Position numbers and translations under genes: made by a program. From Bacteroidota bacterium (GTDB lineage: Bacteria > Bacteroidota > Bacteroidia > Chitinophagales > LD1), in contig CANJZE010000005.1 in NCBI GenBank assembly GCA_947479455.1, positions 1 to 64,000 of the forward strand: a DNA stretch of 64,000 nucleotides, in the 5' to 3' direction. The notes under the pieces were generated by a model. The model saw nothing but the letters and a program-made list of their open reading frames with translations, had not been told where the DNA came from and did not search any database. Shown one piece after another: positions 1-64,000 of this stretch (its first letter is position 1; every line of letters begins with the position of its first letter).

Positions 1-2792
1 AAATTTATTCCATATCCAAAGCCTGATTTTTTCAGCGTGTGGTCTAACGAAACAGATGTTTTCAATTTAGGTGCATTCAAAGGAACAGCTTCGCCCGATG
101 AAAGAACCAACTGGTCTTTATTTACCCAACTCATACTACCGCCCACGCTTATATTGTGTTGTGCATCATCCAACGCATTGTATTGAAAACCGAAGTCAAT
201 TCCAAAAACATCTAACCTGCCAAGGTTTTGGTATGTAAGTATGTAATCCGACCCTACATATGCTGGGTCATTAGGAGTAATTGTTCCTACAGGTAATTGA
301 TGCATCAATACAACTAATTCATCCCATGTCGTGCTCGTGTCCGAAGCAACAATTGACGCATTTTGTAAAGATGGATTATTGTTTAATAACGGTTTAAGCT
401 GACCATCAATTAACCCGCCAATTTTATGAAGATTGTCGTAGAGTTTACCTCCTGGTGCATTTGGTCCTAAGTAAGTCATCCAGTCGAACATTACTGCTCC
501 AGACGCAGGTCTTAATGCACTTACGTAATTGCTAATCCTAGTCCAATAGCCATCAATTTGCAAAGAAAGTTTTCCGGCTATTAATCCTTTGTATCCTAAC
601 TCCAAAGTCTGGGTAGTAGAGTTGCCAATTTTTTTCAGGTTTTTAAAATTCTTTGCGTTCATTATACTTGAACCAAGGTCTTTAGTGGTAGCAAAGTTAG
701 CGTAATCAACTGCTATCATTTTAGCAGAGTCAATACTTCCCCCTTGTCCGGCTATGCCAAAGAAAGTTGCATCCAATAATGCTTGAACTGATGCTGGGTC
801 TATACCTTGAGCTGATGCTTTCTTTTTAAAACCTTCTGTAATAAACGTAAGCATAGAATCAAAAAGCGCTACATTATTTGCTCTATCACCATATGTTAAC
901 CATTGGCCTTGAGGAGCACTATATGGAGCCGTAATAAATTGAACGTTTCCCGCACCATCAAAATTGTAATTCCATCCATTAGGGTTTCCAATTCCGCGCA
1001 CGTTAATACCGTTAGGAATTAAACCGTTTGATAAATCCAAAAACTGATTAAGCGTAGTTGGAGAATCGAAAGCGCGGTTGTAAGTAATACGAATGTTGTG
1101 TCCCACAGCTGGTTTAAACACTACAGCCGCACGTGGACTGAATGACACACCTTTCAGAATACTGTTCCAGTCAATACGGAATGCTGCAACAAATTTCAAC
1201 CATTTCAACGGTTCGTAATCTCCCTGCAAATAACCACCTACCTGATTGAGGTTGTCAATTTTTTCAAACCTACCATTAATGGTTCCTTTAGTATCGGGGC
1301 GAGTAAGCAAGGCATCTATTCCATAAATCAAACCAAGGTTTTCAATTGGGTTCCACGAATGCTGTACCTGAATGCCATGAAGTTTAGACTTATCAATAAG
1401 CAACTGAACATGATAAGGACTAGGAGGTGCTGAAGAAGCGTAGTCATTTCTACTTGAAGCTGAAAGCTGCGGAATCAAATAAGTATTTCCGGCATCGCTG
1501 CTGTTAATGAAATACTGGATGTATAGTTTTTTCCAGATGATTCGCGTTTGCAAATACCAGTAAATCCAACCTCTGCCTAAACCGCCACCTTGCGCAGCCC
1601 CCAAACCCGTCAACTCAACATTATGTGTTCCTGATAATCCCCCGTTAACTATAATAGTAAGGTCTTTAATGGGACGAATATCAATACGGCCTTCAGCTGA
1701 ATATTTACGGATAAAAAAATCTTTGTGGAATCTTCTGATATCTAAATGAGCGGAATCAAGATAAGTAACACCTGCTGAGTCGTGCGTAAATGATTGCAGC
1801 GTATCAGGTGAAAACACTAATCCATTATGTGCCGAACCGAAAAGCATGCTGTCTCCTTCATATGGTTCGCGCGAATCAATTACAGGATAATCCTGTCCCT
1901 GAAAATAACTTCCCGAAATTTTATAGCCGAACTTACCATCAAACAATCTTCCTGAATGGCGAAATTCAGGATTGATGATGTTTCCCGAAATAATTTTGCC
2001 GTTGTTATACTGTTTAAGCGATTTATCTAACACGGTAAACCCGCTGGTCATAGCAATAGTGGTCATGAACTTCTTTTCCTGATCTAATGGAGATTTAGTA
2101 ATGATATGAACCACACCACTCGAAGCATTTGGGCCATACAATGCCGAAGCAGGACCACGAACTACTTCAATTCTTTCCATATCTAAGCTGCTGGTAGGAA
2201 CCAATTGATAAGCATTGATACGCAACGAAGGAACAGAGCCAATACGATTATCAACCACATTCAATACTGAGCCCGAAAAAATATTATTGAATCCACGAAC
2301 CACCACATTACTACTCACCAAACCGGTTCGCATGATATCAACTCCGGGTGTTGTTTTCAATTGCTCTACCGGAGTAGTAACGATATTGCGTTCCAACTTT
2401 TCCTGACCTATAACCGAAATAGAGGCCGGGGCATCAAGAATTTTTTCTTTCTTTTTGGAAGCCGACACCACTACCTGATTTAAACCAACATCGGTGGTAG
2501 CCAAATCCACATTCAAAACATAAGTAGCCGCATTTGTTTTTATGGCAAACTCCTGATTATCGTAACCTAGGTAACTAATCACCAGTGTCTTCGATTCTTT
2601 CGGAACATTTATAGAGTACTTACCTGCATCATCTGTAGTAGTTCCAATAGCAGTTCCCTTTACCATCACATTAGCACCTGGCATTGGTCGTTTCTTTTCG
2701 TCCTTTATGGTACCACTAATAGTAATGTCTTGCGCAAAAAGGCAAATGGAAAGAAGAATAAAAATGATTGGGAGTAGAATTCTTTTATTCAT
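1..2792 (-). CDS. TonB-dependent outer-membrane receptor, 3' end cut by window edge
   Basis: About 930 codons are open from an ATG at 2792 to the left edge, so the C-terminal end of the barrel is missing. The protein starts with a signal peptide (hydrophobic core, then LFAQ). A carboxypeptidase-like regulatory domain follows (GTIKDEKKRPMPGANV at about 27-42), and then a plug domain with the typical VVVRGFNN, VEVRGPASALYGPNASSG and VHIITKS motifs at about 145-230. The rest reads as beta-barrel with aromatic strand ends. The family imports siderophores, cobalamin or glycans across the outer membrane using TonB-ExbBD energy. The substrate cannot be read from sequence and no SusD partner lies on the visible side. 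The gene is followed upstream by a terminator belonging to the next minus-strand gene, so it is probably transcribed alone. Confidence 0.93.
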   Translation of the reverse strand, partial: MNKRILLPIIFILLSICLFAQDITISGTIKDEKKRPMPGANVMVKGTAIGTTTDDAGKYSINVPKESKTLVISYLGYDNQEFAIKTNAATYVLNVDLATTDVGLNQVVVSASKKKEKILDAPASISVIGQEKLERNIVTTPVEQLKTTPGVDIMRTGLVSSNVVVRGFNNIFSGSVLNVVDNRIGSVPSLRINAYQLVPTSSLDMERIEVVRGPASALYGPNASSGVVHIITKSPLDQEKKFMTTIAMTSGFTVLDKSLKQYNNGKIISGNIINPEFRHSGRLFDGKFGYKISGSYFQGQDYPVIDSREPYEGDSMLFGSAHNGLVFSPDTLQSFTHDSAGVTYLDSAHLDIRRFHKDFFIRKYSAEGRIDIRPIKDLTIIVNGGLSGTHNVELTGLGAAQGGGLGRGWIYWYLQTRIIWKKLYIQYFINSSDAGNTYLIPQLSASSRNDYASSAPPSPYHVQLLIDKSKLHGIQVQHSWNPIENLGLIYGIDALLTRPDTKGTINGRFEKIDNLNQVGGYLQGDYEPLKWLKFVAAFRIDWNSILKGVSFSPRAAVVFKPAVGHNIRITYNRAFDSPTTLNQFLDLSNGLIPNGINVRGIGNPNGWNYNFDGAGNVQFITAPYSAPQGQWLTYGDRANNVALFDSMLTFITEGFKKKASAQGIDPASVQALLDATFFGIAGQGGSIDSAKMIAVDYANFATTKDLGSSIMNAKNFKNLKKIGNSTTQTLELGYKGLIAGKLSLQIDGYWTRISNYVSALRPASGAVMFDWMTYLGPNAPGGKLYDNLHKIGGLIDGQLKPLLNNNPSLQNASIVASDTSTTWDELVVLMHQLPVGTITPNDPAYVGSDYILTYQNLGRLDVFGIDFGFQYNALDDAQHNISVGGSMSWVNKDQLVLSSGEAVPLNAPKLKTSVSLDHTLKKSGFGYGIN

Positions 2793-2892
2793 AATCTTGG
2801 TTTTGGTTAACGGGTTCAATATAGAATTTTTCGGTTTAGTTGAACTGAAGTTTTGTCCTGTTGTTGTTCGTGTGGAAGACCTTGCCGTTCAT

Positions 2893-2924
2893 AAAAAAAG
2901 CACAGTGTAAACTGCGCTTTTTTT
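2893..2924 (-). terminator. Intrinsic terminator of the deoxynucleoside kinase gene
   Basis: Read on the minus strand, an A-run is followed by AGCGCAGT, a TTAC loop, ACTGTGCT and a run of seven T. The eight-pair stem has one G-U pair on the minus strand, but that position is an A-C mismatch on the plus strand. This points to minus-strand use. It lies 20 bp after the stop codon at 2945. Confidence 0.75.
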
Positions 2925-2944
2925 GAATTCTAAGAAGAGTCAAT

Positions 2945-3772
2945 TTAAAACAACCCAAACAATTCGGCTCTCACCTTATTGATTACTTCGCCTTGTGCTT
3001 CTTCATCTTCTGCAAAGTTGATAGCATCCACATCGATTACAAGCAAACGACCTTCTTTGTAAGTGCTTATCCATTTTTCATAATACTCGTTCAATCTGCG
3101 GATATAATCTAAGCGAAGATTGTCTTCGTATTCTCTTCCTCGTTTTTGAATCTGGTTAACGAGTGTAGGTACCGATGCTTTGAGGTAAATCAACAAATCG
3201 GGCGGTGTAATGAGTGCCGAAATAGTTTCGTAAAGTTTGGTGTAGTTTTCAAAATCGCGGGTGCTCATTAAACCCATGCTATGAAGATTGGGAGCAAAAA
3301 TCATGGCATCTTCATGAATAGTTCTATCCTGAATAACTACTTCAGTTCCTTGTTTAATTTCTACAATCTGCTTGAAACGCGAATTCAAAAAATATACTTG
3401 AAGGTTGAAACTCCAGCGCGGCATATCTTCATAAAAATCGTTGAGGTATGGATTGTTCTCTACATCTTCAAAGTGAGGTATCCAGCCAAAATGTTTCGAA
3501 AGAATTTTTGTAAGTGTTGTTTTGCCAGCACCTATATTTCCTGCAATGGCTATGTGCTTGATTGGCTTTTTAGGTTTTCCTGAAACAGGTTTTGCTACAA
3601 GACTAGGTGCTTTCTTATTGGCAACTTTTGCCGCTGGTTTAGCAGTTACTTTTTTCGCAGCCGGCTTTGCTACAACTTTTGGTTTAGCTACAGGCTTTGC
3701 TTTCGCTTTTACTTTAGGTTGTGGTTTTGCTTTTTTAGGTGTCGGTTTCTTTGCCGCTTTTTTCTTTGCCAT
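2945..3772 (-). CDS. Deoxynucleoside kinase with Lys/Ala/Pro-rich N-terminal tail
   Basis: Residues 73-275 form a complete dNK-family kinase that phosphorylates deoxynucleosides for salvage. The P-loop GNIGAGKTT is at 78-86, QDRTIHED carries the catalytic D/E-R region at about 147-154, and the lid motif KRGREYE is at about 210-216. Residues 1-72 are almost only K, A, P and V, with repeated AKP and KKA words like histone H1 or HC1 tails. Family members are usually 200-220 aa, so the tail accounts for the 275-aa length. There is no Met between the tail and the kinase, and the ATG at 3772 is the only sensible start, so the tail appears translated. A second, tail-less paralogue is at 55526-56152. 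The tail may bind nucleic acid or be a flexible linker; its role is unknown. Confidence 0.9.
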   Translation of the reverse strand: MAKKKAAKKPTPKKAKPQPKVKAKAKPVAKPKVVAKPAAKKVTAKPAAKVANKKAPSLVAKPVSGKPKKPIKHIAIAGNIGAGKTTLTKILSKHFGWIPHFEDVENNPYLNDFYEDMPRWSFNLQVYFLNSRFKQIVEIKQGTEVVIQDRTIHEDAMIFAPNLHSMGLMSTRDFENYTKLYETISALITPPDLLIYLKASVPTLVNQIQKRGREYEDNLRLDYIRRLNEYYEKWISTYKEGRLLVIDVDAINFAEDEEAQGEVINKVRAELFGLF

Positions 3773-3821
3773 AATTGAAACTCTTTTTTGACAAACCAGA
3801 AAAGCATTGCGTTCTGTATTG

Positions 3822-3856
3822 TCTATTTACTATTTACTAACTACTATTTACTCTTA
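3822..3856. repeat. Heptamer array, five units (consensus ACTATTT)
   Basis: Five consecutive 7-bp units read TCTATTT, ACTATTT, ACTAACT, ACTATTT, ACTCTTA. The array lies between the 3' end of trpS and the start of the kinase gene, about 50 bp upstream of the kinase ATG. The units are degenerate but the 7-bp spacing is exact. Confidence 0.8.
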
Positions 3857-3890
3857 GTGTGTGTGGTCGAAAATAAAAATTGTTTCGCGC

Positions 3891-4892
3891 TTAAAAACTT
3901 TTAAGCCCTATAATTTCGCGAACGTCTTTTAAAGTTTGTGCTGCACTGGTTATTGCTTTACTTCCGCCATCACCCAAAATTTCGTACAGCTTTTTTTCAT
4001 CGGCACTCAACTCTTTAATCTTTTCGCGTATAGGAGAAAGGAAAAGCACCATGTCTTCGCCCAACTGTTTTTTCATATCGCCATAGCGAATAGAACAGTT
4101 GTTGTAAGCCTCTTCAAACTGTTTCAAGGTTTCTTCACTTGAAACTAATTTCATCATGTCAAACACATTCTGAATGATGAGCGGCTTAGCTGAATTAGGT
4201 TCTTTAGGTCCGCTATCAGTAACCATGCGCATCACCTTCTTGCGAATTACATCAGGCTCATCTTCCAAATAAATACAAGTGCTCTCCGGTTTGCTCTTAC
4301 TCATTTTGCCTTCACCATCTAAACTCGGCACGTTCACTAACTTCTCTGCAAACGAAAACGGTTGAGGCTCGGGGAAATAATCTACCTTATACAAATTGTT
4401 GAACCGCCTCACAAAATCGCGACTCATCTCCACGTGTTGCTGCTGGTCTTTTCCTACAGGAACTTTCTGTGCTTTATGAATGATAATATCTACCGTCATT
4501 AGTACCGGATAAGTAAGCAAGCCGGCATTTACATTGTTGGGTTGTTCCCGAATTTTTTCCTTGAACGTAGCTTCGCGTTCCAGTTCACCGAGGTAAGCGT
4601 GCATATTAAAGATGAGATACAACTCTGGAATCTGCGGCACATCGCTTTGCAAATAAAGCGCGCATTTATTTGGGTCGAGTCCGCAGGCGAGATAAATCAG
4701 CGCAATGTTTTTCGATTTTTCGCGAAGGTCAGCCGCATTAGGATGTGTGGTGAGCGAATGATAATCTGCCACAAAAAAATAGCCGTTGAAGATGTCTTGC
4801 ATTTGCACAAAATTCTTAACCGCCCCGAAATAATTTCCGAGATGCTGCTTGCCCGTTGGACGAACTCCGCTAACTGCTATTGGTTTTGTCAA
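3891..4892 (-). CDS. trpS: Tryptophanyl-tRNA synthetase
   Basis: A 333-residue class I aminoacyl-tRNA synthetase that charges tRNA-Trp. The N-terminus SGVRPTGKQHLGNYFGA (8-24) contains the HIGH-type signature as KQHLGN, and GKMSKSKPEST near residue 195 is the KMSKS loop. Length is normal for bacterial TrpS. The first codon is TTG at 4892. Upstream in the same frame there is a stop and no ATG, and the family's N-terminus begins just where this TTG places it, so TTG is the probable start. It lies downstream of gatC on the same strand, 103 bp apart, so two translation genes are side by side. Confidence 0.96.
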   Translation of the reverse strand: MTKPIAVSGVRPTGKQHLGNYFGAVKNFVQMQDIFNGYFFVADYHSLTTHPNAADLREKSKNIALIYLACGLDPNKCALYLQSDVPQIPELYLIFNMHAYLGELEREATFKEKIREQPNNVNAGLLTYPVLMTVDIIIHKAQKVPVGKDQQQHVEMSRDFVRRFNNLYKVDYFPEPQPFSFAEKLVNVPSLDGEGKMSKSKPESTCIYLEDEPDVIRKKVMRMVTDSGPKEPNSAKPLIIQNVFDMMKLVSSEETLKQFEEAYNNCSIRYGDMKKQLGEDMVLFLSPIREKIKELSADEKKLYEILGDGGSKAITSAAQTLKDVREIIGLKSF

Positions 4893-4967
4893 TTGATTAT
4901 TTGTTTCATCCCGTCTGTTTCAGCGGGAGATAATTGATAATTAAACAGTCAAACTAATTTGCTTTTT

Positions 4968-4993
4968 ACATAAACACTTGAACACGTAAACAC
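4968..4993. repeat. Octamer array, three units (ACNTNAAC)
   Basis: Units ACATAAAC, ACTTGAAC and ACGTAAAC follow each other with exact 8-bp spacing and fade out at the gatC stop codon. The same 26-bp string, with one change and inverted, occurs at 56181-56207, 51 kb away. Confidence 0.75.
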
Positions 4994-4995
4994 AA

Positions 4996-5286
4996 CTACT
5001 TCTTTATCACCTTCGGCACTTTAAAATAATCGCTATCGCGTTGTGGTGCGTTTTGTAGAGCTTCCTCTTTTGTAACAGTGTCTTTCACTACATCTTTACG
5101 CAAAACATTTTTCTCATCGGTCATATAAATAAGGGGTTCTACTCCGTCAACGTTTACTTCTTCAAGCTTCTGAACAAGGTCAAGAATTTTCTGCAAATCC
5201 TTCTTAATACCTTCCTTCGATTGCTCATCAAATTCAAGTTTAGAAAGTTCGGCAAGTCGGTCAACTAATTCGTTATCTATGTTCAT
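4996..5286 (-). CDS. gatC: Asp-tRNA(Asn)/Glu-tRNA(Gln) amidotransferase subunit C
   Basis: A 96-residue GatC, the small subunit that stabilises the GatAB amidotransferase converting misacylated Glu-tRNA-Gln and Asp-tRNA-Asn. It has the usual N-terminal helix VDRLAELSKLEF and the conserved VDGVEPL (about 49-55), followed by LRKDVV and the PKVIKK tail. I chose the ATG at 5286 (MNIDNELV). A TTG 51 bp upstream would add a 17-residue extension not typical of the family and would leave only 14 bp to the divergent ABC gene. GatA and GatB are not in this window, which is common in this phylum. Confidence 0.93.
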   Translation of the reverse strand: MNIDNELVDRLAELSKLEFDEQSKEGIKKDLQKILDLVQKLEEVNVDGVEPLIYMTDEKNVLRKDVVKDTVTKEEALQNAPQRDSDYFKVPKVIKK

Positions 5287-5351
5287 TCGTTTATTTATTT
5301 TCGACCGCGCTAAAATAGAAATTACAACCAACCGCAACGGAATCCTCTTCT

Positions 5352-6083
5352 ATGAACTCATCTATTATTGAAATAAAAAACATTAAGAAAGAATACATCA
5401 TGGGCTCGCAATTGATTGCGGCACTTAAAGATGTTTCGTTAAACATAAACAAAGGCGAATACGTGGCTTTGATGGGTCCTTCGGGCTCTGGAAAATCTAC
5501 CTTGATGAATATTCTCGGCTGTCTCGATTCACCAACAGCAGGTACATACAAATTGAACAACACCGAAGTTTCTGAAATGACAGATGATGAACTGGCACAC
5601 GTGCGGAACAAAGAAATAGGTTTCATTTTTCAAACCTTTAATCTTTTACCTCGCTTGACTTCGTTAGAAAATGTGGCACTGCCAATGGTTTATGCAGGCA
5701 TGAGTAAAACGGAACGCACGCTACGTGCCGTACAAGTAATGGAAATGGTTGGACTGAAAGACAGAATGGATCACAAACCCAATGAACTTTCGGGAGGGCA
5801 ACGTCAGCGTGTAGCCATTGCACGGGCACTGGTAAACAATCCAAGTATCATTCTTGCCGATGAGCCCACGGGAAATCTCGATACCAAAACTTCTTATGAA
5901 ATTATGGCGATTATGGAAGAGATAAGCAGCAAAGGCAATACCGTGATTATTGTAACACACGAAGAAGACATTGCCAAACATGCGCGCAGAATTTTGCGTT
6001 TACGCGATGGTTTAGTGGAAAGCGATTTGGAAAATGTTCCTGTAAGAATGAGTGCCGTACATTTGAATTTTGAAACGAGATAG
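5352..6083 (+). CDS. ABC transporter ATP-binding protein, LolD/MacB type
   Basis: A 243-residue ATPase with every ABC motif: Walker [10 protein letters not shown] (about 42-50), Q-loop [11 protein letters not shown] (about 93), signature [15 protein letters not shown] (about 145), Walker [12 protein letters not shown] (about 167) and the H-loop THEED. The sequence pattern is that of the MacB/LolD/FtsE-like group, which powers lipoprotein release, efflux or mechanotransmission through an FtsX-like permease. No permease gene adjoins it, so the partner must lie elsewhere. It is divergent from gatC with a 65-bp shared upstream region. Confidence 0.94.
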
Positions 6084-6091
6084 CACAGAGG

Positions 6092-6151
6092 TAATCGGGA
6101 AATCAGTTAATCGGGAAATCAGTTTTTGTATTTAACTGATTACTGATTTTC
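6092..6151. repeat. Octamer array with inverted arm
   Basis: TAATCGGG and AAATCAGT alternate twice (6092-6123), giving a 16-bp unit in two perfect copies. This is followed by AACTGATTACTGATTTTC. The 10-mer AATCAGTTAA at 6101-6110 is exactly inverted at 6132-6141, so the spacer can fold into a hairpin. It lies between the ABC ATPase stop and the adenosyltransferase start. Confidence 0.7.
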
Positions 6152-6176
6152 TGAATTCCTGTTTAACTTTAACACC

Positions 6177-6752
6177 ATGAAAATTTATACTAAGACAGGC
6201 GACATTGGCGAAACCTCTCTCTTTGGTGGAAGAAGAGTTTTGAAAAGTGAATTGCGTATTGAAGCTTACGGAACCGTGGATGAACTCAACAGTTGGATTG
6301 GTTTATTACGCGATGTGCAAACCGAAAGCACTACTAAAGATTTATTGAAAGAAGTTCAGGACAGATTGTTTACGCTTGGTTCTACACTGGCGGCAGACCC
6401 TGATAATTCAAAACTTAAAACTCCTGACCTGCACGAAAGCGATATTGAACTTTTAGAAAATGCCATTGACAAAATGGATGAAGAGTTAGAACCACTTCGC
6501 AATTTTGTTTTACCTGGCGGTCATGTTTTTGTTTCGTATTGCCACTTGGCGCGAACGGTTTGCCGGAGAGCAGAACGTTTGTGTGTGTCGCTAATTCATG
6601 GCACCACTAAGCAAGAAAAGAGCGGGGCAAGTGATGCCATGAATATTTCAATTAAATATCTCAATCGCCTTTCCGATTATCTGTTTACGCTTTCCCGAAA
6701 AATGGCGAAAGATTTAGGCGCAGAAGAAGTAAACTGGCTGCCTAGAAAATAA
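6177..6752 (+). CDS. Cob(I)alamin adenosyltransferase, PduO type
   Basis: A 191-residue member of the PduO-type ATP:cob(I)alamin adenosyltransferases, which make adenosylcobalamin in the cytoplasm. Conserved words are KIYTKTGD at the N-terminus (ATP binding), SLFGGRR, YGTVDELNSWIG (about 31-42), the signature RTVCRRAERL (about 125-134) and NRLSDYLFTLSRK (about 163-175), all in the usual order and length. No cobalamin synthesis genes are nearby, so salvage is likely. The next gene starts 7 bp downstream and is probably co-transcribed. Confidence 0.94.
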   Translation: MKIYTKTGDIGETSLFGGRRVLKSELRIEAYGTVDELNSWIGLLRDVQTESTTKDLLKEVQDRLFTLGSTLAADPDNSKLKTPDLHESDIELLENAIDKMDEELEPLRNFVLPGGHVFVSYCHLARTVCRRAERLCVSLIHGTTKQEKSGASDAMNISIKYLNRLSDYLFTLSRKMAKDLGAEEVNWLPRK

Positions 6753-6759
6753 ATTACCC

Positions 6760-7155
6760 ATGAAAACTTCCATCAAAATTCTGTTCATGCTTTTAGTTTC
6801 AGTTTTGCTAACTGAAAATTCTTTTGGTCAAACAACTAAAGCGAAACCAAAATCTAACAGCAAAAAAGCGACTTCTGAAAAACCAAAACCTGTAGTTGCT
6901 CCAGCCCGTGACATTACCATCACATTACAAAACGACCATGAAGGAAGCGTAATGGTTTTTGCGGGACACAAAGAAGATTTGAAAAGTCCAAGATTGACAG
7001 CCATGGGCGGCTTAACTAAAAACAAACTTTACCTGCAAACAAATGATGTGGTTTGCATAGTAGTAAATAGCAAACCAACTGCCTGTGCCGAAGTAAAACC
7101 AACCACGGTTACTTTGAAAATAAATTCTTCGGCTACGCAGATTTCGGAGAAATAG
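6760..7155 (+). CDS. Small secreted protein of unknown function
   Basis: 131 residues. A clear signal peptide (KTSIKILFMLLVSVLLT, cleavage near SFGQ at 22-24) is followed by a Lys/Pro/Ser linker (about 26-50). An approximately 80-residue region with alternating hydrophobic residues, probably beta-strands (DITITLQNDHEGSVMVF to VTLKI), comes next. There are two Cys (CIVV and TACAEV), which might pair after export. I do not recognise a family. It starts 7 bp after the adenosyltransferase. The stop codon sits inside a small inverted repeat (GAGAAAT-AG-ATTTCTC, 7147-7162), which may end transcription facing the convergent TPR gene. Confidence 0.7.
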   Translation: MKTSIKILFMLLVSVLLTENSFGQTTKAKPKSNSKKATSEKPKPVVAPARDITITLQNDHEGSVMVFAGHKEDLKSPRLTAMGGLTKNKLYLQTNDVVCIVVNSKPTACAEVKPTTVTLKINSSATQISEK

Positions 7156-7164
7156 ATTTCTCTA

Positions 7165-8022
7165 TTACTTGGAGAGTTCTTTAATTCTCTCCAACCTTTC
7201 CTTTTCATTTTGTTGCAGGTATCTATCTGCTGAAAGAAGTTCATACGCCTTTTCAAAGTGGAAAGATGATTTCTGTTTCTCTCCTTTTAGTAAAAATAAT
7301 TCGCCCAACTCTTCGTGCACATAACCATCGTTTTGACCTGTGGTTACGGACTCTTCAAACAATGCGAGTTGAACTTTGAGTGCTTCTTCGATTTTATTTA
7401 CTGCGCGAAGCGTGCGTGCTACGCACCACTTTGCAAGGAATATCGAAGATGGTTCTTGTTTTTCTTCTCGCCATTTCAGCGCGCGCAAAAAAATGCTCAA
7501 CGCTTTTTCATATTCCTTTTTATCGAAGTAAGCCCAGCCAAGATTGTTGTATAAAGCACCTAACCAATTCTTAGCACGCTCTTGTTTCGAATTTTCGGCA
7601 AACAAAAGTCCTTCTTCGTTTAGAGCAATTGCATTTTCAGGTGGCGCAATTATGGCGAGTATGTGAATGGCATCTATTGCGTGAAAATCATTTTCAACTT
7701 CAATTGCAGTCTTTTTTGCCAACTCAAATTGTTCTTTCGCTTCTGCCTTTTTACCCGATGAGTTAAAAGTTCTTCCACGCTCCAAATGATAACGGGCATG
7801 CTCCAAATCATGCTGAATTGGCAATTGCTTTTCAACTTCATTTAAAGTTTCATGCGCTTCGGTGAACATGCCGCGCAAACTGTAAGTTCTCGCAATTTGT
7901 GTAAGCAGTTGCAAATGCTCCGACAGATTTTTTTCGGACGAAGAATCTTTCAGCACTTCACGAAATTTAATTTCTGTTTCAGCGGGATTGGAATAGTTCC
8001 ATAGTTTATCGAACTCGGGCAT
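7165..8022 (-). CDS. Tetratricopeptide repeat protein
   Basis: 285 residues, nearly all helical, with repeated TPR pairs: YHLERGRTFNSSGKKAEAKEQFELAKK (split about 86-112), ALYNNLGWAYFDKKEYEKAL at about 165-184, and a last repeat near HEELGELFLLKGEKQKSS. It lacks a signal peptide and membrane segments, so it is probably a cytoplasmic scaffold. I start it at the ATG at 8022; a TTG seven codons upstream would add only FLKNKS. It is convergent with the secreted-protein gene and divergent from aroK. The specific partner is not evident. Confidence 0.8.
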   Translation of the reverse strand: MPEFDKLWNYSNPAETEIKFREVLKDSSSEKNLSEHLQLLTQIARTYSLRGMFTEAHETLNEVEKQLPIQHDLEHARYHLERGRTFNSSGKKAEAKEQFELAKKTAIEVENDFHAIDAIHILAIIAPPENAIALNEEGLLFAENSKQERAKNWLGALYNNLGWAYFDKKEYEKALSIFLRALKWREEKQEPSSIFLAKWCVARTLRAVNKIEEALKVQLALFEESVTTGQNDGYVHEELGELFLLKGEKQKSSFHFEKAYELLSADRYLQQNEKERLERIKELSK

Positions 8023-8053
8023 AGATTTATTTTTCAAAAACAATAGTATTGAA

Positions 8054-8084
8054 ATTGGATGTGATTCTGCAAAACTTACATTCG
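8054..8084 (+). promoter_or_regulatory. Possible Bacteroidota promoter of aroK
   Basis: ATTG at 8054-8057 and TACATTCG at 8077-8084 are 19 bp apart. They match the Bacteroidota -33/-7 pattern (TTTG/TANNTTTG) with one change in each box. The -7 box is four bases before the ATG, so the mRNA would be nearly leaderless. Confidence 0.35.
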
Positions 8085-8088
8085 CAAG

Positions 8089-8595
8089 ATGACAGTGTTT
8101 CTCATTGGCTTTATGGGTTCAGGCAAAACTACTTTTGGTAAAAAGCTGGCAGCAAAACTGAAGTTGAACTTTGTTGACTTAGACGAACAGATTTGTATTG
8201 CTAACAAAGTCAAAAGCATAAACAGTTTAATTGAATTAAAAGGCTTCGACTATTTCCGCCAAACTGAAAGCAAAACTTTGAAATCGCTTTCACTCGAAAA
8301 CAGTTTAGTTTCTACAGGCGGAGGAACTCCTTGTTACTTCGACAACATGGATTGGATGAAACAAAACGGAACTGTTGTTTTTCTTCAAGTAGATGAAGGC
8401 GTTCTTTTGAGCCGTTTGAAAAATACTGATTTAGAAGAAAGACCTTTGCTCAAAGGTTTAGATGAAGAAGAATTGAAAAATTTCATCAACGAAAAACTAA
8501 AAGAACGTTTGCCATTTTATGAGCAAGCGCATTTCTCTTTTAATCCGGTGACTGAGAAGATGGAAGCGTTAGTAGAGAAAATTCAGAAGTTGTAG
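8089..8595 (+). CDS. aroK: Shikimate kinase
   Basis: A 168-residue kinase that makes shikimate-3-phosphate on the way to chorismate. Walker A is GFMGSGKTTFGKKLA (7-21), the shikimate-binding DLDEQI is at about 33-38, FRQTESK at about 58 carries the conserved Arg, and STGGGTPC (about 76-83) is the signature Gly motif. The lid region EERPLL is near residue 122. Length fits the family. The isochorismate synthase at 36507-37619 is a downstream user of the product. The gene ends 7 bp from the convergent SGNH-like gene. Confidence 0.94.
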   Translation: MTVFLIGFMGSGKTTFGKKLAAKLKLNFVDLDEQICIANKVKSINSLIELKGFDYFRQTESKTLKSLSLENSLVSTGGGTPCYFDNMDWMKQNGTVVFLQVDEGVLLSRLKNTDLEERPLLKGLDEEELKNFINEKLKERLPFYEQAHFSFNPVTEKMEALVEKIQKL

Positions 8596-8602
8596 AATAG
8601 TT

Positions 8603-9727
8603 CTACTTAGTGTTTCGAAATTGCATTAACGCTTCATGAATAAAGCCAGAACCAAAATCAAACATAGTAGCATCAGAATGCAAAATAGAAACCACTTGAT
8701 GTTTTAGAATTTCTTCTTTTATGTTTTCTCTGTTTGATGTATGACCATGCAATGACCAAAAACTTTTGTAGTAGAACCAAAAATCTACTTCTTTAAAAAC
8801 AAAAGGTGCAGGTCCATCACAAATTTCGAAAAAGTAACTATCCCCAATATTTAAGATTGAGAGTTCGTCTTTCCCTTCTTTGTTAGAAGAATAGAAAGGA
8901 AAAGCAAGTGTATCAATATGAAATTCTGAAATTAAATTTACCAAGTCACCTGCGTCATATTCGCGTCCATGTGGTTGAGTTGTCAACTTCATCGAATCCA
9001 TTTTTAATTCAGGTAAATCTTTTCCTGTTTTTGATTCTATATAATGAGCGACAGAATCTATAACAATACTCTCGCCATAAATAGTCCAATGAAATCCTCC
9101 TCTTGGAAATAACCTATAACGTGAAGTGTCCTTCATACCCTGAAACCATGCTCTGAAATCAAGAAAGTTTACTCCGTCATTTTTACAAGCAGCTACATAA
9201 GCAGAGTAATTAGTGCTTGGCTGCATAGGTCTCTTTATTCTATCGGGAAAATACTCATGATAAAAAGATGCTTTCCCAGGTGCAAATACTGCAAACAATA
9301 AAATCCCATGATTGGTGAGTGTATCTTGTAGCTCCTTCAGTTCTTTGGTAATAGAGTCAACTTTTTCATGACCTATAAAATTTGTACCGTAATAGCCATC
9401 AACATGACTGCTTTCAAAAATGTAATTTTCTCTCCCGAAAATGTAATTTTCATCATTTGCTCGATTAAATAAGTAGAATTTTAATTCGTTATACAATCTT
9501 GTAAAGGCTGGATTCAATCCGAATCGTGTCCTTAAAAACTCTCCCTTTTTGTCGGAATAAGAACCATTAAACCAATTTTTAAAATCAAAAGTAATATCCG
9601 GAGGGTATTCGAAATAACCTTTCAACTCCGCGCAGTCAAAGATATGCAGGTTATCTTGTAGCATAGGCCCCCACAACAAAACAAAGAAGGGAACAAGAAG
9701 GAGATTTTTTACTCTGATTTTTTTCAT
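8603..9727 (-). CDS. AlgJ/AlgX-like O-acetyltransferase partner (SGNH/DHHW fold)
   Basis: 374 residues with one N-terminal hydrophobic segment (LLLVPFFVLLWG, 9-20), so a membrane-anchored or exported protein. It has FAVFAPGKASFYHEYFPD (about 144-161), GGFHWTIYGE at about 210 with the His-Trp typical of AlgJ/AlgX/DHHW proteins, and NIGDSYFFE at about 292 with the nucleophile Ser. Together these form the SGNH catalytic set. In alginate and cell-wall systems such proteins move acetyl from the MBOAT partner to a glycan outside the cytoplasm. Its start overlaps the MBOAT stop by one base (TAATG), so the two are translated together. The acceptor polymer is unknown. Confidence 0.82.
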   Translation of the reverse strand: MKKIRVKNLLLVPFFVLLWGPMLQDNLHIFDCAELKGYFEYPPDITFDFKNWFNGSYSDKKGEFLRTRFGLNPAFTRLYNELKFYLFNRANDENYIFGRENYIFESSHVDGYYGTNFIGHEKVDSITKELKELQDTLTNHGILLFAVFAPGKASFYHEYFPDRIKRPMQPSTNYSAYVAACKNDGVNFLDFRAWFQGMKDTSRYRLFPRGGFHWTIYGESIVIDSVAHYIESKTGKDLPELKMDSMKLTTQPHGREYDAGDLVNLISEFHIDTLAFPFYSSNKEGKDELSILNIGDSYFFEICDGPAPFVFKEVDFWFYYKSFWSLHGHTSNRENIKEEILKHQVVSILHSDATMFDFGSGFIHEALMQFRNTK

Positions 9728-11154
9728 TAAAAACGGAAGTAGATAAACGGATTAAATCCTTTTGCTGCCAAAAAACTGATGTTGAGAATTAAAAGCACCA
9801 GTGTAATAAACGCCCATACCGATGCTTCTTTTACAGAATATACTTCTTTGTAAAAACGTGCAGATAAATTTTTGCCAAACGAACTAAGCCCCATAAAACT
9901 AAAGAACGCAGCTAGCACGAAATAGAAAGTTAATTCAGGCGTAAACTCAATTTTAGGAACGCTCATATCAAACACAAATAATCGTTGCAGGAAAGTCCAC
10001 GCATTATCAAAAGTATCTACCCTAAAAAACACCCAGCCAATAACTACAATAAAAAAAGTAAGAATGGCACGAACGGGATTCCAGATTCTTTCATACAACT
10101 TCAGCAAGAACGAACGCTCCATCACTAACCACAAACCATGATACGCTCCCCAAATCACAAAATTCCAGGAAGCACCATGCCATAAACCCGAAGCAAGAAA
10201 TACCAACCACAGGTTAAAATACAATCGCCATTTTGAAGTAACGCGATTGCCGCCTAAAGGAATGTAAAGATAGTTTCGCATCCATGCACCTAACGACATG
10301 TGCCATCTGCGCCAAAAATCGGTAATCGAATTTGCAGTATAGGGATGATTGAAATTTTCATTTATGTTGAAGCCCAACATTTTCAAAATTCCTATTGCCA
10401 TATCGGAGTAACCCGAAAAGTCGAAGTAAATTTGAAATGTGTAACAAAGAATACCGAGCCATGCTGATGAAGTTGGCAGTTGATGCAAATCACTTTGAAA
10501 AATTTTATCGGCAAATGCAGCTACTGAATTTGCAATAATCACTTTCTTACTCAAGCCTAGAATAAAACGATAAAGCCCCGCGAGTTTATTGTCAATTCCA
10601 TCCTTCTCAAATCTGTCGGTGATTTGATCCGCAATGTCGTGATAGCGAACAATGGGTCCCGCAATTAATTTGGGAAACAGAATAATGTAGAGCTGGTAAT
10701 TCCAAAACTTTTTGAGTGGCGCATGAACTCCCCGATAAACATCAACAACATAAGTAAGCGATTCGAAAGTGAAGAACGAAATGCCAATAGGCAATGCAAT
10801 TTTTTCCCAAGCAATATTCTTCTGTCCTGCTATGTGAAGAATCTCATTGATGTTGTCAATAAGAAAGAACGAATACTTGAAATAGAAAAGCAAACCCAAA
10901 TTCATACAGACAGAAACCGTAAGCAACAATTTTTTCTGCCAACTCTTTTGCGAATGATGCATCCACTTTACCAAATGAAAATCTAAAAACGTAGTGCCGA
11001 GAATTACAAAAATGAATAGCGGTGCACCCCAACTGTAAAACAGAATACTACCAAACAGCACTATCAGATTCTTGAACTTTACATCAGCCAAAAAATACAA
11101 CGTGAGAAAAACAGGCAGAAAATACAGGAGAAAAGTAATGCTGCTGAAAACCAT
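9727..11154 (-). CDS. MBOAT family O-acyltransferase, AlgI/DltB-like
   Basis: 475 residues with about ten membrane segments. The MBOAT core is present: PIGISFFTFESLTYVVDVYRG at about 122-142 (first half PIGISFFTF), the WRRWHMSLGAWMRNYLYIPL stretch at about 282-301, and GLWHGASWNFVIWG at about 327-340 with the conserved catalytic His. AlgI-type MBOATs pass acyl groups across the inner membrane to a periplasmic SGNH partner. The next gene, overlapping by one base, is such a partner. Together they form a two-gene O-acetylation cassette without the usual polymer-synthesis genes. Confidence 0.93.
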   Translation of the reverse strand: MVFSSITFLLYFLPVFLTLYFLADVKFKNLIVLFGSILFYSWGAPLFIFVILGTTFLDFHLVKWMHHSQKSWQKKLLLTVSVCMNLGLLFYFKYSFFLIDNINEILHIAGQKNIAWEKIALPIGISFFTFESLTYVVDVYRGVHAPLKKFWNYQLYIILFPKLIAGPIVRYHDIADQITDRFEKDGIDNKLAGLYRFILGLSKKVIIANSVAAFADKIFQSDLHQLPTSSAWLGILCYTFQIYFDFSGYSDMAIGILKMLGFNINENFNHPYTANSITDFWRRWHMSLGAWMRNYLYIPLGGNRVTSKWRLYFNLWLVFLASGLWHGASWNFVIWGAYHGLWLVMERSFLLKLYERIWNPVRAILTFFIVVIGWVFFRVDTFDNAWTFLQRLFVFDMSVPKIEFTPELTFYFVLAAFFSFMGLSSFGKNLSARFYKEVYSVKEASVWAFITLVLLILNISFLAAKGFNPFIYFRF

Positions 11155-11276
11155 TTATTCAGTGGGTCGTTTGTTGTAATTTGTATGAATGACAAGGTTA
11201 CATTTTATTTTTATCGGAACAAATTGCGAAACTGACCGCAACTGTGTTTCTTCATATTTACTTCTACATTCGCTTT

Positions 11277-11747
11277 ATGACACTCGGTATTATTCTCGCC
11301 ATTATTCTTGTTGGATTAGTTTTAGTTTTTCTTGAAATATTTCTCATTCCCGGCACTACACTTTTTGGTATTGTTGGTGGTGTAGCCTTGATTGCAGGTG
11401 TGTTGTTGGTGTATTCTACTTATGGGAGTAAATGGGGAAATATCGCTACTGCTTCAACAATTGTTTTTCTGGCGGTGGCTGTTATTGCAGGTTTCAAAGT
11501 AATTCAGTCGAACAAACTTGCTATGACAGCAGAAATTACCGGCAAGGTAAACGAGTTGGAAAAACATCGCTACAATATTGGCGATAAAGGCATCACTGTT
11601 TCTGAACTTCGACCTAATGGCAAGGGAATGTTTGAAGGAAATAAAATTGATATCTACAGCAATGGTGAATACATTCAACGCGAAACCGAAGTGGAAATTA
11701 GTAGAATTACAAACGATAAAATTTATGTAAAACCAATTAAATCATAA
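11277..11747 (+). CDS. NfeD-like membrane protein
   Basis: 156 residues from the ATG at 11277; an upstream GTG would add 11 residues with no sign of conservation. Two or three membrane segments (GIILAIILVGLVLVFLEI, GIVGGVALIAGVLLV and IVFLAVAVIAGF) are followed by a C-terminal OB-fold with the NfeD pattern GDKGITVSELRPNGKGMFEG and IDIYSNGEYI. This is the short form lacking the ClpP-like protease domain. NfeD proteins typically pair with flotillin-like proteins, and floA starts 3 bp downstream, so the two form an operon at membrane microdomains. Confidence 0.9.
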   Translation: MTLGIILAIILVGLVLVFLEIFLIPGTTLFGIVGGVALIAGVLLVYSTYGSKWGNIATASTIVFLAVAVIAGFKVIQSNKLAMTAEITGKVNELEKHRYNIGDKGITVSELRPNGKGMFEGNKIDIYSNGEYIQRETEVEISRITNDKIYVKPIKS

Positions 11748-11750
11748 ACC

Positions 11751-12722
11751 ATGGCAGAATTACCCGTATTTGTTTTAGCAGGAATAATCGTATTTGTTAT
11801 TCTCATTCTTTTTTGGCTACTACCGATTCCTCTCTGGCTCTCAGCTAAGTTTGCCAACGTGCATGTAAGTTTAATGCAACTGGTGTTTATGCGTTTTCGC
11901 AGAGTGCCACCTTCTGTTATTGTGAATGCGTTGGTTACTGCAACTAAAGCCGGCATTCCAGTTCAACGCGATTTACTGGAAGCGCATTATTTGGCAGGTG
12001 GAAACATCAGTAAAGTTATTCGTGCACTCATCAGTGCCGACAAAGCAAATATTGAACTTGATTTCAGAGCTGCCACAGCTATTGACTTAGCGGGTCGCGA
12101 TGTGTTTGAAGCCGTACAGCTTTCGGTAAACCCGAAAGTAATTGAGTGCCCTGCGGTAACTGCTGTGGCTAAAGACGGTATTCAGTTAATTACTAAAGCG
12201 CGTGTTACCGTTCGCGCAAACATTAAACAGTTGGTTGGTGGAGCAGGAGAGGAGACAATTTTGGCTCGTGTGGGTGAAGGTATTGTTACTTCGATTGGTT
12301 CTGCAGCTTCGCATAAATCGGTCATGGAAAATCCTGATACCATTTCAAAAGTTGTACTTGCAAAAGGATTGGATTCGGGAACTGCATTTGAAATTCTTTC
12401 TATTGACATTGCCGATATTGACATTGGAAAAAACATTGGAGCCAGTTTGCAAATGGATCAGGCAAATGCCGATAAAAATATTGCACAGGCACGAGCAGAA
12501 GAGCGCAGAGCTATGGCTATTGCACTAGAGCAAGAAATGAAAGCCAAAGCACAAGAAGCCCGTGCTAAAGTAATTGAAGCCGAAGCGCAAATTCCTATTG
12601 CTATTGCCGAAGCATTTAAAAACGGGCAACTGGGCATTATGGATTACTACAAAATGCAAAATATTCAGGCCGATACTTCCATGCGCGAAAATATTGCGAA
12701 GAATCCGGGAGAGAAAAAATAA
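11751..12722 (+). CDS. floA: Flotillin-like protein FloA
   Basis: 323 residues, close to the usual FloA length. An N-terminal hydrophobic hairpin ([19 protein letters not shown], about 5-23) anchors it. An SPFH-like domain follows, with [19 protein letters not shown] (about 149-167), [16 protein letters not shown], and the stretch [19 protein letters not shown] at about 220-238. The C-terminus is an Ala/Glu-rich coiled coil ([20 protein letters not shown]). FloA oligomers organise membrane domains and affect secretion and fluidity in bacteria where they have been studied. It is preceded at 3 bp by NfeD, as in many genomes. Confidence 0.95.
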
Positions 12723-12748
12723 TTGAAGATTGGAAATTGAATATTGAA
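12721..12748. repeat. Heptamer array, four units (NATTGAA)
   Basis: AATTGAA, GATTGGA, AATTGAA and TATTGAA start at the last bases of the floA stop codon and run straight into a terminator stem. Period is exactly 7 bp. Confidence 0.75.
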
Positions 12749-12778
12749 AAAATGCAGAGAACGTTTCTCTGCATTTTT
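12748..12778 (+). terminator. Intrinsic terminator after floA
   Basis: A perfect 13-bp inverted repeat: AAAAATGCAGAGA, loop ACGTT, TCTCTGCATTTTT. It ends in five T. It separates the nfeD-floA operon from the next gene, which supports the ATG at 12815 rather than upstream start codons for that gene. Confidence 0.85.
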
Positions 12779-12813
12779 CAAAATACTCAATACAAACTAC
12801 TCCATACTATTCT
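12779..12813. repeat. Heptamer array touching a start codon (CTCAATA-like)
   Basis: CAAAATA, CTCAATA, CAAACTA, CTCCATA and CTATTCT follow with exact 7-bp period. One base separates the last unit from the ATG at 12815. Confidence 0.7.
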
Positions 12814-12814
12814 C

Positions 12815-14857
12815 ATGAAACAGAAATCGAAAGAAAAACCTAAAGCTATACCCGCACAAAAAATTAAAACCAATTCGTGGTTTCAAAAGAATAAACTACT
12901 GGTTGGCTTATTGGTTATTGTAACGCTTGTTTTTGCCAACTCAATTCCCAATAAGTATGCATTGGATGATGAGTTTTTTACTACCAACAAAAACAAGTTG
13001 GTAGAGAGGGGAATAAAAGCTATTCCTAAAATTTTCACCAGTCGCACATTCACTACCAATGATGGTGAAGGTTATGAATATCGTCCTATCGTTGCTGTTT
13101 CCTTTGCCATTGAGCATCAAATTTTTGGTGCTAACCCGCATGTGAGTCACGCTATTAGTCTTTTGCTTTATCTTTTAATTGCAGTTCTGTTGTATCGGCT
13201 TTTGCAAAAATGGCTTGGCGGGGAAAACGAATGGCTAATCTTCTTCATTGCACTTCTGTTTTTAATTCATCCGTTGCGCACCGAGGTTGTGGACAATATT
13301 AAATCGCGCGATGAATTGTTGAGCATTTTAGGTTCACTGTCCTGTGTTTGGTTTGCGTTTCGTTTTTTTGAAACAGGTAAATGGTATTATGCGCTTATTT
13401 ATCCGATTTGTTTTCTATTGGGCGTTCTGTCGAAACATTCATCAGTAACCTACTTGGTTTTGGTGCCGCTTACACTCTATTTTTTCACTAAAGTCGATTA
13501 CAAAAAAATACTTCTGTCTGCTGTGCCGCTTCTGGCTGTTGTTGTTTTGGTTTCAGTTTTGCAACGTGCTACATTACCTCATGCAACTCGGCACATGCTC
13601 CTGCTCGAGAATCCTTTGGTTGGTATGAAAATGACATTGATCGAACGCACGGCCACGGCTTCGTATGTAATGGGAAGGTATTTGTGGTTACATATCGTTC
13701 CGCATCCTCTGGTTTACTATTATGGTTTTAAGTTTGTGCCTATCGTAAATTGGGCATCTGTTTTACCTATCGCTTCGCTGCTCATTCACCTGGCGCTATT
13801 CGCATATGCGCTTCTTAATTTTAAAAAGAAGGACCCCATTGCATTTGGTATTCTTTTCTACTTAATCAATATGGCTGCCTTTTCTAACCTGCTTAAACCC
13901 GCTCCGGGTTTAATGGCAGAACGCTTTACTTTTTCTGCTTCTATTGGTTTTGTCCTGGCGTTTTGCTTTTTGGTGTTTCGTTACTTTAAAATAGAACCTT
14001 CTGCATTTTCATGGAACAGCGATTCTAAAAAAGCGGGTTATGTGTTCAGCGGTGTAGCTTTTTTATTTGCATGTATCAGCATTTCGCGCAATGCAGATTG
14101 GAAAGATAAACTCACCCTTTACCAGCACGACATGCAATATCTTTCTGAATCTTCTAAAGGAAACATGATGTATGCCAATGCCACACTTACGTTGTTTCAT
14201 GAAAACACGAATCGCGCAGTTCAGTTTTCACAAGGCGGAAATACGATGCGCGATAGCGTTCGCTATTATGCGGGGGAAGCAAAAAGGAATTTAATGTTAG
14301 CGCAGGAACATTTTCGCGCGGCCACAGAAATTACACCCACTTATTCTATTGCCTTGATAAACCTGGGCTCAACTTATTACTTCCAAAACAAATTTGCCGA
14401 AGCACTGCATTACTCCCAGGAAGGTTTAAAATTAGATCCCGATTCAAAAGAAGGAGTATATAATTCAGCCATGGCATATAACAGTTTAGGCAAAAAAGAT
14501 TCTGCTGAAATGTTTTTTAAACGAGTGCTCGAAATAAATGCTGATGATGTGAATGCACACGACCAATTAGGAAAATGCACATTGGCAAAAGGGGATACAG
14601 CCACTGCTACTAAATACTATATGGATTGCATAAAGCTCAACCCAAAGGTGGAAAATGCCTATGTAAATGCCGCCCAATTTTTTTTAAGAATCAGAAACCA
14701 ACAAGGTGCGTTGCAGTACACCGAAATGGCCGCACAAATAAATCCACGCAATATCACGCGCATGAAAAACCTGGCTATCTATTATCAGCAACAAGGCAAT
14801 ACCCAAAAAGCGAATTACTATTTTCAGAAAATGAACGAAGCAGAGATGCGAAAATAG
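12815..14857 (+). CDS. TMTC-like GT-C membrane protein with TPR tail
   Basis: 680 residues. After a basic N-terminus there are about ten membrane segments up to about residue 430, then a C-terminal half made of TPR repeats (SIALINLGSTYYFQNKFAEA, GVYNSAMAYNSLGKKDSA, and further repeats). Before the second membrane segment are ALDDEFF and YEYRPIVAVSFAIEHQIFG, and a loop holds FLIHPLRTEVVDNIKSRDEL. These match the acidic, YRP and HPxxxE-R signatures of TMTC/GT-C protein O-mannosyltransferases. Such enzymes use a lipid-linked sugar on the outer face of the membrane. The acceptor is unknown; exported proteins are a reasonable guess. The gene at 45237 has the same layout. Confidence 0.8.
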   Translation: MKQKSKEKPKAIPAQKIKTNSWFQKNKLLVGLLVIVTLVFANSIPNKYALDDEFFTTNKNKLVERGIKAIPKIFTSRTFTTNDGEGYEYRPIVAVSFAIEHQIFGANPHVSHAISLLLYLLIAVLLYRLLQKWLGGENEWLIFFIALLFLIHPLRTEVVDNIKSRDELLSILGSLSCVWFAFRFFETGKWYYALIYPICFLLGVLSKHSSVTYLVLVPLTLYFFTKVDYKKILLSAVPLLAVVVLVSVLQRATLPHATRHMLLLENPLVGMKMTLIERTATASYVMGRYLWLHIVPHPLVYYYGFKFVPIVNWASVLPIASLLIHLALFAYALLNFKKKDPIAFGILFYLINMAAFSNLLKPAPGLMAERFTFSASIGFVLAFCFLVFRYFKIEPSAFSWNSDSKKAGYVFSGVAFLFACISISRNADWKDKLTLYQHDMQYLSESSKGNMMYANATLTLFHENTNRAVQFSQGGNTMRDSVRYYAGEAKRNLMLAQEHFRAATEITPTYSIALINLGSTYYFQNKFAEALHYSQEGLKLDPDSKEGVYNSAMAYNSLGKKDSAEMFFKRVLEINADDVNAHDQLGKCTLAKGDTATATKYYMDCIKLNPKVENAYVNAAQFFLRIRNQQGALQYTEMAAQINPRNITRMKNLAIYYQQQGNTQKANYYFQKMNEAEMRK

Positions 14858-15200
14858 TTTCAGCATTCAATCTAGTTGAAGATTACATTAGTTAAATCAA
14901 ATAGCTACACATTCAGGGTGGCGCTGTACGACACAAGTCCTGTTTTTTCAAATCTTATTGCTTTGATTGTTTCCATTCTAGGATGCGCTTATCGTTTGTT
15001 TTTTCTCGGCTCCTTAAGAAGCCGATGGTAACTAAAGGCAGTATTTTTTGTGACGTGTTGCATGGTCTCTTTCCTAACTGCGGAACGAGTTGAACAAAAG
15101 TGGGTCTATTATTCCGGTAATTGAATTGCTGTATTGTTGGGTGGTTAACACAGTAATGCAATTTACATCCGTTAAAACTGAAAAGGGAAGTTGAGAACCG
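14858..15200. other. Intergenic region, 343 bp, no gene seen
   Basis: Lies between two convergent genes. I see no ORF with a credible start or family match, no RNA gene fold, and no tandem array. A short inverted repeat TCGGCT/AGCCGA around 15006-15025 has no T-run, so I do not call it a terminator. Confidence 0.5.
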
Positions 15201-16310
15201 TTACATACTTTGTTCTAAACAGGCATTCAAATTATTCAATCCTGTTTTTAATTCTTCGAACACAGGATAACCGAAACCAATGCGCATGTAAATTTTGTTT
15301 TGTTCAAACCAATGACCGGGACCAACGATGGTCGAATATTGCGAATATAGTTTTTCGTAAAACATCTCTGTATCCATTTTATACTGCGCTTTCAATCGCG
15401 CAAAACAAACAACACCTGCTGTTGGCTCTACCCATTCTAAATATTTCTGTTGTGCAAACCATTGTTTGAAGTACGCAAAGTTGTTTCGTATGTGTTCATG
15501 ATTCTTTTCAAGAATTGTTTTTTTGTTATGCAGAAGATGAAAAGCAATTTCTTCATCCACCACCGAATTGCATAAACAGATTTGTTCTTTTACAGCTAAA
15601 AAATCGTGCATCAGTTTTTTATCGCGGCAAATCAACCAGCCGATACGAATGCCCGGAGCGCCAAACGATTTTGAAACCGAAGAAACAGAAATCACATTCG
15701 GTGAACGTTCTGCCACATAAGGTTTCAACGGTGTTTGGAAATTTAAATCGCGATAAGTTTCATCAACCAGCAAGCGGCAATTATTTTCTTCTGCCAGTTG
15801 AACTAGTTGCTGAATTATATTTTCATCAAACACTTTACCGGTAGGATTATGCGGATTGGTAATGCTAATGAGTTTTGTATTCGGCTGAATAGCTTTGCGA
15901 ATTTTATTTACATCCAAAGCAAACTCTTCTTCAAACTTTAAATCAATTATGCTTATAGCGCAATTGATTGCGCGTGGAGTTTCGAGATTGATTCCGTAAT
16001 TAGGACGAATAACTACTAAGTGGTCAGCGGGATTGAGTAAAGTAGTAGCCGCAATAAACAAAGCAGTTGCGGCACCCGAAGTTACGAGCACATCATCGGC
16101 AGAAAGAATTTTGCTTTTTTCTTTGATGGTTTCGCGCAGTTTAGGAATGCCTTTGTGCTCACCATAAAACAAAACCAAATTACTAAGGTCAATATTCAAA
16201 TCGCTGAGCCGAATATCACGCACTGAACTTTCAGCCAGATTGTATTGGATAGTGCTGTAGCCCATTTCTTCGGGCGATTCAATTTCAATGGGCATTCTTA
16301 CGTACTTCAT
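15201..16310 (-). CDS. PLP-dependent aminotransferase, fold type I (class I/II)
   Basis: 369 residues. It has the class I/II aminotransferase order: TSGAATALFIA (cofactor phosphate, about 78-88), RPNYGI with the stacking aromatic, ITNPHNPTGK (about 150-159), LVDETYRD with the Asp and Tyr, and VSSVSKSFGAPGIRIGW (about 208-224) with the Schiff-base Lys. The C-terminal Arg region is YMRIGFG. The amino-acid substrate cannot be read. It starts 9 bp after the GH1 gene on the same strand, so they form an operon. An ordinary aspartate- or aromatic-type role is possible, as is a place in a specialised pathway with the GH1 enzyme. Confidence 0.88.
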   Translation of the reverse strand: MKYVRMPIEIESPEEMGYSTIQYNLAESSVRDIRLSDLNIDLSNLVLFYGEHKGIPKLRETIKEKSKILSADDVLVTSGAATALFIAATTLLNPADHLVVIRPNYGINLETPRAINCAISIIDLKFEEEFALDVNKIRKAIQPNTKLISITNPHNPTGKVFDENIIQQLVQLAEENNCRLLVDETYRDLNFQTPLKPYVAERSPNVISVSSVSKSFGAPGIRIGWLICRDKKLMHDFLAVKEQICLCNSVVDEEIAFHLLHNKKTILEKNHEHIRNNFAYFKQWFAQQKYLEWVEPTAGVVCFARLKAQYKMDTEMFYEKLYSQYSTIVGPGHWFEQNKIYMRIGFGYPVFEELKTGLNNLNACLEQSM

Positions 16311-16319
16311 ATTTCAGTT

Positions 16320-17501
16320 TTATATTTCAATCTCCTTTTCATACGCCAGCTTTCTAAACACATCGGCACTTGGTCGCTTGGTTCGGTTCTTGGTTTCAAT
16401 ATTGGTTTCGTATAAACCAAAGCGAAAAGTAGGTCCAAGGTTCCATTCAAAATTATCGAAAGTGCTCCACCAAAAATAAGCGCGTATATCAATAGCTTTA
16501 TCTACACAATGGTGCACCACGTTTATGTAATCTTTCATGGCACTTACGCGCACTTTATCATCGGTGGTGCAAATTCCATTTTCGGTAATCATAATTGGCA
16601 AATGAAATTTGTTCCAGTAGCGTTCAATTACTTCGCCTAACCCTTGCGGATAATATTCCCACATATCGTCATGTGCTTTGCCATACTTCGCAAACTTTTC
16701 AGGCGTATCCATGTAATTAATAGGCAACGGGTCGTGCGACATTTTGCAGTAGTAACTCAAACCAAAGAAATCGAGTTTCTTCTCAAATGGTTTCAACGCG
16801 CGCTTCATAAACCACCAATCAGAAATTTTTGCAGGAAGAATGCCCAGCACATTTTCGTAAGCAAAAATAACGGTGTTGTGACTAATGCCCACAGGCTGCG
16901 TTGGAAACTTTGTATGGATATAATCATACACTTCTTCATGCGCTAAACCCAAATGGTCAATTACTTTAAGTGCTTTAAAAAGATTGGTTTTAAACGGAGG
17001 AAACTCGCCCATTAAATATGCACCGCTCACATATACATTGGGTTCGTTGAAAGTGTTCCACCAGGTTACGTACTCTCCAAACTCATCTACTACTTTCCTA
17101 CTAAAGTCAACCCACATGGTAATGTTTTCTTTTTTCTCCCAGTTACCTTTTGCCGCAAACCAAAGCGGGTTTGTAAAATGATGCAGCACCATCATAATCT
17201 TTACACCTCTTCCTTTCAAATCATCAAGGAAACTTCTGTATTCAGCAACAGTTTCCTGATTCAGCGCACCAAACGGTTCGCGCTGCAATTTGCTCCACAT
17301 TAAACTCATGCGATACGATGGCGCGCAGTACGAAATTATTTCGGCATCTTCTCTAAAGCGTTTTTCATGGTCGCAGGTGCGGTCAAACACATGGCCGTCT
17401 TTTGATTTTACACCCAGCCATTCATGCTCAAATGTTGTTTCAATTTGATAAGCGGCAGTAGATGTGCCGAAGGTAAATTCATTGGGGAAAGTGAGTTTCA
17501 T
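16320..17501 (-). CDS. Glycoside hydrolase family 1 protein
   Basis: 393 residues, shorter than the usual 440-480 of GH1. It begins with FPNEFTFGTSTAAYQIE (4-20), the family's first beta-strand. NTFNEPNVYVSGAY at about 158 contains the acid/base Glu, and IMITENGICT at about 306 contains the nucleophile Glu, so both catalytic residues are present. No signal peptide is seen, so it is cytoplasmic. GH1 enzymes hydrolyse beta-glucosides, beta-galactosides or lipid-linked sugars, and a few act as transglycosidases. It leads a two-gene operon with an aminotransferase. A nine-unit heptamer array abuts its start codon. Confidence 0.9.
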   Translation of the reverse strand: MKLTFPNEFTFGTSTAAYQIETTFEHEWLGVKSKDGHVFDRTCDHEKRFREDAEIISYCAPSYRMSLMWSKLQREPFGALNQETVAEYRSFLDDLKGRGVKIMMVLHHFTNPLWFAAKGNWEKKENITMWVDFSRKVVDEFGEYVTWWNTFNEPNVYVSGAYLMGEFPPFKTNLFKALKVIDHLGLAHEEVYDYIHTKFPTQPVGISHNTVIFAYENVLGILPAKISDWWFMKRALKPFEKKLDFFGLSYYCKMSHDPLPINYMDTPEKFAKYGKAHDDMWEYYPQGLGEVIERYWNKFHLPIMITENGICTTDDKVRVSAMKDYINVVHHCVDKAIDIRAYFWWSTFDNFEWNLGPTFRFGLYETNIETKNRTKRPSADVFRKLAYEKEIEI

Positions 17502-17502
17502 A

Positions 17503-17565
17503 AATTTAGATTTTAGACGATTGACGATTGACGATTAGCGATTGCAGATTAACGATTTTAGATGA
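17503..17565. repeat. Heptamer array, nine units (ACGATTG)
   Basis: Units run AATTTAG, ATTTTAG, ACGATTG, ACGATTG, ACGATTA, GCGATTG, CAGATTA, ACGATTT, TAGATGA with exact 7-bp period. It begins one base from the GH1 start codon and ends about 105 bp before the divergent M43 protease gene. This is one of the longest and clearest arrays in the window. Confidence 0.88.
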
Positions 17566-17669
17566 ACGAAGTAAACAGCAAATTGAATTTTCGCAACACG
17601 ATTTAGGAATATCCTGTTTACAACATTTTCATTCCACAATTACCCCATTTCTATTTATGTTCACGCCCC

Positions 17670-19817
17670 ATGAAAAATATAAAAACTCTTTTCGCTGTTT
17701 CAGCAATGCTTTTGTCAACTGCGTTTAGCAATGCTCAAACCAATCAATGGTGTACCAGTACCCAAAAGTTAGAAACAGAAATTAAGAACAATCCGCAAGC
17801 CCGTGCTCAGTTTGAAAACTATATGCACGATTTGCAACAACAAGACAACAGCCATGCCGGTTCCCGCGCTGCTAATACAATCTGGATACCAGTTGTTTTT
17901 CACATTGTGCACAATGGCGATGCCATAGGCAGTGGCGAAAACATATCCGATGCACAAGCTGCTTCGCAGTTAGAAGCCATGAATCTTAATTACAATGCAC
18001 TTGATCCATATCTTTCAAACGTACCTTCTGTATTTGCGCCCTTAGTAGGCACAGTGAATGTAAAATTTTGTTTAGCGAAGTTTGATGAAAGCGGTAATCC
18101 TACTTCGGGAATTATTCGTCATCAATTTGCCAATGTAAGTTGGGATACCGATGCCGATATTGACAACACGTTGAAACCCGCAACCATTTGGGACCACACT
18201 AAATACTTAAACATTTGGAGCGTGCGTATGGGTGGAACACTACTTTCAACCGGGGTGTTAGCTTATGCTACGCTACCTTTTTCCATGACCGCAACCGATG
18301 ATGGAATAGTGGCGCGGTATAACACTATTGGTACAACGGGCAGTTTAATTGGTGGCTATAACAAAGGAAAAACGGTAACGCACGAAGCCGGTCACTGGCT
18401 TGGTTTGTTGCACACTTGGGGGCTCGATGCCAGCTGTGGCGATTTTGGTGATTTTATAAACGACACTCCTGACCAGGCCGATTTGAATGCTTCGTGTCCA
18501 ACCTTTCCGCACATTTCTTGCAACAACGGGCCCAATGGCGATATGTATATGAACTACATGGACTACCCGCCCGATGTTTGCACCTACATGTTTTCGGTTG
18601 ACCAGGCAACACGTATGCTTAGTATACTCGATGGCAGCCGCGCTTCTATAAAGAACGCTGCTACACAATGTTTTTACTCACTTGATGCCTCGCTTGTGAA
18701 GTTAATTTTACCGGGCGATACAGTTTGCTCGCTAAATTTCAATCCGCTGGTTACCGTGCGCAACGAAGGAGCTACCCCTATTACTTCGGGCAAATTTTAT
18801 GTTCAGCTAGATGGTGGTGGAGCGCAAATTATAAACTGGAACGGCTACATTGAAACACAAACCGAAGTTCAAATAACACTACCCACGCAAACGGTGGTAA
18901 ACGGAACGCATTCGTTTGATATTTCTTTTCTGGATATCAATGGTACTTCGGGCGATAATTTTATTTCGAATAACAGCTTAAGTACAGTTTTATTTTATGC
19001 TTACGATGGGGGAGGAGCAGGGCAAACTCTTCCGTTCACCGAAGGCTTCGAAAATAATTTTCCTGCGGCTAACTGGGAAGTTTATAATCCTAACCACGAC
19101 ATTACCTGGGTGCAGAATTCTGGAGCAAGCGGTTATGGTGCTAGTTCAAAGTGTGCCAGCATCAACAATTTTGGTTACTCAGGTTTACAAAACTTTACCC
19201 GAAAAGATGCTTTGATTACAGAGGCATTTGATTTTACAACAGTGGCAAAACCCGAATTGAAATTTGATTTGGCTTACGCGCAGTTTAGTAACACCCGCAC
19301 CGATTCGTTGAATGTGTATTACAGTTTAAACTGCGGAAGCAGTTGGGTAAAAGTTTTTGGGCAACGCGGCAATCAATTGGCTACCGCACCCGACCAAGGC
19401 ACTTCTTTTGTGCCTTCCTCTACCCAATGGAAAACAGTTTCTATTCCTCTGCTGTTTGCCAGCGGTCAACCCAAGGTGTCGTTCAAATTTGAAAACGCTA
19501 CCAATTGGGGCAACGTTATGTATCTGGACAACATCAACCTTCAAAACAATCCTGCATTGGAGGTTACTGAAATAGTAAAAAACGAGGTAAAAATATTTCC
19601 TAATCCTGCTTCAAATTTAGTGGCGGTTCGTTTACCGTTGAACCATTTGTTTAAAACCATTGAAGTGTTCAACAACCTTGGTGAGTTAATGTATGAAACT
19701 GCGTTAAACGATAACGCGGTAATTTTTTCGGTGCAAAATTATAGCAGCGGACTATATTTCATTCACTTAAAAGGCGAAGCTGTTTCACAAGTAGAGAAGG
19801 TGTTGGTGAGTCATTAA
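17670..19817 (+). CDS. Secreted M43-type zinc metalloprotease with T9SS sorting domain
   Basis: 715 residues. The signal peptide ends near FSNAQ (about 22). The protease domain contains HEAGHWLGLLH at about 237-247 (HExxHxxGxxH zinc site) and MNYMDY at about 291 as the Met-turn, as in pappalysin/M43 cytophagalysins. A choice-of-anchor-like beta domain spans about 450-620 (FTEGFENNFPAANWEVYN). The last 80 residues (KIFPNPASNLVAVRL to EKVLVSH) are a type A T9SS sorting domain. The enzyme should be exported through the T9SS and anchored or released outside. It stands alone between divergent and convergent neighbours. PorX, encoded in this window, regulates T9SS expression in related bacteria. 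Confidence 0.93.
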   Translation: MKNIKTLFAVSAMLLSTAFSNAQTNQWCTSTQKLETEIKNNPQARAQFENYMHDLQQQDNSHAGSRAANTIWIPVVFHIVHNGDAIGSGENISDAQAASQLEAMNLNYNALDPYLSNVPSVFAPLVGTVNVKFCLAKFDESGNPTSGIIRHQFANVSWDTDADIDNTLKPATIWDHTKYLNIWSVRMGGTLLSTGVLAYATLPFSMTATDDGIVARYNTIGTTGSLIGGYNKGKTVTHEAGHWLGLLHTWGLDASCGDFGDFINDTPDQADLNASCPTFPHISCNNGPNGDMYMNYMDYPPDVCTYMFSVDQATRMLSILDGSRASIKNAATQCFYSLDASLVKLILPGDTVCSLNFNPLVTVRNEGATPITSGKFYVQLDGGGAQIINWNGYIETQTEVQITLPTQTVVNGTHSFDISFLDINGTSGDNFISNNSLSTVLFYAYDGGGAGQTLPFTEGFENNFPAANWEVYNPNHDITWVQNSGASGYGASSKCASINNFGYSGLQNFTRKDALITEAFDFTTVAKPELKFDLAYAQFSNTRTDSLNVYYSLNCGSSWVKVFGQRGNQLATAPDQGTSFVPSSTQWKTVSIPLLFASGQPKVSFKFENATNWGNVMYLDNINLQNNPALEVTEIVKNEVKIFPNPASNLVAVRLPLNHLFKTIEVFNNLGELMYETALNDNAVIFSVQNYSSGLYFIHLKGEAVSQVEKVLVSH

Positions 19818-19821
19818 AAAA

Positions 19822-19850
19822 CAAAAAAGGCATTCCGCTTGGAATGCCTC
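19822..19850 (-). terminator. Intrinsic terminator of the FN3 gene
   Basis: GGCATTCC at 19829-19836 pairs with GGAATGCC at 19841-19848 across a GCTT loop. On the minus strand the stem is followed by TTTTTTGTTTTTT. The plus side has only CTCTTC. It should serve the minus-strand FN3 gene and may also block transcription from the M43 gene. Confidence 0.75.
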
Positions 19851-19873
19851 TTCAGGAATTGTAGTTCCGCTTT

Positions 19874-20518
19874 TTAGAAATTAGGAATGCAAACAACTAC
19901 TTCGCTCCATTCGCCAATGCCCGCTGAGTTAATATGCGCTATACGAAAATAACAAGTAGTGCCCGGTGCAAGTCCGTTAATGATAATAGTTGATTTGGTA
20001 GATTCACCTTTCAACTCCCAATCTTTATCTAAACCGGTTGCCGACATTTGAACAACATTCAGTTTCGATTTTTTGTTTGATTTCCATTTAAGCGAAATTG
20101 CATTTGGTAAAGCCACCACAGTAATTTCTGTGGGTGCAGGCAACTTAACAGCTTTGGTAGGTGCGTTGCGCACTTCAAAACCCGAGCTTAGAATTTTTTC
20201 AACATCACTGTTTGCAGTAGTTTCTACATAAGCCTGTAATTGGTTCATGGCTGCTTGAAATAAGTTTAATGCAATATCGCGTAGTTGCGTTTTAATTTTG
20301 CTGCCATCCATAGCTGCTTCTGCTGCTTCAAGCGCATCGGTTTTACTAGTTATGGTAGCCAGCGATGGAATAGGAGTAGCATAATAGGCGTTACCGGTCA
20401 TCATGGTTACTATCTTACGTGCTTTTACCAATTTTGCGGCTAAAGGAAGTTTGTCCATTCCTCCTTTTACTAAAAAGAGAATAAATAAGTGGTTTGAAGA
20501 TTTGAAATTACGTTTCAT
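19874..20518 (-). CDS. Fibronectin type III domain protein
   Basis: 214 residues. The C-terminal 95 form one FN3 domain (ITVVALPNAISLKWKSNKKS, then LAPGTTCYFRIAHINSAGIG and WSEVVVC). The first 120 form a helical region with the pattern TPIPSLATITSKTDALEAAEA, which I have seen in short Bacteroidota FN3 proteins. No convincing signal peptide is seen. The start is uncertain: ATG at 20518 gives MKRNFKSSNHLF, and ATG at 20458 gives MDKLPLAAKL, which looks closer to where the helical domain begins. Its function is unknown. It has its own terminator and stands apart from its neighbours. Confidence 0.78.
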   Translation of the reverse strand: MKRNFKSSNHLFILFLVKGGMDKLPLAAKLVKARKIVTMMTGNAYYATPIPSLATITSKTDALEAAEAAMDGSKIKTQLRDIALNLFQAAMNQLQAYVETTANSDVEKILSSGFEVRNAPTKAVKLPAPTEITVVALPNAISLKWKSNKKSKLNVVQMSATGLDKDWELKGESTKSTIIINGLAPGTTCYFRIAHINSAGIGEWSEVVVCIPNF

Positions 20519-20700
20519 TTTGTTTGTAATTAATTGTTTAGTTAAAAAATAAATTTCTGAATTCCTTTTCGCGAAAAGAATGTTGCTGATAAAAACAGAG
20601 GCGTGTTTTTGTTTTTTTTATCGCCTTGTTTTTAAAAGCAAAATCGTTTGAAAAAACTAAATACTGTTTCACCACAATTTGTTTTTTTTCATTTACTATA

Positions 20701-20793
20701 AATACTAACCAATTTGCCAATGGAGTTTACAACTACAATTTTGTAGTTGATGGAAAACCGGTTAAGAGAGACAAGTTTATAGTGCTGAAATAA
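20701..20793 (+). pseudogene. Fragment of a T9SS type A sorting domain
   Basis: An open frame in the spacer reads FANGVYNYNFVVDG, then KPVKRDKFIVLK and a stop at 20791. This is how type A sorting domains end (NGVYxYxxxxDGK..xxKxxVxK). Upstream the frame becomes low-complexity Phe/Lys codons with no sorting-domain sequence and no plausible start, so only the last 25 or so residues remain. A strong hairpin terminator follows 15 bp after the stop, as expected for a genuine gene end. I read it as the relic of a deleted cargo gene. Confidence 0.55.
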
Positions 20794-20807
20794 AACCGTA
20801 AATTGCG

Positions 20808-20840
20808 GGAGGACTACTACGTAGTAGTCCTCCTGTTTTT
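20808..20840 (+). terminator. Perfect 26-bp palindrome with T-run, just before a start codon
   Basis: GGAGGACTACTAC at 20808-20820 is followed immediately by its exact complement at 20821-20833, then TGTTTTT. It has the form of a strong rho-independent terminator, likely left from the eroded gene upstream. It ends three bases before the ATG at 20844, so any transcript for that gene starting upstream must pass through it. Confidence 0.75.
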
Positions 20841-20843
20841 TCT

Positions 20844-22565
20844 ATGAAATACATTTTACAAACCTTACTATTTTTTTCTTTTTCTCTATTGTTTTCACAA
20901 AAGTACGATAATAATTGGGTATTGGGATTTCCTCCATATTCAGTTATAAATTTTGAACAGGGTACGGTAGATAGTATTCATAGTTTCAATTACAATCAGT
21001 TTTTACTGTCCAGTTCTACTGTTAGCTCTTACACAGGCGAACTATTGTATTTTTCAGATGGCATAGAAGTGAGAGATAAAAACGGCAATACTATTGAACA
21101 CGGTAACGAGTTTTTGTTCGGGCATGAAGATTCCGTTAACTATTTTCCGGGTGAAGCCTATTTGCAAGGTGCATTACTTTTACCTATGCCCGAATCAGAT
21201 TCTTTATACTACTATTTTCACATGGCTACTGTAGGTAATCAGGTTTATCAGGCAAATCGTTTATTCTATTCAATTATTGATGCAACTGCTAATAGTAGTG
21301 GAGGTTCTGTTATCAGTCAAAATAATTTATTGATAGATACTTTTATTACAGATGCTATGATGGGCTTGTGTAAACATGCTAATGGAAAGGATTGGTGGCT
21401 ACTCAAACCAAAATTTAGTAGCAATACATTTTTCAGATTTCTGATTAGAGCAAACGGAGTTATAGAGGGACCTTTCATTCAAAATATTGGTATCACCTTT
21501 AAAGACCCTGATTGGAAGGGGCAAATGGTATTTACGGTAAATGGAGATAAAATGGTAACAGGAACCGGTCTTGGCCCTTCAGAACTTTTTGATTTTGATA
21601 GATGTACAGGATTGCTATCAAATTCAAAATATTTTTCGGCAATTGATGGGAGCTACATTGTAGGGGCTATTGGCTGCTCATTTAGCGCAAACGGTAGATA
21701 TATATATGCGACAATGGATTCGTTCAAACTTTATCAGTTAGATACTTATTCCACTAATATTGATAGTTCAAAATTCCTTTTAATCCGTAATCCACCTGCG
21801 GCTTTCCATCGTTTGTTTTATCATCAGCTAACACCTGAAGGAGAAATTTATATTGCCGGTCACGGAGCACCTACCCCTATTTCTGTAATTCATTATCCAG
21901 ATTCAGCAGGGTTGGCTTGTGGCTTGGATACTTTTTCTTTTAATCCTTTTTACGGCAATATTACTTTCGGCATGCCCTGCTTTCCTCATTACCGCACACC
22001 TACCTGTGCGGCTTATGCCGCAGATGCAGGCAGAGATACTACCGTATGCGATAGCCTGCTTAACCTTAGTGTTGGCATAGCCCTCGGCAAACCTACAGTA
22101 GATAGTGTGGTTTACAACTGGAGCAGCCCTAATGATTTAAGCTTTGGCGGCAGCACACAAGCGCAGGTAATTTTGCACCCTGCACATACTGCTACTTACA
22201 TTTTGCATATACAGGATACCTGCACCCACCCTACTTACTCTTGCACAGAGCGGTGGGATACGGTAACAATTACAGTAACAAATAACTGTAATCCAACAGC
22301 CAGCCCCCAAACCCCCGTAGGGGGCTTAAAAGACAGAATACAAATAATGCCTAATCCTGCTCACGATTATGTAAATGTGGTTATTGATAAAAATATGTCG
22401 GGTTCTATGTTAACAGTAACTGATGTAACGGGTAGAGTGGTGTTGGTTGTTTATCTCAATACTCAATACTCACAACTCAATACCTCGCGTTTCGCTAAGG
22501 GCATTTATTTTGTAACCGTTAAAAACAAAGACGGAGAGTGGAAAGAAAAGCTAGTGGTCGAGTAA
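20844..22565 (+). CDS. T9SS cargo protein with beta-propeller-like body
   Basis: 573 residues. The signal peptide is MKYILQTLLFFSFSLLFSQ. The body (about 20-385) has WVLGFPPYSVINFEQG and several strand-rich repeats ending in aromatic residues, like the surface propeller proteins common in this phylum. A single Ig-like module follows (DAGRDTTVCDSLLNLSVG, about 391-480). A type A sorting domain begins IQIMPNPAHDYVNVVID (about 501) and ends EKLVVE. The module linker holds PQTPVGG encoded by mirrored C and G runs. The sorting domain carries a heptamer-coded insert NTQYSQLNTS. No enzyme motif is visible; it is probably an adhesin-like or structural surface protein. Confidence 0.85.
   Translation: MKYILQTLLFFSFSLLFSQKYDNNWVLGFPPYSVINFEQGTVDSIHSFNYNQFLLSSSTVSSYTGELLYFSDGIEVRDKNGNTIEHGNEFLFGHEDSVNYFPGEAYLQGALLLPMPESDSLYYYFHMATVGNQVYQANRLFYSIIDATANSSGGSVISQNNLLIDTFITDAMMGLCKHANGKDWWLLKPKFSSNTFFRFLIRANGVIEGPFIQNIGITFKDPDWKGQMVFTVNGDKMVTGTGLGPSELFDFDRCTGLLSNSKYFSAIDGSYIVGAIGCSFSANGRYIYATMDSFKLYQLDTYSTNIDSSKFLLIRNPPAAFHRLFYHQLTPEGEIYIAGHGAPTPISVIHYPDSAGLACGLDTFSFNPFYGNITFGMPCFPHYRTPTCAAYAADAGRDTTVCDSLLNLSVGIALGKPTVDSVVYNWSSPNDLSFGGSTQAQVILHPAHTATYILHIQDTCTHPTYSCTERWDTVTITVTNNCNPTASPQTPVGGLKDRIQIMPNPAHDYVNVVIDKNMSGSMLTVTDVTGRVVLVVYLNTQYSQLNTSRFAKGIYFVTVKNKDGEWKEKLVVE
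22456..22483 (+). repeat. Heptamer array inside a T9SS sorting domain gene
   Basis: Four units TCAATAC, TCAATAC, TCACAAC, TCAATAC lie in frame in the cargo gene and encode LNTQYSQLNT. The insert falls in a loop between the VVL strand and the GIYFVTV strand of the sorting domain. Confidence 0.75.
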
Positions 22566-22580
22566 TTTTATTTTTTCCTT

Positions 22581-25028
22581 CTACCAATTCTTTTTGCCCA
22601 GCCAAAAATCTAAGCGGTAATAAAACAAGGGTAAAAACCCGAGTTGATAAACTTCTTTTGCCGGCTCTGCAGGGCTAACATATTGAATGCGCAAAATGTT
22701 TTTGTATTGCGCCACGTTCACTAAATCAACGCCTACTTCGTGTGTAAACCTGCGGGTGTTGCAGCGGTAATTGAGTTTAATATCGAAACGGAAATAAGGT
22801 TTAAACTGATATTTATTTCGTTGCCCATCTTGCACAACGGCATCTTCGTGCAATTGCGAAAGGGTAGTGTCGTAAGGCGTGTAACGTTGCCCACCGCCAA
22901 ACGTAATTTTGCCACCAATGCCAATAGTATTGATTCGCTTTTTACCCCATTTAAATTCTTTAGTGCCTAAGGCATTCATAATATAATTGCCGTTAAAGTC
23001 GCTGTTATACCACTTGCCATCACTGGCGCGCAGGCGCGAATCGTATAGCGAACCGCTGAACATAAAAAACCAGTTATGTGTAAAAAACTTTTCGAGCGTG
23101 AACTCAATACCCATGTTTCTTCCTAAACCGCTGCTGCTTAATTTACCGGGGAAAAAACGGTCGAAGCCACCGCCTTCGTTCAACATATTGTAACTCGATG
23201 GAAAAGTATCTACCGGTAAACTCCACAATTGCTGGAAATAAATTTCGGCCTTTATGCGTATGTCTTGCTTAAAGAAAACATCGTAGCCCAACACTACGTG
23301 AAAGCTGCGCATAAAATCTAAATTCTTGTTGTAGAGTTTGCCGTTATCATCCTGCAAAAAGTATTGATACACGGGCAGTGTTTGCGAGTGCAGGCCTGTA
23401 CCAAAAGCTATAGATTGGTTTTCTTTCAACTGATATTTGATAGAGAATCGCGGCTCAATACTAAACGAATGATTCAACGTAAAATACTGCCCGTGCACAC
23501 CTATAATAGTAGATAGCTTTGGGCTCAAACTGTATTTCCATTGCACAAAAGGCTGAATGAGCAAATGCACCCCTTCGCGCGTGTTTAATCTTTTTTGCCA
23601 CTTATAATTGGGTAAGCCTATTTCAAAAATGGGTTCCAGTAAATTACTATCCACAAAAACAGGTTGCAGCATTTCGGTAACAATGCCATAGCGCACAGCA
23701 CTGCGTGTGCTAATTTTATTATTCCGGAAAAAAGAAAGCGTGTACTTCGTATTTAAAAAGAAGTAATCGTTTTTGCGATACATATTATCTACCACAAAAT
23801 TTCCTGAAGTAGAATCTACATGGCGAATTACTCTGTCAAAATGATTGGTGTTGTATTGCGTAGATACCGCAAAAGAAATTTTTGAATACTCATGCGTGTT
23901 CACCAGGTGGGTGTAGGTAAGCCCAAATAAACCCAGCCCTGCACGAAAATATTCATCCTGATCTTTTGAAGCATAGATATCGCGTTTCTCGGGTTTGGTG
24001 CGCGTGCTGGTAATGAAATTAATTTGCGAGTAACCGCCTATACCAAACACCGAAAGGTTATCGCCATTTTTAAAAGGGAAATTCATTTTGAACTGAACGT
24101 CTTCATATTTAGGAGTAGCATCTGTGCCAATGTCAATACCAAGTTTTACCAAACCTTCGAGGGTGGCATAGCGGGCATTAAAAATGTAGCTGGCTTTTGT
24201 TTTTTTATTCAGCGGGCCTTCACCAAAAAGTTCGGCACCCAACATGCCCAGTTGCACCGTGTATTCGTGGCGCTCGTTGTTGCCGTTTTTCATGCGTATA
24301 TCAAACACGCCCGAAATAGCATTTCCAAACTCGGCAGGGAAGGCACCAGTTAAAAAATCGGAGGTGCTAAGCATACGGTTATTTAATATAGCTACACTGC
24401 CGCCTGCAGAACCTGCTACCGCAAAGTGATTAGGATTTGGAATGGTTACATTCTCTAATCGGTAAGCCACACCAAATGGCGAGTTGCCTCGTATCACCAA
24501 ATCGTTTCTTGAATCATCGGTACCGCTTACACCGGCAAAGTTTGAAGCCATGCGCGCAGGGTCGCCCCTACTACCGGCATATCGTTCAGTTTCCTCCACC
24601 GAAAATGCGCGAGCACTAAGCACCGCCATTTCGTTTATCGTTTCTCCTCTCTTGCCACCGCTTATTACTACTTCTTTCATGGTTTCAACGGCACTTTCCA
24701 CTTCAATGGTTAATACCATTTCTTTACCCGAGTTCAACAATACATTAGGCAGATAAACTTTTTTGTAACCTATGAAACTGACCACCACGTCTACTCTGCC
24801 CACCGGAATTTTTTCTAAACGAAAATTTCCATTTTCATCGGTGGCGGTACCATTTAGAATGGTAGAATCTTTTCGAACAGCTACGGTTACTCCTTCTAAG
24901 GGTTGATTGGTTTCTCGATCAACCACAGTGCCCCGAATGGTTTGCGTAACAGTTTGCGAAGTACAGACGATAGACGATAGACAAAAGAAAATAGAAAAGG
25001 CAAGAACCCGAAGTAGATGTTTTTTCAT
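22581..25028 (-). CDS. TonB-dependent receptor with carboxypeptidase-like domain
   Basis: 815 residues from the ATG at 25028, where the signal peptide MKKHLLRVLAFSIFFCL begins; an ATG 75 bp upstream would bury it. The regulatory domain (IRGTVVDRETNQPLEGV, about 30-46) is followed by a plug (SNFAGVSGTDDSRNDLVIRG, about 160-179) and GNAISGVFDIRMKNGNN, then a long barrel ending YYRLDFWLGKKNW with the typical terminal aromatic. It resembles the group of Bacteroidota receptors in which the plug has FAVAGSAGGSVAILN. The substrate is not known, and no SusD-like lipoprotein is adjacent. It is convergent with the propeller protein (15 bp). Confidence 0.92.
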   Translation of the reverse strand: MKKHLLRVLAFSIFFCLSSIVCTSQTVTQTIRGTVVDRETNQPLEGVTVAVRKDSTILNGTATDENGNFRLEKIPVGRVDVVVSFIGYKKVYLPNVLLNSGKEMVLTIEVESAVETMKEVVISGGKRGETINEMAVLSARAFSVEETERYAGSRGDPARMASNFAGVSGTDDSRNDLVIRGNSPFGVAYRLENVTIPNPNHFAVAGSAGGSVAILNNRMLSTSDFLTGAFPAEFGNAISGVFDIRMKNGNNERHEYTVQLGMLGAELFGEGPLNKKTKASYIFNARYATLEGLVKLGIDIGTDATPKYEDVQFKMNFPFKNGDNLSVFGIGGYSQINFITSTRTKPEKRDIYASKDQDEYFRAGLGLFGLTYTHLVNTHEYSKISFAVSTQYNTNHFDRVIRHVDSTSGNFVVDNMYRKNDYFFLNTKYTLSFFRNNKISTRSAVRYGIVTEMLQPVFVDSNLLEPIFEIGLPNYKWQKRLNTREGVHLLIQPFVQWKYSLSPKLSTIIGVHGQYFTLNHSFSIEPRFSIKYQLKENQSIAFGTGLHSQTLPVYQYFLQDDNGKLYNKNLDFMRSFHVVLGYDVFFKQDIRIKAEIYFQQLWSLPVDTFPSSYNMLNEGGGFDRFFPGKLSSSGLGRNMGIEFTLEKFFTHNWFFMFSGSLYDSRLRASDGKWYNSDFNGNYIMNALGTKEFKWGKKRINTIGIGGKITFGGGQRYTPYDTTLSQLHEDAVVQDGQRNKYQFKPYFRFDIKLNYRCNTRRFTHEVGVDLVNVAQYKNILRIQYVSPAEPAKEVYQLGFLPLFYYRLDFWLGKKNW

Positions 25029-25196
25029 GCATTTCAAAAATAGGAAAAGGAGGGAATGGCATATAACAACGAATGGAGAATAGCAGTTTTGATTAAAAAA
25101 CATTTAGCCGCCACCATAACTTGTTTATATTTATTTCTGAAAATTTGAAACAAAATTAGTTGTATCGTAACCGAATAATTAAACGCTAATCAAGGT

Positions 25197-28100
25197 TTGA
25201 AGAAACTTTATTCTCTCTTTATTTTTTTAGTTCTCGCCTCGGCTGTAACTGCGCAGCCTATTCTTGTTTTACATAAAGTAACTTTTGATGATGGTGTTAA
25301 CCCATTCGATTTTACCAGTGGAGGTGTAGGTTCAAATACGGGAAACAATAGTTGGATCGTAAACAATGTTTACAGCGGAGGAGGTATTTACCCCGACACT
25401 CCACCACAGGATAGTCTTGCACCCGGTGGCGGACAAATTGATAACGGACCTAACTCTACTTACTTACACATTCACGATTCAGTTGCTGCCGTTGCTAATT
25501 GCAGTTGGAATACAAACAACAGCAGCGATAGATTTACTTTTCTCGGCAATCCATTTTGTACGCTTGGTATGACAGATGTTACCTTTACATTCTTTTGGAT
25601 TTGCGAAGGCGACACCAATGCGTACGGAGAAGTTTACTACAAAAAAGATGGAGGACCATGGACGAAGACGGGGCAAGCAAAATATTACAACGCCTCAAAA
25701 TGGACGTATGAAATTATTCAAGACCCGGCATTTGAAAATGTGCAGAACCTTCAATTGGGTTTTCGTTGGGTAAATGCGCCAAGCGGTGTGGCTTCAAATG
25801 TTTCTTTTGGTATTGACGATATTATTGCGGTAGGCAATTACGATAACGTTAATCATCCTGTTACGCTGACGGTGAGTTCTATCAGCCCGCTTACTGTTTG
25901 TCAGGGCGACTATTTAATTCTTAATTATGCCCTTAGTGAACCTTTGTGTGTAGGTACTTACCGTATTGAAATGAGCGACCGCAACGGAAACTTTACTAAC
26001 CCTTACAATGGTGGCGTGTTTAGTATTTTTGCGCCTGATACTTCGGGAGGCATTGGATTTCAAACACCTTCCGATAGTGCGGGTACGTGTTTCAGAGTTC
26101 GTATAGTTCGCACCGAGCCGCCTTTTATTTCTACATCGGCATCGGTGTGTTTTACAATTCAAGATTGTCCGGAATCTATTTTTACCAGTGCAGCACCTGT
26201 AATGACAGACCTTGACACGGCTTGTATTCTCAGCGTAATTGATGTTAAGTTTTATTCTTTCGGTGTGTTTGGACCCGGAAGTTTGGCCAATATTTACACT
26301 GCGCAACTATCAGATACGAATGGAAGTTTTGCTACGCCATTTACATTGGGCACTTTACCAAGCGATCTTTCGTATGGGGGTCCTCCGGGAAACATCAGCG
26401 GTTTAATTCCGCAAGGGGTGCCACCGGGTTGCGGTTATTACATACGTGTAATATCTAATCATCCAAGTACGATAGGAACACTGATTGGACCATTTTGTTT
26501 AGTGCGCTGCGATGAGTTGACAAACAATCACACCGATATTCATTTCTGTCTTCAGTCGGGGCCTTATGATTTATGTGAGCCTTTGGTTGTTCATCCCAAT
26601 GAATGGACTAGCCAAGCCAACTACGATACCTGTAATGATTGGACAATTGAATTACGAAGCATGATGGATTTTAGTTTGGTGAATAGTGGCGGGCTTGGCG
26701 TTTATCACGATAGTTTGGGCGGCAATTTTACGTTGTGTGTTCCTTCGGTAAAAGATTCTTTACCAGTGGCACCCGGTGCGTATTATATGCGCATGGTTAG
26801 CGATTGTTCAAACCTTGTTTGGAATCAAACTGGCAGTGTAATTCGCGTAACTATTGGTGCGCCCGATACGATTCCACCAGTAATTATTTTGCCCGATAGT
26901 GTGGCATGTAACGTGGGCATTGTTGAAATTTGGGTAAACCCATTTAATCATCCTCCATCCGATTATGAATGGGCTTGCAGCGGCATAAACAATGGCAATG
27001 CTTTTATTTGGCAATACAATCCATTGTTGGTTGATTTTACAGGAGCCAATGTAGATGATTACTTTTTTACTGTGCGCGAAATAAATTTTGGTTGCTATGG
27101 GCCTTATTCCGATAGAGCTACGCTGGCTATTATTACTTCGCCTTCGGTAAATATTAAAGGCGACACCACCATTTGTTTGGGCGATACCGTACCGTTTAGC
27201 GTTGGCTATTTGAAAGATACCTACTACAATTGGGATGTGCCGTCAGGCGTACAAATGTTTAATGAATCAAACAGTCAGGCGCAAATGATTTTTGATTCGG
27301 TGGGAACATTTACCATCAGTAATTTTTCGTTGAACGATTGCGGAAGCGATAGTAACACTTACACCGTTCATGTAAAAACACTTTACCATGTTGACCTGGG
27401 TCCCGATAAATCTAGCTGTGTGGGAACACCACTGCAACTGAATGCGCAGATAGACCCCGTAGATAAAGTATTTACCACTAAGGACAGCACTACCACTGCA
27501 GGTAATCAAGGTGCCATGTTCAATATCATTGCCCATAGCGATGTAATGATTGATTCTTTTGCTGTTCGTTTTATGGCTACACCACTTACGGTGGTAGAAG
27601 AAATTTATGGTAAAACAGGCAGCTATAGAACCTTTGAACAACAGCCGCTCATGTGGAATTTGTTGGGTTCTTATTTTGGAATAAATGCAAATCCTCCATC
27701 GCAGTTTACAATTCTGCCTATCAATGTGCACCAGGCTATAGCTGCTAACGATACGTTTGCATTTTATGTTACTACCGCTAACACTACTCCTGTAAAAATG
27801 CAATACAGCCCAGGGCAGGGAATTACCCAAGGCACCGTTTATAAATCGGATGGAGTTATTGATTTTGTGCAAGGCACCGTTAACGCTTATTCTTTTGGTG
27901 CTTTTATTGGGCCGCGGGTGTTAAACGTGCGCATTTATTACACCACTAAGGCAGGTATAAAATATTTATGGAACACCGGTGATTCAACTTCTACTATTGT
28001 TACGAATCCTGCATTGGATACTTTGTATTCGGTGCTTGTTTATGACACCAGCGGTTGTAAAAATTTCGATACTGTTTTAGTTACACTTAAACCTTCGCCC

Positions 28101-29084
28101 GCTGTAAATGCAGGTAATGACTTGGCTATGTGTGATGGTGAAACCGGTCAACTCAATGGTTCTTCTTCTGTTTCGCAAATTACCTGGACTCCATCAACCG
28201 GTTTGAATAACAACACAATTACAAATCCTGTTTTTAATTACAACCAAAGTGTGCAATACCAACTTATTGCTACCGATACTAATGGTTGCAGTAAGCGCGA
28301 TACAGTGGATGTAACCGTGCATCCATTGCCAACAGCTGATGCAGGATTGGATTCTGCTTTTTGCGCAGGCACAATTTTTAATCTTTCAGGAGTTTCAAAT
28401 GCCGATACAGTTTTGTGGTCGCCTGCAACGGGACTTGACAATGCAAATATTTTGAATCCTCTCTTTACTTCCTTGGTAAGTGTTCACTATACCTTGTATG
28501 TAACCGATAGCTTCAATTGCAAAAATCAGGATGATGTTTTAATAAAAGTAGGAAGACCGCCATTCCTCAATGCAGGACCCGATACGCTTTTGTGTAACGA
28601 TGATGAATACATTTTTCCTGCTGCTACCGATGGACAAAATTATAGCTGGACATATGTTGACGGACAGAGCTATTCTGCAAATCTTAATCCTACTATTGTT
28701 GGAAACGACAGCGGTGAATTTGTAATCATTGCTTTCGATACCATTGGTTGCTCTGCTACCGACACAGTTATTATTACGCGCCACAATTGCGAAATCTACT
28801 TAAAGATTGCGCAGGCATTTACCCCAAATGGCGATGGACACAACGACCACTTCACCATCTTTGCACAAAACTTAACCGAGTTTGAAATAAAAATATACAA
28901 CCGTTGGGGCGAGTTGGTTTATAGTTCAAACAACTTAGCAGATCTTAATGATTTGAGCAGAGGCTGGGATGGAACTTACAAGGGAGCATTACAGGAACTC
29001 GGCACCTTTGCTTACTACGCCCATGCGGTAGACATTCACGGTAAAAAAATTGACCGCAAAGGAAATATTACCTTGGTAAGATAA
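25197..29084 (+). CDS. Large T9SS cargo protein with type B (gliding-associated) C-terminus
   Basis: 1295 residues. The start codon is TTG at 25197: a signal peptide (KKLYSLFIFLVLASAVTAQ) follows directly, and the frame has a stop 21 bp upstream with no ATG. The first 210 residues form a jelly-roll-like domain; several beta modules follow. From about 965 come at least three Ig-like repeats with the pattern AGxDxxxC.G...L...WxPxxGL...Y.L...D..GC. The end (IAQAFTPNGDGHNDHF at about 1204, IYNRWGELVY, RGWDGTYKG) is the gliding-motility-associated type B sorting domain. It should be exported by the T9SS and held on the surface. No catalytic motif is seen. Confidence 0.93.
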   Translation: MKKLYSLFIFLVLASAVTAQPILVLHKVTFDDGVNPFDFTSGGVGSNTGNNSWIVNNVYSGGGIYPDTPPQDSLAPGGGQIDNGPNSTYLHIHDSVAAVANCSWNTNNSSDRFTFLGNPFCTLGMTDVTFTFFWICEGDTNAYGEVYYKKDGGPWTKTGQAKYYNASKWTYEIIQDPAFENVQNLQLGFRWVNAPSGVASNVSFGIDDIIAVGNYDNVNHPVTLTVSSISPLTVCQGDYLILNYALSEPLCVGTYRIEMSDRNGNFTNPYNGGVFSIFAPDTSGGIGFQTPSDSAGTCFRVRIVRTEPPFISTSASVCFTIQDCPESIFTSAAPVMTDLDTACILSVIDVKFYSFGVFGPGSLANIYTAQLSDTNGSFATPFTLGTLPSDLSYGGPPGNISGLIPQGVPPGCGYYIRVISNHPSTIGTLIGPFCLVRCDELTNNHTDIHFCLQSGPYDLCEPLVVHPNEWTSQANYDTCNDWTIELRSMMDFSLVNSGGLGVYHDSLGGNFTLCVPSVKDSLPVAPGAYYMRMVSDCSNLVWNQTGSVIRVTIGAPDTIPPVIILPDSVACNVGIVEIWVNPFNHPPSDYEWACSGINNGNAFIWQYNPLLVDFTGANVDDYFFTVREINFGCYGPYSDRATLAIITSPSVNIKGDTTICLGDTVPFSVGYLKDTYYNWDVPSGVQMFNESNSQAQMIFDSVGTFTISNFSLNDCGSDSNTYTVHVKTLYHVDLGPDKSSCVGTPLQLNAQIDPVDKVFTTKDSTTTAGNQGAMFNIIAHSDVMIDSFAVRFMATPLTVVEEIYGKTGSYRTFEQQPLMWNLLGSYFGINANPPSQFTILPINVHQAIAANDTFAFYVTTANTTPVKMQYSPGQGITQGTVYKSDGVIDFVQGTVNAYSFGAFIGPRVLNVRIYYTTKAGIKYLWNTGDSTSTIVTNPALDTLYSVLVYDTSGCKNFDTVLVTLKPSPAVNAGNDLAMCDGETGQLNGSSSVSQITWTPSTGLNNNTITNPVFNYNQSVQYQLIATDTNGCSKRDTVDVTVHPLPTADAGLDSAFCAGTIFNLSGVSNADTVLWSPATGLDNANILNPLFTSLVSVHYTLYVTDSFNCKNQDDVLIKVGRPPFLNAGPDTLLCNDDEYIFPAATDGQNYSWTYVDGQSYSANLNPTIVGNDSGEFVIIAFDTIGCSATDTVIITRHNCEIYLKIAQAFTPNGDGHNDHFTIFAQNLTEFEIKIYNRWGELVYSSNNLADLNDLSRGWDGTYKGALQELGTFAYYAHAVDIHGKKIDRKGNITLVR

Positions 29085-29151
29085 TCCCCCCGTTTTTTTT
29101 TCAACATCCCTGTTCAAAATTCTTCAACAACTTTCTAATCTCTTTAAACGA

Positions 29152-29214
29152 AATTCAATTTCGTATTTCGTAATTCGTATTCCCTGTTTCTAATTTCGTA
29201 ATTCTAATTTCGTA
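29152..29214. repeat. Heptamer array, nine units (TTTCGTA), just before dnaE
   Basis: AATTCAA, TTTCGTA, TTTCGTA, ATTCGTA, TTCCCTG, TTTCTAA, TTTCGTA, ATTCTAA and TTTCGTA follow with exact 7-bp period. The last unit ends 8 bases before the dnaE ATG, so the array forms most of its upstream region. Confidence 0.85.
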
Positions 29215-29222
29215 TTTGCCCC

Positions 29223-32200
29223 ATGCCCGAATTTATTCACCTCCACTCGCATACTCAATATTCACTACTTGATGGCGCTGCTGCTATCTCATCTATGTAC
29301 AAAAAAGCAGCGGCCGATGGAATGAAAGCCCTCACCATTACCGACCACGGCAATATGTTTGGGGTTTTTGATTTTGTAGCAGAAGCAAGCAAACATAAAC
29401 TAGCCGATGGCTCTCCTATAAAACCAATTGTTGGCTGTGAGTTTTATTTGGTGGATGACAGGCACATTCAAACCTTCACAAAAGAAAAAAGAGACAAGCG
29501 TTACCATCAATTGCTCATTGCAAAAAATGCTGATGGCTATAAGAATTTAATGAAGCTATGTTCGCTTGGTTACATCCAAGGTATGTATGGAAAGTATCCG
29601 CGCATTGATAAAGAATTGATCGTAAAATATCACGAGAATTTGATTGCCTCCACTTGTTGCATAGGTGCCGAAGTGCCGCAAACTATTTTAAAGAAAGGCG
29701 AAGAGGAAGGAAGAAAAGTTTTTGAATGGTGGCTGAATTTATTTGGCAAAGAGAATTACTACATCGAGCTGCAACGCCACGGAATGGAAGAGCAGGAAAA
29801 GGTTAATCAAGTGCTGATGAAGTGGGCAAAGGAATATGACGTGAAGATGATTGCCACTAACGATTCGCATTATGTTGACCAGCAAGATTCGAATGCACAC
29901 GATATTTTGCTTTGCATAAACACTGGTGAAAAACAAAGCACACCTACCAATAAAGAATTTGGCGATGATGATACTTCTATGAAGGGAAAACGCTTCGCGT
30001 TTTTCAACGACCAGTTTTATTTTAAAACGCAAAATGAAATGAGCGAGTTGTTTAAGGATGTGCCGCAGGCAATCGAAAACACGCTCGATGTTTTTCATAA
30101 GGTAGAGCATTTGAATTTGAAGAAAGATATTCTGCTTCCTAATTTCCCAATACCAAAAGAATTTCAGATTCATGCTAACGATGTGCTCAACCAATGGGAG
30201 TATTTAAAACACATTACTCTCGAAGGCGCACACAAGCGCTACAAAGAAATGACTGCTGAAATTGAGGAGCGAATCAATTTCGAATTGCACACCATTAAAA
30301 CAATGGGTTTCCCCGGTTACTTTTTGATTGTGGCAGATTTTATAAAAGCAGGAAGAGATATGGGCGTGCTGATTGGTCCCGGACGTGGTTCTGCAGCGGG
30401 TAGTGTGGTGGCTTATTGCATTGGCATCACTAATATTGACCCTATTGCTTACAAATTGCTCTTCGAGCGTTTCTTGAATCCTGATAGAAAAAGTTTGCCC
30501 GATATTGATACCGACTTTGATGATGAAGGTCGCGACAAGGTGATTGATTATGTAGTGAAGAAGTACGGGAAAAGTCAGGTAGCTCAAATTGTTACTTACA
30601 GCACCATGGCTGCCAAAGTAAGTATTAAAGATGTGGCGCGGGTGTTGGATTTACCATTGAACGAGTCGCTTGCACTCACCAAATTAGTTTCTGACAGACC
30701 GGGAACTGAATTGGAAAGATTGCTACATGCTCCGCTCGATGGCAAAGACAGTTTGAAGGAAAAGGAAAATTATTCGAGCGAAGAAATTGAAGATGCAAAG
30801 CGACTGCGCAAAATTTATGAAGGTGATGGGCTCGATAGCAAAGTGTTACACGAAGCCGAAAAATTAGAAGGCGGTATGCGTGGCACCGGTGTTCACGCAG
30901 CGGGAATAATTATTGCACCAAGTGATTTGACAGAGATAATTCCAATTGCTACTTCAAAAGAAACTGAATTGTATCTCACGCAGTTTGAAGGAAAAGTAAT
31001 TGAAGATGCGGGTGTAATTAAAATGGACTTTCTCGGGTTAAAAACGCTCACCATTATTCGCGATGCGTTGCAATTGATTGAGCAAAACCGCGGAATAAAA
31101 ATTGAGATTGACACTATTCCTCTTGACGATAAAAAAACTTTTGAACTTTATCAACGTGCTGAAACTAATGGAACGTTTCAATTTGAAAGCGCGGGCATGC
31201 AGAAATATTTGAAGGACTTAAAGCCCGATAAGTTCGATGATTTAATTGCCATGAATGCGCTCTATCGTCCGGGTCCTATTGCTTACATTCCTGAATACAT
31301 TTTGCGCAAGCACGGCAAAAAATTTGTTTTCGATTTGCCCGAAGTGGAAGAGTTTTTAAAAGACACTTATGGTGTTACTGTATATCAGGAACAAGTAATG
31401 CAGCTTTCGCAAAAGTTGGGAGGATTTACCAAAGGCGATGCCGATTATTTGCGCAAAGCTATGGGAAAAAAAGACCGCAAAACGCTCGACAAAATGAAAG
31501 ACAAATTCATTGCCGGAGCCGCAGAAAAGAAATTAGATACTAAAAAGGTTGAAAAAATATGGACCGATTGGGAAGCATTCGCGCAATATGCTTTCAACAA
31601 ATCGCATTCTACTTGCTATGCTTTTGTTGCTTTTCAAACAACTTATTTAAAAGCAAATTACCCCGGAGAATACATGAGTGCTTTGCTAACGAACAACCAA
31701 GGCAACATTGATAAGATTACCTTCTTTATGGAAGAGTGCAGGCGCATGGGTGTTCCCGTTAAAGGACCCGACATAAACGAAAGCGATGTAAAATTTACCG
31801 TGAATGATAAAGGAGAAATTCGTTACGCACTTTCAGCTATTAAAGGAGTAGGCGATGCTGCTGTAGAAGCGATAGTTGCGGAGCGAAAAGCAAATGGTAA
31901 TTACAAAAGTATTTACGACCTCACCCGCAGAGTTAGTTCCAGAGCAAGCGGAAGAAAGGCATTAGAGGCATTAGGGTATGCAGGCGCATTTGATTCGTTT
32001 CCAAATTATCATCGCGCGCAATATTTTTTGCCCGATAAAAAAGATGGATTGAGCTTACTTGAAAAAGCAGTGCGTTACGGAAGTAATGTGCAAGGTTCGG
32101 CAGGTTCGCAACAAAATTCTTTGTTTGGCGAAATGCAGGGTGGCGTTGATTTAAGTGAGCCGAGCGCTTTTGGCAGTGATGACTGGAGTTTGTTAGAGAA

Positions 32201-32825
32201 ACTGAAAAAGGAAAAAGAAGTTACCGGCATTTATATCAGCGGGCATCCGCTCGATGATTACCGGTTGGAAATTCAAACATTCACTAACGCAGCGCTCAAC
32301 GACATTGAAAAAGTAAAAGGCAGAGATTTAAAAATTGCCGGCATTGTAACTACTACCGAAACTAAATTTTCTAAAAACGGAAATCAGTATTGCCGTTTCA
32401 CACTCGAAGATTTTACCGGCACTTACAACTTCACCTTGTTCGGAAAAGATTTTCTTTCTTTCAAAACTTTTACCGAAACACCTAATGCGATGTTGCATAT
32501 CTGCGGTAAATATCAGCAGCGTTGGAACGATGAGAATCAATTTGAATTTAAAATCAGCAAGATTGATTTGCTATCCGACATCAGAAATAAGCTCACGAAA
32601 TTTCTAACCCTTGAAGTGGAAGCCGATTCAGTAAATCTAAAATTGATTGAAGATATAGATACGGTTCTCTCCAAATATCCAGGTAAAACAAAACTGCATT
32701 TAAAATTTCGCGATACCGAAGAAGGAATTTTGGTAGGCGTAAGTTCTACTTTAAAAACGGTTGAACTAAGCAATGATTTGTTTAAAGAACTGGATAAGCT
32801 GAGAGTAATTTACAGTTTGAATTAG
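29223..32825 (+). CDS. dnaE: DNA polymerase III alpha subunit
   Basis: 1200 residues, the replicative polymerase subunit. The PHP domain starts at FIHLHSHTQYSLLDGAAAI (4-22) and ITDHGNMFGVFDF. The palm has GPGRGSAAGSVVAYC (about 387-401) and LPDIDTDFDDEGRD (about 424-437) with the catalytic aspartates. GTGVHAAGI (about 556) and ALYRPGP (about 678) are family signatures. Near the C-terminus is an OB domain (LKIAGIVTTTETKFSKNG, about 1038). It is DnaE1-type, with a length near that of the E. coli enzyme and no exonuclease domain. It stands alone on its strand here. Confidence 0.97.
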   Translation: MPEFIHLHSHTQYSLLDGAAAISSMYKKAAADGMKALTITDHGNMFGVFDFVAEASKHKLADGSPIKPIVGCEFYLVDDRHIQTFTKEKRDKRYHQLLIAKNADGYKNLMKLCSLGYIQGMYGKYPRIDKELIVKYHENLIASTCCIGAEVPQTILKKGEEEGRKVFEWWLNLFGKENYYIELQRHGMEEQEKVNQVLMKWAKEYDVKMIATNDSHYVDQQDSNAHDILLCINTGEKQSTPTNKEFGDDDTSMKGKRFAFFNDQFYFKTQNEMSELFKDVPQAIENTLDVFHKVEHLNLKKDILLPNFPIPKEFQIHANDVLNQWEYLKHITLEGAHKRYKEMTAEIEERINFELHTIKTMGFPGYFLIVADFIKAGRDMGVLIGPGRGSAAGSVVAYCIGITNIDPIAYKLLFERFLNPDRKSLPDIDTDFDDEGRDKVIDYVVKKYGKSQVAQIVTYSTMAAKVSIKDVARVLDLPLNESLALTKLVSDRPGTELERLLHAPLDGKDSLKEKENYSSEEIEDAKRLRKIYEGDGLDSKVLHEAEKLEGGMRGTGVHAAGIIIAPSDLTEIIPIATSKETELYLTQFEGKVIEDAGVIKMDFLGLKTLTIIRDALQLIEQNRGIKIEIDTIPLDDKKTFELYQRAETNGTFQFESAGMQKYLKDLKPDKFDDLIAMNALYRPGPIAYIPEYILRKHGKKFVFDLPEVEEFLKDTYGVTVYQEQVMQLSQKLGGFTKGDADYLRKAMGKKDRKTLDKMKDKFIAGAAEKKLDTKKVEKIWTDWEAFAQYAFNKSHSTCYAFVAFQTTYLKANYPGEYMSALLTNNQGNIDKITFFMEECRRMGVPVKGPDINESDVKFTVNDKGEIRYALSAIKGVGDAAVEAIVAERKANGNYKSIYDLTRRVSSRASGRKALEALGYAGAFDSFPNYHRAQYFLPDKKDGLSLLEKAVRYGSNVQGSAGSQQNSLFGEMQGGVDLSEPSAFGSDDWSLLEKLKKEKEVTGIYISGHPLDDYRLEIQTFTNAALNDIEKVKGRDLKIAGIVTTTETKFSKNGNQYCRFTLEDFTGTYNFTLFGKDFLSFKTFTETPNAMLHICGKYQQRWNDENQFEFKISKIDLLSDIRNKLTKFLTLEVEADSVNLKLIEDIDTVLSKYPGKTKLHLKFRDTEEGILVGVSSTLKTVELSNDLFKELDKLRVIYSLN

Positions 32826-32831
32826 CGCAAC

Positions 32832-34346
32832 TTAGTCTAACTCTACATCTAGTTTGAAATAGTCCACTAATTCGCGAATCGCATTGCGGGGACCACCGGC
32901 ATTTTTGGCTCGTGCATAATTTATTTGCAGTTTATTTAAATACTGCGCATGATGGGAGCTAAACCAACGCGATAAATAATAGTAGGTGTGAATGCTGATG
33001 TCGTTTCCTTCGTAAACAGGTTTACCCTTAATAACTTTCTGGTAACGTTTAAATGTATCGGAACATTTTTCATACTGCTTAGAAGCAAAATAACCAATCA
33101 TCAAACCAAGAAAAATACTGTCCGTACTGCCCGACATGTTTATTTGCTGATAGGTAATTAAAACCGATTCCAACTCATCTGTACCTTTTTTTACATTGGC
33201 ACCTCCCGATAGAACCAACAACGCACCATACACCATGCGAACGCTTATTAAATCGTTTTTGTGATTTTTTTCAAACTGATTGTTACTTATTATGTCATTG
33301 CAATTTTCCAGCAAAACTTCCATTATCTTTAAATCTTTTGCCGGCAGCAAACGAGTATAATCGGGTCGGTGAACCAAAAAGTGATAAGTAGAAACAAATC
33401 GAGTAGCTTGAACTGCAATTGAAAATATTTGCGGCATGTTCAGGAAGTTTTTCCAAAACTTCACCGATTTATAATGCTCGTTTAGTTCTTGAAAATATTT
33501 TTTACCCTCCGTAGTATCTAGCTTAATAAGCGAAGAGTTCATTGTAAGAAATCCGAAAATACCTTTGATATCAAACAGAAAAGGAAACACCACGTAGCAA
33601 TAGTTGTTCAACTCTTTTTGCAATGATTCAATCAGGGCAATGTCTTCTTTACTCTCAAACATCTGCGGATTGAAATAATAAACGGTATACAAGTAGGCAT
33701 ACTTACTGGTTATTCGTAATGCTGCTGAAGTGTGATCGTGATACTTCGCATAGAATAATTTCAGCTGCTTTAGGGTTTCGGGTTTTTTAAGTAGTGAGGC
33801 ATCGTAAAGCGTTCGTCTAAGCGAATTAATAATTTTGATGAACACCGTTTTGGTTTCTAAAAGTTCTTCCAATTCTTTGTCCATCCTAAATCCTGTAGCA
33901 GAATCGCTGAAGAGAAAAGCTTGTTGAGTCAAAAAACGCAACGCAAAACTTTTAGCAGAGAAATCTTCAATTCTACTGGCAATGTCGAGCAAGTTCTCTA
34001 CTAAAAAATTGGCATCTACCGATTTGCCTTCATTAACTAATCGTTCAACCTTCGAAATATTATGATGGAGATAATCGGGATAGTTATGGGCAAGATTGGC
34101 GGAGAGTTTAAACGTGTAAGAAGCTAACTGATTAAAGTTTTGTTTTTGATTTAAACTGCTGTAAATTTTTTTGCAAAGATTTTCGTGCGAATCAAACTCG
34201 GGTAGTTTTTTGCGAATGGCTTCGGCCAACTTCAAAGGCAAAGCAGCATTTATGGTTTTTAAATGCGATGAAAATTCGGCATAATGAAAATCATCAAGCA
34301 GAAATATGAAGCGCTGTATAGTTAATATTTCACCCTTATGAACCAT
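32832..34346 (-). CDS. Unrecognised 504-aa helical protein
   Basis: 504 residues with no signal peptide or membrane segment. It is rich in Leu, Lys, Phe and Tyr and appears almost wholly alpha-helical, with irregular helical-repeat spacing like degenerate TPR solenoids (FLGLMIGYFASKQYEKCSDT, about 424-443, resembles one TPR). No catalytic motif is evident. The ATG at 34346 is followed by an N-terminus VHKGEILTIQRFIFLLDD. It is convergent with dnaE (6 bp) and divergent from galT, with 78 bp between the starts. Its composition is like its neighbours, so I see no sign of recent transfer. I do not recognise the family. Confidence 0.75.
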   Translation of the reverse strand: MVHKGEILTIQRFIFLLDDFHYAEFSSHLKTINAALPLKLAEAIRKKLPEFDSHENLCKKIYSSLNQKQNFNQLASYTFKLSANLAHNYPDYLHHNISKVERLVNEGKSVDANFLVENLLDIASRIEDFSAKSFALRFLTQQAFLFSDSATGFRMDKELEELLETKTVFIKIINSLRRTLYDASLLKKPETLKQLKLFYAKYHDHTSAALRITSKYAYLYTVYYFNPQMFESKEDIALIESLQKELNNYCYVVFPFLFDIKGIFGFLTMNSSLIKLDTTEGKKYFQELNEHYKSVKFWKNFLNMPQIFSIAVQATRFVSTYHFLVHRPDYTRLLPAKDLKIMEVLLENCNDIISNNQFEKNHKNDLISVRMVYGALLVLSGGANVKKGTDELESVLITYQQINMSGSTDSIFLGLMIGYFASKQYEKCSDTFKRYQKVIKGKPVYEGNDISIHTYYYLSRWFSSHHAQYLNKLQINYARAKNAGGPRNAIRELVDYFKLDVELD

Positions 34347-34424
34347 TGTGGCAGCAAATTAAAAAGAAATTACTCAACTCAATTGCAAACTTACCAATTC
34401 AACATTTACTTTCATATTTGCGCG

Positions 34425-35393
34425 ATGTCAGAATTTAGATGGAATCCCTTACTCGATACATGGACTATGGTGGCTACCAACAGACAACATCGCCCGCATC
34501 TTCCAAAAGATTACTGTCCTTTTTGCCCGCGGTATAATTCTGCGCTCCCTAATTTTAAGGTTTTGAAATACGACAATGACTTTCCGGTAATGACTTTGGT
34601 GCCTTCCCGCACGAAACAAATAAAAGAGAAAAGCCCATTTTTTAAAACTGCTGAAGCTGTTGGAAAATGCGAAGTTATTCTCTATTCACCGCATCATACT
34701 AAGCAGTTGTACCAGTTAAGCGATGCGCATATTTTAAAAATTGTTGAATTGTGGAATGATCGTTTTCTGGAATTGAAAAAGGATAAACGCATTAAATATA
34801 TTTTTGAGTTTGAAAATAGAGGAGAAGAAGTAGGCGTCACTATGCCGCATCCACATGGGCAGTTGTATGCTTACAGTTTTATTCCCGCTAAAATTAAAGA
34901 GGAACTAAGTAATTGTAAAAAGTATTTCCAAAAGCACGGTAGAAATTTATTTGCCGATTTAAATGCTGCCGAAAAAAAAAATAAGGAACGAATTGTTTTT
35001 GAAAATAAAAGCTTCGTAGCCTACATTCCATTTTTTACCGATTACCCCTATGGTGTTTTTGTAGTCAACAAAAAGTTGAAAGGAAATATCACTCAATTTA
35101 CTTTGGCCGAAAAAATTGATTTAGCCGTAGCACTCAAAAAAATTACCAAAGCGTTTGATAAAATTTTTGACCGTCCTTTTCCTTACATGATGTGTATGCA
35201 CCAAACTCCGTTGAACGAAAAGAGATATGCCGATGCTGAAAACTACTATGCTTTTCATATCGAATTCTATCCACCGCTTCGTTCTAAAGACAAAATGAAA
35301 TATTACGCAGGAAGTGAAATGGGAGCGGGTGCAGCCACTAATCCTTTAGATGTTGACGCCTGCGCTGCTCACTTGCGAAAATTAATTGGTTAG
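34425..35393 (+). CDS. galT: Galactose-1-phosphate uridylyltransferase
   Basis: 322 residues from the ATG at 34425 (MSEFRWNPL). An upstream ATG at 34338 would overlap the divergent gene and add 29 unrelated residues. It has the zinc pair CPFCPR (31-36), VGVTMPHPHGQLYAY (about 136-150) with the catalytic His in HPHGQ, and MMCMHQTPLNE (about 258) with the second zinc region. It moves UMP between UDP-glucose and galactose-1-P in the Leloir pathway. galK starts 14 bp downstream, so the two form an operon. The epimerase GalE is not in the window. Confidence 0.95.
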   Translation: MSEFRWNPLLDTWTMVATNRQHRPHLPKDYCPFCPRYNSALPNFKVLKYDNDFPVMTLVPSRTKQIKEKSPFFKTAEAVGKCEVILYSPHHTKQLYQLSDAHILKIVELWNDRFLELKKDKRIKYIFEFENRGEEVGVTMPHPHGQLYAYSFIPAKIKEELSNCKKYFQKHGRNLFADLNAAEKKNKERIVFENKSFVAYIPFFTDYPYGVFVVNKKLKGNITQFTLAEKIDLAVALKKITKAFDKIFDRPFPYMMCMHQTPLNEKRYADAENYYAFHIEFYPPLRSKDKMKYYAGSEMGAGAATNPLDVDACAAHLRKLIG

Positions 35394-35407
35394 CTGATTC
35401 TTAGAAA

Positions 35408-36502
35408 ATGAAAAAATATTTTGCGCCCGGTCGGGTCAATCTCATTGGCGAACATTTAGATTACAATGGCGGAACTGTTTTACCGGTAGCTATTCATTTA
35501 GGAGTAACAGCAACCGTTCAACCACTTCAAGAAAATGTAATTGTGCTAAGTTCTGCCACACATTCGTTTTCAAAACGAATTGATTTAAGCGATGAAATAC
35601 ATTTTGATAAGGCAAATGATTGGGCTAATTATCCTTTGGGCATTATTGCTCAGTTAAAAAAGGAGAATCACTCTCTTAGACCTTGCGAAATAATTTTTGA
35701 AAGTAATTTACCTGAGGCATCGGGTTTGTCTTCATCGGCAGCGGTAGAAGTGGTTACGGCATTTGCTTTATTGGCACAAACCGAAAAGCAAATCAACTTA
35801 TCTTGGCTGGCTCTTTTTTGCAAACAAGTTGAGAATGATTTTATTGGTGTTAAATGTGGTATAATGGATCAATATGCGGTGGCACTGGGTAAGCGAAACA
35901 ACGCTTTGCTTATTGATTGCGATAAAGTAAATCATCGCTACATTCCGTTCGAAACAGGTGAGTATCGTTTGCTCGTGATGAATACTAAAAAACCACGTTC
36001 TTTAATTCATTCAAAATATAATGAACGAAAGCAAGAGTGCGAAGAAGCTTTGAAAATTATGCGTACTACAAAATCGGAAATTGAAAATCTATGTCAAGCA
36101 GATATGCTTTGGTTAAATGTTTTAAGTAACGAAGTTTTAAAACGCAGGGCGCGACATGTAATAAGCGAGCAACTGCGCGTGAATGAAGCGGTAAAAGTTT
36201 TACAGCATAACGATCTTTCCACGTTTGGTAGATTAATGAACGCTTCGCACACATCGCTCAAAAATGATTATGAAGTAAGCGGAGTTGAATTAGATACACT
36301 GGTTGAAAGCGCTCAACAAATAAATGGTTGCCTAGGCGCACGTATGACAGGCGCTGGTTTTGGTGGCTGTGCTATTGCCATCGCGCATGCTGCTTCGGTG
36401 GAAGAATTAGTGAATAAGGTTTCGGAAAAATATTTTTCGGTTACAGGATTGCACTGCGAAGTTTATGAATGCAAAGTCAGTGATGGAGTTAGAGCACGAT
36501 AG
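35408..36502 (+). CDS. galK: Galactokinase
   Basis: 364 residues of the GHMP kinase family. The galactokinase signature GRVNLIGEHLDYNGG is at 8-22, the ATP loop EASGLSSSAAVEVV at about 107-120, CGIMDQYAVALG at about 154-165 with the catalytic Asp, and GARMTGAGFGGCAIAI at about 308-323. It phosphorylates galactose to feed GalT, encoded just upstream. The gene ends four bases before the convergent isochorismate synthase gene. Confidence 0.96.
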   Translation: MKKYFAPGRVNLIGEHLDYNGGTVLPVAIHLGVTATVQPLQENVIVLSSATHSFSKRIDLSDEIHFDKANDWANYPLGIIAQLKKENHSLRPCEIIFESNLPEASGLSSSAAVEVVTAFALLAQTEKQINLSWLALFCKQVENDFIGVKCGIMDQYAVALGKRNNALLIDCDKVNHRYIPFETGEYRLLVMNTKKPRSLIHSKYNERKQECEEALKIMRTTKSEIENLCQADMLWLNVLSNEVLKRRARHVISEQLRVNEAVKVLQHNDLSTFGRLMNASHTSLKNDYEVSGVELDTLVESAQQINGCLGARMTGAGFGGCAIAIAHAASVEELVNKVSEKYFSVTGLHCEVYECKVSDGVRAR

Positions 36503-36506
36503 TTTA

Positions 36507-37619
36507 TTACAACACACTTAACAGTGTTTCGGCTTTAATTTCGGTTTCCTTCCATTCATCCTCTGCTTTTGAATGAGCGGTAATACCACAACCAATATAA
36601 AGGGTAAGTTTTTTATCCAATACCTGCATGCAGCGCAGGTTAACATAAAGATTTATTTGCTCATCCATATTTACCGGACCTAAATAACCACAGTAAAAAC
36701 CACGAGGTGCTTTTTCGTTGGCTGCAATAAATTTTATGGCAGCTGCTTTTGGCAAACCGGCTACTGCAGGTGTTGGATGTAACTCTTCTACCAATTTTTG
36801 CCAGCGTAAAGGTGTTTCGGACTCAAATGAAAAAGTAGTACGCAAATGCAAAATATTTCCCGCTGCCACGGTATCTGTCTTTTTACTTACCTCTGTTTTC
36901 TTCATTACTTTCTTAAGGCAATCGTCAATGTACTCGGTAACTAGATGTTGTTCCTCAATTTCTTTTTTGCCCCATGGTGTTTGTTTATTAGCTGGGGTAT
37001 TGGCTTTGGTGCCGGCAAGAGAATAAGTTTTAAACTCATCGTCACTGTGTTCTAATAAAATTTCGGGCGAAGCACCAATCCACAAACCATATTGTTTGGT
37101 ATAAACCAACGAAATGAAAGCGCGTGGATATTTTTTGCAAAGCGCACGAAAAAATGCGAGGTCATTAAATCCTTCGGGTTTATCTTTTGTTATTGTACGT
37201 GCGGCAACAACTTTTTTGTGTTTTCCGGCTTCGATACTTTTTTGAATGGCGTTTACCAATTGTACATACGCTTTTTTTTCAGGTGTGTCTTTTACAGGTT
37301 CATCATCATCATCATCGCTTTTATGCTTAAACACGTGCGGCTTGGCGGGACCAAACTGCGGCAAATATTTTTCACTCCAAAAAATTTCGGGTTCAATAAT
37401 GAAGGGTGCAGCTTTTGTACCCGCTACGAACGGAGCAAACACAAAACCTTCGCGTTTTGAATAATCAGTTCCATGCTTCAGTTTGTGTAAGGTGGCAGTT
37501 TGTTGCGCAAGTACTTTTACAATTTCGGTTCCTGGCAGCCGATAAAAGGCAAAAGGAAAGGAATGCGAAATGCAGTATTGGTAAAAATGCGCTAAGGATT
37601 CGGGGGTGTGTTTACTCAA
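36507..37619 (-). CDS. menF: Isochorismate synthase
   Basis: 370 residues of the chorismate-binding family. The C-terminal domain has LAGTKANTPANKQTPWGKKE (about 206-225), ELHPTPAVAGLPKAAAIKFI (about 286-305), RGFYCGYLGPVN and IGCGITAHSKAEDEW (about 344), as in MenF/EntC/DhbC. HPTPAVAG favours isochorismate over anthranilate synthesis. In this phylum the role is usually menaquinone synthesis, though a siderophore enzyme is not excluded. An acidic insert SDDDDDEP at about 100 is unusual. The start is TTG at 37619; no ATG lies upstream before the in-frame stop. It is divergent from the phosphatase gene at 46 bp. Confidence 0.88.
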   Translation of the reverse strand: MSKHTPESLAHFYQYCISHSFPFAFYRLPGTEIVKVLAQQTATLHKLKHGTDYSKREGFVFAPFVAGTKAAPFIIEPEIFWSEKYLPQFGPAKPHVFKHKSDDDDDEPVKDTPEKKAYVQLVNAIQKSIEAGKHKKVVAARTITKDKPEGFNDLAFFRALCKKYPRAFISLVYTKQYGLWIGASPEILLEHSDDEFKTYSLAGTKANTPANKQTPWGKKEIEEQHLVTEYIDDCLKKVMKKTEVSKKTDTVAAGNILHLRTTFSFESETPLRWQKLVEELHPTPAVAGLPKAAAIKFIAANEKAPRGFYCGYLGPVNMDEQINLYVNLRCMQVLDKKLTLYIGCGITAHSKAEDEWKETEIKAETLLSVL

Positions 37620-37665
37620 GGGTTTTATGTGTGGTGCAAAACTATACTTTTATGCGCAACAAAAT

Positions 37666-38292
37666 ATGATTCAAAAAGAGATTTACATTATCCGTCATGG
37701 ACAAACCGACCATAATGCCAAAGGAATAGTACAAGGCAAGGGAGTTAATTTATCGCTCAACGATAAAGGACGAAACCAGGCACAGGCATTTTTTAATGCT
37801 TATAAGCACGTTTCATTTGAAATAGTTTACACTTCATCATTAATACGTACGCATGAAACTGCCGCCCCGTTTATTGAACAAGGTATAGAACACAAAATTT
37901 TTTCGGAGCTCGATGAAATAAGTTGGGGCGATTTTGAGGGCACCATTGGCACTATGGAAAGCGATGCACAGTTTCAGCAGTTGTTAGCCAAATGGAAAGC
38001 AGGTGATATTCATGCAAAGCCAGCCAACACCGGTGAAAGTCCTTTTGAATTACAAGAACGTCAAAAGCGCTTTGTTGATTATTTACGCAATACACCACAA
38101 TCTAAAATTCTTATCGCTACGCATGGTAGATTTATACGTGCTTTTATGTGTACGCTTACAGGTGCACCACTTAGCGAAATGGATAATTTTCATCACGTTA
38201 ATCTTTGCCTTTACAAAGTAAATTTGAAGGATAACGGCAAATTTGAGATTGAACTCAATTGCGAGCAAAGCCATTTAGAGGGAATACAATAA
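37666..38292 (+). CDS. Histidine phosphatase family protein
   Basis: 208 residues from the ATG at 37666; an ATG 60 bp upstream lies inside the divergent gene. IYIIRHGQTDHN (6-17) holds the phosphohistidine in RHG, SSLIRTHETAAP (about 64-75) holds the second Arg, and ILIATHGRFIRAF (about 146-158) holds the second His. The size fits the phosphoglycerate mutase/CobC-like branch. The substrate could be a sugar phosphate, alpha-ribazole phosphate or other monoester. It is followed by a strong bidirectional terminator. Confidence 0.9.
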   Translation: MIQKEIYIIRHGQTDHNAKGIVQGKGVNLSLNDKGRNQAQAFFNAYKHVSFEIVYTSSLIRTHETAAPFIEQGIEHKIFSELDEISWGDFEGTIGTMESDAQFQQLLAKWKAGDIHAKPANTGESPFELQERQKRFVDYLRNTPQSKILIATHGRFIRAFMCTLTGAPLSEMDNFHHVNLCLYKVNLKDNGKFEIELNCEQSHLEGIQ

Positions 38293-38293
38293 A

Positions 38294-38325
38294 AAAGAGG
38301 CTATCGTTCTTGTGATAGCCTCTTT
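38294..38325. terminator. Bidirectional intrinsic terminator
   Basis: AAAGAGGCTATC at 38294-38305 pairs perfectly with GATAGCCTCTTT at 38314-38325 across an 8-base loop. A-run and T-rich flanks are present on both sides. It lies between the convergent phosphatase and M4 protease genes and can serve both. Confidence 0.85.
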
Positions 38326-38346
38326 CGTTTAAGTTACCATAAAGAT

Positions 38347-41300
38347 TTATTCACCGGTCTTCACAAATCTCTTCACCAATTTAGTTTTGTCGTTCTGTAA
38401 ACTCAGGAAATAAATTCCTGACGAAAACGAAGATAAATCAAAAGTAGTCGATTGGTGCGCAGCCAAAGCAGTAAAACTTTGGGTGCTTATCGTTTCGCCT
38501 AGAACATTTTGAACCGAAAGATTGTATTGTTTCCCAATCACAATATGCATTTGCACATTCAAAAAATCCTTTGCGGGGTTTGGTTGAAGTGATAGTGCTT
38601 CAACTACACGTAAATCAGTAAGGCCGGTTGTATTTATTGTGACAGTTTGTGTAACGGTATCAGAACAGTTTCCATTGCTTTGAACTAATTCAACGGTATA
38701 CGTTCCATCACTTGAATACGTGTGGGTCGGGTTTTGTTGAGTAGATGCATTTCCATCGCCAAATGTCCAGTTGTAAGTAGTGGCAGTAGTAACACTTGGA
38801 GTAAAATCAACTGTTGTATTGTTTACGGTTGAAGTAAATGTTCCGTTGTTAGAAATTACATCTACCACAACAGGCGTGCGTGCTGTAACACACGGAGCCG
38901 GTTGAATGCGCCAGTTGTAGAAAAAATAGAAGCGAGCTAAATCTGGTACGTCATTACTCGTAATGGTAATAGTTCCATCGTTGGAAGTATAAGGATATGT
39001 GGCCCCTGAACTATTACGATACAAATTCTCTGTACCGGTCCATATACCCAAACGCAAACCGTTTTGAGCAGGTAAATTAAAATTGAGTGGCACGGTTTGT
39101 AAACCGTTAGCTAAATTAAGCGTGGTAGTGGCTAACACATTATTACTTGCATCGCGCAGTTCAATCGTTCTATTGCCCGCAGCTCCAGCATCAACATCTA
39201 CGCTTAACAAAACTTGAGGCACCGTGTTATTGAATACTTGGTAATGCGGATAGGTATTGTATCCACCTGCACCAAAATTATGATTGGCGGGTCCTGCATT
39301 TATTTGTGGTGATTGAATCTGAGATTCGGCATAATAAGTGGTATTAGAGTTTAAAACCGGTGTAGTGAAGTTATTCCCGTTTCCAATTGGTGCGCCCCCG
39401 TTTTGCCCGATATACCAATTAATATTTCCCGTAGAGCTTGCATTTAGAGTAGTCGATTGTCCAGCACAAATCGAAACTCCATTAGCAATTGGCGATAGAT
39501 TACTGATAGTAATTACTTGAGACTTTACTACTGTATCAGTTCCACAACCCGGGCTTGAGGCAATTAACGAAACAGTAAAAGTTCCGTACTGATAATAGGT
39601 GTGCGAAGGAGTAGCAGAAAAACTTCCGTTACCATCACCAAAATCCCAATAGTAAGTGGTAGCGTTGGTGCTGGTGTTATTAAAAGAAATAATGGTTGGT
39701 GCGGTACATGAAGTAGTAGTAGCAGGAGCAAAATCGGCATTTACGCTAGCCGAAAAAGCGGCTCCTACGCCCACCGCATACCAAGCGTTTGTGGTAGAAA
39801 TTACTTCCGGTGAACAGGGTCCGTATAAATCTTCTGCGGCAATAATTGAATACGTTCTTGCATCGGCATATTGAGCACTGCTTGTTAAATAATTGGTAAG
39901 GGAACGATAGGCTATTGCCTGCGCTTTCTCTATGGTTATTCCTGTTACGTTATAGGTTTGTCCATTATCGTTTGTTCCACTTTTACCACGTGCCAGTAGA
40001 TAGAACCAAAAATTTTGAACACCGCTATTGGTGTGCACGCCACCGTTATCCTGTGTTCCGGTGTACCAGTTTGTTCCACCGTAAGTATCGGGTTGTTGAT
40101 AAGCATTTGGATTTGCCATAGAACGAAATGCTGGACCATTATTTACTCCTATTCTCCATTCTATACTGGTAGGTGCCGCTTGATAAACGTGTTGACGAAT
40201 GGAAACACCCATGCAATCACTAAACGATTCATTCAAAGCACCACTTTCATCTTGATAATCGAGATTGGCAGTATACTGAGTAAGACCATGCGTTATCTCA
40301 TGACCACCAATATCAAGTGTGGTGTATGGTCTTGTTCCAAAGGTTGAACCTCCATCGCCATAATACATGGACTGTCCATCCCAAAAAGCATTATCAAGAT
40401 TTGAATCATAGTGAACGTAGGCAATCAACTGCACACCATTATCATCTAAACTGTTTCTGCCAAAAAGAACGTTGTAAAAGTCATAAGTTGATTCGCTGGC
40501 AAAATGCCCGTCAGTAGCATATTGATCTTTTGCCGCATTTACGTTGTTCCAGGTGGTAGAAGCGTTGGTAAAATCTGTATTGCCCGGATTAGTAGATGTC
40601 AATGCATTGTAGGTAATTATGCCATTTCCTCTGCCTGCTTCACGAAGCCGATAAGAGCCATTATAGCTATCGGTAGTAATTGTTTTACTGCCGCTGTATT
40701 GTGTAGTAGCTGTAGCAGGAACATCGGCATGTTCAATTCTGTTTTTGGTTAAAAGAATTTTTCCGGTGGTGGCATCTACAAAAACATAATTGCGCGAAAG
40801 CGGTTCAGCAGCATAGATATCGAATTTGTAGGCGAGGTAGAATTTTGTTGCACCCAATTTGTTATTCTCTCCCAAGTAAACCAACGTTGCCTTCGGAAAA
40901 TAAGTAGCCGATGCATTTCCTGTATTTTCTTTCAGCGCATTTTCAACAGCCGTAATTTCCCACTTGTATTTTAATGCATCAATACTTTGCAAGGCAAAAT
41001 TTAGGGCAGAAGATTCATTGACGGAAACCGAAGTAGGACCAGGAATGTTGTTGAGCAACTGACCATTCATACTTTGAATAAGACCCATCTTGGTGTGTAG
41101 AATAAACATCGTGTTTTCTACCGGAACGCCATTTACCGTTTGTTGTAGCCGGTAGTGCACAAATCCGAGTTTATCTTTTTCGGTAGAAAGAAGTTTAAAC
41201 CCGTTTCCTGAGGGAAGTTGATAGTGTTTCGAAATCCACTCATGAAAATTTCCGTAAGCAAGAAAAGCTCCTTCCTTAAAACGTACGTAATCGGGAATGG

Positions 41301-41442
41301 TTGAAAATTTGCCTGGAATAACAACTTCGCTGTTGGGAACCAAACGCGAGGCAGCCTCTCCGGTTATCATAGAGCCAAGCGAAAACAAATTGCAACTAAC
41401 GAAAGCAAGCAAAAAGAACAGAACGGAACAACGCTTTTTCAT
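38347..41442 (-). CDS. Secreted M4 (thermolysin-like) metalloprotease with PKD and T9SS domains
   Basis: 1031 residues. A signal peptide is followed by an FTP/PepSY-type propeptide (about 50-230). The M4 catalytic domain has GGHEITHGLTQYTANL at about 376-391 (HEITH zinc site), the third ligand in ESGALNESFSD at about 398, and the catalytic His region NGGVHTNSGVQNFWFY at about 464. Two PKD domains (YYWDFGDGNGSFSATPSHTY at about 613, YNWTFGDGNASTQQNPTHTY at about 894) flank an Ig-like and a beta domain. The end (LSLQPNPAKDFLNVQM to KRFVKTGE) is a type A sorting domain. It would be exported by T9SS and matured by loss of the propeptide. Confidence 0.95.
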   Translation of the reverse strand: MKKRCSVLFFLLAFVSCNLFSLGSMITGEAASRLVPNSEVVIPGKFSTIPDYVRFKEGAFLAYGNFHEWISKHYQLPSGNGFKLLSTEKDKLGFVHYRLQQTVNGVPVENTMFILHTKMGLIQSMNGQLLNNIPGPTSVSVNESSALNFALQSIDALKYKWEITAVENALKENTGNASATYFPKATLVYLGENNKLGATKFYLAYKFDIYAAEPLSRNYVFVDATTGKILLTKNRIEHADVPATATTQYSGSKTITTDSYNGSYRLREAGRGNGIITYNALTSTNPGNTDFTNASTTWNNVNAAKDQYATDGHFASESTYDFYNVLFGRNSLDDNGVQLIAYVHYDSNLDNAFWDGQSMYYGDGGSTFGTRPYTTLDIGGHEITHGLTQYTANLDYQDESGALNESFSDCMGVSIRQHVYQAAPTSIEWRIGVNNGPAFRSMANPNAYQQPDTYGGTNWYTGTQDNGGVHTNSGVQNFWFYLLARGKSGTNDNGQTYNVTGITIEKAQAIAYRSLTNYLTSSAQYADARTYSIIAAEDLYGPCSPEVISTTNAWYAVGVGAAFSASVNADFAPATTTSCTAPTIISFNNTSTNATTYYWDFGDGNGSFSATPSHTYYQYGTFTVSLIASSPGCGTDTVVKSQVITISNLSPIANGVSICAGQSTTLNASSTGNINWYIGQNGGAPIGNGNNFTTPVLNSNTTYYAESQIQSPQINAGPANHNFGAGGYNTYPHYQVFNNTVPQVLLSVDVDAGAAGNRTIELRDASNNVLATTTLNLANGLQTVPLNFNLPAQNGLRLGIWTGTENLYRNSSGATYPYTSNDGTITITSNDVPDLARFYFFYNWRIQPAPCVTARTPVVVDVISNNGTFTSTVNNTTVDFTPSVTTATTYNWTFGDGNASTQQNPTHTYSSDGTYTVELVQSNGNCSDTVTQTVTINTTGLTDLRVVEALSLQPNPAKDFLNVQMHIVIGKQYNLSVQNVLGETISTQSFTALAAHQSTTFDLSSFSSGIYFLSLQNDKTKLVKRFVKTGE

Positions 41443-41639
41443 ACGATAAATTTAGTGTGAGTGTGAATATAAATTATTCGCCTGCTTGGCAATAATTACA
41501 ATGCACGAAAAACGCAGAAAAAGCTAGATGCAGCTAACCCAATTATTGTTTTCAAATAAGACGGAGAAAACAGGGGTTTTTTACGGTTCCTGTAAGAATT
41601 TATATCAAAACTTTTTGCTCGGGGCAATCAACGCTTCGT

Positions 41640-43196
41640 TTACTTCTTACTTAACTTTATTACAGGAATAAGCATTTCCTCAAGTGATATACCACCGTGC
41701 TGAAAACTATTTTTGTAGAAATTTACAAAGTGGTTATAGTTGTTGGGATACACAAGATACTTATCCTCCTTGGCAAAAATATAAGTGGAACTCAAACGCG
41801 ATTTAGGCAATCCGATTTCCTCAGGAACTTTTGCTGCAAACACATCCTTGTCATCGTAGTTTAAATTTTTTCCTGTTTTGTAACGAATGTTAGTGGTAGT
41901 TTCTCTATCACCAATGCATCGTGAAGGATCTTGAACCCGTACGGTACCGTGGTCTGTAGTGAGTAAAATGTTTACGTCCTTTTCGCTTAATTTTTTTAGT
42001 GCATTTAGTAGTGGTGAGTGTTCGAACCAAGAAACGGCCACGGAGCGATATGCTGCCTCATCACTGGCGAGTTCTTTTAGTACCTCCATTTCGGTACGTG
42101 CGTGTGAAAGCATATCCACAAAATTGTAAACAATAACCGTTAGCTTGTTTCCGAGGTAATTCGTGATATTATTTTCAAGCAATTCACCATCGCGGTGATT
42201 GGTAATTTTTACATACTTGTGCTTGATTGGTTCGTGTAAAGTGCGTTTCAAAAAATCTTCAAGAAATTCCGATTCATGTAAATTCTTTCCGCCTTCATCG
42301 TCATCACTTACCCATTTATCCTCAAAACGTTTTTGAATTTCCAAGGGCATCATTCCGGCAAACATGGCGTTTCGCGCATATTGTGTGGCTGTAGGAAGTA
42401 TGGCGCAGAAAATATCTTCATCATCTACTTTAAAATTTTCCATTACCAAAGGTTGAATGGCTTTCCACTGGTCGTAACGCAGGTTGTCAATCAAAATCAT
42501 AAACGTTGGCTTGTCGTCACGAAGCATGGGTAACAATTTTTGTTTTAGAACATTGTGACTCATCACCGGTGTATCTAGCCCCGGTTCTGAATTTACCCAG
42601 CGTTTATAATTCTTAATCACAAATTTGTTGAACTCTCGATTAGCTTCTTCTTTTTGAGCGTTGTAAACTTCTACCATGCTACTGTCGCTCTTGTTCAATT
42701 CAATTTCCCAATACACCAGTTTCTTATAAAGTTCAACCCACTGTTTGTAGTCGAGGTTGTCCTGCATGGTCATAAACAGTTTCTGAAATTCCTGCTGATA
42801 ATCGGATGTAGTTTTTTCGCTCACGAGCCGTTCATTGTCAATTATTTTTTTGAGTGTGGAAAGTATTTGCTGCGGTTTTACCGGTTTAATCAGGTAGTCG
42901 GCAATTTGCGAACCTATGGCATCTTCCATTAAGTTCTCTTCTTCATTTTTAGTAATCATTACGCAAGGCAAGTGCTGATTTATTTCTTTGATACGCTGCA
43001 ATGTTTCTAATCCGGTAAGCCCAGGCATGCTTTCATCCAAAAACACTACGTCAATTCCTTTTTTAGCGACTCGGTCAATAGCATCGGTACCGTTGGTAAC
43101 AGGAATAACTTTGTAGCCTTTGTTTTCTAAAAACAGAATGCTTGGTTTCAACAAATCAATTTCATCATCGGCCCACAGAATGGTAATTGGGTTCAT
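41640..43196 (-). CDS. porX: PorX, T9SS response regulator with PglZ domain
   Basis: 518 residues. Residues 1-120 form a receiver domain: acidic pair at 10-12, phospho-acceptor D54 in VVFLDESMPG, T82 in MITKN and K104 in YLIKPVKP. The rest is an alkaline-phosphatase-superfamily PglZ domain: FMILIDNLRYDQW (about 230) with the first metal ligands, LLTTDHGTVRVQD (about 417), and a C-terminal HGGISLEEMLIPVI. PorX regulates T9SS gene expression with the kinase PorY and the sigma factor SigP in Porphyromonas, and the PglZ domain cleaves oligonucleotides in studied homologues. PorY is not in the window, but five T9SS cargo genes are. Confidence 0.95.
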   Translation of the reverse strand: MNPITILWADDEIDLLKPSILFLENKGYKVIPVTNGTDAIDRVAKKGIDVVFLDESMPGLTGLETLQRIKEINQHLPCVMITKNEEENLMEDAIGSQIADYLIKPVKPQQILSTLKKIIDNERLVSEKTTSDYQQEFQKLFMTMQDNLDYKQWVELYKKLVYWEIELNKSDSSMVEVYNAQKEEANREFNKFVIKNYKRWVNSEPGLDTPVMSHNVLKQKLLPMLRDDKPTFMILIDNLRYDQWKAIQPLVMENFKVDDEDIFCAILPTATQYARNAMFAGMMPLEIQKRFEDKWVSDDDEGGKNLHESEFLEDFLKRTLHEPIKHKYVKITNHRDGELLENNITNYLGNKLTVIVYNFVDMLSHARTEMEVLKELASDEAAYRSVAVSWFEHSPLLNALKKLSEKDVNILLTTDHGTVRVQDPSRCIGDRETTTNIRYKTGKNLNYDDKDVFAAKVPEEIGLPKSRLSSTYIFAKEDKYLVYPNNYNHFVNFYKNSFQHGGISLEEMLIPVIKLSKK

Positions 43197-43400
43197 AGCA
43201 GTATTTTTAAATTTTTATTGAACGAAAATTTTACAGAGATATAAAGCGGCAAGCAGTTTTTTATTGTGTGTATCGCTTGTTAAGAAGATGTAATAATAAG
43301 CAACAAGAAATTATAAAAGGAAAATTAGTAGGCTTAACCCTTGCATAAACTACTCGAGGTATGAAACAAAAAGCTAGCCGAGGTGGTTGAAGAATTGTTT

Positions 43401-44447
43401 TTACTCTCCTAAGAACTTCTTCAACACAAAATAAAGTGCGGCCCCCATGGTAGCAGAAACAGGAATAGTAAGCACCCATGCCCAAATAATATTGAAGGTA
43501 ACTCCCCAACGCACAGCCGAAATACGTTTAGTTAAACCAACGCCCATGATAGAGCCGGTGATTGTGTGTGTGGTGGAAACCGGAATACCTAATCTTTCGG
43601 TAGCGAATAAAGTAATTGCGCCAGCTGTTTCTGCAGCTACACCTTCAAAAGAAGTGAGTTTGGTAATTTTACTACCCATGGTTTTTACAATGCGCCAGCC
43701 GCCCATTAACGTACCCAAACCTATTGCACTGTAACATGCCAGCACTATCCAATGCGGAATGTCTTTGATTTTCCCGTCAACTTCAATCACGTGCATCCAA
43801 GCTGGAATATGATTAGGATCCATTCCTGATTTAGAAACATATACCATCATAGTAGCCGATATAATTCCCATTACTTTTTGAGCATCGTTTCCCCCGTGTC
43901 CTATGCTGAACATGGCACTACTCACTAATTGTAATTTCTTAAACCATCCATCCATTTTAAACGGATTCGATTTTCGGCATGCCCAAAGCAGCAGAATTGA
44001 AATCAAATAGGAAAGTATTAATCCAATAAGCGGTGCTAAAACAATAAACGAAAGTGTCTTTGTGACCTTATCCAGGTTCACCACTCCAAAACCGGCATGT
44101 GCTACTGCAGCCCCTGCAAAACCTCCCATGAGGGTATGTGACGAACTGGAAGGAATACCGGCATACCAGGTAATCAAATTCCAAATAATAGCTGCTATTA
44201 AACCTGCAAGTATTACGGTAAGCGTTATAGATTCGGGTTTTACAGTTTTAGCTACGGTATCGGCCACTTTAAAATCTGAAATCCAATAGGCTACTACATT
44301 GAAAAATGCCGCCCAAATAACCGCCTGAAAAGGAGTAAGCACTCGTGTAGATACAATAGTAGCTATGGAATTTGCCGAATCGTGAAATCCGTTAATAAAA
44401 TCAAAGACTAGCGCTGCGATAATAATGACAACTAAAAGCTCGAACAT
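43401..44447 (-). CDS. Inorganic phosphate transporter, PiT family
   Basis: 348 residues with about ten membrane segments. Both halves carry the PiT signature: FDFINGFHDSANSIATIVSTR at the N-terminus (core GFHDSANS at about 20-27) and SIGHGGNDAQKVMGII at about 176-191. GIPVSTTHTITGSIMGVG (about 290-307) is also conserved. It imports phosphate, often as a metal-phosphate complex, with protons or sodium. The DUF47 gene lies directly upstream on the same strand with a 66-bp spacer holding a heptamer array; the pairing is standard for low-affinity phosphate uptake. Confidence 0.95.
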   Translation of the reverse strand: MFELLVVIIIAALVFDFINGFHDSANSIATIVSTRVLTPFQAVIWAAFFNVVAYWISDFKVADTVAKTVKPESITLTVILAGLIAAIIWNLITWYAGIPSSSSHTLMGGFAGAAVAHAGFGVVNLDKVTKTLSFIVLAPLIGLILSYLISILLLWACRKSNPFKMDGWFKKLQLVSSAMFSIGHGGNDAQKVMGIISATMMVYVSKSGMDPNHIPAWMHVIEVDGKIKDIPHWIVLACYSAIGLGTLMGGWRIVKTMGSKITKLTSFEGVAAETAGAITLFATERLGIPVSTTHTITGSIMGVGLTKRISAVRWGVTFNIIWAWVLTIPVSATMGAALYFVLKKFLGE

Positions 44448-44460
44448 GAATTTGGATTTA

Positions 44461-44510
44461 AGATTGAAGATTGAAGATTGTATTCAATCCCAATTTTCAT
44501 TTTTCAATTT
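44461..44510. repeat. Mirrored heptamer arrays between DUF47 and pit
   Basis: AGATTGA, AGATTGA, AGATTGT (44461-44481) is followed by TTCAATC, CCAATTT, TCATTTT, TCAATTT (44483-44510). The right half resembles the reverse complement of the left, so the spacer can fold back. It fills almost all of the gap between the DUF47 stop and the pit ATG. Confidence 0.75.
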
Positions 44511-44513
44511 TAA

Positions 44514-45158
44514 TTAAGAGTTCTTCACTATAATGGTTTCTATCACATTGGCCACATCTTCGCATTTGTCAGTAGCGGTTTCCATGTTCGAAAGAATTTC
44601 TTTCAGCTTAATAATTTTGATAGCGTCTTTTTCGTTGTCAAACAAATCGGCTATAGCAGTATCAAAAACATCATCGGCATGGTTCTCTAAACTATTAATG
44701 CGCACAATGGCTTCGCGCACTCGTACAATATTGCTCATGTCTTTCATGTTCGAAACCGCTACATGAATTTCCTTTGCTGAATGCTCTATAATCTCTGCCA
44801 GTTTTTTCATGGCAGGGGTTGGTTCTCCCACTTTATAGGTTTCAAAACGTTTTGCTGAACCGTGTATATAATCAACAATATCATCGAGCGATGAAGCCAG
44901 ATAGGAAATATCTTCTCGGTCAAACGGTGTAATAAAGTTGGTACTTAGTTCTGTAAAAATTTGATGTGTAAGGTCATCACCAACGTGTTCCAAGTCAGCA
45001 ATTTTTTTCTGAAACTCCTGCTGCTTATCTAAAGGAGCGTTCATCATTTCGCTGAACACTTTCGAAATTTCAACCAGATTGTTGGATGCCTCTGAAAACA
45101 GTTTAAAGAAATTTTTGTCTTTAGGAACAAGAAAAGAGAAGATTTTGCCAATTGCCAT
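44514..45158 (-). CDS. DUF47/PhoU-like Pit accessory protein
   Basis: 214 residues, all helical, of the DUF47 (PhoU-related) family. Conserved parts are the N-terminal FFKLFSEASNNLVEI (about 17-31), IADLEHVGDDLTHQIFTEL (about 49-67), FITPFDREDISYLASSLDD (about 73-91) and the C-terminal NMETATDKCEDVANVIETI (about 191-209). These proteins are cytoplasmic partners that regulate the adjacent PiT carrier. It precedes pit on the same strand and is probably co-transcribed. Confidence 0.93.
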   Translation of the reverse strand: MAIGKIFSFLVPKDKNFFKLFSEASNNLVEISKVFSEMMNAPLDKQQEFQKKIADLEHVGDDLTHQIFTELSTNFITPFDREDISYLASSLDDIVDYIHGSAKRFETYKVGEPTPAMKKLAEIIEHSAKEIHVAVSNMKDMSNIVRVREAIVRINSLENHADDVFDTAIADLFDNEKDAIKIIKLKEILSNMETATDKCEDVANVIETIIVKNS

Positions 45159-45236
45159 AGTAATATGTATTTTTTAAGATGAAGCGAATGTATAATCGCA
45201 ATATTAAGCCAATGTTAAGTTTGATAAAGTTGGAAA

Positions 45237-47465
45237 CTAATTCCCTGTAGCCTTTTCAGCTACCGCTTTGTTGTTCTTCAACAGTTCATTAGCAGGTGCA
45301 AGTTTCAAACCTTTGTTACAGGCATCAATTGCTTTGTCGTATTGGTTCAGTTGGTTATAAGCCGAGCAGATGTTGTTCCAAGCTAAAAAACTGTTTGGGT
45401 CATATTTTAAAATCATTTTTGAAGCGGCAATACATTTTTCAAATTCGCCATGCACATAATAGTTGTAGCTGATATTGATGTAATAGCTGGCATCGACAGT
45501 GAAGGATTGTTTGGCTTTGAGCGTTTCGGCAAAATTATTTTTGAGCAAGGTAAAATTAGGGTCAGTCTTTAACCCTTTGGTGGCGTACGCAATGGCTTCG
45601 TCAAACATTTTGAGTTCATTGAGTGAGGCAACAATATTATTGACCACCAATAAATTTTTAGGAGCTAAGACGTTGGCCTTTTTGAATTCCAAAATAGCGG
45701 CATTGTAATTTTTTTGACCGTAGTAACTCATCCCTGCATTGAACGCTTGATTAAAAGGGTCGACCTTATTGTTTTGTGTAATGGCAGCAGAATTGTTTTC
45801 AGCGGTATTCTGTCTTAAACGCAGGTTCTTGACCACCGCACAAACTGGCGCGCTGTCTACCCTGACTTCATACACGGTGCCTTTAGGTGGCCAGTGGTAA
45901 ACAATATCCGGAGCAAACTTACCACTCGAAGGCAACTCAATAAAGTAATCCCAATCGGCCGAGTTTTCTTCGGCAAGTACATGCTTAAACCGTTTACTGC
46001 TATCGGCAAAATAACTGAGCTTCGATTGCTCACCATACCACATGCGCACGCGCCCTTTGTTTTCTTCGGTGAAAGAGGAATCGTTTTTTTCTATCCAATT
46101 AAATGCAGAACGAATAGAGTATCCCCAGTAATCCATTTCGTAATTTTTGAAAGCGGCTTTAGTGCCGCCTATTAGCGGATTGAAATACAAACCCTGCAAC
46201 GGATGATTGTTTATGGTGAATAAAACCGGTTCTGAAAGAATAATTACAAAAGCCGCCACTACAGAAAACTTCAGATAAACATCCTTGACTGCTTTAAAAA
46301 TTTCTGCCCATGCCAAAGCGGAAAGAACAATCATCGAAGGAATTACAAACGTGATATGCCTTGCGCTGTTGTAAATACTAGAATGATTAAGAATGATGGA
46401 AAGAAGCGGAAACGCTACAGAGAACAACAACAAACCATAAGCAGTTATCTGCCAGTTTTGTTTTCGAATAAACTTCGGAAGAAGAATTAGGAAAAGCACA
46501 AAGCCCGAAATGACAGTTACCGGAGTAGTGATGTAAATCCATTTAGGTACAAAATACCAAGGCAAATTTTTGTTGGTAATCCATTTGCCTTCAAAAAGTT
46601 CACTGATAATAAATGTGTCGAAGTTTTTGAAAACCGAAAGCGATCGAAGTGGGTTGAGCAATGGATTTTGCATAGCCCATGGCCAAAACAAAGATGTGCC
46701 CAAATAACCGGCAATAGAAATGAGAAAAACAACTGCTAAAGGTTTAATGAAACTCTTCGGCTCTGCTTCACCATAAAAAAACTGAAGCGTAAAATAAAAA
46801 ACAACGAAAGCCAGAAAATAAAAAATGAGAATCACCGCTCCAGAGCGCACTGAAATAGCAAATGCAAAACTAAGGGCGAGCAATACTGCGCGCACAATTC
46901 GAATGCGCGGTAGTTCTTTAATAAACGAAATCATTTGCAAAAGACTGAAAGCAAAAAATGTGGCGAGTGGAATGTCCTTCGGGTTGTTTAAAGAATAACC
47001 AAACAGGCGCGGAGTGAATGTGGCAATAACAAGCGTGAGCAGTGATATGCTCCAGCTTTCGGAAATGCGCTGGGCAATGAGCGCGGTAAAAATAAAAAGC
47101 AGCGCACCGAAGAAAGCTGACAGCGCATGCTTGGTTTCGAAGGCATCGTAGTTTTTACAGATGGTTTGATGAAGAACTTCCGCCAAAAAATCGAAGAAGC
47201 CGCCATAAATGTTTATTGCAGTTTTGCTTGCAGTTCCTTCTGTAAAATATTTCCATTGACCTTTTTCATCAAACGGAGATTCGATTACTGTTTTGTCGCC
47301 TTTGGTATAGTAGTCGTAAAGTTTTTTGCCGTGCTCGCGATGCTGTGGCTCATCTTCGGTTATGCCTGCGTCTTTACTTAGATAAGGCAAGGTGAACGAA
47401 ATAACAAAAGCAGAAACGATGAAAAGAAGTTTGGCAGGATTGCTGAAATCGAAATTCAATTTCAT
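45237..47465 (-). CDS. GT39/PMT-like glycosyltransferase with TPR tail
   Basis: 742 residues. About ten membrane segments lie between residues 10 and 415. Between the first and second is GITEDEPQHREHGKKLYDYY (about 34-53), whose acidic pair matches the catalytic DE of GT-C enzymes of the PMT/ArnT class. FTPRLFGYSLNNPKDIPLA at about 156 is another GT39-like loop. A soluble beta-rich part follows (about 430-560), then TPR repeats (NAGMSYYGQKNYNAAILEFK, about 577-596) to the end. The likely donor is a polyprenyl-phosphate sugar and the acceptor a protein or glycan outside the membrane. The domain order matches that of the gene at 12815, though the GT-C parts are from different subfamilies. Confidence 0.82.
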   Translation of the reverse strand: MKLNFDFSNPAKLLFIVSAFVISFTLPYLSKDAGITEDEPQHREHGKKLYDYYTKGDKTVIESPFDEKGQWKYFTEGTASKTAINIYGGFFDFLAEVLHQTICKNYDAFETKHALSAFFGALLFIFTALIAQRISESWSISLLTLVIATFTPRLFGYSLNNPKDIPLATFFAFSLLQMISFIKELPRIRIVRAVLLALSFAFAISVRSGAVILIFYFLAFVVFYFTLQFFYGEAEPKSFIKPLAVVFLISIAGYLGTSLFWPWAMQNPLLNPLRSLSVFKNFDTFIISELFEGKWITNKNLPWYFVPKWIYITTPVTVISGFVLFLILLPKFIRKQNWQITAYGLLLFSVAFPLLSIILNHSSIYNSARHITFVIPSMIVLSALAWAEIFKAVKDVYLKFSVVAAFVIILSEPVLFTINNHPLQGLYFNPLIGGTKAAFKNYEMDYWGYSIRSAFNWIEKNDSSFTEENKGRVRMWYGEQSKLSYFADSSKRFKHVLAEENSADWDYFIELPSSGKFAPDIVYHWPPKGTVYEVRVDSAPVCAVVKNLRLRQNTAENNSAAITQNNKVDPFNQAFNAGMSYYGQKNYNAAILEFKKANVLAPKNLLVVNNIVASLNELKMFDEAIAYATKGLKTDPNFTLLKNNFAETLKAKQSFTVDASYYINISYNYYVHGEFEKCIAASKMILKYDPNSFLAWNNICSAYNQLNQYDKAIDACNKGLKLAPANELLKNNKAVAEKATGN

Positions 47466-47560
47466 AGACGATAAATGTTTTGGCTAAAATATGTTTTTGT
47501 GGCGCATGCAAACAAGCATGAACCCACAAACGTTTTTAATTTTGTTCAAACAAAAAACTC

Positions 47561-48133
47561 TTGCACGAAATAGAACCTTACTATGGCTGGCGCGATGACT
47601 ACATTGCTTCGGAAGACAAACGCTCTCCTTTTTACAGGAGACATTATAATGAGTTTGAGTACACCCAAAAAATTTACAACTACTATATACATCCGCAGTG
47701 GGATTTTTTCGGCTCATCGACTTTATACTGTAAAGTTTTGTTTGTTGATTATGAAACCAACAGTGCGGTTATTGAATTTATTGGGGAGTGGAACGATGCG
47801 CTGCACAATGATATTATGGAGTTTAAGCGCACAATTATTGATCCCATGATCAAAAGCGGGATCAGCAAGTATATTTTGCTGGGCGAGAACGTTTTGAATT
47901 TTCACGGCAGTGATGATTCGTATTACGAGGAGTGGTATGAAGATGTGAAGGAAGAAGGCGGTTGGATTATTGCCATTAATTTTCGCGAGCATGTAACCCA
48001 CGAAATGCAGCAAACCGGCATACATCACTTTCTGCATCTCGGTAAAAACTACAACGATATTCTTTGGCGAAAACTGAAGCCCGCTAACATGGCTGAGTTT
48101 TTTGAAAGTCTGCTGGTGCGCAGTATTGGTTAA
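47561..48133 (+). CDS. Conserved Bacteroidota protein of unknown function
   Basis: 190 residues, acidic, with many Tyr and Trp. I recall similar proteins, starting HEIEPYYxWR, across Bacteroidota, without a known role. Conserved-looking parts are EFEYTQKIYNYYIHPQWDFF (about 31-50), VIEFIGEWNDALHNDI (about 70-85), ILLGENVLNFHGSDDSYYEE (about 106-125) and GGWIIAINFREHV (about 133-145). There is no signal peptide. The start is TTG at 47561: the preceding in-frame stop is 24 bp upstream with no ATG, and the family start fits here. It is followed 42 bp downstream by the methyltransferase gene. Confidence 0.8.
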   Translation: MHEIEPYYGWRDDYIASEDKRSPFYRRHYNEFEYTQKIYNYYIHPQWDFFGSSTLYCKVLFVDYETNSAVIEFIGEWNDALHNDIMEFKRTIIDPMIKSGISKYILLGENVLNFHGSDDSYYEEWYEDVKEEGGWIIAINFREHVTHEMQQTGIHHFLHLGKNYNDILWRKLKPANMAEFFESLLVRSIG

Positions 48134-48175
48134 TGTAAAACCACTATAGAAAAAGAATTCACTACCATTGAACCA

Positions 48176-49504
<1,329 letters not shown>

Positions 49505-49505
49505 T

Positions 49506-49568
49506 TGTCACCCTGAGCTTGTCGATGGGTGATGAGCGAAAAGATGCTTCGACAAGCTCAGCATGACA
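49506..49568. repeat. REP-like inverted repeat, copy 1 of 3
   Basis: Begins TGTCACCCTGAGCTTGTCGA and ends with GCTTCGACAAGCTCAGCATG followed by ACA; the ends are near-exact reverse complements around a variable centre. It lies between two convergent 3' ends and could fold into a long hairpin. Copies at 54207 and 62360 share both arms. Confidence 0.9.
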
Positions 49569-49585
49569 TCTCTTGCTTTGTTTAC

Positions 49586-52126
49586 CTATCGCGTCAACGA
49601 AATATTCAGGCCGATTCTTCCACCGTAGTAAACTTCTTTTTTACCTGCACCAAAGCCCGCTACAAAATCAATGCGAATAATTTTTAGAATGTTGCCGATG
49701 CCTGCATCAACCTGAAAATATTGTTTACGTTCTGGTGTATAGAGAAAATGAAAGCCAAGTATTTCATCAAGCTTCAGGGTTCTGATGCCCGGAATTTTGT
49801 TGAACAAAAATCCACCGAAGTGATGTTCTACATCGGCCTGAACAAAATATTTATTGGTACTGTAACGATAGTATTGAATGAGGTAAAGTCCCAATAAATC
49901 GGTGCCGCCTTGCGTGAGAAAATTTCCTGAAAAATGTTTGTAATCGCTGAACTCAATGCGTTTGCCTGTCGCAAATCCGCCTCCGCCAAAACGATAAAAC
50001 ATGGTGCCTAGAATTTTCAACGAAATTTTGCCCGCTAGTTTAGCCTCCAAAAAATCATAATCTAAATCGCTAAATCCTTTTATAGCTATAGCTCTTTTGT
50101 ATACAATGTAAAGTTCAGGATACTTAGAGCCCTGACGAAATTTTGCATCGGGGCGGGTGATATATTCTTGCCCAAAAACGAAGTGCAATTTCAAATCGAG
50201 GCGAAAGCTACTATGGTGGTTGATGTTATCATTGTTCTCATTTAATCCAGTTAGGCTCATGCCATTAGGTGTAAAGTCTTTCTTAATGCTTTTGAAAAAA
50301 TTGTAGTGGCTTAAGTTTTCCATAGGCAAACGTTGCGCGTAACCCGCACTAAGCGAAAGGTCAATGCCATTATACACTTCGCGCGTGTAAGTGAACTTTA
50401 CAAAATACTGCTCATACAATTTCATGAAATTGTTTTTGAGCACGAGGGTTTGCCAAGTGTTTCCCAATTCGCTTTGCGGTTGGGTTTCGTTGAACTGGCT
50501 GATGAATTTTCCACCACTGAGAATAAAAAATTCATTATTCACTTGACTGTTGCGAAAGGTAAGTGTTACCATTCCATTTACATGCCTATTCACCACGCTA
50601 TAACGCAAAATTGGTTCAAACAAAATTCTACGACCGTTTTGAAACCTTTTAGATATACCAAACTTCATTTGAAGATTGACTCCTTCAACGGTATTATAAT
50701 TTACGAGTTCAAGTAGTGATGGAAAGTCTACCTGAAACTTTTTGTTTTGCTTGCGATAGGTGTAACCCGTAAGTATGGAGAAGAAGCCTGGTTTATTGAT
50801 TATTTTATCGGTGCTGTCTTTAAACTCTTTAGAGTCGCGCATTTTTTCAATGCTGTCTTTGGCCTGATAATCGCCTACTTCTAACTCAGTAAGTGGAATG
50901 GGGCGCACACTGTCCCAATACACTTCTTCGTGTTTGTTGGCTTCTTTTTCCACCACCATTATTTCGGGCGTGAAAAGTTTTTTCTCGGCTTTCTTTTCTG
51001 CCTTCTTCTTTTGCTGCACAAATTTCTTTGGTGCTTTGGCTGAATCTATTTTCACCACAGTGTTCGTACTGCCGAGTACATCGTTAACGATGTAGTTTTT
51101 GAAAATGCCTAGGTAATATCCATCGCCTTTTATGCCGAGCACACCACCGTTTGCATCGTAGCGCTGCTGCGTTGGTAACCAGATATCGTTCTTCACCGGT
51201 ACAAAATATTGAGTCACTTTAAGTGTGTCGAGATATTGAATGCCGTTGTTTTTTATCAACACTAATTCGAGTGAGTGAATGTTCCAATTATCTTCAACTA
51301 TGCTGAGCACGCCTGTGAAGCACGGGTCGTTTTTGCGCTTAGGCGTTACTTGAATTTTATTGATGAGGCGGTCGCCTTCTTTGTAAGCACCCAACATGTG
51401 ATAGTTGTAATAGAAAAAACCGCTTTCACTTAACGGAGAAATAAGTGGACGCTGAGCGAGGAACTCAATCGTAATGTTTCGCTCGTAAAAATTGAAATAA
51501 AAATTTTGCGCGCTATTGAACGTAAAGCCGTTTGTTTTACCGCTTACTTTAGATGAGTAAACCACTTCGTGAAATTTATTCGGGCGTTTGTAGTAAAGTT
51601 TCGATTGCGATTCGCTGAGATACACCACGCCATTTTTGCCCACTACAATGCCTGCGTTTTTAATTCTGCGCTCAGCCCAAAAAGGAATATCGGTTAATCG
51701 GTTAACTCCCTTTACATAAGCATCGCAACTGTAACTTTCTACCGCCTGCAAAAAATATTTCCGCTTTTCAATAGCTTTTCTAATGACGGCAATAGCAGGG
51801 TCTTCATTACCGTTTATGATTACATCTTTTATTTCGTACTGCAATTCTTCCATTGCAATATTGAGCTCGGTACTTTTTTGGAGGTTTACGATTTGGCTGT
51901 TCTGCTTAAAGCCTAGGTGCTGAAAAATAATTTCGTAGTTACCTGCCGGCAATTCAAATACATATTGCCCTTCGGCATTGGCACTGGTGCCGTTGGTAGT
52001 GCCTTTAACGTGAATATTTACATAACTGAGCCGCTCGCCCTTTTGTGTGGTAACTATGCCGTGAAGATTAAATCCGCAGGAAATTTTTGTAAGCAGCAAT
52101 AAAAAGAAGAGGAAACTAAACCGCAT
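49586..52126 (-). CDS. DUF5686 outer-membrane protein with carboxypeptidase-like domain
   Basis: 846 residues. The signal peptide (FSFLFFLLLLTKISCG) is followed by a carboxypeptidase-like regulatory domain (LHGIVTTQKGERLSYVNIHV, about 21-40, and FELPAGNYEIIFQHLGF). The rest fits DUF5686, a Bacteroidota family predicted to form an outer-membrane beta-barrel: AIEKRKYFLQAVESYSCDAY at about 117, then many amphipathic strands to the terminal GRIGLNISLTR with aromatic/hydrophobic end. A Lys/Ala-rich stretch KKAEKKAEKK sits at about 374. Its function is unknown. It is convergent with the methyltransferase gene, with the REP-like element between. Confidence 0.9.
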   Translation of the reverse strand: MRFSFLFFLLLLTKISCGFNLHGIVTTQKGERLSYVNIHVKGTTNGTSANAEGQYVFELPAGNYEIIFQHLGFKQNSQIVNLQKSTELNIAMEELQYEIKDVIINGNEDPAIAVIRKAIEKRKYFLQAVESYSCDAYVKGVNRLTDIPFWAERRIKNAGIVVGKNGVVYLSESQSKLYYKRPNKFHEVVYSSKVSGKTNGFTFNSAQNFYFNFYERNITIEFLAQRPLISPLSESGFFYYNYHMLGAYKEGDRLINKIQVTPKRKNDPCFTGVLSIVEDNWNIHSLELVLIKNNGIQYLDTLKVTQYFVPVKNDIWLPTQQRYDANGGVLGIKGDGYYLGIFKNYIVNDVLGSTNTVVKIDSAKAPKKFVQQKKKAEKKAEKKLFTPEIMVVEKEANKHEEVYWDSVRPIPLTELEVGDYQAKDSIEKMRDSKEFKDSTDKIINKPGFFSILTGYTYRKQNKKFQVDFPSLLELVNYNTVEGVNLQMKFGISKRFQNGRRILFEPILRYSVVNRHVNGMVTLTFRNSQVNNEFFILSGGKFISQFNETQPQSELGNTWQTLVLKNNFMKLYEQYFVKFTYTREVYNGIDLSLSAGYAQRLPMENLSHYNFFKSIKKDFTPNGMSLTGLNENNDNINHHSSFRLDLKLHFVFGQEYITRPDAKFRQGSKYPELYIVYKRAIAIKGFSDLDYDFLEAKLAGKISLKILGTMFYRFGGGGFATGKRIEFSDYKHFSGNFLTQGGTDLLGLYLIQYYRYSTNKYFVQADVEHHFGGFLFNKIPGIRTLKLDEILGFHFLYTPERKQYFQVDAGIGNILKIIRIDFVAGFGAGKKEVYYGGRIGLNISLTR

Positions 52127-52157
52127 TGGTAAAATGAAAATAAGAAAAAAGGTGGGG

Positions 52158-52328
52158 TCAGTCCTTTATGAACTTTAAGATTATTATCCCACATCCAACT
52201 GGCACTTGTATAGCAACACGGTGAATCGTGATACCATTTCCAACCGCACCAAAATTGGTAATGTTGAACACTTGTGCATTCAACATTACCGAGAATAAAA
52301 CGGCAACAGCTGTAAAAGTTTTTTTCAT
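52158..52328 (-). pseudogene. Decayed GH28/pectate-lyase-3-like N-terminus (56 codons)
   Basis: A 56-codon frame starts with a signal peptide (MKKTFTAVAVLFSVMLNAQ), then FNITNFGAVGNGITIHRVAI and Q, then diverges and stops at 52158. The motif [FY]N(V/I)xxFGAxGDGxTxxxxAIQ is the hallmark of the N-terminus of GH28 polygalacturonases and Pectate_lyase_3 proteins. Nothing of the following beta-helix is present. The start is 6 bp after the phosphatase stop codon. I read it as a truncated gene; a secreted 56-residue peptide cannot be excluded. Confidence 0.6.
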
Positions 52329-52334
52329 AACTGC

Positions 52335-54008
52335 TTATTCTATGTGCAGAATTTTTTTCGCTAATGTCTCTCCTGCGCCTGTCATTTCCACTACATAAAT
52401 TCCCTTTGCCAGCGAAAGTTTTTTTGCATCTATTTCATAACTGTGATTTCCTTTCGTAAGGTTTCCTGAAAAAATCTCCACCGTTTTGCCTGTTACATCA
52501 ATCAGTTGAATTTTTATGGTTTCGTTTTTTGCAAGTTCAAAAGAAAGTTGCGTAGAGCCACTGAAAGGATTTGGTTTAATTTTCAATTCAGAAATCCAGT
52601 CCCCGTTTATTTCGCCCACGCCACTTGGTGCAACAGCATCTATTTTGTAAATGGTAAAATGGTCGCGCTCTACACCGCCCATATCAATATGTCTTCCGTC
52701 TAAGCGGTTGCTGTCAATATCTAGTACGAAAGAACCGCAGCAAGTATCGCAGCCATATTCAGAAAACATGTAAGGATGGTCAAACGGTGGGCTGCTATCG
52801 TTGCTTCCCGAATTTCCATTTACCACATACACCGTTCCGCGATTGGCGTTTGCGCCTTGTGTATATTTTGTGTAGGCCTCGCCAAGTGCATCAACACCAC
52901 TTCGGTTTTGTAAAATCATAGAAGGATTAAAACTTGATACATCGCTGTAAAGTCCACGCACTAACATGCTGCGTTCGTAAACATGCGAGTGCCCGCAAAG
53001 CACTAAGTCAACCCCGTATTGTTCAAGAATAGGAGTGAAGCGTTCGCGCATAGATTTCATGTAAACTTCCCACCACGTTCCTGAATCGTGTGAGCCCGCT
53101 GTATAAGGCGGTTGATGGAAATAAGCAATCACCCAGGGCTTTGTGTTTTGTTGCAAATCCTGCGCCAGCCATGTGGTGAAGGGAGAAGAAGTAAACGTGA
53201 AAAACGGACTTACTCCGTTCCAGTCATCGCTGGCATTAAACAACGAGCCAAGTTCTGAATTCATGGAAATGAAATGGGCGTTACCATAATCGTAAGAGTA
53301 AAATAATTCGTGTCCTGTTGGCACACCACCCGCTTCACCGTTTTTATAAACGTCTACAAAATCTAAGTAAGGACCTGTTTGAGAAAGTGGGGACACCGGG
53401 CTCACCACTGGTGAAACAGAATTATAATCGTGATTGCCCGGGCACGGCAGAAAAGGCCAGTGCTTCATTACATTCCTATAACCGTTGATGGAATCAAAAA
53501 CCTTGGTAAGGTATTCCGCTTCTGTACCATCGTCATAAACATTATCGCCTAACCATAACCACAAGTTAGTTTCCACCGAATCAAAATTTACGTATGCATC
53601 GCGCACATTTTTTTGCTTTTCGTTCGCTTTTCCAAAATCACCAATCACCCAAGCGCGAAACGGAAGGTTAGTTCCAGCTATCGGAAAAGTTCTGAACCAA
53701 TGTGTGCTATCAGCACCTTCTAAAAAAACAGAGCCGGAATAAACCGCATAGAAATATTTAGTGTATGGAGCAAGATTGGTTAGTTGAACTGCATGTTTGG
53801 TAACAGGCATGGTGTCTGTTACTGAAAGGTTCAGGTTAGCTAAATCGGTTCCATAAACAATTTTAGAAGCGCATAGAAGATCGGTTCGCCATAAAATTTT
53901 TATAGATGAAGGAGTCGGGCTTTGTAAGTAAGGACCCACTGTAACGGTCATTTGGGAATGAACAAAAACCGGAAGCAAACAGGTAAGCAGAAAGTAAAAT
54001 TTTTTCAT
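52335..54008 (-). CDS. Secreted purple acid phosphatase-like protein with T9SS domain
   Basis: 557 residues. After a signal peptide (FYFLLTCLLPVFVHSQ) comes a purple-acid-phosphatase N-domain of FN3 type (VGPYLQSPTPSSIKILWRTD). The metallophosphoesterase core has the metal ligands in VIGDFGKAN (about 116), LGDNVYDDGTE (about 153), PGNHDYN (about 190), AYFHQPPY (about 297) and CGHSHVYERS (about 338). The last 85 residues (LKIKPNPFSGSTQLSFEL to KKILHIE) are a type A T9SS sorting domain. It should release phosphate from esters outside the cell, matching the Pit carrier in this window. Confidence 0.93.
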   Translation of the reverse strand: MKKFYFLLTCLLPVFVHSQMTVTVGPYLQSPTPSSIKILWRTDLLCASKIVYGTDLANLNLSVTDTMPVTKHAVQLTNLAPYTKYFYAVYSGSVFLEGADSTHWFRTFPIAGTNLPFRAWVIGDFGKANEKQKNVRDAYVNFDSVETNLWLWLGDNVYDDGTEAEYLTKVFDSINGYRNVMKHWPFLPCPGNHDYNSVSPVVSPVSPLSQTGPYLDFVDVYKNGEAGGVPTGHELFYSYDYGNAHFISMNSELGSLFNASDDWNGVSPFFTFTSSPFTTWLAQDLQQNTKPWVIAYFHQPPYTAGSHDSGTWWEVYMKSMRERFTPILEQYGVDLVLCGHSHVYERSMLVRGLYSDVSSFNPSMILQNRSGVDALGEAYTKYTQGANANRGTVYVVNGNSGSNDSSPPFDHPYMFSEYGCDTCCGSFVLDIDSNRLDGRHIDMGGVERDHFTIYKIDAVAPSGVGEINGDWISELKIKPNPFSGSTQLSFELAKNETIKIQLIDVTGKTVEIFSGNLTKGNHSYEIDAKKLSLAKGIYVVEMTGAGETLAKKILHIE

Positions 54009-54206
54009 GTGCTTATAATTTTAAGTAAAGAAAGGTAAAGAATTTTGAATAACGGTAAAGTAAAGGTTAAGAAAAAGCAAACAATAGTTGTTCAATTTTT
54101 TGGTAACGCTTTGCAATGCCATAAAAGTTAGTTTGTAGAATGGTGAAGGTGCAGTTTGTATAGCTGTTTTGTTTTAAGCTGAGCAGTAACTAGAGATGAT
54201 GAGTGA

Positions 54207-54267
54207 TGTCACCCTGAGCTTGTCGAAGGGTTTTGAAGAAAGATGCTTCGACAAGCTCAGCATGACA
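54207..54267. repeat. REP-like inverted repeat, copy 2 of 3
   Basis: Begins TGTCACCCTGAGCTTGTCGA and ends GCTTCGACAAGCTCAGCATG plus ACA, the same arms as copy 1 with a different centre. It lies about 35 bp downstream of the MFS gene's stop codon. The rest of the 54009-54302 spacer before this element shows nothing I can name. Confidence 0.9.
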
Positions 54268-54272
54268 TTGCG

Positions 54273-54296
54273 TTTCTTCGTGTCTTCGCGCCTTCG
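54273..54296. repeat. Octamer array, three units (NNNCTTCG)
   Basis: TTTCTTCG, TGTCTTCG and CGCCTTCG follow with 8-bp period directly after the REP-like element and just before the MFS stop codon. Its reverse complement resembles the array at 58019. Confidence 0.7.
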
Positions 54297-54302
54297 CATT
54301 TG

Positions 54303-55478
54303 CTACTGCATTTGTTTTTCTTTGAAGTTCATTGAAGCCAACACCACAAAAACCAACGCCACCCCCACGGCACTGAAAATAAAAACAGCTTCGGGCGAAA
54401 TGTATTTCCAAATCAACCCTGCAATTATGCTGGCAAATAAAATCATTACTGAACTTAATCCTGAGTATGTGCCAATGGCAGAAGCAGTTTCTGTTTTAGG
54501 AACCATATTACTGATGAGCGCTTTTGAAACGCCATCGGTAGCGGCTGTGTAAAGTCCATACAACACAAACAGGAAAAGAAAACCCGTGAACGATGAATTA
54601 ATTCCGAAGCCTGCATACACCAGCACAAACACGAAGAACCCGAAGAGCAAGGTTTTTTTCATTCCTAACTTATCAGCCAGATGACCAAGGGGAAAAGCAG
54701 CCGCTGCAAAAACAAGATTGTAAAGAATGTAACAGCCGATCACATACGAATCGTTATTACAACTCGCTTTTATTTTCATCAGCAAAAACAAATCAGAACT
54801 GTTGAACAAAGCAAAAAGCAAAAGCGCAGCCACTAATTTTTTGTAATCGGCAGAAGCTGTTTTTAAATAATCAAACGTTTGCGATAAACGAAAAGATGGC
54901 TTTTCCTGATGCGGCATTTGTTTCTCCTTTACTAAAAACGTAAGCAGAGTTCCTAAGATAGCAGGTATAAACGCCAACAGAAAAATTAATTGGTAATGCG
55001 CAGGATAGTAATACAGAAACACCAGCGCAAACGCGGGACCAATAGTTGCGCCTATAGTATCCATCATTTTATGAAAACCAAAAACCTTTCCTTTGTTCTC
55101 TGGCGTGCTTTCATCGGAGAGAATGGCATCGCGCGCAGCGGTACGCACACCTTTACCTAATCTATCGGTAGCGCGTGCACTAAAAATCCAAATTGGATGA
55201 CTAAAGAATGCCATCATTGGTTTTGAAATAGCACTCATTAAATAACCTGCATTCACAAAAGGCAAACGTTTGCCGCTGGCATCGCTCCAACGGCCAAAAT
55301 ATCCCTTGCTCAAGCCAGCAGTAGCTTCAGCAAAACCTTCGAGCAAACCAATTAACACAGAAGAGAATCCAATGCTCGATAAAAACAAGGGCATTACCGG
55401 GTAAAGCATTTCGCTTGACACATCGTTGAACAGACTAACCAGTGAAAGAATCCAGATGTTACGGGTAATGTATTTCAT
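54303..55478 (-). CDS. Major facilitator superfamily transporter
   Basis: 391 residues with twelve predicted membrane segments. The MFS loop signature is visible as GYFGRWSDASGKRLPF at about 59-74 and again, in the second half, as GHLADKLGMKKTLLFG. GKGVRTAARDAILSD at about 108 is typical of the group of unclassified bacterial MFS carriers that are often called efflux proteins. The substrate is unknown. It lies 47 bp downstream of the kinase gene, separated by a perfect inverted repeat. Confidence 0.88.
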   Translation of the reverse strand: MKYITRNIWILSLVSLFNDVSSEMLYPVMPLFLSSIGFSSVLIGLLEGFAEATAGLSKGYFGRWSDASGKRLPFVNAGYLMSAISKPMMAFFSHPIWIFSARATDRLGKGVRTAARDAILSDESTPENKGKVFGFHKMMDTIGATIGPAFALVFLYYYPAHYQLIFLLAFIPAILGTLLTFLVKEKQMPHQEKPSFRLSQTFDYLKTASADYKKLVAALLLFALFNSSDLFLLMKIKASCNNDSYVIGCYILYNLVFAAAAFPLGHLADKLGMKKTLLFGFFVFVLVYAGFGINSSFTGFLFLFVLYGLYTAATDGVSKALISNMVPKTETASAIGTYSGLSSVMILFASIIAGLIWKYISPEAVFIFSAVGVALVFVVLASMNFKEKQMQ

Positions 55479-55490
55479 ATTATTATTTAC

Positions 55491-55523
55491 AGAAGTTCCA
55501 CTTCTTCAAGAAGTGGAACTTCT
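55491..55523. other. Perfect 16-bp inverted repeat between kinase and MFS genes
   Basis: AGAAGTTCCACTTCTT (55491-55506), one base, then its exact complement (55508-55523). It starts two bases after the kinase stop codon on the minus strand and ends 13 bases before the MFS start codon. No T-run follows on the minus strand, so it may be a processing or partial stop signal rather than a standard terminator. Confidence 0.7.
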
Positions 55524-55525
55524 CA

Positions 55526-56152
55526 TTACACATAATGTAAACCAAAATCAAATTCCGTATTCAGCACATCCACTACAAACTCATAATCTTTTTTCAGATC
55601 AATATAATTCAGGTTAGTGGTATTGAGCAAAACAATTCGTGAATGCGTTTGCAGTTTGAAGTATTCGAGATACGCGTTCTGAATTTTCTCTAAGTAATCT
55701 CCTGTAATATTCTGCTCGTAATCTCTTCCGCGGTTTTTAATATTCTGCAAAAGTTTCTCAATAGGAGCGTAGAGATACAAAGTAATGTCGGGTTTGGGCA
55801 AAGAAGGATTGATAATGTCGAATAACATGCGATAGAGTTTCGCCTCGTTCTCGTTTAGATTTTGATTAGCAAAAATTAAACTCTTCTGAAAAAGAAAATC
55901 AGAAACCGTAAACGATTTAAAAATATCGGCTTCGCTCAACAGCTTTTTCAAATGCTGAAAACGCTCCGCCATAAAAAACAATTCAACCGGAAAAGCATGA
56001 CGAGCAGGGTCTTCGTAAAACTTAGGTAAAAACGGATTGTCTTCAAACTGTTCTAAAATTAATTTGCCGTTATAATCAGCAGCAATTTTTTTTGACAGCG
56101 TTGTTTTACCCGCACCAATGCATCCCTCAATCGTAATGAAATTGTAAATCAC
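55526..56152 (-). CDS. Deoxynucleoside kinase
   Basis: 208 residues, normal dNK length. The P-loop GCIGAGKTTLSKK is at about 10-22, LEQFEDNPFLPKFYED (about 34-49) is the substrate loop, VSDFLFQKSLIFA (about 85) has the Asp region that replaces DRS in this group, and KNRGRDYEQ (about 138) is the lid. The start is GTG at 56152, as no ATG lies upstream before the in-frame stop. It is clearly related to the kinase at 2945 but lacks the basic tail. Two dNKs of differing specificity are common in Bacteroidota. Confidence 0.93.
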   Translation of the reverse strand: MIYNFITIEGCIGAGKTTLSKKIAADYNGKLILEQFEDNPFLPKFYEDPARHAFPVELFFMAERFQHLKKLLSEADIFKSFTVSDFLFQKSLIFANQNLNENEAKLYRMLFDIINPSLPKPDITLYLYAPIEKLLQNIKNRGRDYEQNITGDYLEKIQNAYLEYFKLQTHSRIVLLNTTNLNYIDLKKDYEFVVDVLNTEFDFGLHYV

Positions 56153-56172
56153 AGCGCGAGTTTAAGATTTTG

Positions 56173-56204
56173 TGTGTTAATGTGTTTATGTGTTCAAGTG
56201 TTTA
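56173..56204. repeat. Octamer array, four units (TGTGTTNA)
   Basis: TGTGTTAA, TGTGTTTA, TGTGTTCA and AGTGTTTA, exact 8-bp period, 20 bp upstream of the kinase GTG. Its reverse complement nearly equals the array at 4968 (one change in 26 bp). Confidence 0.85.
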
Positions 56205-56298
56205 TGTGAATTCAGTTTTTGTCACACACATTATATTTTAGCCTTACTTTTTTGCATTCAATTCAAAAGCTATTTTAGCCACGAAGGTTCGAGTCAAT

Positions 56299-56326
56299 AA
56301 TCTATCATCTAAAATCTAAAGTCTAA
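56299..56326. repeat. Heptamer array ending on a start codon (ANTCTAA)
   Basis: AATCTAT, CATCTAA, AATCTAA and AGTCTAA follow with 7-bp period; the last A of the array is the first base of the permease ATG. Confidence 0.75.
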
Positions 56327-58002
56327 TGTCAGATTTATTCCGAAAAAAAAACGTTGCTAAAGTTTTAGCCGATGCCGAAGCGGGATTGATTGAAGCCGAA
56401 AAAACTGGTGGCTTGCACAAAACACTTGGCGTGCGCGACCTCACGGCTTTTGGTATTGCCGCTATTGTAGGCGCGGGAATTTTTTCCACCATTGGCAAAG
56501 CAAGTTTCGATGGCGGCCCCGGAATTATTTTTCTTTTTCTTTTTGTTTCTGTTGCCTGCGGTTTTTCTGCACTTTGCTATGCGGAGTTTGCGAGTATGGT
56601 TCCGGTAAGCGGAAGTGCTTACACGTATTCGTATGTAGCGTTCGGAGAAATTATTGCGTGGATAATTGGCTGGGATTTACTGATGGAATACGCCATTGGA
56701 AACATTGCTGTAGCCATTTCGTGGAGCGATTATTTTACTTCTCTTCTCGATGGTTTCGGTTGGCACATTCCCGATTACTTAACCATGGATTATTGGAGCG
56801 CACAGGCAATGGTAAGCGATGCAGCTAAACTGGCTTGGCAAACTGCACCGGCTATCGGCAACTTTAAATTCATTTGCGATATACCCGCTTTCGCGATTGT
56901 GGTTTTAATCACTTACATCACTTACATCGGTATTCAGGAATCAAGAAACTCAGCCAACTTAATGGTGGCATTGAAACTTTTGGTGATAATTGTAGTGATT
57001 GTAGTAGGTGCATTTTATGTGCAACCTGTAAACTGGCATCCCTTTATGCCGAATGGAGTTGGAGGAATACTCAAAGGAACTGCCGCTGTATTTTTCGCTT
57101 ACATCGGATTCGATGCAATTTCTACAACAGCCGAGGAATGCAAAGACCCGCAGCGCGATTTACCACGGGGTATGATTTATTCACTCCTCATCTGCACAGT
57201 TATTTATGTGCTGATTGCTTTGGTTCTTACAGGCATGGTGAATTACAGCAAGCTCGATGTAGGCGACCCGCTCTCTTTTGTTTTCAAAGAAATTCATTTG
57301 GATTGGTTGGCAGGAGTAGTAGCCGTTAGCGCAGTCATTGCAACAGCAAGTGTGCTGCTCGTTTTTCAAATTGGTCAACCAAGAATTTGGATGAGCATGA
57401 GCCGAGATGGATTGTTGCCGCCAATTTTTTCGCGCATTCATCCGAAGTTTAAAACGCCTTCGTTCTCTACTATTCTCACGGGCGTGGTTGTGGCTGTGCC
57501 TGCTTTATTTTTAAATATGAATGTAGTTATTGACTTAACCAGCGTTGGTACACTCTTCGCGTTTGTGTTGGTGTGCGGTGGTATTTTGAAATTGCAATTA
57601 TCACCCAATCCACCACAAAGCAAATTCAAAACTCCTTACATTAACGCGAAATGGATTATGCCTTTGCTGTTTATTGGTGGCGGAATTTTGTTGTGGGTTT
57701 ACAACAATGAAGGAGTAAGAAATTTCTTTACGATGAATAGCGTTGATGCTAATGCGGGCACATGGGATATTCTTCGCACCAAAATTCCTTATGCTGCTTT
57801 CTTCGTTCTCACCGTGGTTGTTTCGGTTTATTCCTTCTTTAAAAATCTTTCACTCATTCCAGTGCTTGGCCTATTGTCTTGCAGTTACTTGCTATGCGAA
57901 TCAGGTTCGAGTAACTGGGAACGTTTTCTCGTTTGGCTGTTGATTGGTTTTGTGGTTTACTTCTTGTATGGAAAGAACCACAGTAAATTAAATGCGAAAT
58001 AA
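56326..58002 (+). CDS. APC-family amino acid permease
   Basis: 558 residues with about 12-14 membrane segments. The N-terminus has GVRDLTAFGIAAIVGAGIFS (about 36-55), the APC signature, followed by GPGIIFLFLFVSVACGFSAL. FFAYIGFDAISTTAEECKDP (about 258-277) is the helix-8 region typical of the cationic amino acid (CAT/YhdG) branch. LLVFQIGQPRIWMSMSRDG is also conserved. It imports amino acids, probably with protons. It is monocistronic as far as I see, with repeat arrays on both sides. Confidence 0.92.
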   Translation: MSDLFRKKNVAKVLADAEAGLIEAEKTGGLHKTLGVRDLTAFGIAAIVGAGIFSTIGKASFDGGPGIIFLFLFVSVACGFSALCYAEFASMVPVSGSAYTYSYVAFGEIIAWIIGWDLLMEYAIGNIAVAISWSDYFTSLLDGFGWHIPDYLTMDYWSAQAMVSDAAKLAWQTAPAIGNFKFICDIPAFAIVVLITYITYIGIQESRNSANLMVALKLLVIIVVIVVGAFYVQPVNWHPFMPNGVGGILKGTAAVFFAYIGFDAISTTAEECKDPQRDLPRGMIYSLLICTVIYVLIALVLTGMVNYSKLDVGDPLSFVFKEIHLDWLAGVVAVSAVIATASVLLVFQIGQPRIWMSMSRDGLLPPIFSRIHPKFKTPSFSTILTGVVVAVPALFLNMNVVIDLTSVGTLFAFVLVCGGILKLQLSPNPPQSKFKTPYINAKWIMPLLFIGGGILLWVYNNEGVRNFFTMNSVDANAGTWDILRTKIPYAAFFVLTVVVSVYSFFKNLSLIPVLGLLSCSYLLCESGSSNWERFLVWLLIGFVVYFLYGKNHSKLNAK

Positions 58003-58018
58003 AACGCAGAAATTCTTA

Positions 58019-58082
58019 CACAAAGGCGCAAAGTCACGAAGGTAAAACCAGCATAATCTTTTCGCCTTAGTGCCTTGGTGTT
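58019..58082. repeat. Octamer array with inverted half
   Basis: CACAAAGG, CGCAAAGT and CACGAAGG (58019-58042) are followed after 16 bases by TTTTCGCC, TTAGTGCC and TTGGTGTT (58059-58082). The second set resembles the reverse complement of the first, so the spacer can form a hairpin between the permease stop and the peptidase start. Confidence 0.75.
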
Positions 58083-58103
58083 ACTATTTATTTTTCGATT
58101 ACA

Positions 58104-58661
58104 ATGTCTATGAATCTTCGGTTACTTCTATATTTTTTTATTGCCTTCCTTTTTTGCACCGAAAGTATTCACGCGCAAAAAATGCCTGTAATTGAGGGAC
58201 AGGATATCCAAATCTCTGTTACCGATGATACGCTGTTTACAAAAATTGATTCTTTCTATTCTAAGTACGCTATCGATTTGCGTGTTTGCGAAAACATAGA
58301 ACTGTATCAGCAGATTTTCAAATGGTACAGAACCTGCTATCGCTACGGTGGAAATTCTTCTAAAGGAATTGACTGTTCGCATTTTGTAAACATGCTGTAC
58401 GAAAAAGTTTATGGTAAGAAACTGAATAGCAGCGCGGCTTCAATTTTTGCGCAATGCAAAGTGGTGAAAGGAGGTAAGGACGAATTTGTCGAAGGTGATT
58501 TGCTGTTTTTTAAAATAAAGAAAAACAGAATTTCGCATGTGGGCATTTATCTGCAACATGGCAAGTTTGCTCATGCTTCTACACAAGCGGGCGTAATCAT
58601 TAGCGACCTTAGTGAAGCGTATTACAAACGAAGGTTTTTTAAAGCGGGAAGAATAGAGTAA
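58104..58661 (+). CDS. NlpC/P60 family peptidase, exported
   Basis: 185 residues. Signal peptide LLLYFFIAFLFCTESIHAQ. The NlpC/P60 domain has YGGNSSKGIDCSHFVNMLYE (about 85-104) with the catalytic Cys, GDLLFFKIKKNRISHVGIYL (about 132-151) with the catalytic His, and FAHASTQAGV for the third position. Such enzymes cut gamma-D-glutamyl-diaminopimelate bonds in peptidoglycan; this is a minimal one-domain form. It is preceded by an octamer array with no nearby partner gene. Confidence 0.92.
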   Translation: MSMNLRLLLYFFIAFLFCTESIHAQKMPVIEGQDIQISVTDDTLFTKIDSFYSKYAIDLRVCENIELYQQIFKWYRTCYRYGGNSSKGIDCSHFVNMLYEKVYGKKLNSSAASIFAQCKVVKGGKDEFVEGDLLFFKIKKNRISHVGIYLQHGKFAHASTQAGVIISDLSEAYYKRRFFKAGRIE

Positions 58662-58763
58662 GGTTTTACACTAGCGGTATGTTCTAAAAAGTTTTACTCT
58701 ACTTCATTAGTTTATGCATGTCTCTTTCCTTTCTTGATTTCAATATTCGGCTATATTCAATTC

Positions 58764-60119
58764 ATGAACCAATCTAAAATTCTTGTGGCTGCGCTTGTAG
58801 CAGTTTTGCTGGCGGTGCTTGTTTCACTCGCAGCTTTTGAAGGAATCGTCACTATACCCGAAACTGCTTTATCAGGTATGCGGTGGCTCTCCCTAGCATC
58901 TCTCATCTACTATGCTTTTTTAAAACGTTCCTTGACCACCACCATACTTATCAGTATGCTCATTGGTATTGAAATTGGAATTGACTTTCCCGTGTTTTCG
59001 CAAAACCTTAAAATTCTTTCGCAACTATTTCTACGATTAATCAAATGCATTATTGCTCCGTTGCTCTTCGGTACTTTAGTTTTTGGTATAGCAGGACATA
59101 GCAACATTAAACAAGTAGGCAGAATGGGATGGAAGAGTTTGCTCTATTTTGAAGTGGTTACAACACTTGCACTTTTCATTGGTTTGGCCGCTATCAATCT
59201 TTCAAAAGCAGGAGTTGGAATTATTTTGCCCCAAGTAGAACATACCGATGCACTTTTGCCTACGGCAAAACAAACTTTCAGTGATATTATTCTCCACATT
59301 TTTCCTGAAAACATTGCCAAAAGTATTTACGATGGCGCGGTTTTAGAAATTGTTGTGTTCAGTATTTTGTTTGGTGTAGGTCTTGCACAGCTTGACGAAA
59401 AACACAAACGCCCAATGCTCAATTTTGTAGAGAGCCTGAGCGAAGTGATGTTTAAGTTCACCGCACTCATTATGTATTTTGCGCCTGTAGCTGTTTGTGC
59501 AGCTATAGCTTACACGGTTGGTCATATGGGTCTTGGTGTTCTTGTAAACCTTGTAAAACTCCTGCTAACACTTTATGCTGCACTTTTTGTTTTTCTTCTC
59601 ATCGTATTATTACCGGTAGCCTTACTTTCAAAAGTTCCGCTTAAAAAATTTATCACAGCAATCATTGAACCGGTATCTATTGCATTTGCTACCACCTCAT
59701 CCGAATCTGCTTTGCCCAAAGCGATGAAAGCAATGGAACATCTTGGTGTGCCGCGCAAAATTGTTTCGTTCGTAATGCCAATGGGGTATTCTTTTAATCT
59801 CGATGGCACTACACTTTATCTTGCATTGGCTTCGGTATTTGTGGCGCAAGCTGCAGGAATTGAATTGACACTCGGCACACAGTTACTCATGGTTTTTACA
59901 CTTATGCTCACGAGCAAAGGGGTGGCTGGAGTGCCTCGTGCTTCGTTGGTTATTTTACTTGGAACGCTTTCATCCTTCAACCTTCCTGTGGAGCCAGTGT
60001 TTATTATTTTGGGAATTGATGAACTCATGGATATGGCACGCACTTCGGTAAATGTGATAGGCAACTGTTTAGCCACTGTGGTTATCGCAAGATGGGAAGG
60101 GGAATTTGTGGAGACTTAG
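58764..60119 (+). CDS. Dicarboxylate/amino acid:cation symporter (DAACS family)
   Basis: 451 residues from the ATG at 58764; a TTG ten codons upstream is also open. It has the GltP/DctA pattern: IKCIIAPLLFGTLVFGIAGH (about 94-113), the serine-rich FATTSSESALPKAM (about 310-323), MPMGYSFNLDGTTLYLALAS (about 338-357) and TSKGVAGVPRASLVIL. It imports glutamate, aspartate or C4-dicarboxylates with sodium or protons. The N-terminus has about one more membrane segment than usual, so it is 20-30 residues longer than typical members. Confidence 0.92.
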   Translation: MNQSKILVAALVAVLLAVLVSLAAFEGIVTIPETALSGMRWLSLASLIYYAFLKRSLTTTILISMLIGIEIGIDFPVFSQNLKILSQLFLRLIKCIIAPLLFGTLVFGIAGHSNIKQVGRMGWKSLLYFEVVTTLALFIGLAAINLSKAGVGIILPQVEHTDALLPTAKQTFSDIILHIFPENIAKSIYDGAVLEIVVFSILFGVGLAQLDEKHKRPMLNFVESLSEVMFKFTALIMYFAPVAVCAAIAYTVGHMGLGVLVNLVKLLLTLYAALFVFLLIVLLPVALLSKVPLKKFITAIIEPVSIAFATTSSESALPKAMKAMEHLGVPRKIVSFVMPMGYSFNLDGTTLYLALASVFVAQAAGIELTLGTQLLMVFTLMLTSKGVAGVPRASLVILLGTLSSFNLPVEPVFIILGIDELMDMARTSVNVIGNCLATVVIARWEGEFVET

Positions 60120-60203
60120 ACTAATAGAAAACCGAATTTTTGTTTTAGAATTTCTAGAACCATACAGTTTGTATTGTTATCACTCCCGCATATTTCCTCT
60201 CAC

Positions 60204-60236
60204 TTTGTTTTAACCCAATCAACATTTTTTATTTTG
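60204..60236 (+). promoter_or_regulatory. Possible Bacteroidota promoter of the nitronate monooxygenase gene
   Basis: TTTG at 60204-60207 and TTATTTTG at 60229-60236, 21 bp apart, match the -33 (TTTG) and -7 (TANNTTTG) boxes with one change. The expected start of transcription lies about 15 bp before the ATG at 60255. Confidence 0.4.
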
Positions 60237-60254
60237 CACGCCAAACAAATAACT

Positions 60255-61226
60255 ATGGCAAAAGTTGAAACCGCGCTTACTAAAATGCTGAACATTGATT
60301 ACCCTGTAATTATGGCGCCCATGTTTTTAGTAAGCAATGCAAAGATGGTTATCGAAGCGTGTAAGGCTGGAATTGCAGGAGCTATTCCTGCTCTCAACTA
60401 CCGCACCGATGCCGAGTTTAGAAAAGCATTGGATGAAATAAAAGCAGCTACTGACAAAGCGTACGGCATTAACCTTATCACCAATAAATCGAACATGCGG
60501 TTAGAGGAGCAATTGAAAACCTGTGTGGAATACCGCGTGCCGTTTATTATCACTTCACTGGGTTCGCCTCAAGGCGTTATCAATGTTTGCAAGCCACTTG
60601 GCATAAACGTTTTTGCCGATGTAATTGATTTGGAATACGCCAAGAAAGTAGAAGCTATGGGCTGTGATGCCATTATTGCGGTAAACAAAGAAGCAGGAGG
60701 TCATGCAGGTAGAATTTCTCCACGCGACTTAATTACTACGCTTGTTCAGCATTGCAAGATTCCTGTGATTTCAGCAGGTGGTGTAGGAAACGGAAAGCAA
60801 ATGAAACAAATGCTCGACTATGGTGCTTGCGGAATTTCAATTGGCAGTCCTTTTATAGCATCTACCGAAGCACCGGTTACAGAGGATTACAAGATGGCTT
60901 GTGTGAATTACGGAGCAAAGGATATTGTGATGACTACAAAACTTTCAGGCACACCTTGCTCAGTCATCAATACCGATTACGTGAAGAAGATAGGCACGCA
61001 ACAGAACTTTGTAGAAAAATTTTTGAACAGCAATAAGAAAATTAAGAAGTGGACGAAGATGATAACCTACTACAAGGGAATGAAGGCCCTTGAAAAAGCT
61101 GCCTTCGGGGCTACGTATCAAACTATGTGGTGCGCGGGACCTTCAATTGAGTATGTTCATTCTATTCGTCCGGTAAAACAAATTGCCAATGAGCTCACAA
61201 GTGAATTTGAAAACTCTTTGAATTAA
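60255..61226 (+). CDS. Nitronate monooxygenase (2-nitropropane dioxygenase family)
   Basis: 323 residues from the ATG at 60255; a further 27 upstream codons are open but start outside the family's range. It is an FMN TIM-barrel protein: NIDYPVIMAPMFLVSNAKMV (about 14-33), NKEAGGHAGR (about 146-155) with the catalytic His, VISAGGVGNGKQMKQML (about 172-188) and GCGISIGSPF (flavin phosphate). Some relatives are enoyl reductases (FabK), and GGHAGR favours nitronate monooxygenase. Its physiological role is probably nitronate detoxification. Confidence 0.9.
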   Translation: MAKVETALTKMLNIDYPVIMAPMFLVSNAKMVIEACKAGIAGAIPALNYRTDAEFRKALDEIKAATDKAYGINLITNKSNMRLEEQLKTCVEYRVPFIITSLGSPQGVINVCKPLGINVFADVIDLEYAKKVEAMGCDAIIAVNKEAGGHAGRISPRDLITTLVQHCKIPVISAGGVGNGKQMKQMLDYGACGISIGSPFIASTEAPVTEDYKMACVNYGAKDIVMTTKLSGTPCSVINTDYVKKIGTQQNFVEKFLNSNKKIKKWTKMITYYKGMKALEKAAFGATYQTMWCAGPSIEYVHSIRPVKQIANELTSEFENSLN

Positions 61227-61246
61227 ATTCTCCTTAATTACATTCC

Positions 61247-62326
61247 ATGCTTCTGCTCAAATTTATTACAAAGCGTTTGCTCAATGGCTTTTTTGTAATG
61301 ATAGGAGTGGTGATTGCTATTTTTTTTCTCTTCAACATTTTACCAGTTAACTCTGCTAGAATGACACTCGGTCAACGTGCCGATGTTTCTTCTGTGGCCG
61401 CTATCGAAAAAGAATTTCGTTTAAACCTTCCCTGGTATCAACGCTTGGCTCTTTACTTCAACGATATTTCTCCTGTATCACTCAACAACCAAAAGAATGA
61501 AGATGCGTCTTCGTATCTAAATGCAGATGAAGTAAAGTTTACATCGCTCTTTACTATAGGTTCTGTATCGCTTGTATTAAAAGCGCCTTATCTCGGCAAA
61601 TCATTTCAAACTAGAAGAAAGGTGAGTGAGATACTGGGCGAAAAGATTTATCCCACTTTTGTTCTTGCGCTCTCCGCCATGCTGTTTGCCTCGTTTGCAG
61701 GAATTATTCTCGGGGTTTTTGCAGCGGTCAAACAATACACGCTTTGGGACGATTCAATTTTGGTGCTTTCCACTTTTGGTATTTCTCAACCCGCATATTT
61801 TTCAGGAATTATTCTCGCCATGATTTTCGGTTACTACCTCAGCGACTGGACTCACCTCAACGTGCGCGGCTCACTAACCGATATTGATTACAACGGAGAA
61901 ACTGTCACGATTTGGAAAAACCTTTGGCTGCCAATGTTTGCGTTAGGTGTTCGCCCGGTAGCTATCATTACACAACTTACCCGCAGTTCAATGCTCGATG
62001 TGCTGAGCCAAGATTACATACGCACTGCAAAAGCAAAAGGGCTAAGTTATTATCAAGTGGTTTTTAAACACGCGCTACGCAATGCCATGAATCCTGTGGT
62101 TACTTCCATTTCTGGCTGGCTCGCTGCTTTGCTTACCGGAGCATTCTTCATTGAAAAAGTTTTTGATTACAAAGGTCTTGGTTTGCAAACTATCGAATCG
62201 CTTCTTTCATTCGATTTTCCGGTGGTAATGGGCAGTGTGCTTTTTGTTGCCTTTGTGTTTGTAGTGGTTAATATCTTCAACGATATTCTTTACTCCGTCC
62301 TCGACCCGAGAGTTACGGTGAAATAA
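61247..62326 (+). CDS. ABC transporter permease, OppB/DppB-like
   Basis: 359 residues with six membrane segments. The N-terminus FITKRLLNGFFVMIGVVIAI fits the OppB first helix, and the EAA-type coupling loop is DYIRTAKAKGLSYYQVVFKH (about 262-281) followed by ALRNAMNPVVTSIS. The first periplasmic loop is longer than usual (about 35-120). It would form half of a peptide- or nickel-type importer. The second permease, ATPases and binding protein are not adjacent: the next gene is on the other strand. In Bacteroidota, solitary OppB genes of this kind are common. Confidence 0.9.
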   Translation: MLLLKFITKRLLNGFFVMIGVVIAIFFLFNILPVNSARMTLGQRADVSSVAAIEKEFRLNLPWYQRLALYFNDISPVSLNNQKNEDASSYLNADEVKFTSLFTIGSVSLVLKAPYLGKSFQTRRKVSEILGEKIYPTFVLALSAMLFASFAGIILGVFAAVKQYTLWDDSILVLSTFGISQPAYFSGIILAMIFGYYLSDWTHLNVRGSLTDIDYNGETVTIWKNLWLPMFALGVRPVAIITQLTRSSMLDVLSQDYIRTAKAKGLSYYQVVFKHALRNAMNPVVTSISGWLAALLTGAFFIEKVFDYKGLGLQTIESLLSFDFPVVMGSVLFVAFVFVVVNIFNDILYSVLDPRVTVK

Positions 62327-62359
62327 AAAGAGAGAATTTTATTGCGGTGTTTAGGGATT

Positions 62360-62419
62360 TGTCATCCTGAGCTTGTCGAAGGATATTTTCGAATACGCTT
62401 CGACAAGCTCAGCGTGACA
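62360..62419. repeat. REP-like inverted repeat, copy 3 of 3
   Basis: Begins TGTCATCCTGAGCTTGTCGA and ends GCTTCGACAAGCTCAGCGTG plus ACA; two bases differ from copies 1 and 2, and the changes fall at matching places in the two arms (the left arm has T where the right has G). It lies between convergent permease and lipoprotein genes. Confidence 0.9.
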
Positions 62420-62427
62420 TAGTCTTA

Positions 62428-62622
62428 CTACTGACACTTATACCCCAACGACTCATAGTAACGATACGCCTGATTGTATGAATCGTCTGAAGCGTAATCT
62501 TTCTTACACATATCAAACCTGTCGTTCACATTCGGATACTTAGTGCAGCTGGTACATTGTTTGCAACTAGTGAAACTGCAAATAAAAAAAACTGAAGCTG
62601 CGGTTATGATGATTGATTTCAT
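62428..62622 (-). CDS. Small Cys-rich lipoprotein
   Basis: 64 residues. A signal peptide with a lipobox (FFICSFTSC, Cys at about 20) is followed by QCTSC, DMCKKDY and a last Cys near the end, so five or six Cys remain after processing. It would be anchored in the outer or inner membrane. The short mature part is acidic and Tyr-rich (SDDSYNQAYRYYESLGY). I do not recognise the family. It stands alone on the minus strand next to the REP-like element. Confidence 0.7.
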   Translation of the reverse strand: MKSIIITAASVFFICSFTSCKQCTSCTKYPNVNDRFDMCKKDYASDDSYNQAYRYYESLGYKCQ

Positions 62623-62704
62623 GGATAATTATTGAAACCGAATATAGAAAACTGTTTTAAAAAGAAGGAAGGGAACAGTAAAGCTGAGATGCTATATTTA
62701 GCGC

Positions 62705-63271
62705 GTGAAAAAATTTCTGTTTGTGTTTATAGCTGTTATAACCGGACTTGCTGTCGGTGTGTATCGTATGGCAAATGTTGAAACCAGCAAATCATTTTTT
62801 ACCAACGGAAGTTGGACAGGAAGCCAGTCTTTGCCCCTTGGCAAAGATAATTTACTAACCGCACAGATTTCGACATTTGCTTTGTTTGCCCTTCCAAGTG
62901 AAGAAGCCATTTATCTTTTTGCAAGAAAAGACGAGCAACACGAAAAACTAAACGGTGAAAACGATTACGCCATCACCGGAAACATCAATCAAATCAAAGC
63001 GAATTATTGGAGCATTACTGCTTACGGAAAGGATTTGTATCTAATTCCCAACGAAGCCAATCGCTTTTCTTTCAATAATTCAAATATGCAAACCGACAGT
63101 GCAGGAAATTTTTCTATAACTGTTTCAAGCAAAAAGCAAAGCGGCAACTGGTTGCCATCTCCTACCGATGCACGTTTCAATTTAGTGCTACGCATTTATA
63201 AGGGCGAAAGAAATTTCGTAGAGCATTTGAATGAAGTTCCTCTTCCATCAATTAAACGATTGGCGAAATGA
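62705..63271 (+). CDS. DUF1214 domain protein (C-terminal half of DUF1254-type proteins)
   Basis: 188 residues. A single N-terminal membrane or signal segment (FVFIAVITGLAVGVYRM) is followed by a DUF1214 domain: IKANYWSITAYGKDLYLIPN (about 97-116), SFNNSNMQTDSAGNFSITVS and GNWLPSPTDARFNLVLRIYK (about 143-162). The start is GTG at 62705, since a stop codon lies immediately before it in frame. It overlaps the next gene by 4 bp (ATGA). In full-length proteins DUF1254 comes before DUF1214, but here they are separate genes in the opposite order. Confidence 0.85.
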   Translation: MKKFLFVFIAVITGLAVGVYRMANVETSKSFFTNGSWTGSQSLPLGKDNLLTAQISTFALFALPSEEAIYLFARKDEQHEKLNGENDYAITGNINQIKANYWSITAYGKDLYLIPNEANRFSFNNSNMQTDSAGNFSITVSSKKQSGNWLPSPTDARFNLVLRIYKGERNFVEHLNEVPLPSIKRLAK

Positions 63272-63783
63272 GAAACTATTTCAAATCTGCTTTGTTCTTT
63301 GCGGCAATCATTTTTGCTACACAGTATTTGTTTATTGCTTTTGTGCCCGAACTTATTTTTGCCATTGCCAAACACCGTTCGGGCAAACCGTTGAACACCG
63401 TCATACAAGCTCCGCGAACCGATGCAAAACTTCGTAGAGTGGTTCTGCCTAATCCCGATTTTGTTTACAACGCCTGCTTTTACGATGTAAGCAAAAACGA
63501 TTTGCTCATCACGGGTTTGTTTTCAGATTCCACGCAATACAGTTCGCTCGCTTTTTATGGCGACAATGTGCAGCCGTATTATGTGATGAATAATCTGCAG
63601 GGTTTCAAGCAAAAATATTCGGTACGGCTTTCATCGGTTGGCAGAGAGAATGGTTGTATAAGAACGCCAACAAAGCAAGGCGTTGTTTTAATGCGTGTGT
63701 TAGTGACCGATTCAGCTCAGTATGAAAAAGCAAAGCAATTGCAGTCCGTTTTTAAAGTGCGATTGCTGCCACAAAATAATTGA
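63268..63783 (+). CDS. DUF1254 domain protein
   Basis: 171 residues. An N-terminal hydrophobic segment (SALFFAAIIFATQYLFIAFV) anchors it. The rest fits the DUF1254 domain: LPNPDFVYNACFYDVSKNDL (about 60-79) with the NxDxxY-like pattern, and YSSLAFYGDNVQPYYVMN (about 91-108). It overlaps the DUF1214 gene by four bases, so the pair is translated together and probably forms one complex. The biochemical role of the family is unknown. Confidence 0.82.
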   Translation: MRNYFKSALFFAAIIFATQYLFIAFVPELIFAIAKHRSGKPLNTVIQAPRTDAKLRRVVLPNPDFVYNACFYDVSKNDLLITGLFSDSTQYSSLAFYGDNVQPYYVMNNLQGFKQKYSVRLSSVGRENGCIRTPTKQGVVLMRVLVTDSAQYEKAKQLQSVFKVRLLPQNN

Positions 63784-63806
63784 TAGATTTTAATTTCGAC
63801 TCTAAT

Positions 63807-64000
63807 ATGCTCCGCATCATCGAAGTTACCGGCAAAGAATCCGAAGAAAAATTTCATCAGCTTCCCTTCAGTATATATGAAGGCGATGCCAACTGGATTC
63901 CTCCGCTTAGACAGGACGTTCAAAAAGTTTTCGACACTAAAAAGAACAAATACTTTTCGCATGGCGAATGCACGCGATGGATTTTAGAAGACGATGGCAA
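63807..64000 (+). CDS. GNAT-like acetyltransferase family protein, 3' end missing
   Basis: 64 codons are open from the ATG at 63807 to the window edge. The N-terminus LRIIEVTGKESEEKFHQLPF, then SIYEGDANWIPPLRQDVQKV and FDTKKNKYF, matches a Bacteroidota family of about 370 residues (pattern FxxxPxxxYxxxxxWVPPL..D....F..KKN) that is generally annotated as N-acetyltransferase. The catalytic part lies outside the window, so the function is tentative. Confidence 0.75.
   Translation, partial: MLRIIEVTGKESEEKFHQLPFSIYEGDANWIPPLRQDVQKVFDTKKNKYFSHGECTRWILEDDG

Follow-up and report, generated by a model that had tools for sequence, protein, structure and literature searches.

The 64,000-nucleotide stretch of Bacteroidota DNA analysed here (the window) encodes two membrane proteins with C-terminal TPRs, P0001 and P0002, and raises the question of what they transfer and to which acceptor. 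A preliminary description had read them as a pair of enzymes, TMTC-like and PMT-like, that may carry out the known Bacteroidota O-glycosylation. Both proteins are indeed found, with about 11 TM segments each, the second on the minus strand, which had been left unstated. As a count, two proved too few: the source genome holds five members of the P0001 family (family A) plus one distant member (on C3), and two members of the P0002 family (family B). The features are as follows.

12815..14857, plus strand: P0001 of family A, a 680-aa open frame; putative GT-C transferase, TMTC-like, with TPRs at the C-terminus
12815..14086, plus strand: membrane core of P0001 (residues 1-424), with the N-terminus inside and about 11 TM (hydropathy and positive-inside)
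12965..12970, plus strand: D51-D52 in the first periplasmic loop, TMTC motif M1 (motif from PMC7801869), predicted catalytic, in 36/36 members
14249..14854, plus strand: residues 479-680 of P0001, predicted periplasmic helices and TPRs; Pfam places TPRs from about residue 493 onward
45237..47465, minus strand: P0002 of family B, 742 aa; putative GT-C transferase, PMT-like, with TPRs at the C-terminus
46212..47465, minus strand: P0002 membrane core, residues 1-418, 11 TM, N-terminus in (hydropathy and charge)
47349..47354, minus strand: D38-E39 in the first periplasmic loop, predicted catalytic from family conservation
45786..46211, minus strand: residues 419-560 of P0002, a conserved stretch, predicted periplasmic, that lies between TM11 and the TPRs (conservation)
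45249..45758, minus strand: P0002 TPR region, residues 570-739 (Pfam; helices in a low-confidence model)

The TPRs of both proteins score well above chance in the Pfam scan (TPR_17, E 9.8e-15, for P0001; TPR_2, E 3.1e-13, for P0002). For comparison within the families, 35 A and 30 B relatives were used, these being the best-scoring fetched loci plus the organism's own paralogues and not a random sample, and core alignments of 33 (A) and 31 (B) rows were built. Averaged over each family, hydropathy shows 11 membrane peaks in family B and 10 in family A, where the count of 11 TM is an interpretive reading that splits one peak into TM5 and TM6. With loop bounds set from these peaks, the K/R density of family A is 0.246 per residue in the inside loops versus 0.086 outside, the inside value being higher in 34/34 sequences (L017 and L018 omitted); for family B the values are 0.212 versus 0.092, again higher inside in 31/31. 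Because the inside loops are richer in K/R, both families are predicted to expose their catalytic first loop and their TPRs to the periplasm, as judged from hydropathy and charge. In P0002, the stretch at residues 419-560 is marked by Y427, F428, G433, G434, and D445, all conserved in 31/31 family members.

The preliminary description had made its reading depend on acidic residues, and these are present: D51 and D52 occur in 36/36 family A sequences, while D38 occurs in 31/31 family B sequences and is followed by E in 18 and D in 13. The names TMTC-like and PMT-like also hold as resemblances. TMTC_DUF1736 matches 19/33 family A cores and PMT_2 13/33 at E<=0.01, and for family B the corresponding figures are 22/31 with PMT_2 and 17/31 with PMT. 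The window's own members are weaker representatives: no TMTC_DUF1736 match in the source genome exceeds the cut-off (P0001 reaches 16.7 bits against a cut-off of 27), the P0001 core alone matches no Pfam model at E<=0.01, and the P0002 core matches PMT only, below the cut-off (17.5 versus 22.7 bits). Among five B relatives scanned singly, L055, L056, and L058 have PMT_2 and/or PMT above the Pfam cut-off and L064 and L021 below it. The two families are distinct from each other, with an hhalign probability of 13% between the cores. Searching the PDB with profiles of the A and B cores reached no solved GT-C structure, and in the core region the AlphaFold models are of too low a quality to judge the fold (mean pLDDT 40 for P0002 alone and 46 for P0001 with two relatives), the best-modelled part of P0001 extending from about residue 560 onward. 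We infer the GT-C fold of both families from their family resemblances and conserved acids.

A first indication of the chemistry comes from the partner of family B. In 15/30 fetched relatives, a GT2 domain is fused to the N-terminus of B, and all 15 extensions match PF00535. Given the topology of B (31/31), the fused GT2 would face the cytoplasm and its nucleotide sugars, with the TPRs outside. A split version also occurs: in two of the nine unfused contexts (L127 and L139), a stand-alone GT2 gene lies directly upstream of B and its product is 44-53% identical to three fused GT2s; the other seven have no fused-type GT2 next door, and in the window no GT2 gene is found within two genes of P0002. 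The best PDB matches of the GT2 profile are chondroitin synthase (9e-27), sll0501 (GtrB; 2e-21), ArnC, the undecaprenyl-phosphate formamido-arabinose transferase (2e-20), and dolichol-phosphate-mannose synthase (2e-16). Three of the 15 GT2 extensions were scanned against NCBIfam, and none reached a cut-off. The GT2 of family B is thus plausibly a polyprenyl-phosphate-sugar synthase by its profile matches, the best of which, chondroitin synthase, is not a polyprenyl-phosphate enzyme. Among the open-licence PMC papers listed, no title deals with a GT39-TPR or a GT2-GT-C fusion from Bacteroidota.

The gene neighbourhoods are less uniform. GT2-type genes of any subtype lie at most three genes away in 4/20 A contexts and 5/20 B contexts (raw counts), and Glycos_transf_2 is matched by 3/95 immediate neighbours of A. 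Two A paralogues sit in what by eye resemble glycan clusters, L018 (C2:233797) among GT2 genes with a GT4-like and a sugar-kinase-like gene (these two named by eye), and the one on C16 among glycosyltransferase-like and nucleotide-sugar-dehydrogenase-like genes (by eye); such surroundings are just as compatible with a glycan as acceptor. Five neighbours of P0001 recur only in L014, L015, and L141 among 49 stretches compared, and L014 and L141 (G115) appear to come from the same MAG, so this recurrence is hardly independent. As to mobile elements, viral contigs gave no family B match and a single 22% match for A, a phage search with P0002 gave none, and a plasmid search with P0001 returned 13 records, all aligned within query residues 477-680. 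The suggestion that T9SS cargo is the substrate finds no evidence here: Por_Secre_tail is matched by 2/95 neighbours of A and 4/85 of B (raw tally), and no T9SS link is obvious among the top 25 families listed in each neighbour tally.

From these data we lean towards a reading in which A and B are inner-membrane GT-C glycosyltransferases of an accessory system, acting on the periplasmic side with a polyprenyl-phosphate sugar donor. A cytoplasmic GT2 synthase would make the donor, which would then be flipped; the first periplasmic loop would contribute the catalytic acid or acids, and the periplasmic TPR solenoid would position the acceptor, which most probably belongs to some narrow class of exported proteins. 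The donor chemistry is suggested by the GT2 partner, and the sugar need not be mannose. Likewise putative are the protein nature of the acceptor and the role of the TPRs in selecting it.

The strongest competitor holds that A and B decorate a surface glycan or lipid instead of proteins, with the TPRs organising a glycan-assembly complex. GtrS and ArnT decorate glycan or lipid with polyprenyl-phosphate sugars, GtrB and ArnC are among the matches of B's GT2 partner, and both the L018 and C16 clusters (genes partly named by eye) and the GT2-type genes near 4/20 A and 5/20 B contexts would fit, which makes this a real though less than even prospect. However, the 3/95 tally for Glycos_transf_2 indicates that glycan loci are not the rule around A, and B adjoins a TMEM260-like gene in 3/20 contexts. 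TPR tails, moreover, characterise TMTC1-4, which O-mannosylate proteins in animals, and PMC11292533 reports them for TMEM260 as well. A protein acceptor is modestly favoured over a glycan one.

P0001 and its family were compared with motifs M1-M7 defined for animal TMTCs (PMC7801869), a study that already notes TMTC homologues among prokaryotes. Beyond the M1 aspartates, M2 is retained as YRP (Y 35/36, R90 and P91 36/36), the SHKS part of SHKSYRP being absent from P0001, which reads EGYEYRP. E157 is kept in 36/36, and K207 and R370 in 35/36 each. At M3 (RxD), R165 is found in 32/36 and the third position is E in 34/36 and D in 1/36. M4, KE(T/Q)xxT, is absent from P0001, which has KHSSVT, and in the family its K is kept in 35/36 and its E in 26/36. 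M5 (DW), placed by our own judgement, is YY in P0001; across the family, D occurs in 25/36 and the W position is Y in 35/36. The prolines of M6 (PxxP, TM9), expected 17 and 14 residues before E369 if the spacing of TMTCs applies, are N352 and A355 in P0001, with P in 1/36 and 4/36 of the sequences. At M7 (ERxxY), the first position is E in 32 and D in 4, R is kept in 35/36, and the last position is F in 26 and Y in 9. The DD pair, R90-P91, E157, K207, and R370 are in line with motifs M1, M2, M4, and M7 (PMC7801869). Two metal ligands have been modelled in TMTC (PMC7801869), the Glu in KE(T/Q) and the Asp in DW, and 10/36 sequences, including P0001, lack both and form one clade (support 0.964). 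This grouping could suggest that the clade, P0001 included, has degenerated into scaffold-like proteins that no longer act as transferases, but the clade keeps D51, D52, R90, P91, E157, R165, K207, and R370 in 10/10 and Y89 in 9/10, and close relatives retain 80-86% identity, which makes loss of activity very improbable.

Both families are lineage-restricted. Among 198 Bacteroidota genomes of at least 90% completeness, A cores occur in at least 33 and B cores in at least 7 (lower bounds, the best 7-8 candidates per genome being scored); within the order, B cores matching at E<1e-20 occur in at least 57/119 genomes, with at most the best nine candidates scored in each. The source organism does carry the O-glycosylation signature D[S/T][AILVMT], with 180 occurrences against 88.2 expected in 73 signal-peptide-like proteins, called by a home-made rule, and 101 against 88.8 for the reversed-motif control. 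Five genomes from this order, in which neither A nor B cores were detected, still show the D[S/T] motif enriched 1.53 to 2.75 times in the secretome; all A candidates were scored in each, as were all B candidates in G020, G034, and G081, and 7 of 8 in G070 and G095. Full-length P0001 gives weak matches in these genomes (best E 9e-5 to 6.7e-8), which we take for TPR matches. The patchy distribution argues against A and B as a requirement for general Bacteroidota O-glycosylation, and they form an accessory system distinct from the phylum-wide D[S/T] modification. That A and B are the general transferases, as the preliminary description had it, is therefore highly improbable despite the signature in the source organism, given their presence in so few genomes and the enrichment kept where their cores are undetected.

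A better candidate for the undiscovered D[S/T] transferase is the TMEM260-like protein (PF11028), given its presence in 197/198 Bacteroidota genomes and its position just downstream of B in the 3/20 contexts; it is found in 1/14 control genomes. Thirteen such proteins, one from each of 13 loci and picked by a pattern including DCGE or PPGAP, carry acidic residues in the first loop and end in a large C-terminal part, with TPR matches below the cut-off in 2/4 scanned. PF11028 is unmatched by P0001, P0002, and their core alignments. In open-licence PMC, no paper was found on DUF2723, none of the matches listed combines TMEM260 with 'bacteroid', and the GT117/GT105 literature has no title on Bacteroidota glycosylation. 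Tentatively, and at less than even odds, each of the three O-mannosylation families of animals may have its counterpart in one bacterium, namely PMT-like and TMTC-like proteins with clear periplasmic TPR tails, and a TMEM260-like protein with a large C-terminal part. In this scheme, the TMEM260-like protein would add the first hexose to D[S/T], GT2-B, just upstream in some genomes, would supply or extend that sugar, and the expanded TMTC-like set would glycosylate special protein classes. Distribution argues against two plausible candidates, and one testable gene, PF11028, takes their place. These findings would also bear on the origin of the animal TMTC and TMEM260 enzymes.

Compared with known systems, family A shares with TMTC1-4 (GT105, animal ER O-mannosyltransferases that act on cadherin-like domains) the core of 11 TM, the DD and YRP of the first loop, a K in EL3, the ER of EL5, and TPRs on the far, catalytic side. 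P0001 differs in that the Glu of KE(T/Q) is replaced by His, both residues of DW by Tyr, and the final Tyr of ERxxY by Phe, and in that its DUF1736 match is weak. Family B shares with PMT (GT39, including bacterial members) the D(E/D) of the first loop and the PMT_2/PMT core matches, but carries C-terminal TPRs and, in half of the fetched relatives, the fused GT2, and no MIR model is among the Pfam matches of P0002. TMEM260 (GT117), the third animal O-mannosyltransferase family, and its bacterial counterpart resemble A and B in the acidic first loop and large C-terminal part, whereas the TMEM260-like proteins form a separate, nearly universal Pfam family. In the two-gene systems that pair GtrB or ArnC with GtrS or ArnT, respectively, the GT2 makes a polyprenyl-phosphate sugar and works with a GT-C enzyme. 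Family B likewise pairs a GT2 with a GT-C-like core; unlike those systems, it can hold GT2, core, and TPR in one polypeptide, which would constitute a compact system for sugar activation, transfer, and acceptor docking within a single protein.

Both genes that the preliminary description had placed in the window, each encoding a predicted GT-C membrane core followed by C-terminal TPRs, prove to be real; one product is TMTC-like (P0001, family A) and the other PMT-like (P0002, family B).

12815-14857, plus strand, P0001, 680 aa
45237-47465, minus strand, P0002, 742 aa

Pfam scans detect TPRs in both proteins; P0002 also matches PMT weakly (E 0.0055), while a GT-C model is absent from the matches of full-length P0001. 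Searching the genome that holds the window revealed five family A proteins (on contigs C5, C6 and C16, and two on C2), a more distant A-type paralogue on C3 and two family B proteins (on C5 and C16), so that the pair in the window represents only part of an expanded set. The closest named relatives of P0001 belong to Bacteroidota MAGs (loci L014, 86%, and L015, 80%). In two other family A paralogues, L017:5950-8763 (938 aa frame) and L018:5774-8641 (956 aa frame), the membrane core is enlarged internally by about 300 residues (a stretch of 346 and 357 residues, respectively, corresponding to 50 in P0001). Upstream of P0001 lie an AlgJ-like and MBOAT/AlgI-like pair, named by eye (8603-11154, minus strand, and 11244-12722, plus strand), and after it an NfeD-like gene (by eye) and FloA (Pfam), surroundings that recur, among 49 stretches compared, in L014, L015 and L141 only. 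Three genes from P0002, a response regulator ending in a PglZ-like domain (41640-43196, minus strand) resembles by eye the T9SS regulator PorX.

At E<=0.01, PF08409 (TMTC_DUF1736) matches 19 of 33 A cores, PMT_2 matches 13 of the 33 A cores and 22 of 31 B cores, and PMT matches 17 of the 31 B cores. With an hhalign probability of 13% between them, the A and B cores form two separate families. Averaged hydropathy gives 11 membrane segments in B and 10 peaks in A, one of them split by judgement, and K/R are richer in the inside loops of all 34 A and all 31 B members scored. Together, these features indicate an inside N-terminus and an outside C-terminus, the topology also argued for animal TMTCs in PMC7801869. 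Any GT2 domain fused to the N-terminus would then be cytoplasmic, and the catalytic loop and TPRs periplasmic.

The two enzymes had been proposed as the transferases of Bacteroidota O-glycosylation, possibly acting on T9SS cargo. PMC12871550 describes an enrichment of D[S/T] followed by a hydrophobic residue that extends to nearly every family of the phylum but not to every species, and states that the transferase has yet to be discovered. Seven secreted proteins of the window, two of which are listed here, contain 45 D[S/T][AILVMT] motifs compared to 18.4 in shuffles (2.4-fold, with 0 of 1000 shuffles reaching 45) and 22 reversed motifs compared to 18.2; eleven cytoplasmic proteins contain 9, compared to 10.5.

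17670-19817, secreted protein
38347-41442, secreted protein

Across a further twenty 20-kb stretches from elsewhere in the genome, 73 proteins classed as signal-peptide-like by a home-made rule hold 180 motifs against 88.2 expected (reversed, 101 against 88.8), and 124 cytoplasmic-like proteins hold 110 against 88.3 (reversed, 106 against 88.2). The excess in secreted proteins indicates that the organism itself bears the D[S/T] signature. A cores occur in at least 33 of 198 genomes of the phylum versus 97 of 119 in the same order, and B cores in at least 7 of 198 versus at least 57 of 119, the latter being our own tally from the matches. In five genomes of the order with no detected A or B cores (G020, G034, G070, G081 and G095), the ratios to expectation in secreted proteins are 2.75, 1.53, 2.47, 2.06 and 1.93, with reversed-motif ratios of 1.50, 0.84, 1.19, 0.71 and 0.86 and cytoplasmic-like ratios of 1.39, 1.22, 0.80, 1.27 and 0.99, the controls being raised too in G020 and the effect smallest in G034. 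Given this sparse distribution and the signature retained in these five genomes, general D[S/T] O-glycosylation does not seem to depend on A or B. The proposed role of the two enzymes as its transferases is thus not upheld, and the T9SS link is unsupported.

A better suspect for general O-glycosylation than A or B is the TMEM260-like family PF11028. TMEM260 is the third animal O-mannosyltransferase family. PF11028 exceeds its cut-off in 197 of the 198 phylum genomes, including the genome under study and the five without detected A or B cores; among 14 control genomes, Bacteroides ihuae is the one with such a match. PF11028 also matches 3 of 85 neighbours of B, at L127, L132 and L140 and nowhere else in the compared contexts, where chance would give about 0.04 per 80 places (a rough estimate assuming one or two copies in each genome); two of these three genomes belong to one family, f21. 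Each gene lies just downstream of B, a 94-codon ORF intervening in L132.

L127:8148-14452, same strand, B and TMEM260-like genes, with a stand-alone GT2 before B
L132:8962-14554, same strand, B and TMEM260-like genes
L140:8179-14090, same strand, B and TMEM260-like genes
C2:69197 (L176:9017-12472), plus strand, TMEM260-like protein of the genome under study, 1152 aa frame with PF11028

W-D-x-G-E in the first loop is invariant in 14 of 14 TMEM260-like proteins, the 13 fetched ones having been picked, one per locus at 13 loci, by a pattern including DCGE or PPGAP. Of four proteins scanned, two show TPR matches below cut-off and two show none, and the L127 copy contains within its C-terminal part a LysM domain, which fits a periplasmic location. 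From its distribution, family and neighbourhood, PF11028 may be the missing D[S/T] transferase; our searches of open-licence PMC turned up no statement of this, and the family offers a testable lead to the enzyme the phylum is missing. A YfhO-family membrane protein (L127:15987-18911; PF09586, barely over cut-off) is encoded near the GT2, B and TMEM260-like genes.

The strongest clue to function is the link of B to a GT2. An N-terminal extension of 245-311 residues is present in 15 of 30 fetched B relatives, and all 15 match Glycos_transf_2. Against the PDB, the GT2 profile ranks chondroitin synthase best, then sll0501 (GtrB), ArnC and an archaeal dolichol-phosphate-mannose synthase, with other types of GT2 after these; none of three fused extensions scanned reached an NCBIfam cut-off. 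The reading as a polyprenyl-phosphate-sugar synthase therefore rests equally on the GT-C partner and on the GT2. The fused GT2s have in common a DTQCGFKLY motif, presumably recalling the ALG5/DPM1 group. In L127 and L139 (2 of 9 unfused B contexts among 20 B contexts fetched), the fused-type GT2 is encoded by its own gene immediately upstream of B, with 44-53% identity to three fused GT2s, and in L132 a GT2 of a different subtype occupies this place. Neither B protein of the genome under study is fused to a GT2, and the nearest DTQCG-type GT2 among those examined there (C1:71627) has 33% identity. The donor for B is probably a polyprenyl-phosphate sugar. The B protein L140:8179-10959 has an N-terminal extension that resembles by eye a degenerate GT2 that lacks both DDGS and DxD.

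As putative acceptors of A and B, proteins have a modest advantage over glycans: the TPR tails as in animal TMTCs, the proximity of B to TMEM260-like genes and the many A paralogues all favour proteins, whereas the GtrB/ArnC-like partner of B, two A paralogues in apparent sugar loci (judged by eye) and the GT2-type genes that lie at most three genes away (4 of 20 A contexts, 5 of 20 B contexts) would suit glycans.

Alignment of 36 A proteins revealed invariant D51, D52, R90, P91, H112, E157, P296, R425, W429 and L435 (P0001 numbering). Among the residues invariant in 31 aligned B proteins are D38, Y87, N161, K163, D164, R207, W261, P262, P302, Y365, R369 and D445 (P0002 numbering), and position 39 is E in 18 and D in 13. 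The assignment to GT-C-like enzymes is supported, with the acids D51/D52 in A and D38 in B invariant.

In PMC11292533, TMTC1-4 are classified as GT105 and TMEM260 as GT117, and TPRs are proposed to recruit Ig-like domains. PMC7801869 describes seven TMTC motifs and models the E of the fourth, KE(T/Q)xxT, and the D of the fifth, DW, as metal ligands. Both ligands are kept in 25 of 36 A sequences and lost in 10, and one has the E without the D. The ten, including P0001, form one clade (support 0.964) and count as one event, so that the loss marks a subfamily rather than ten independent losses; D51, D52, R90, P91, E157, R165, K207 and R370 are retained in all ten. The distant C3 paralogue retains KET and DW but has DH in place of the E/D-R of the others. 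Compared with the TMTC motifs as described there, family A has the first (DD), has SHKSYRP, RxD and ERxxY in part and retains the K of the fourth, whereas PxxP is not conserved. With this partial fit, and with no PF08409 match over cut-off anywhere in the genome, P0001 is not filed as a TMTC, although by its sequence it is predicted to work like one.
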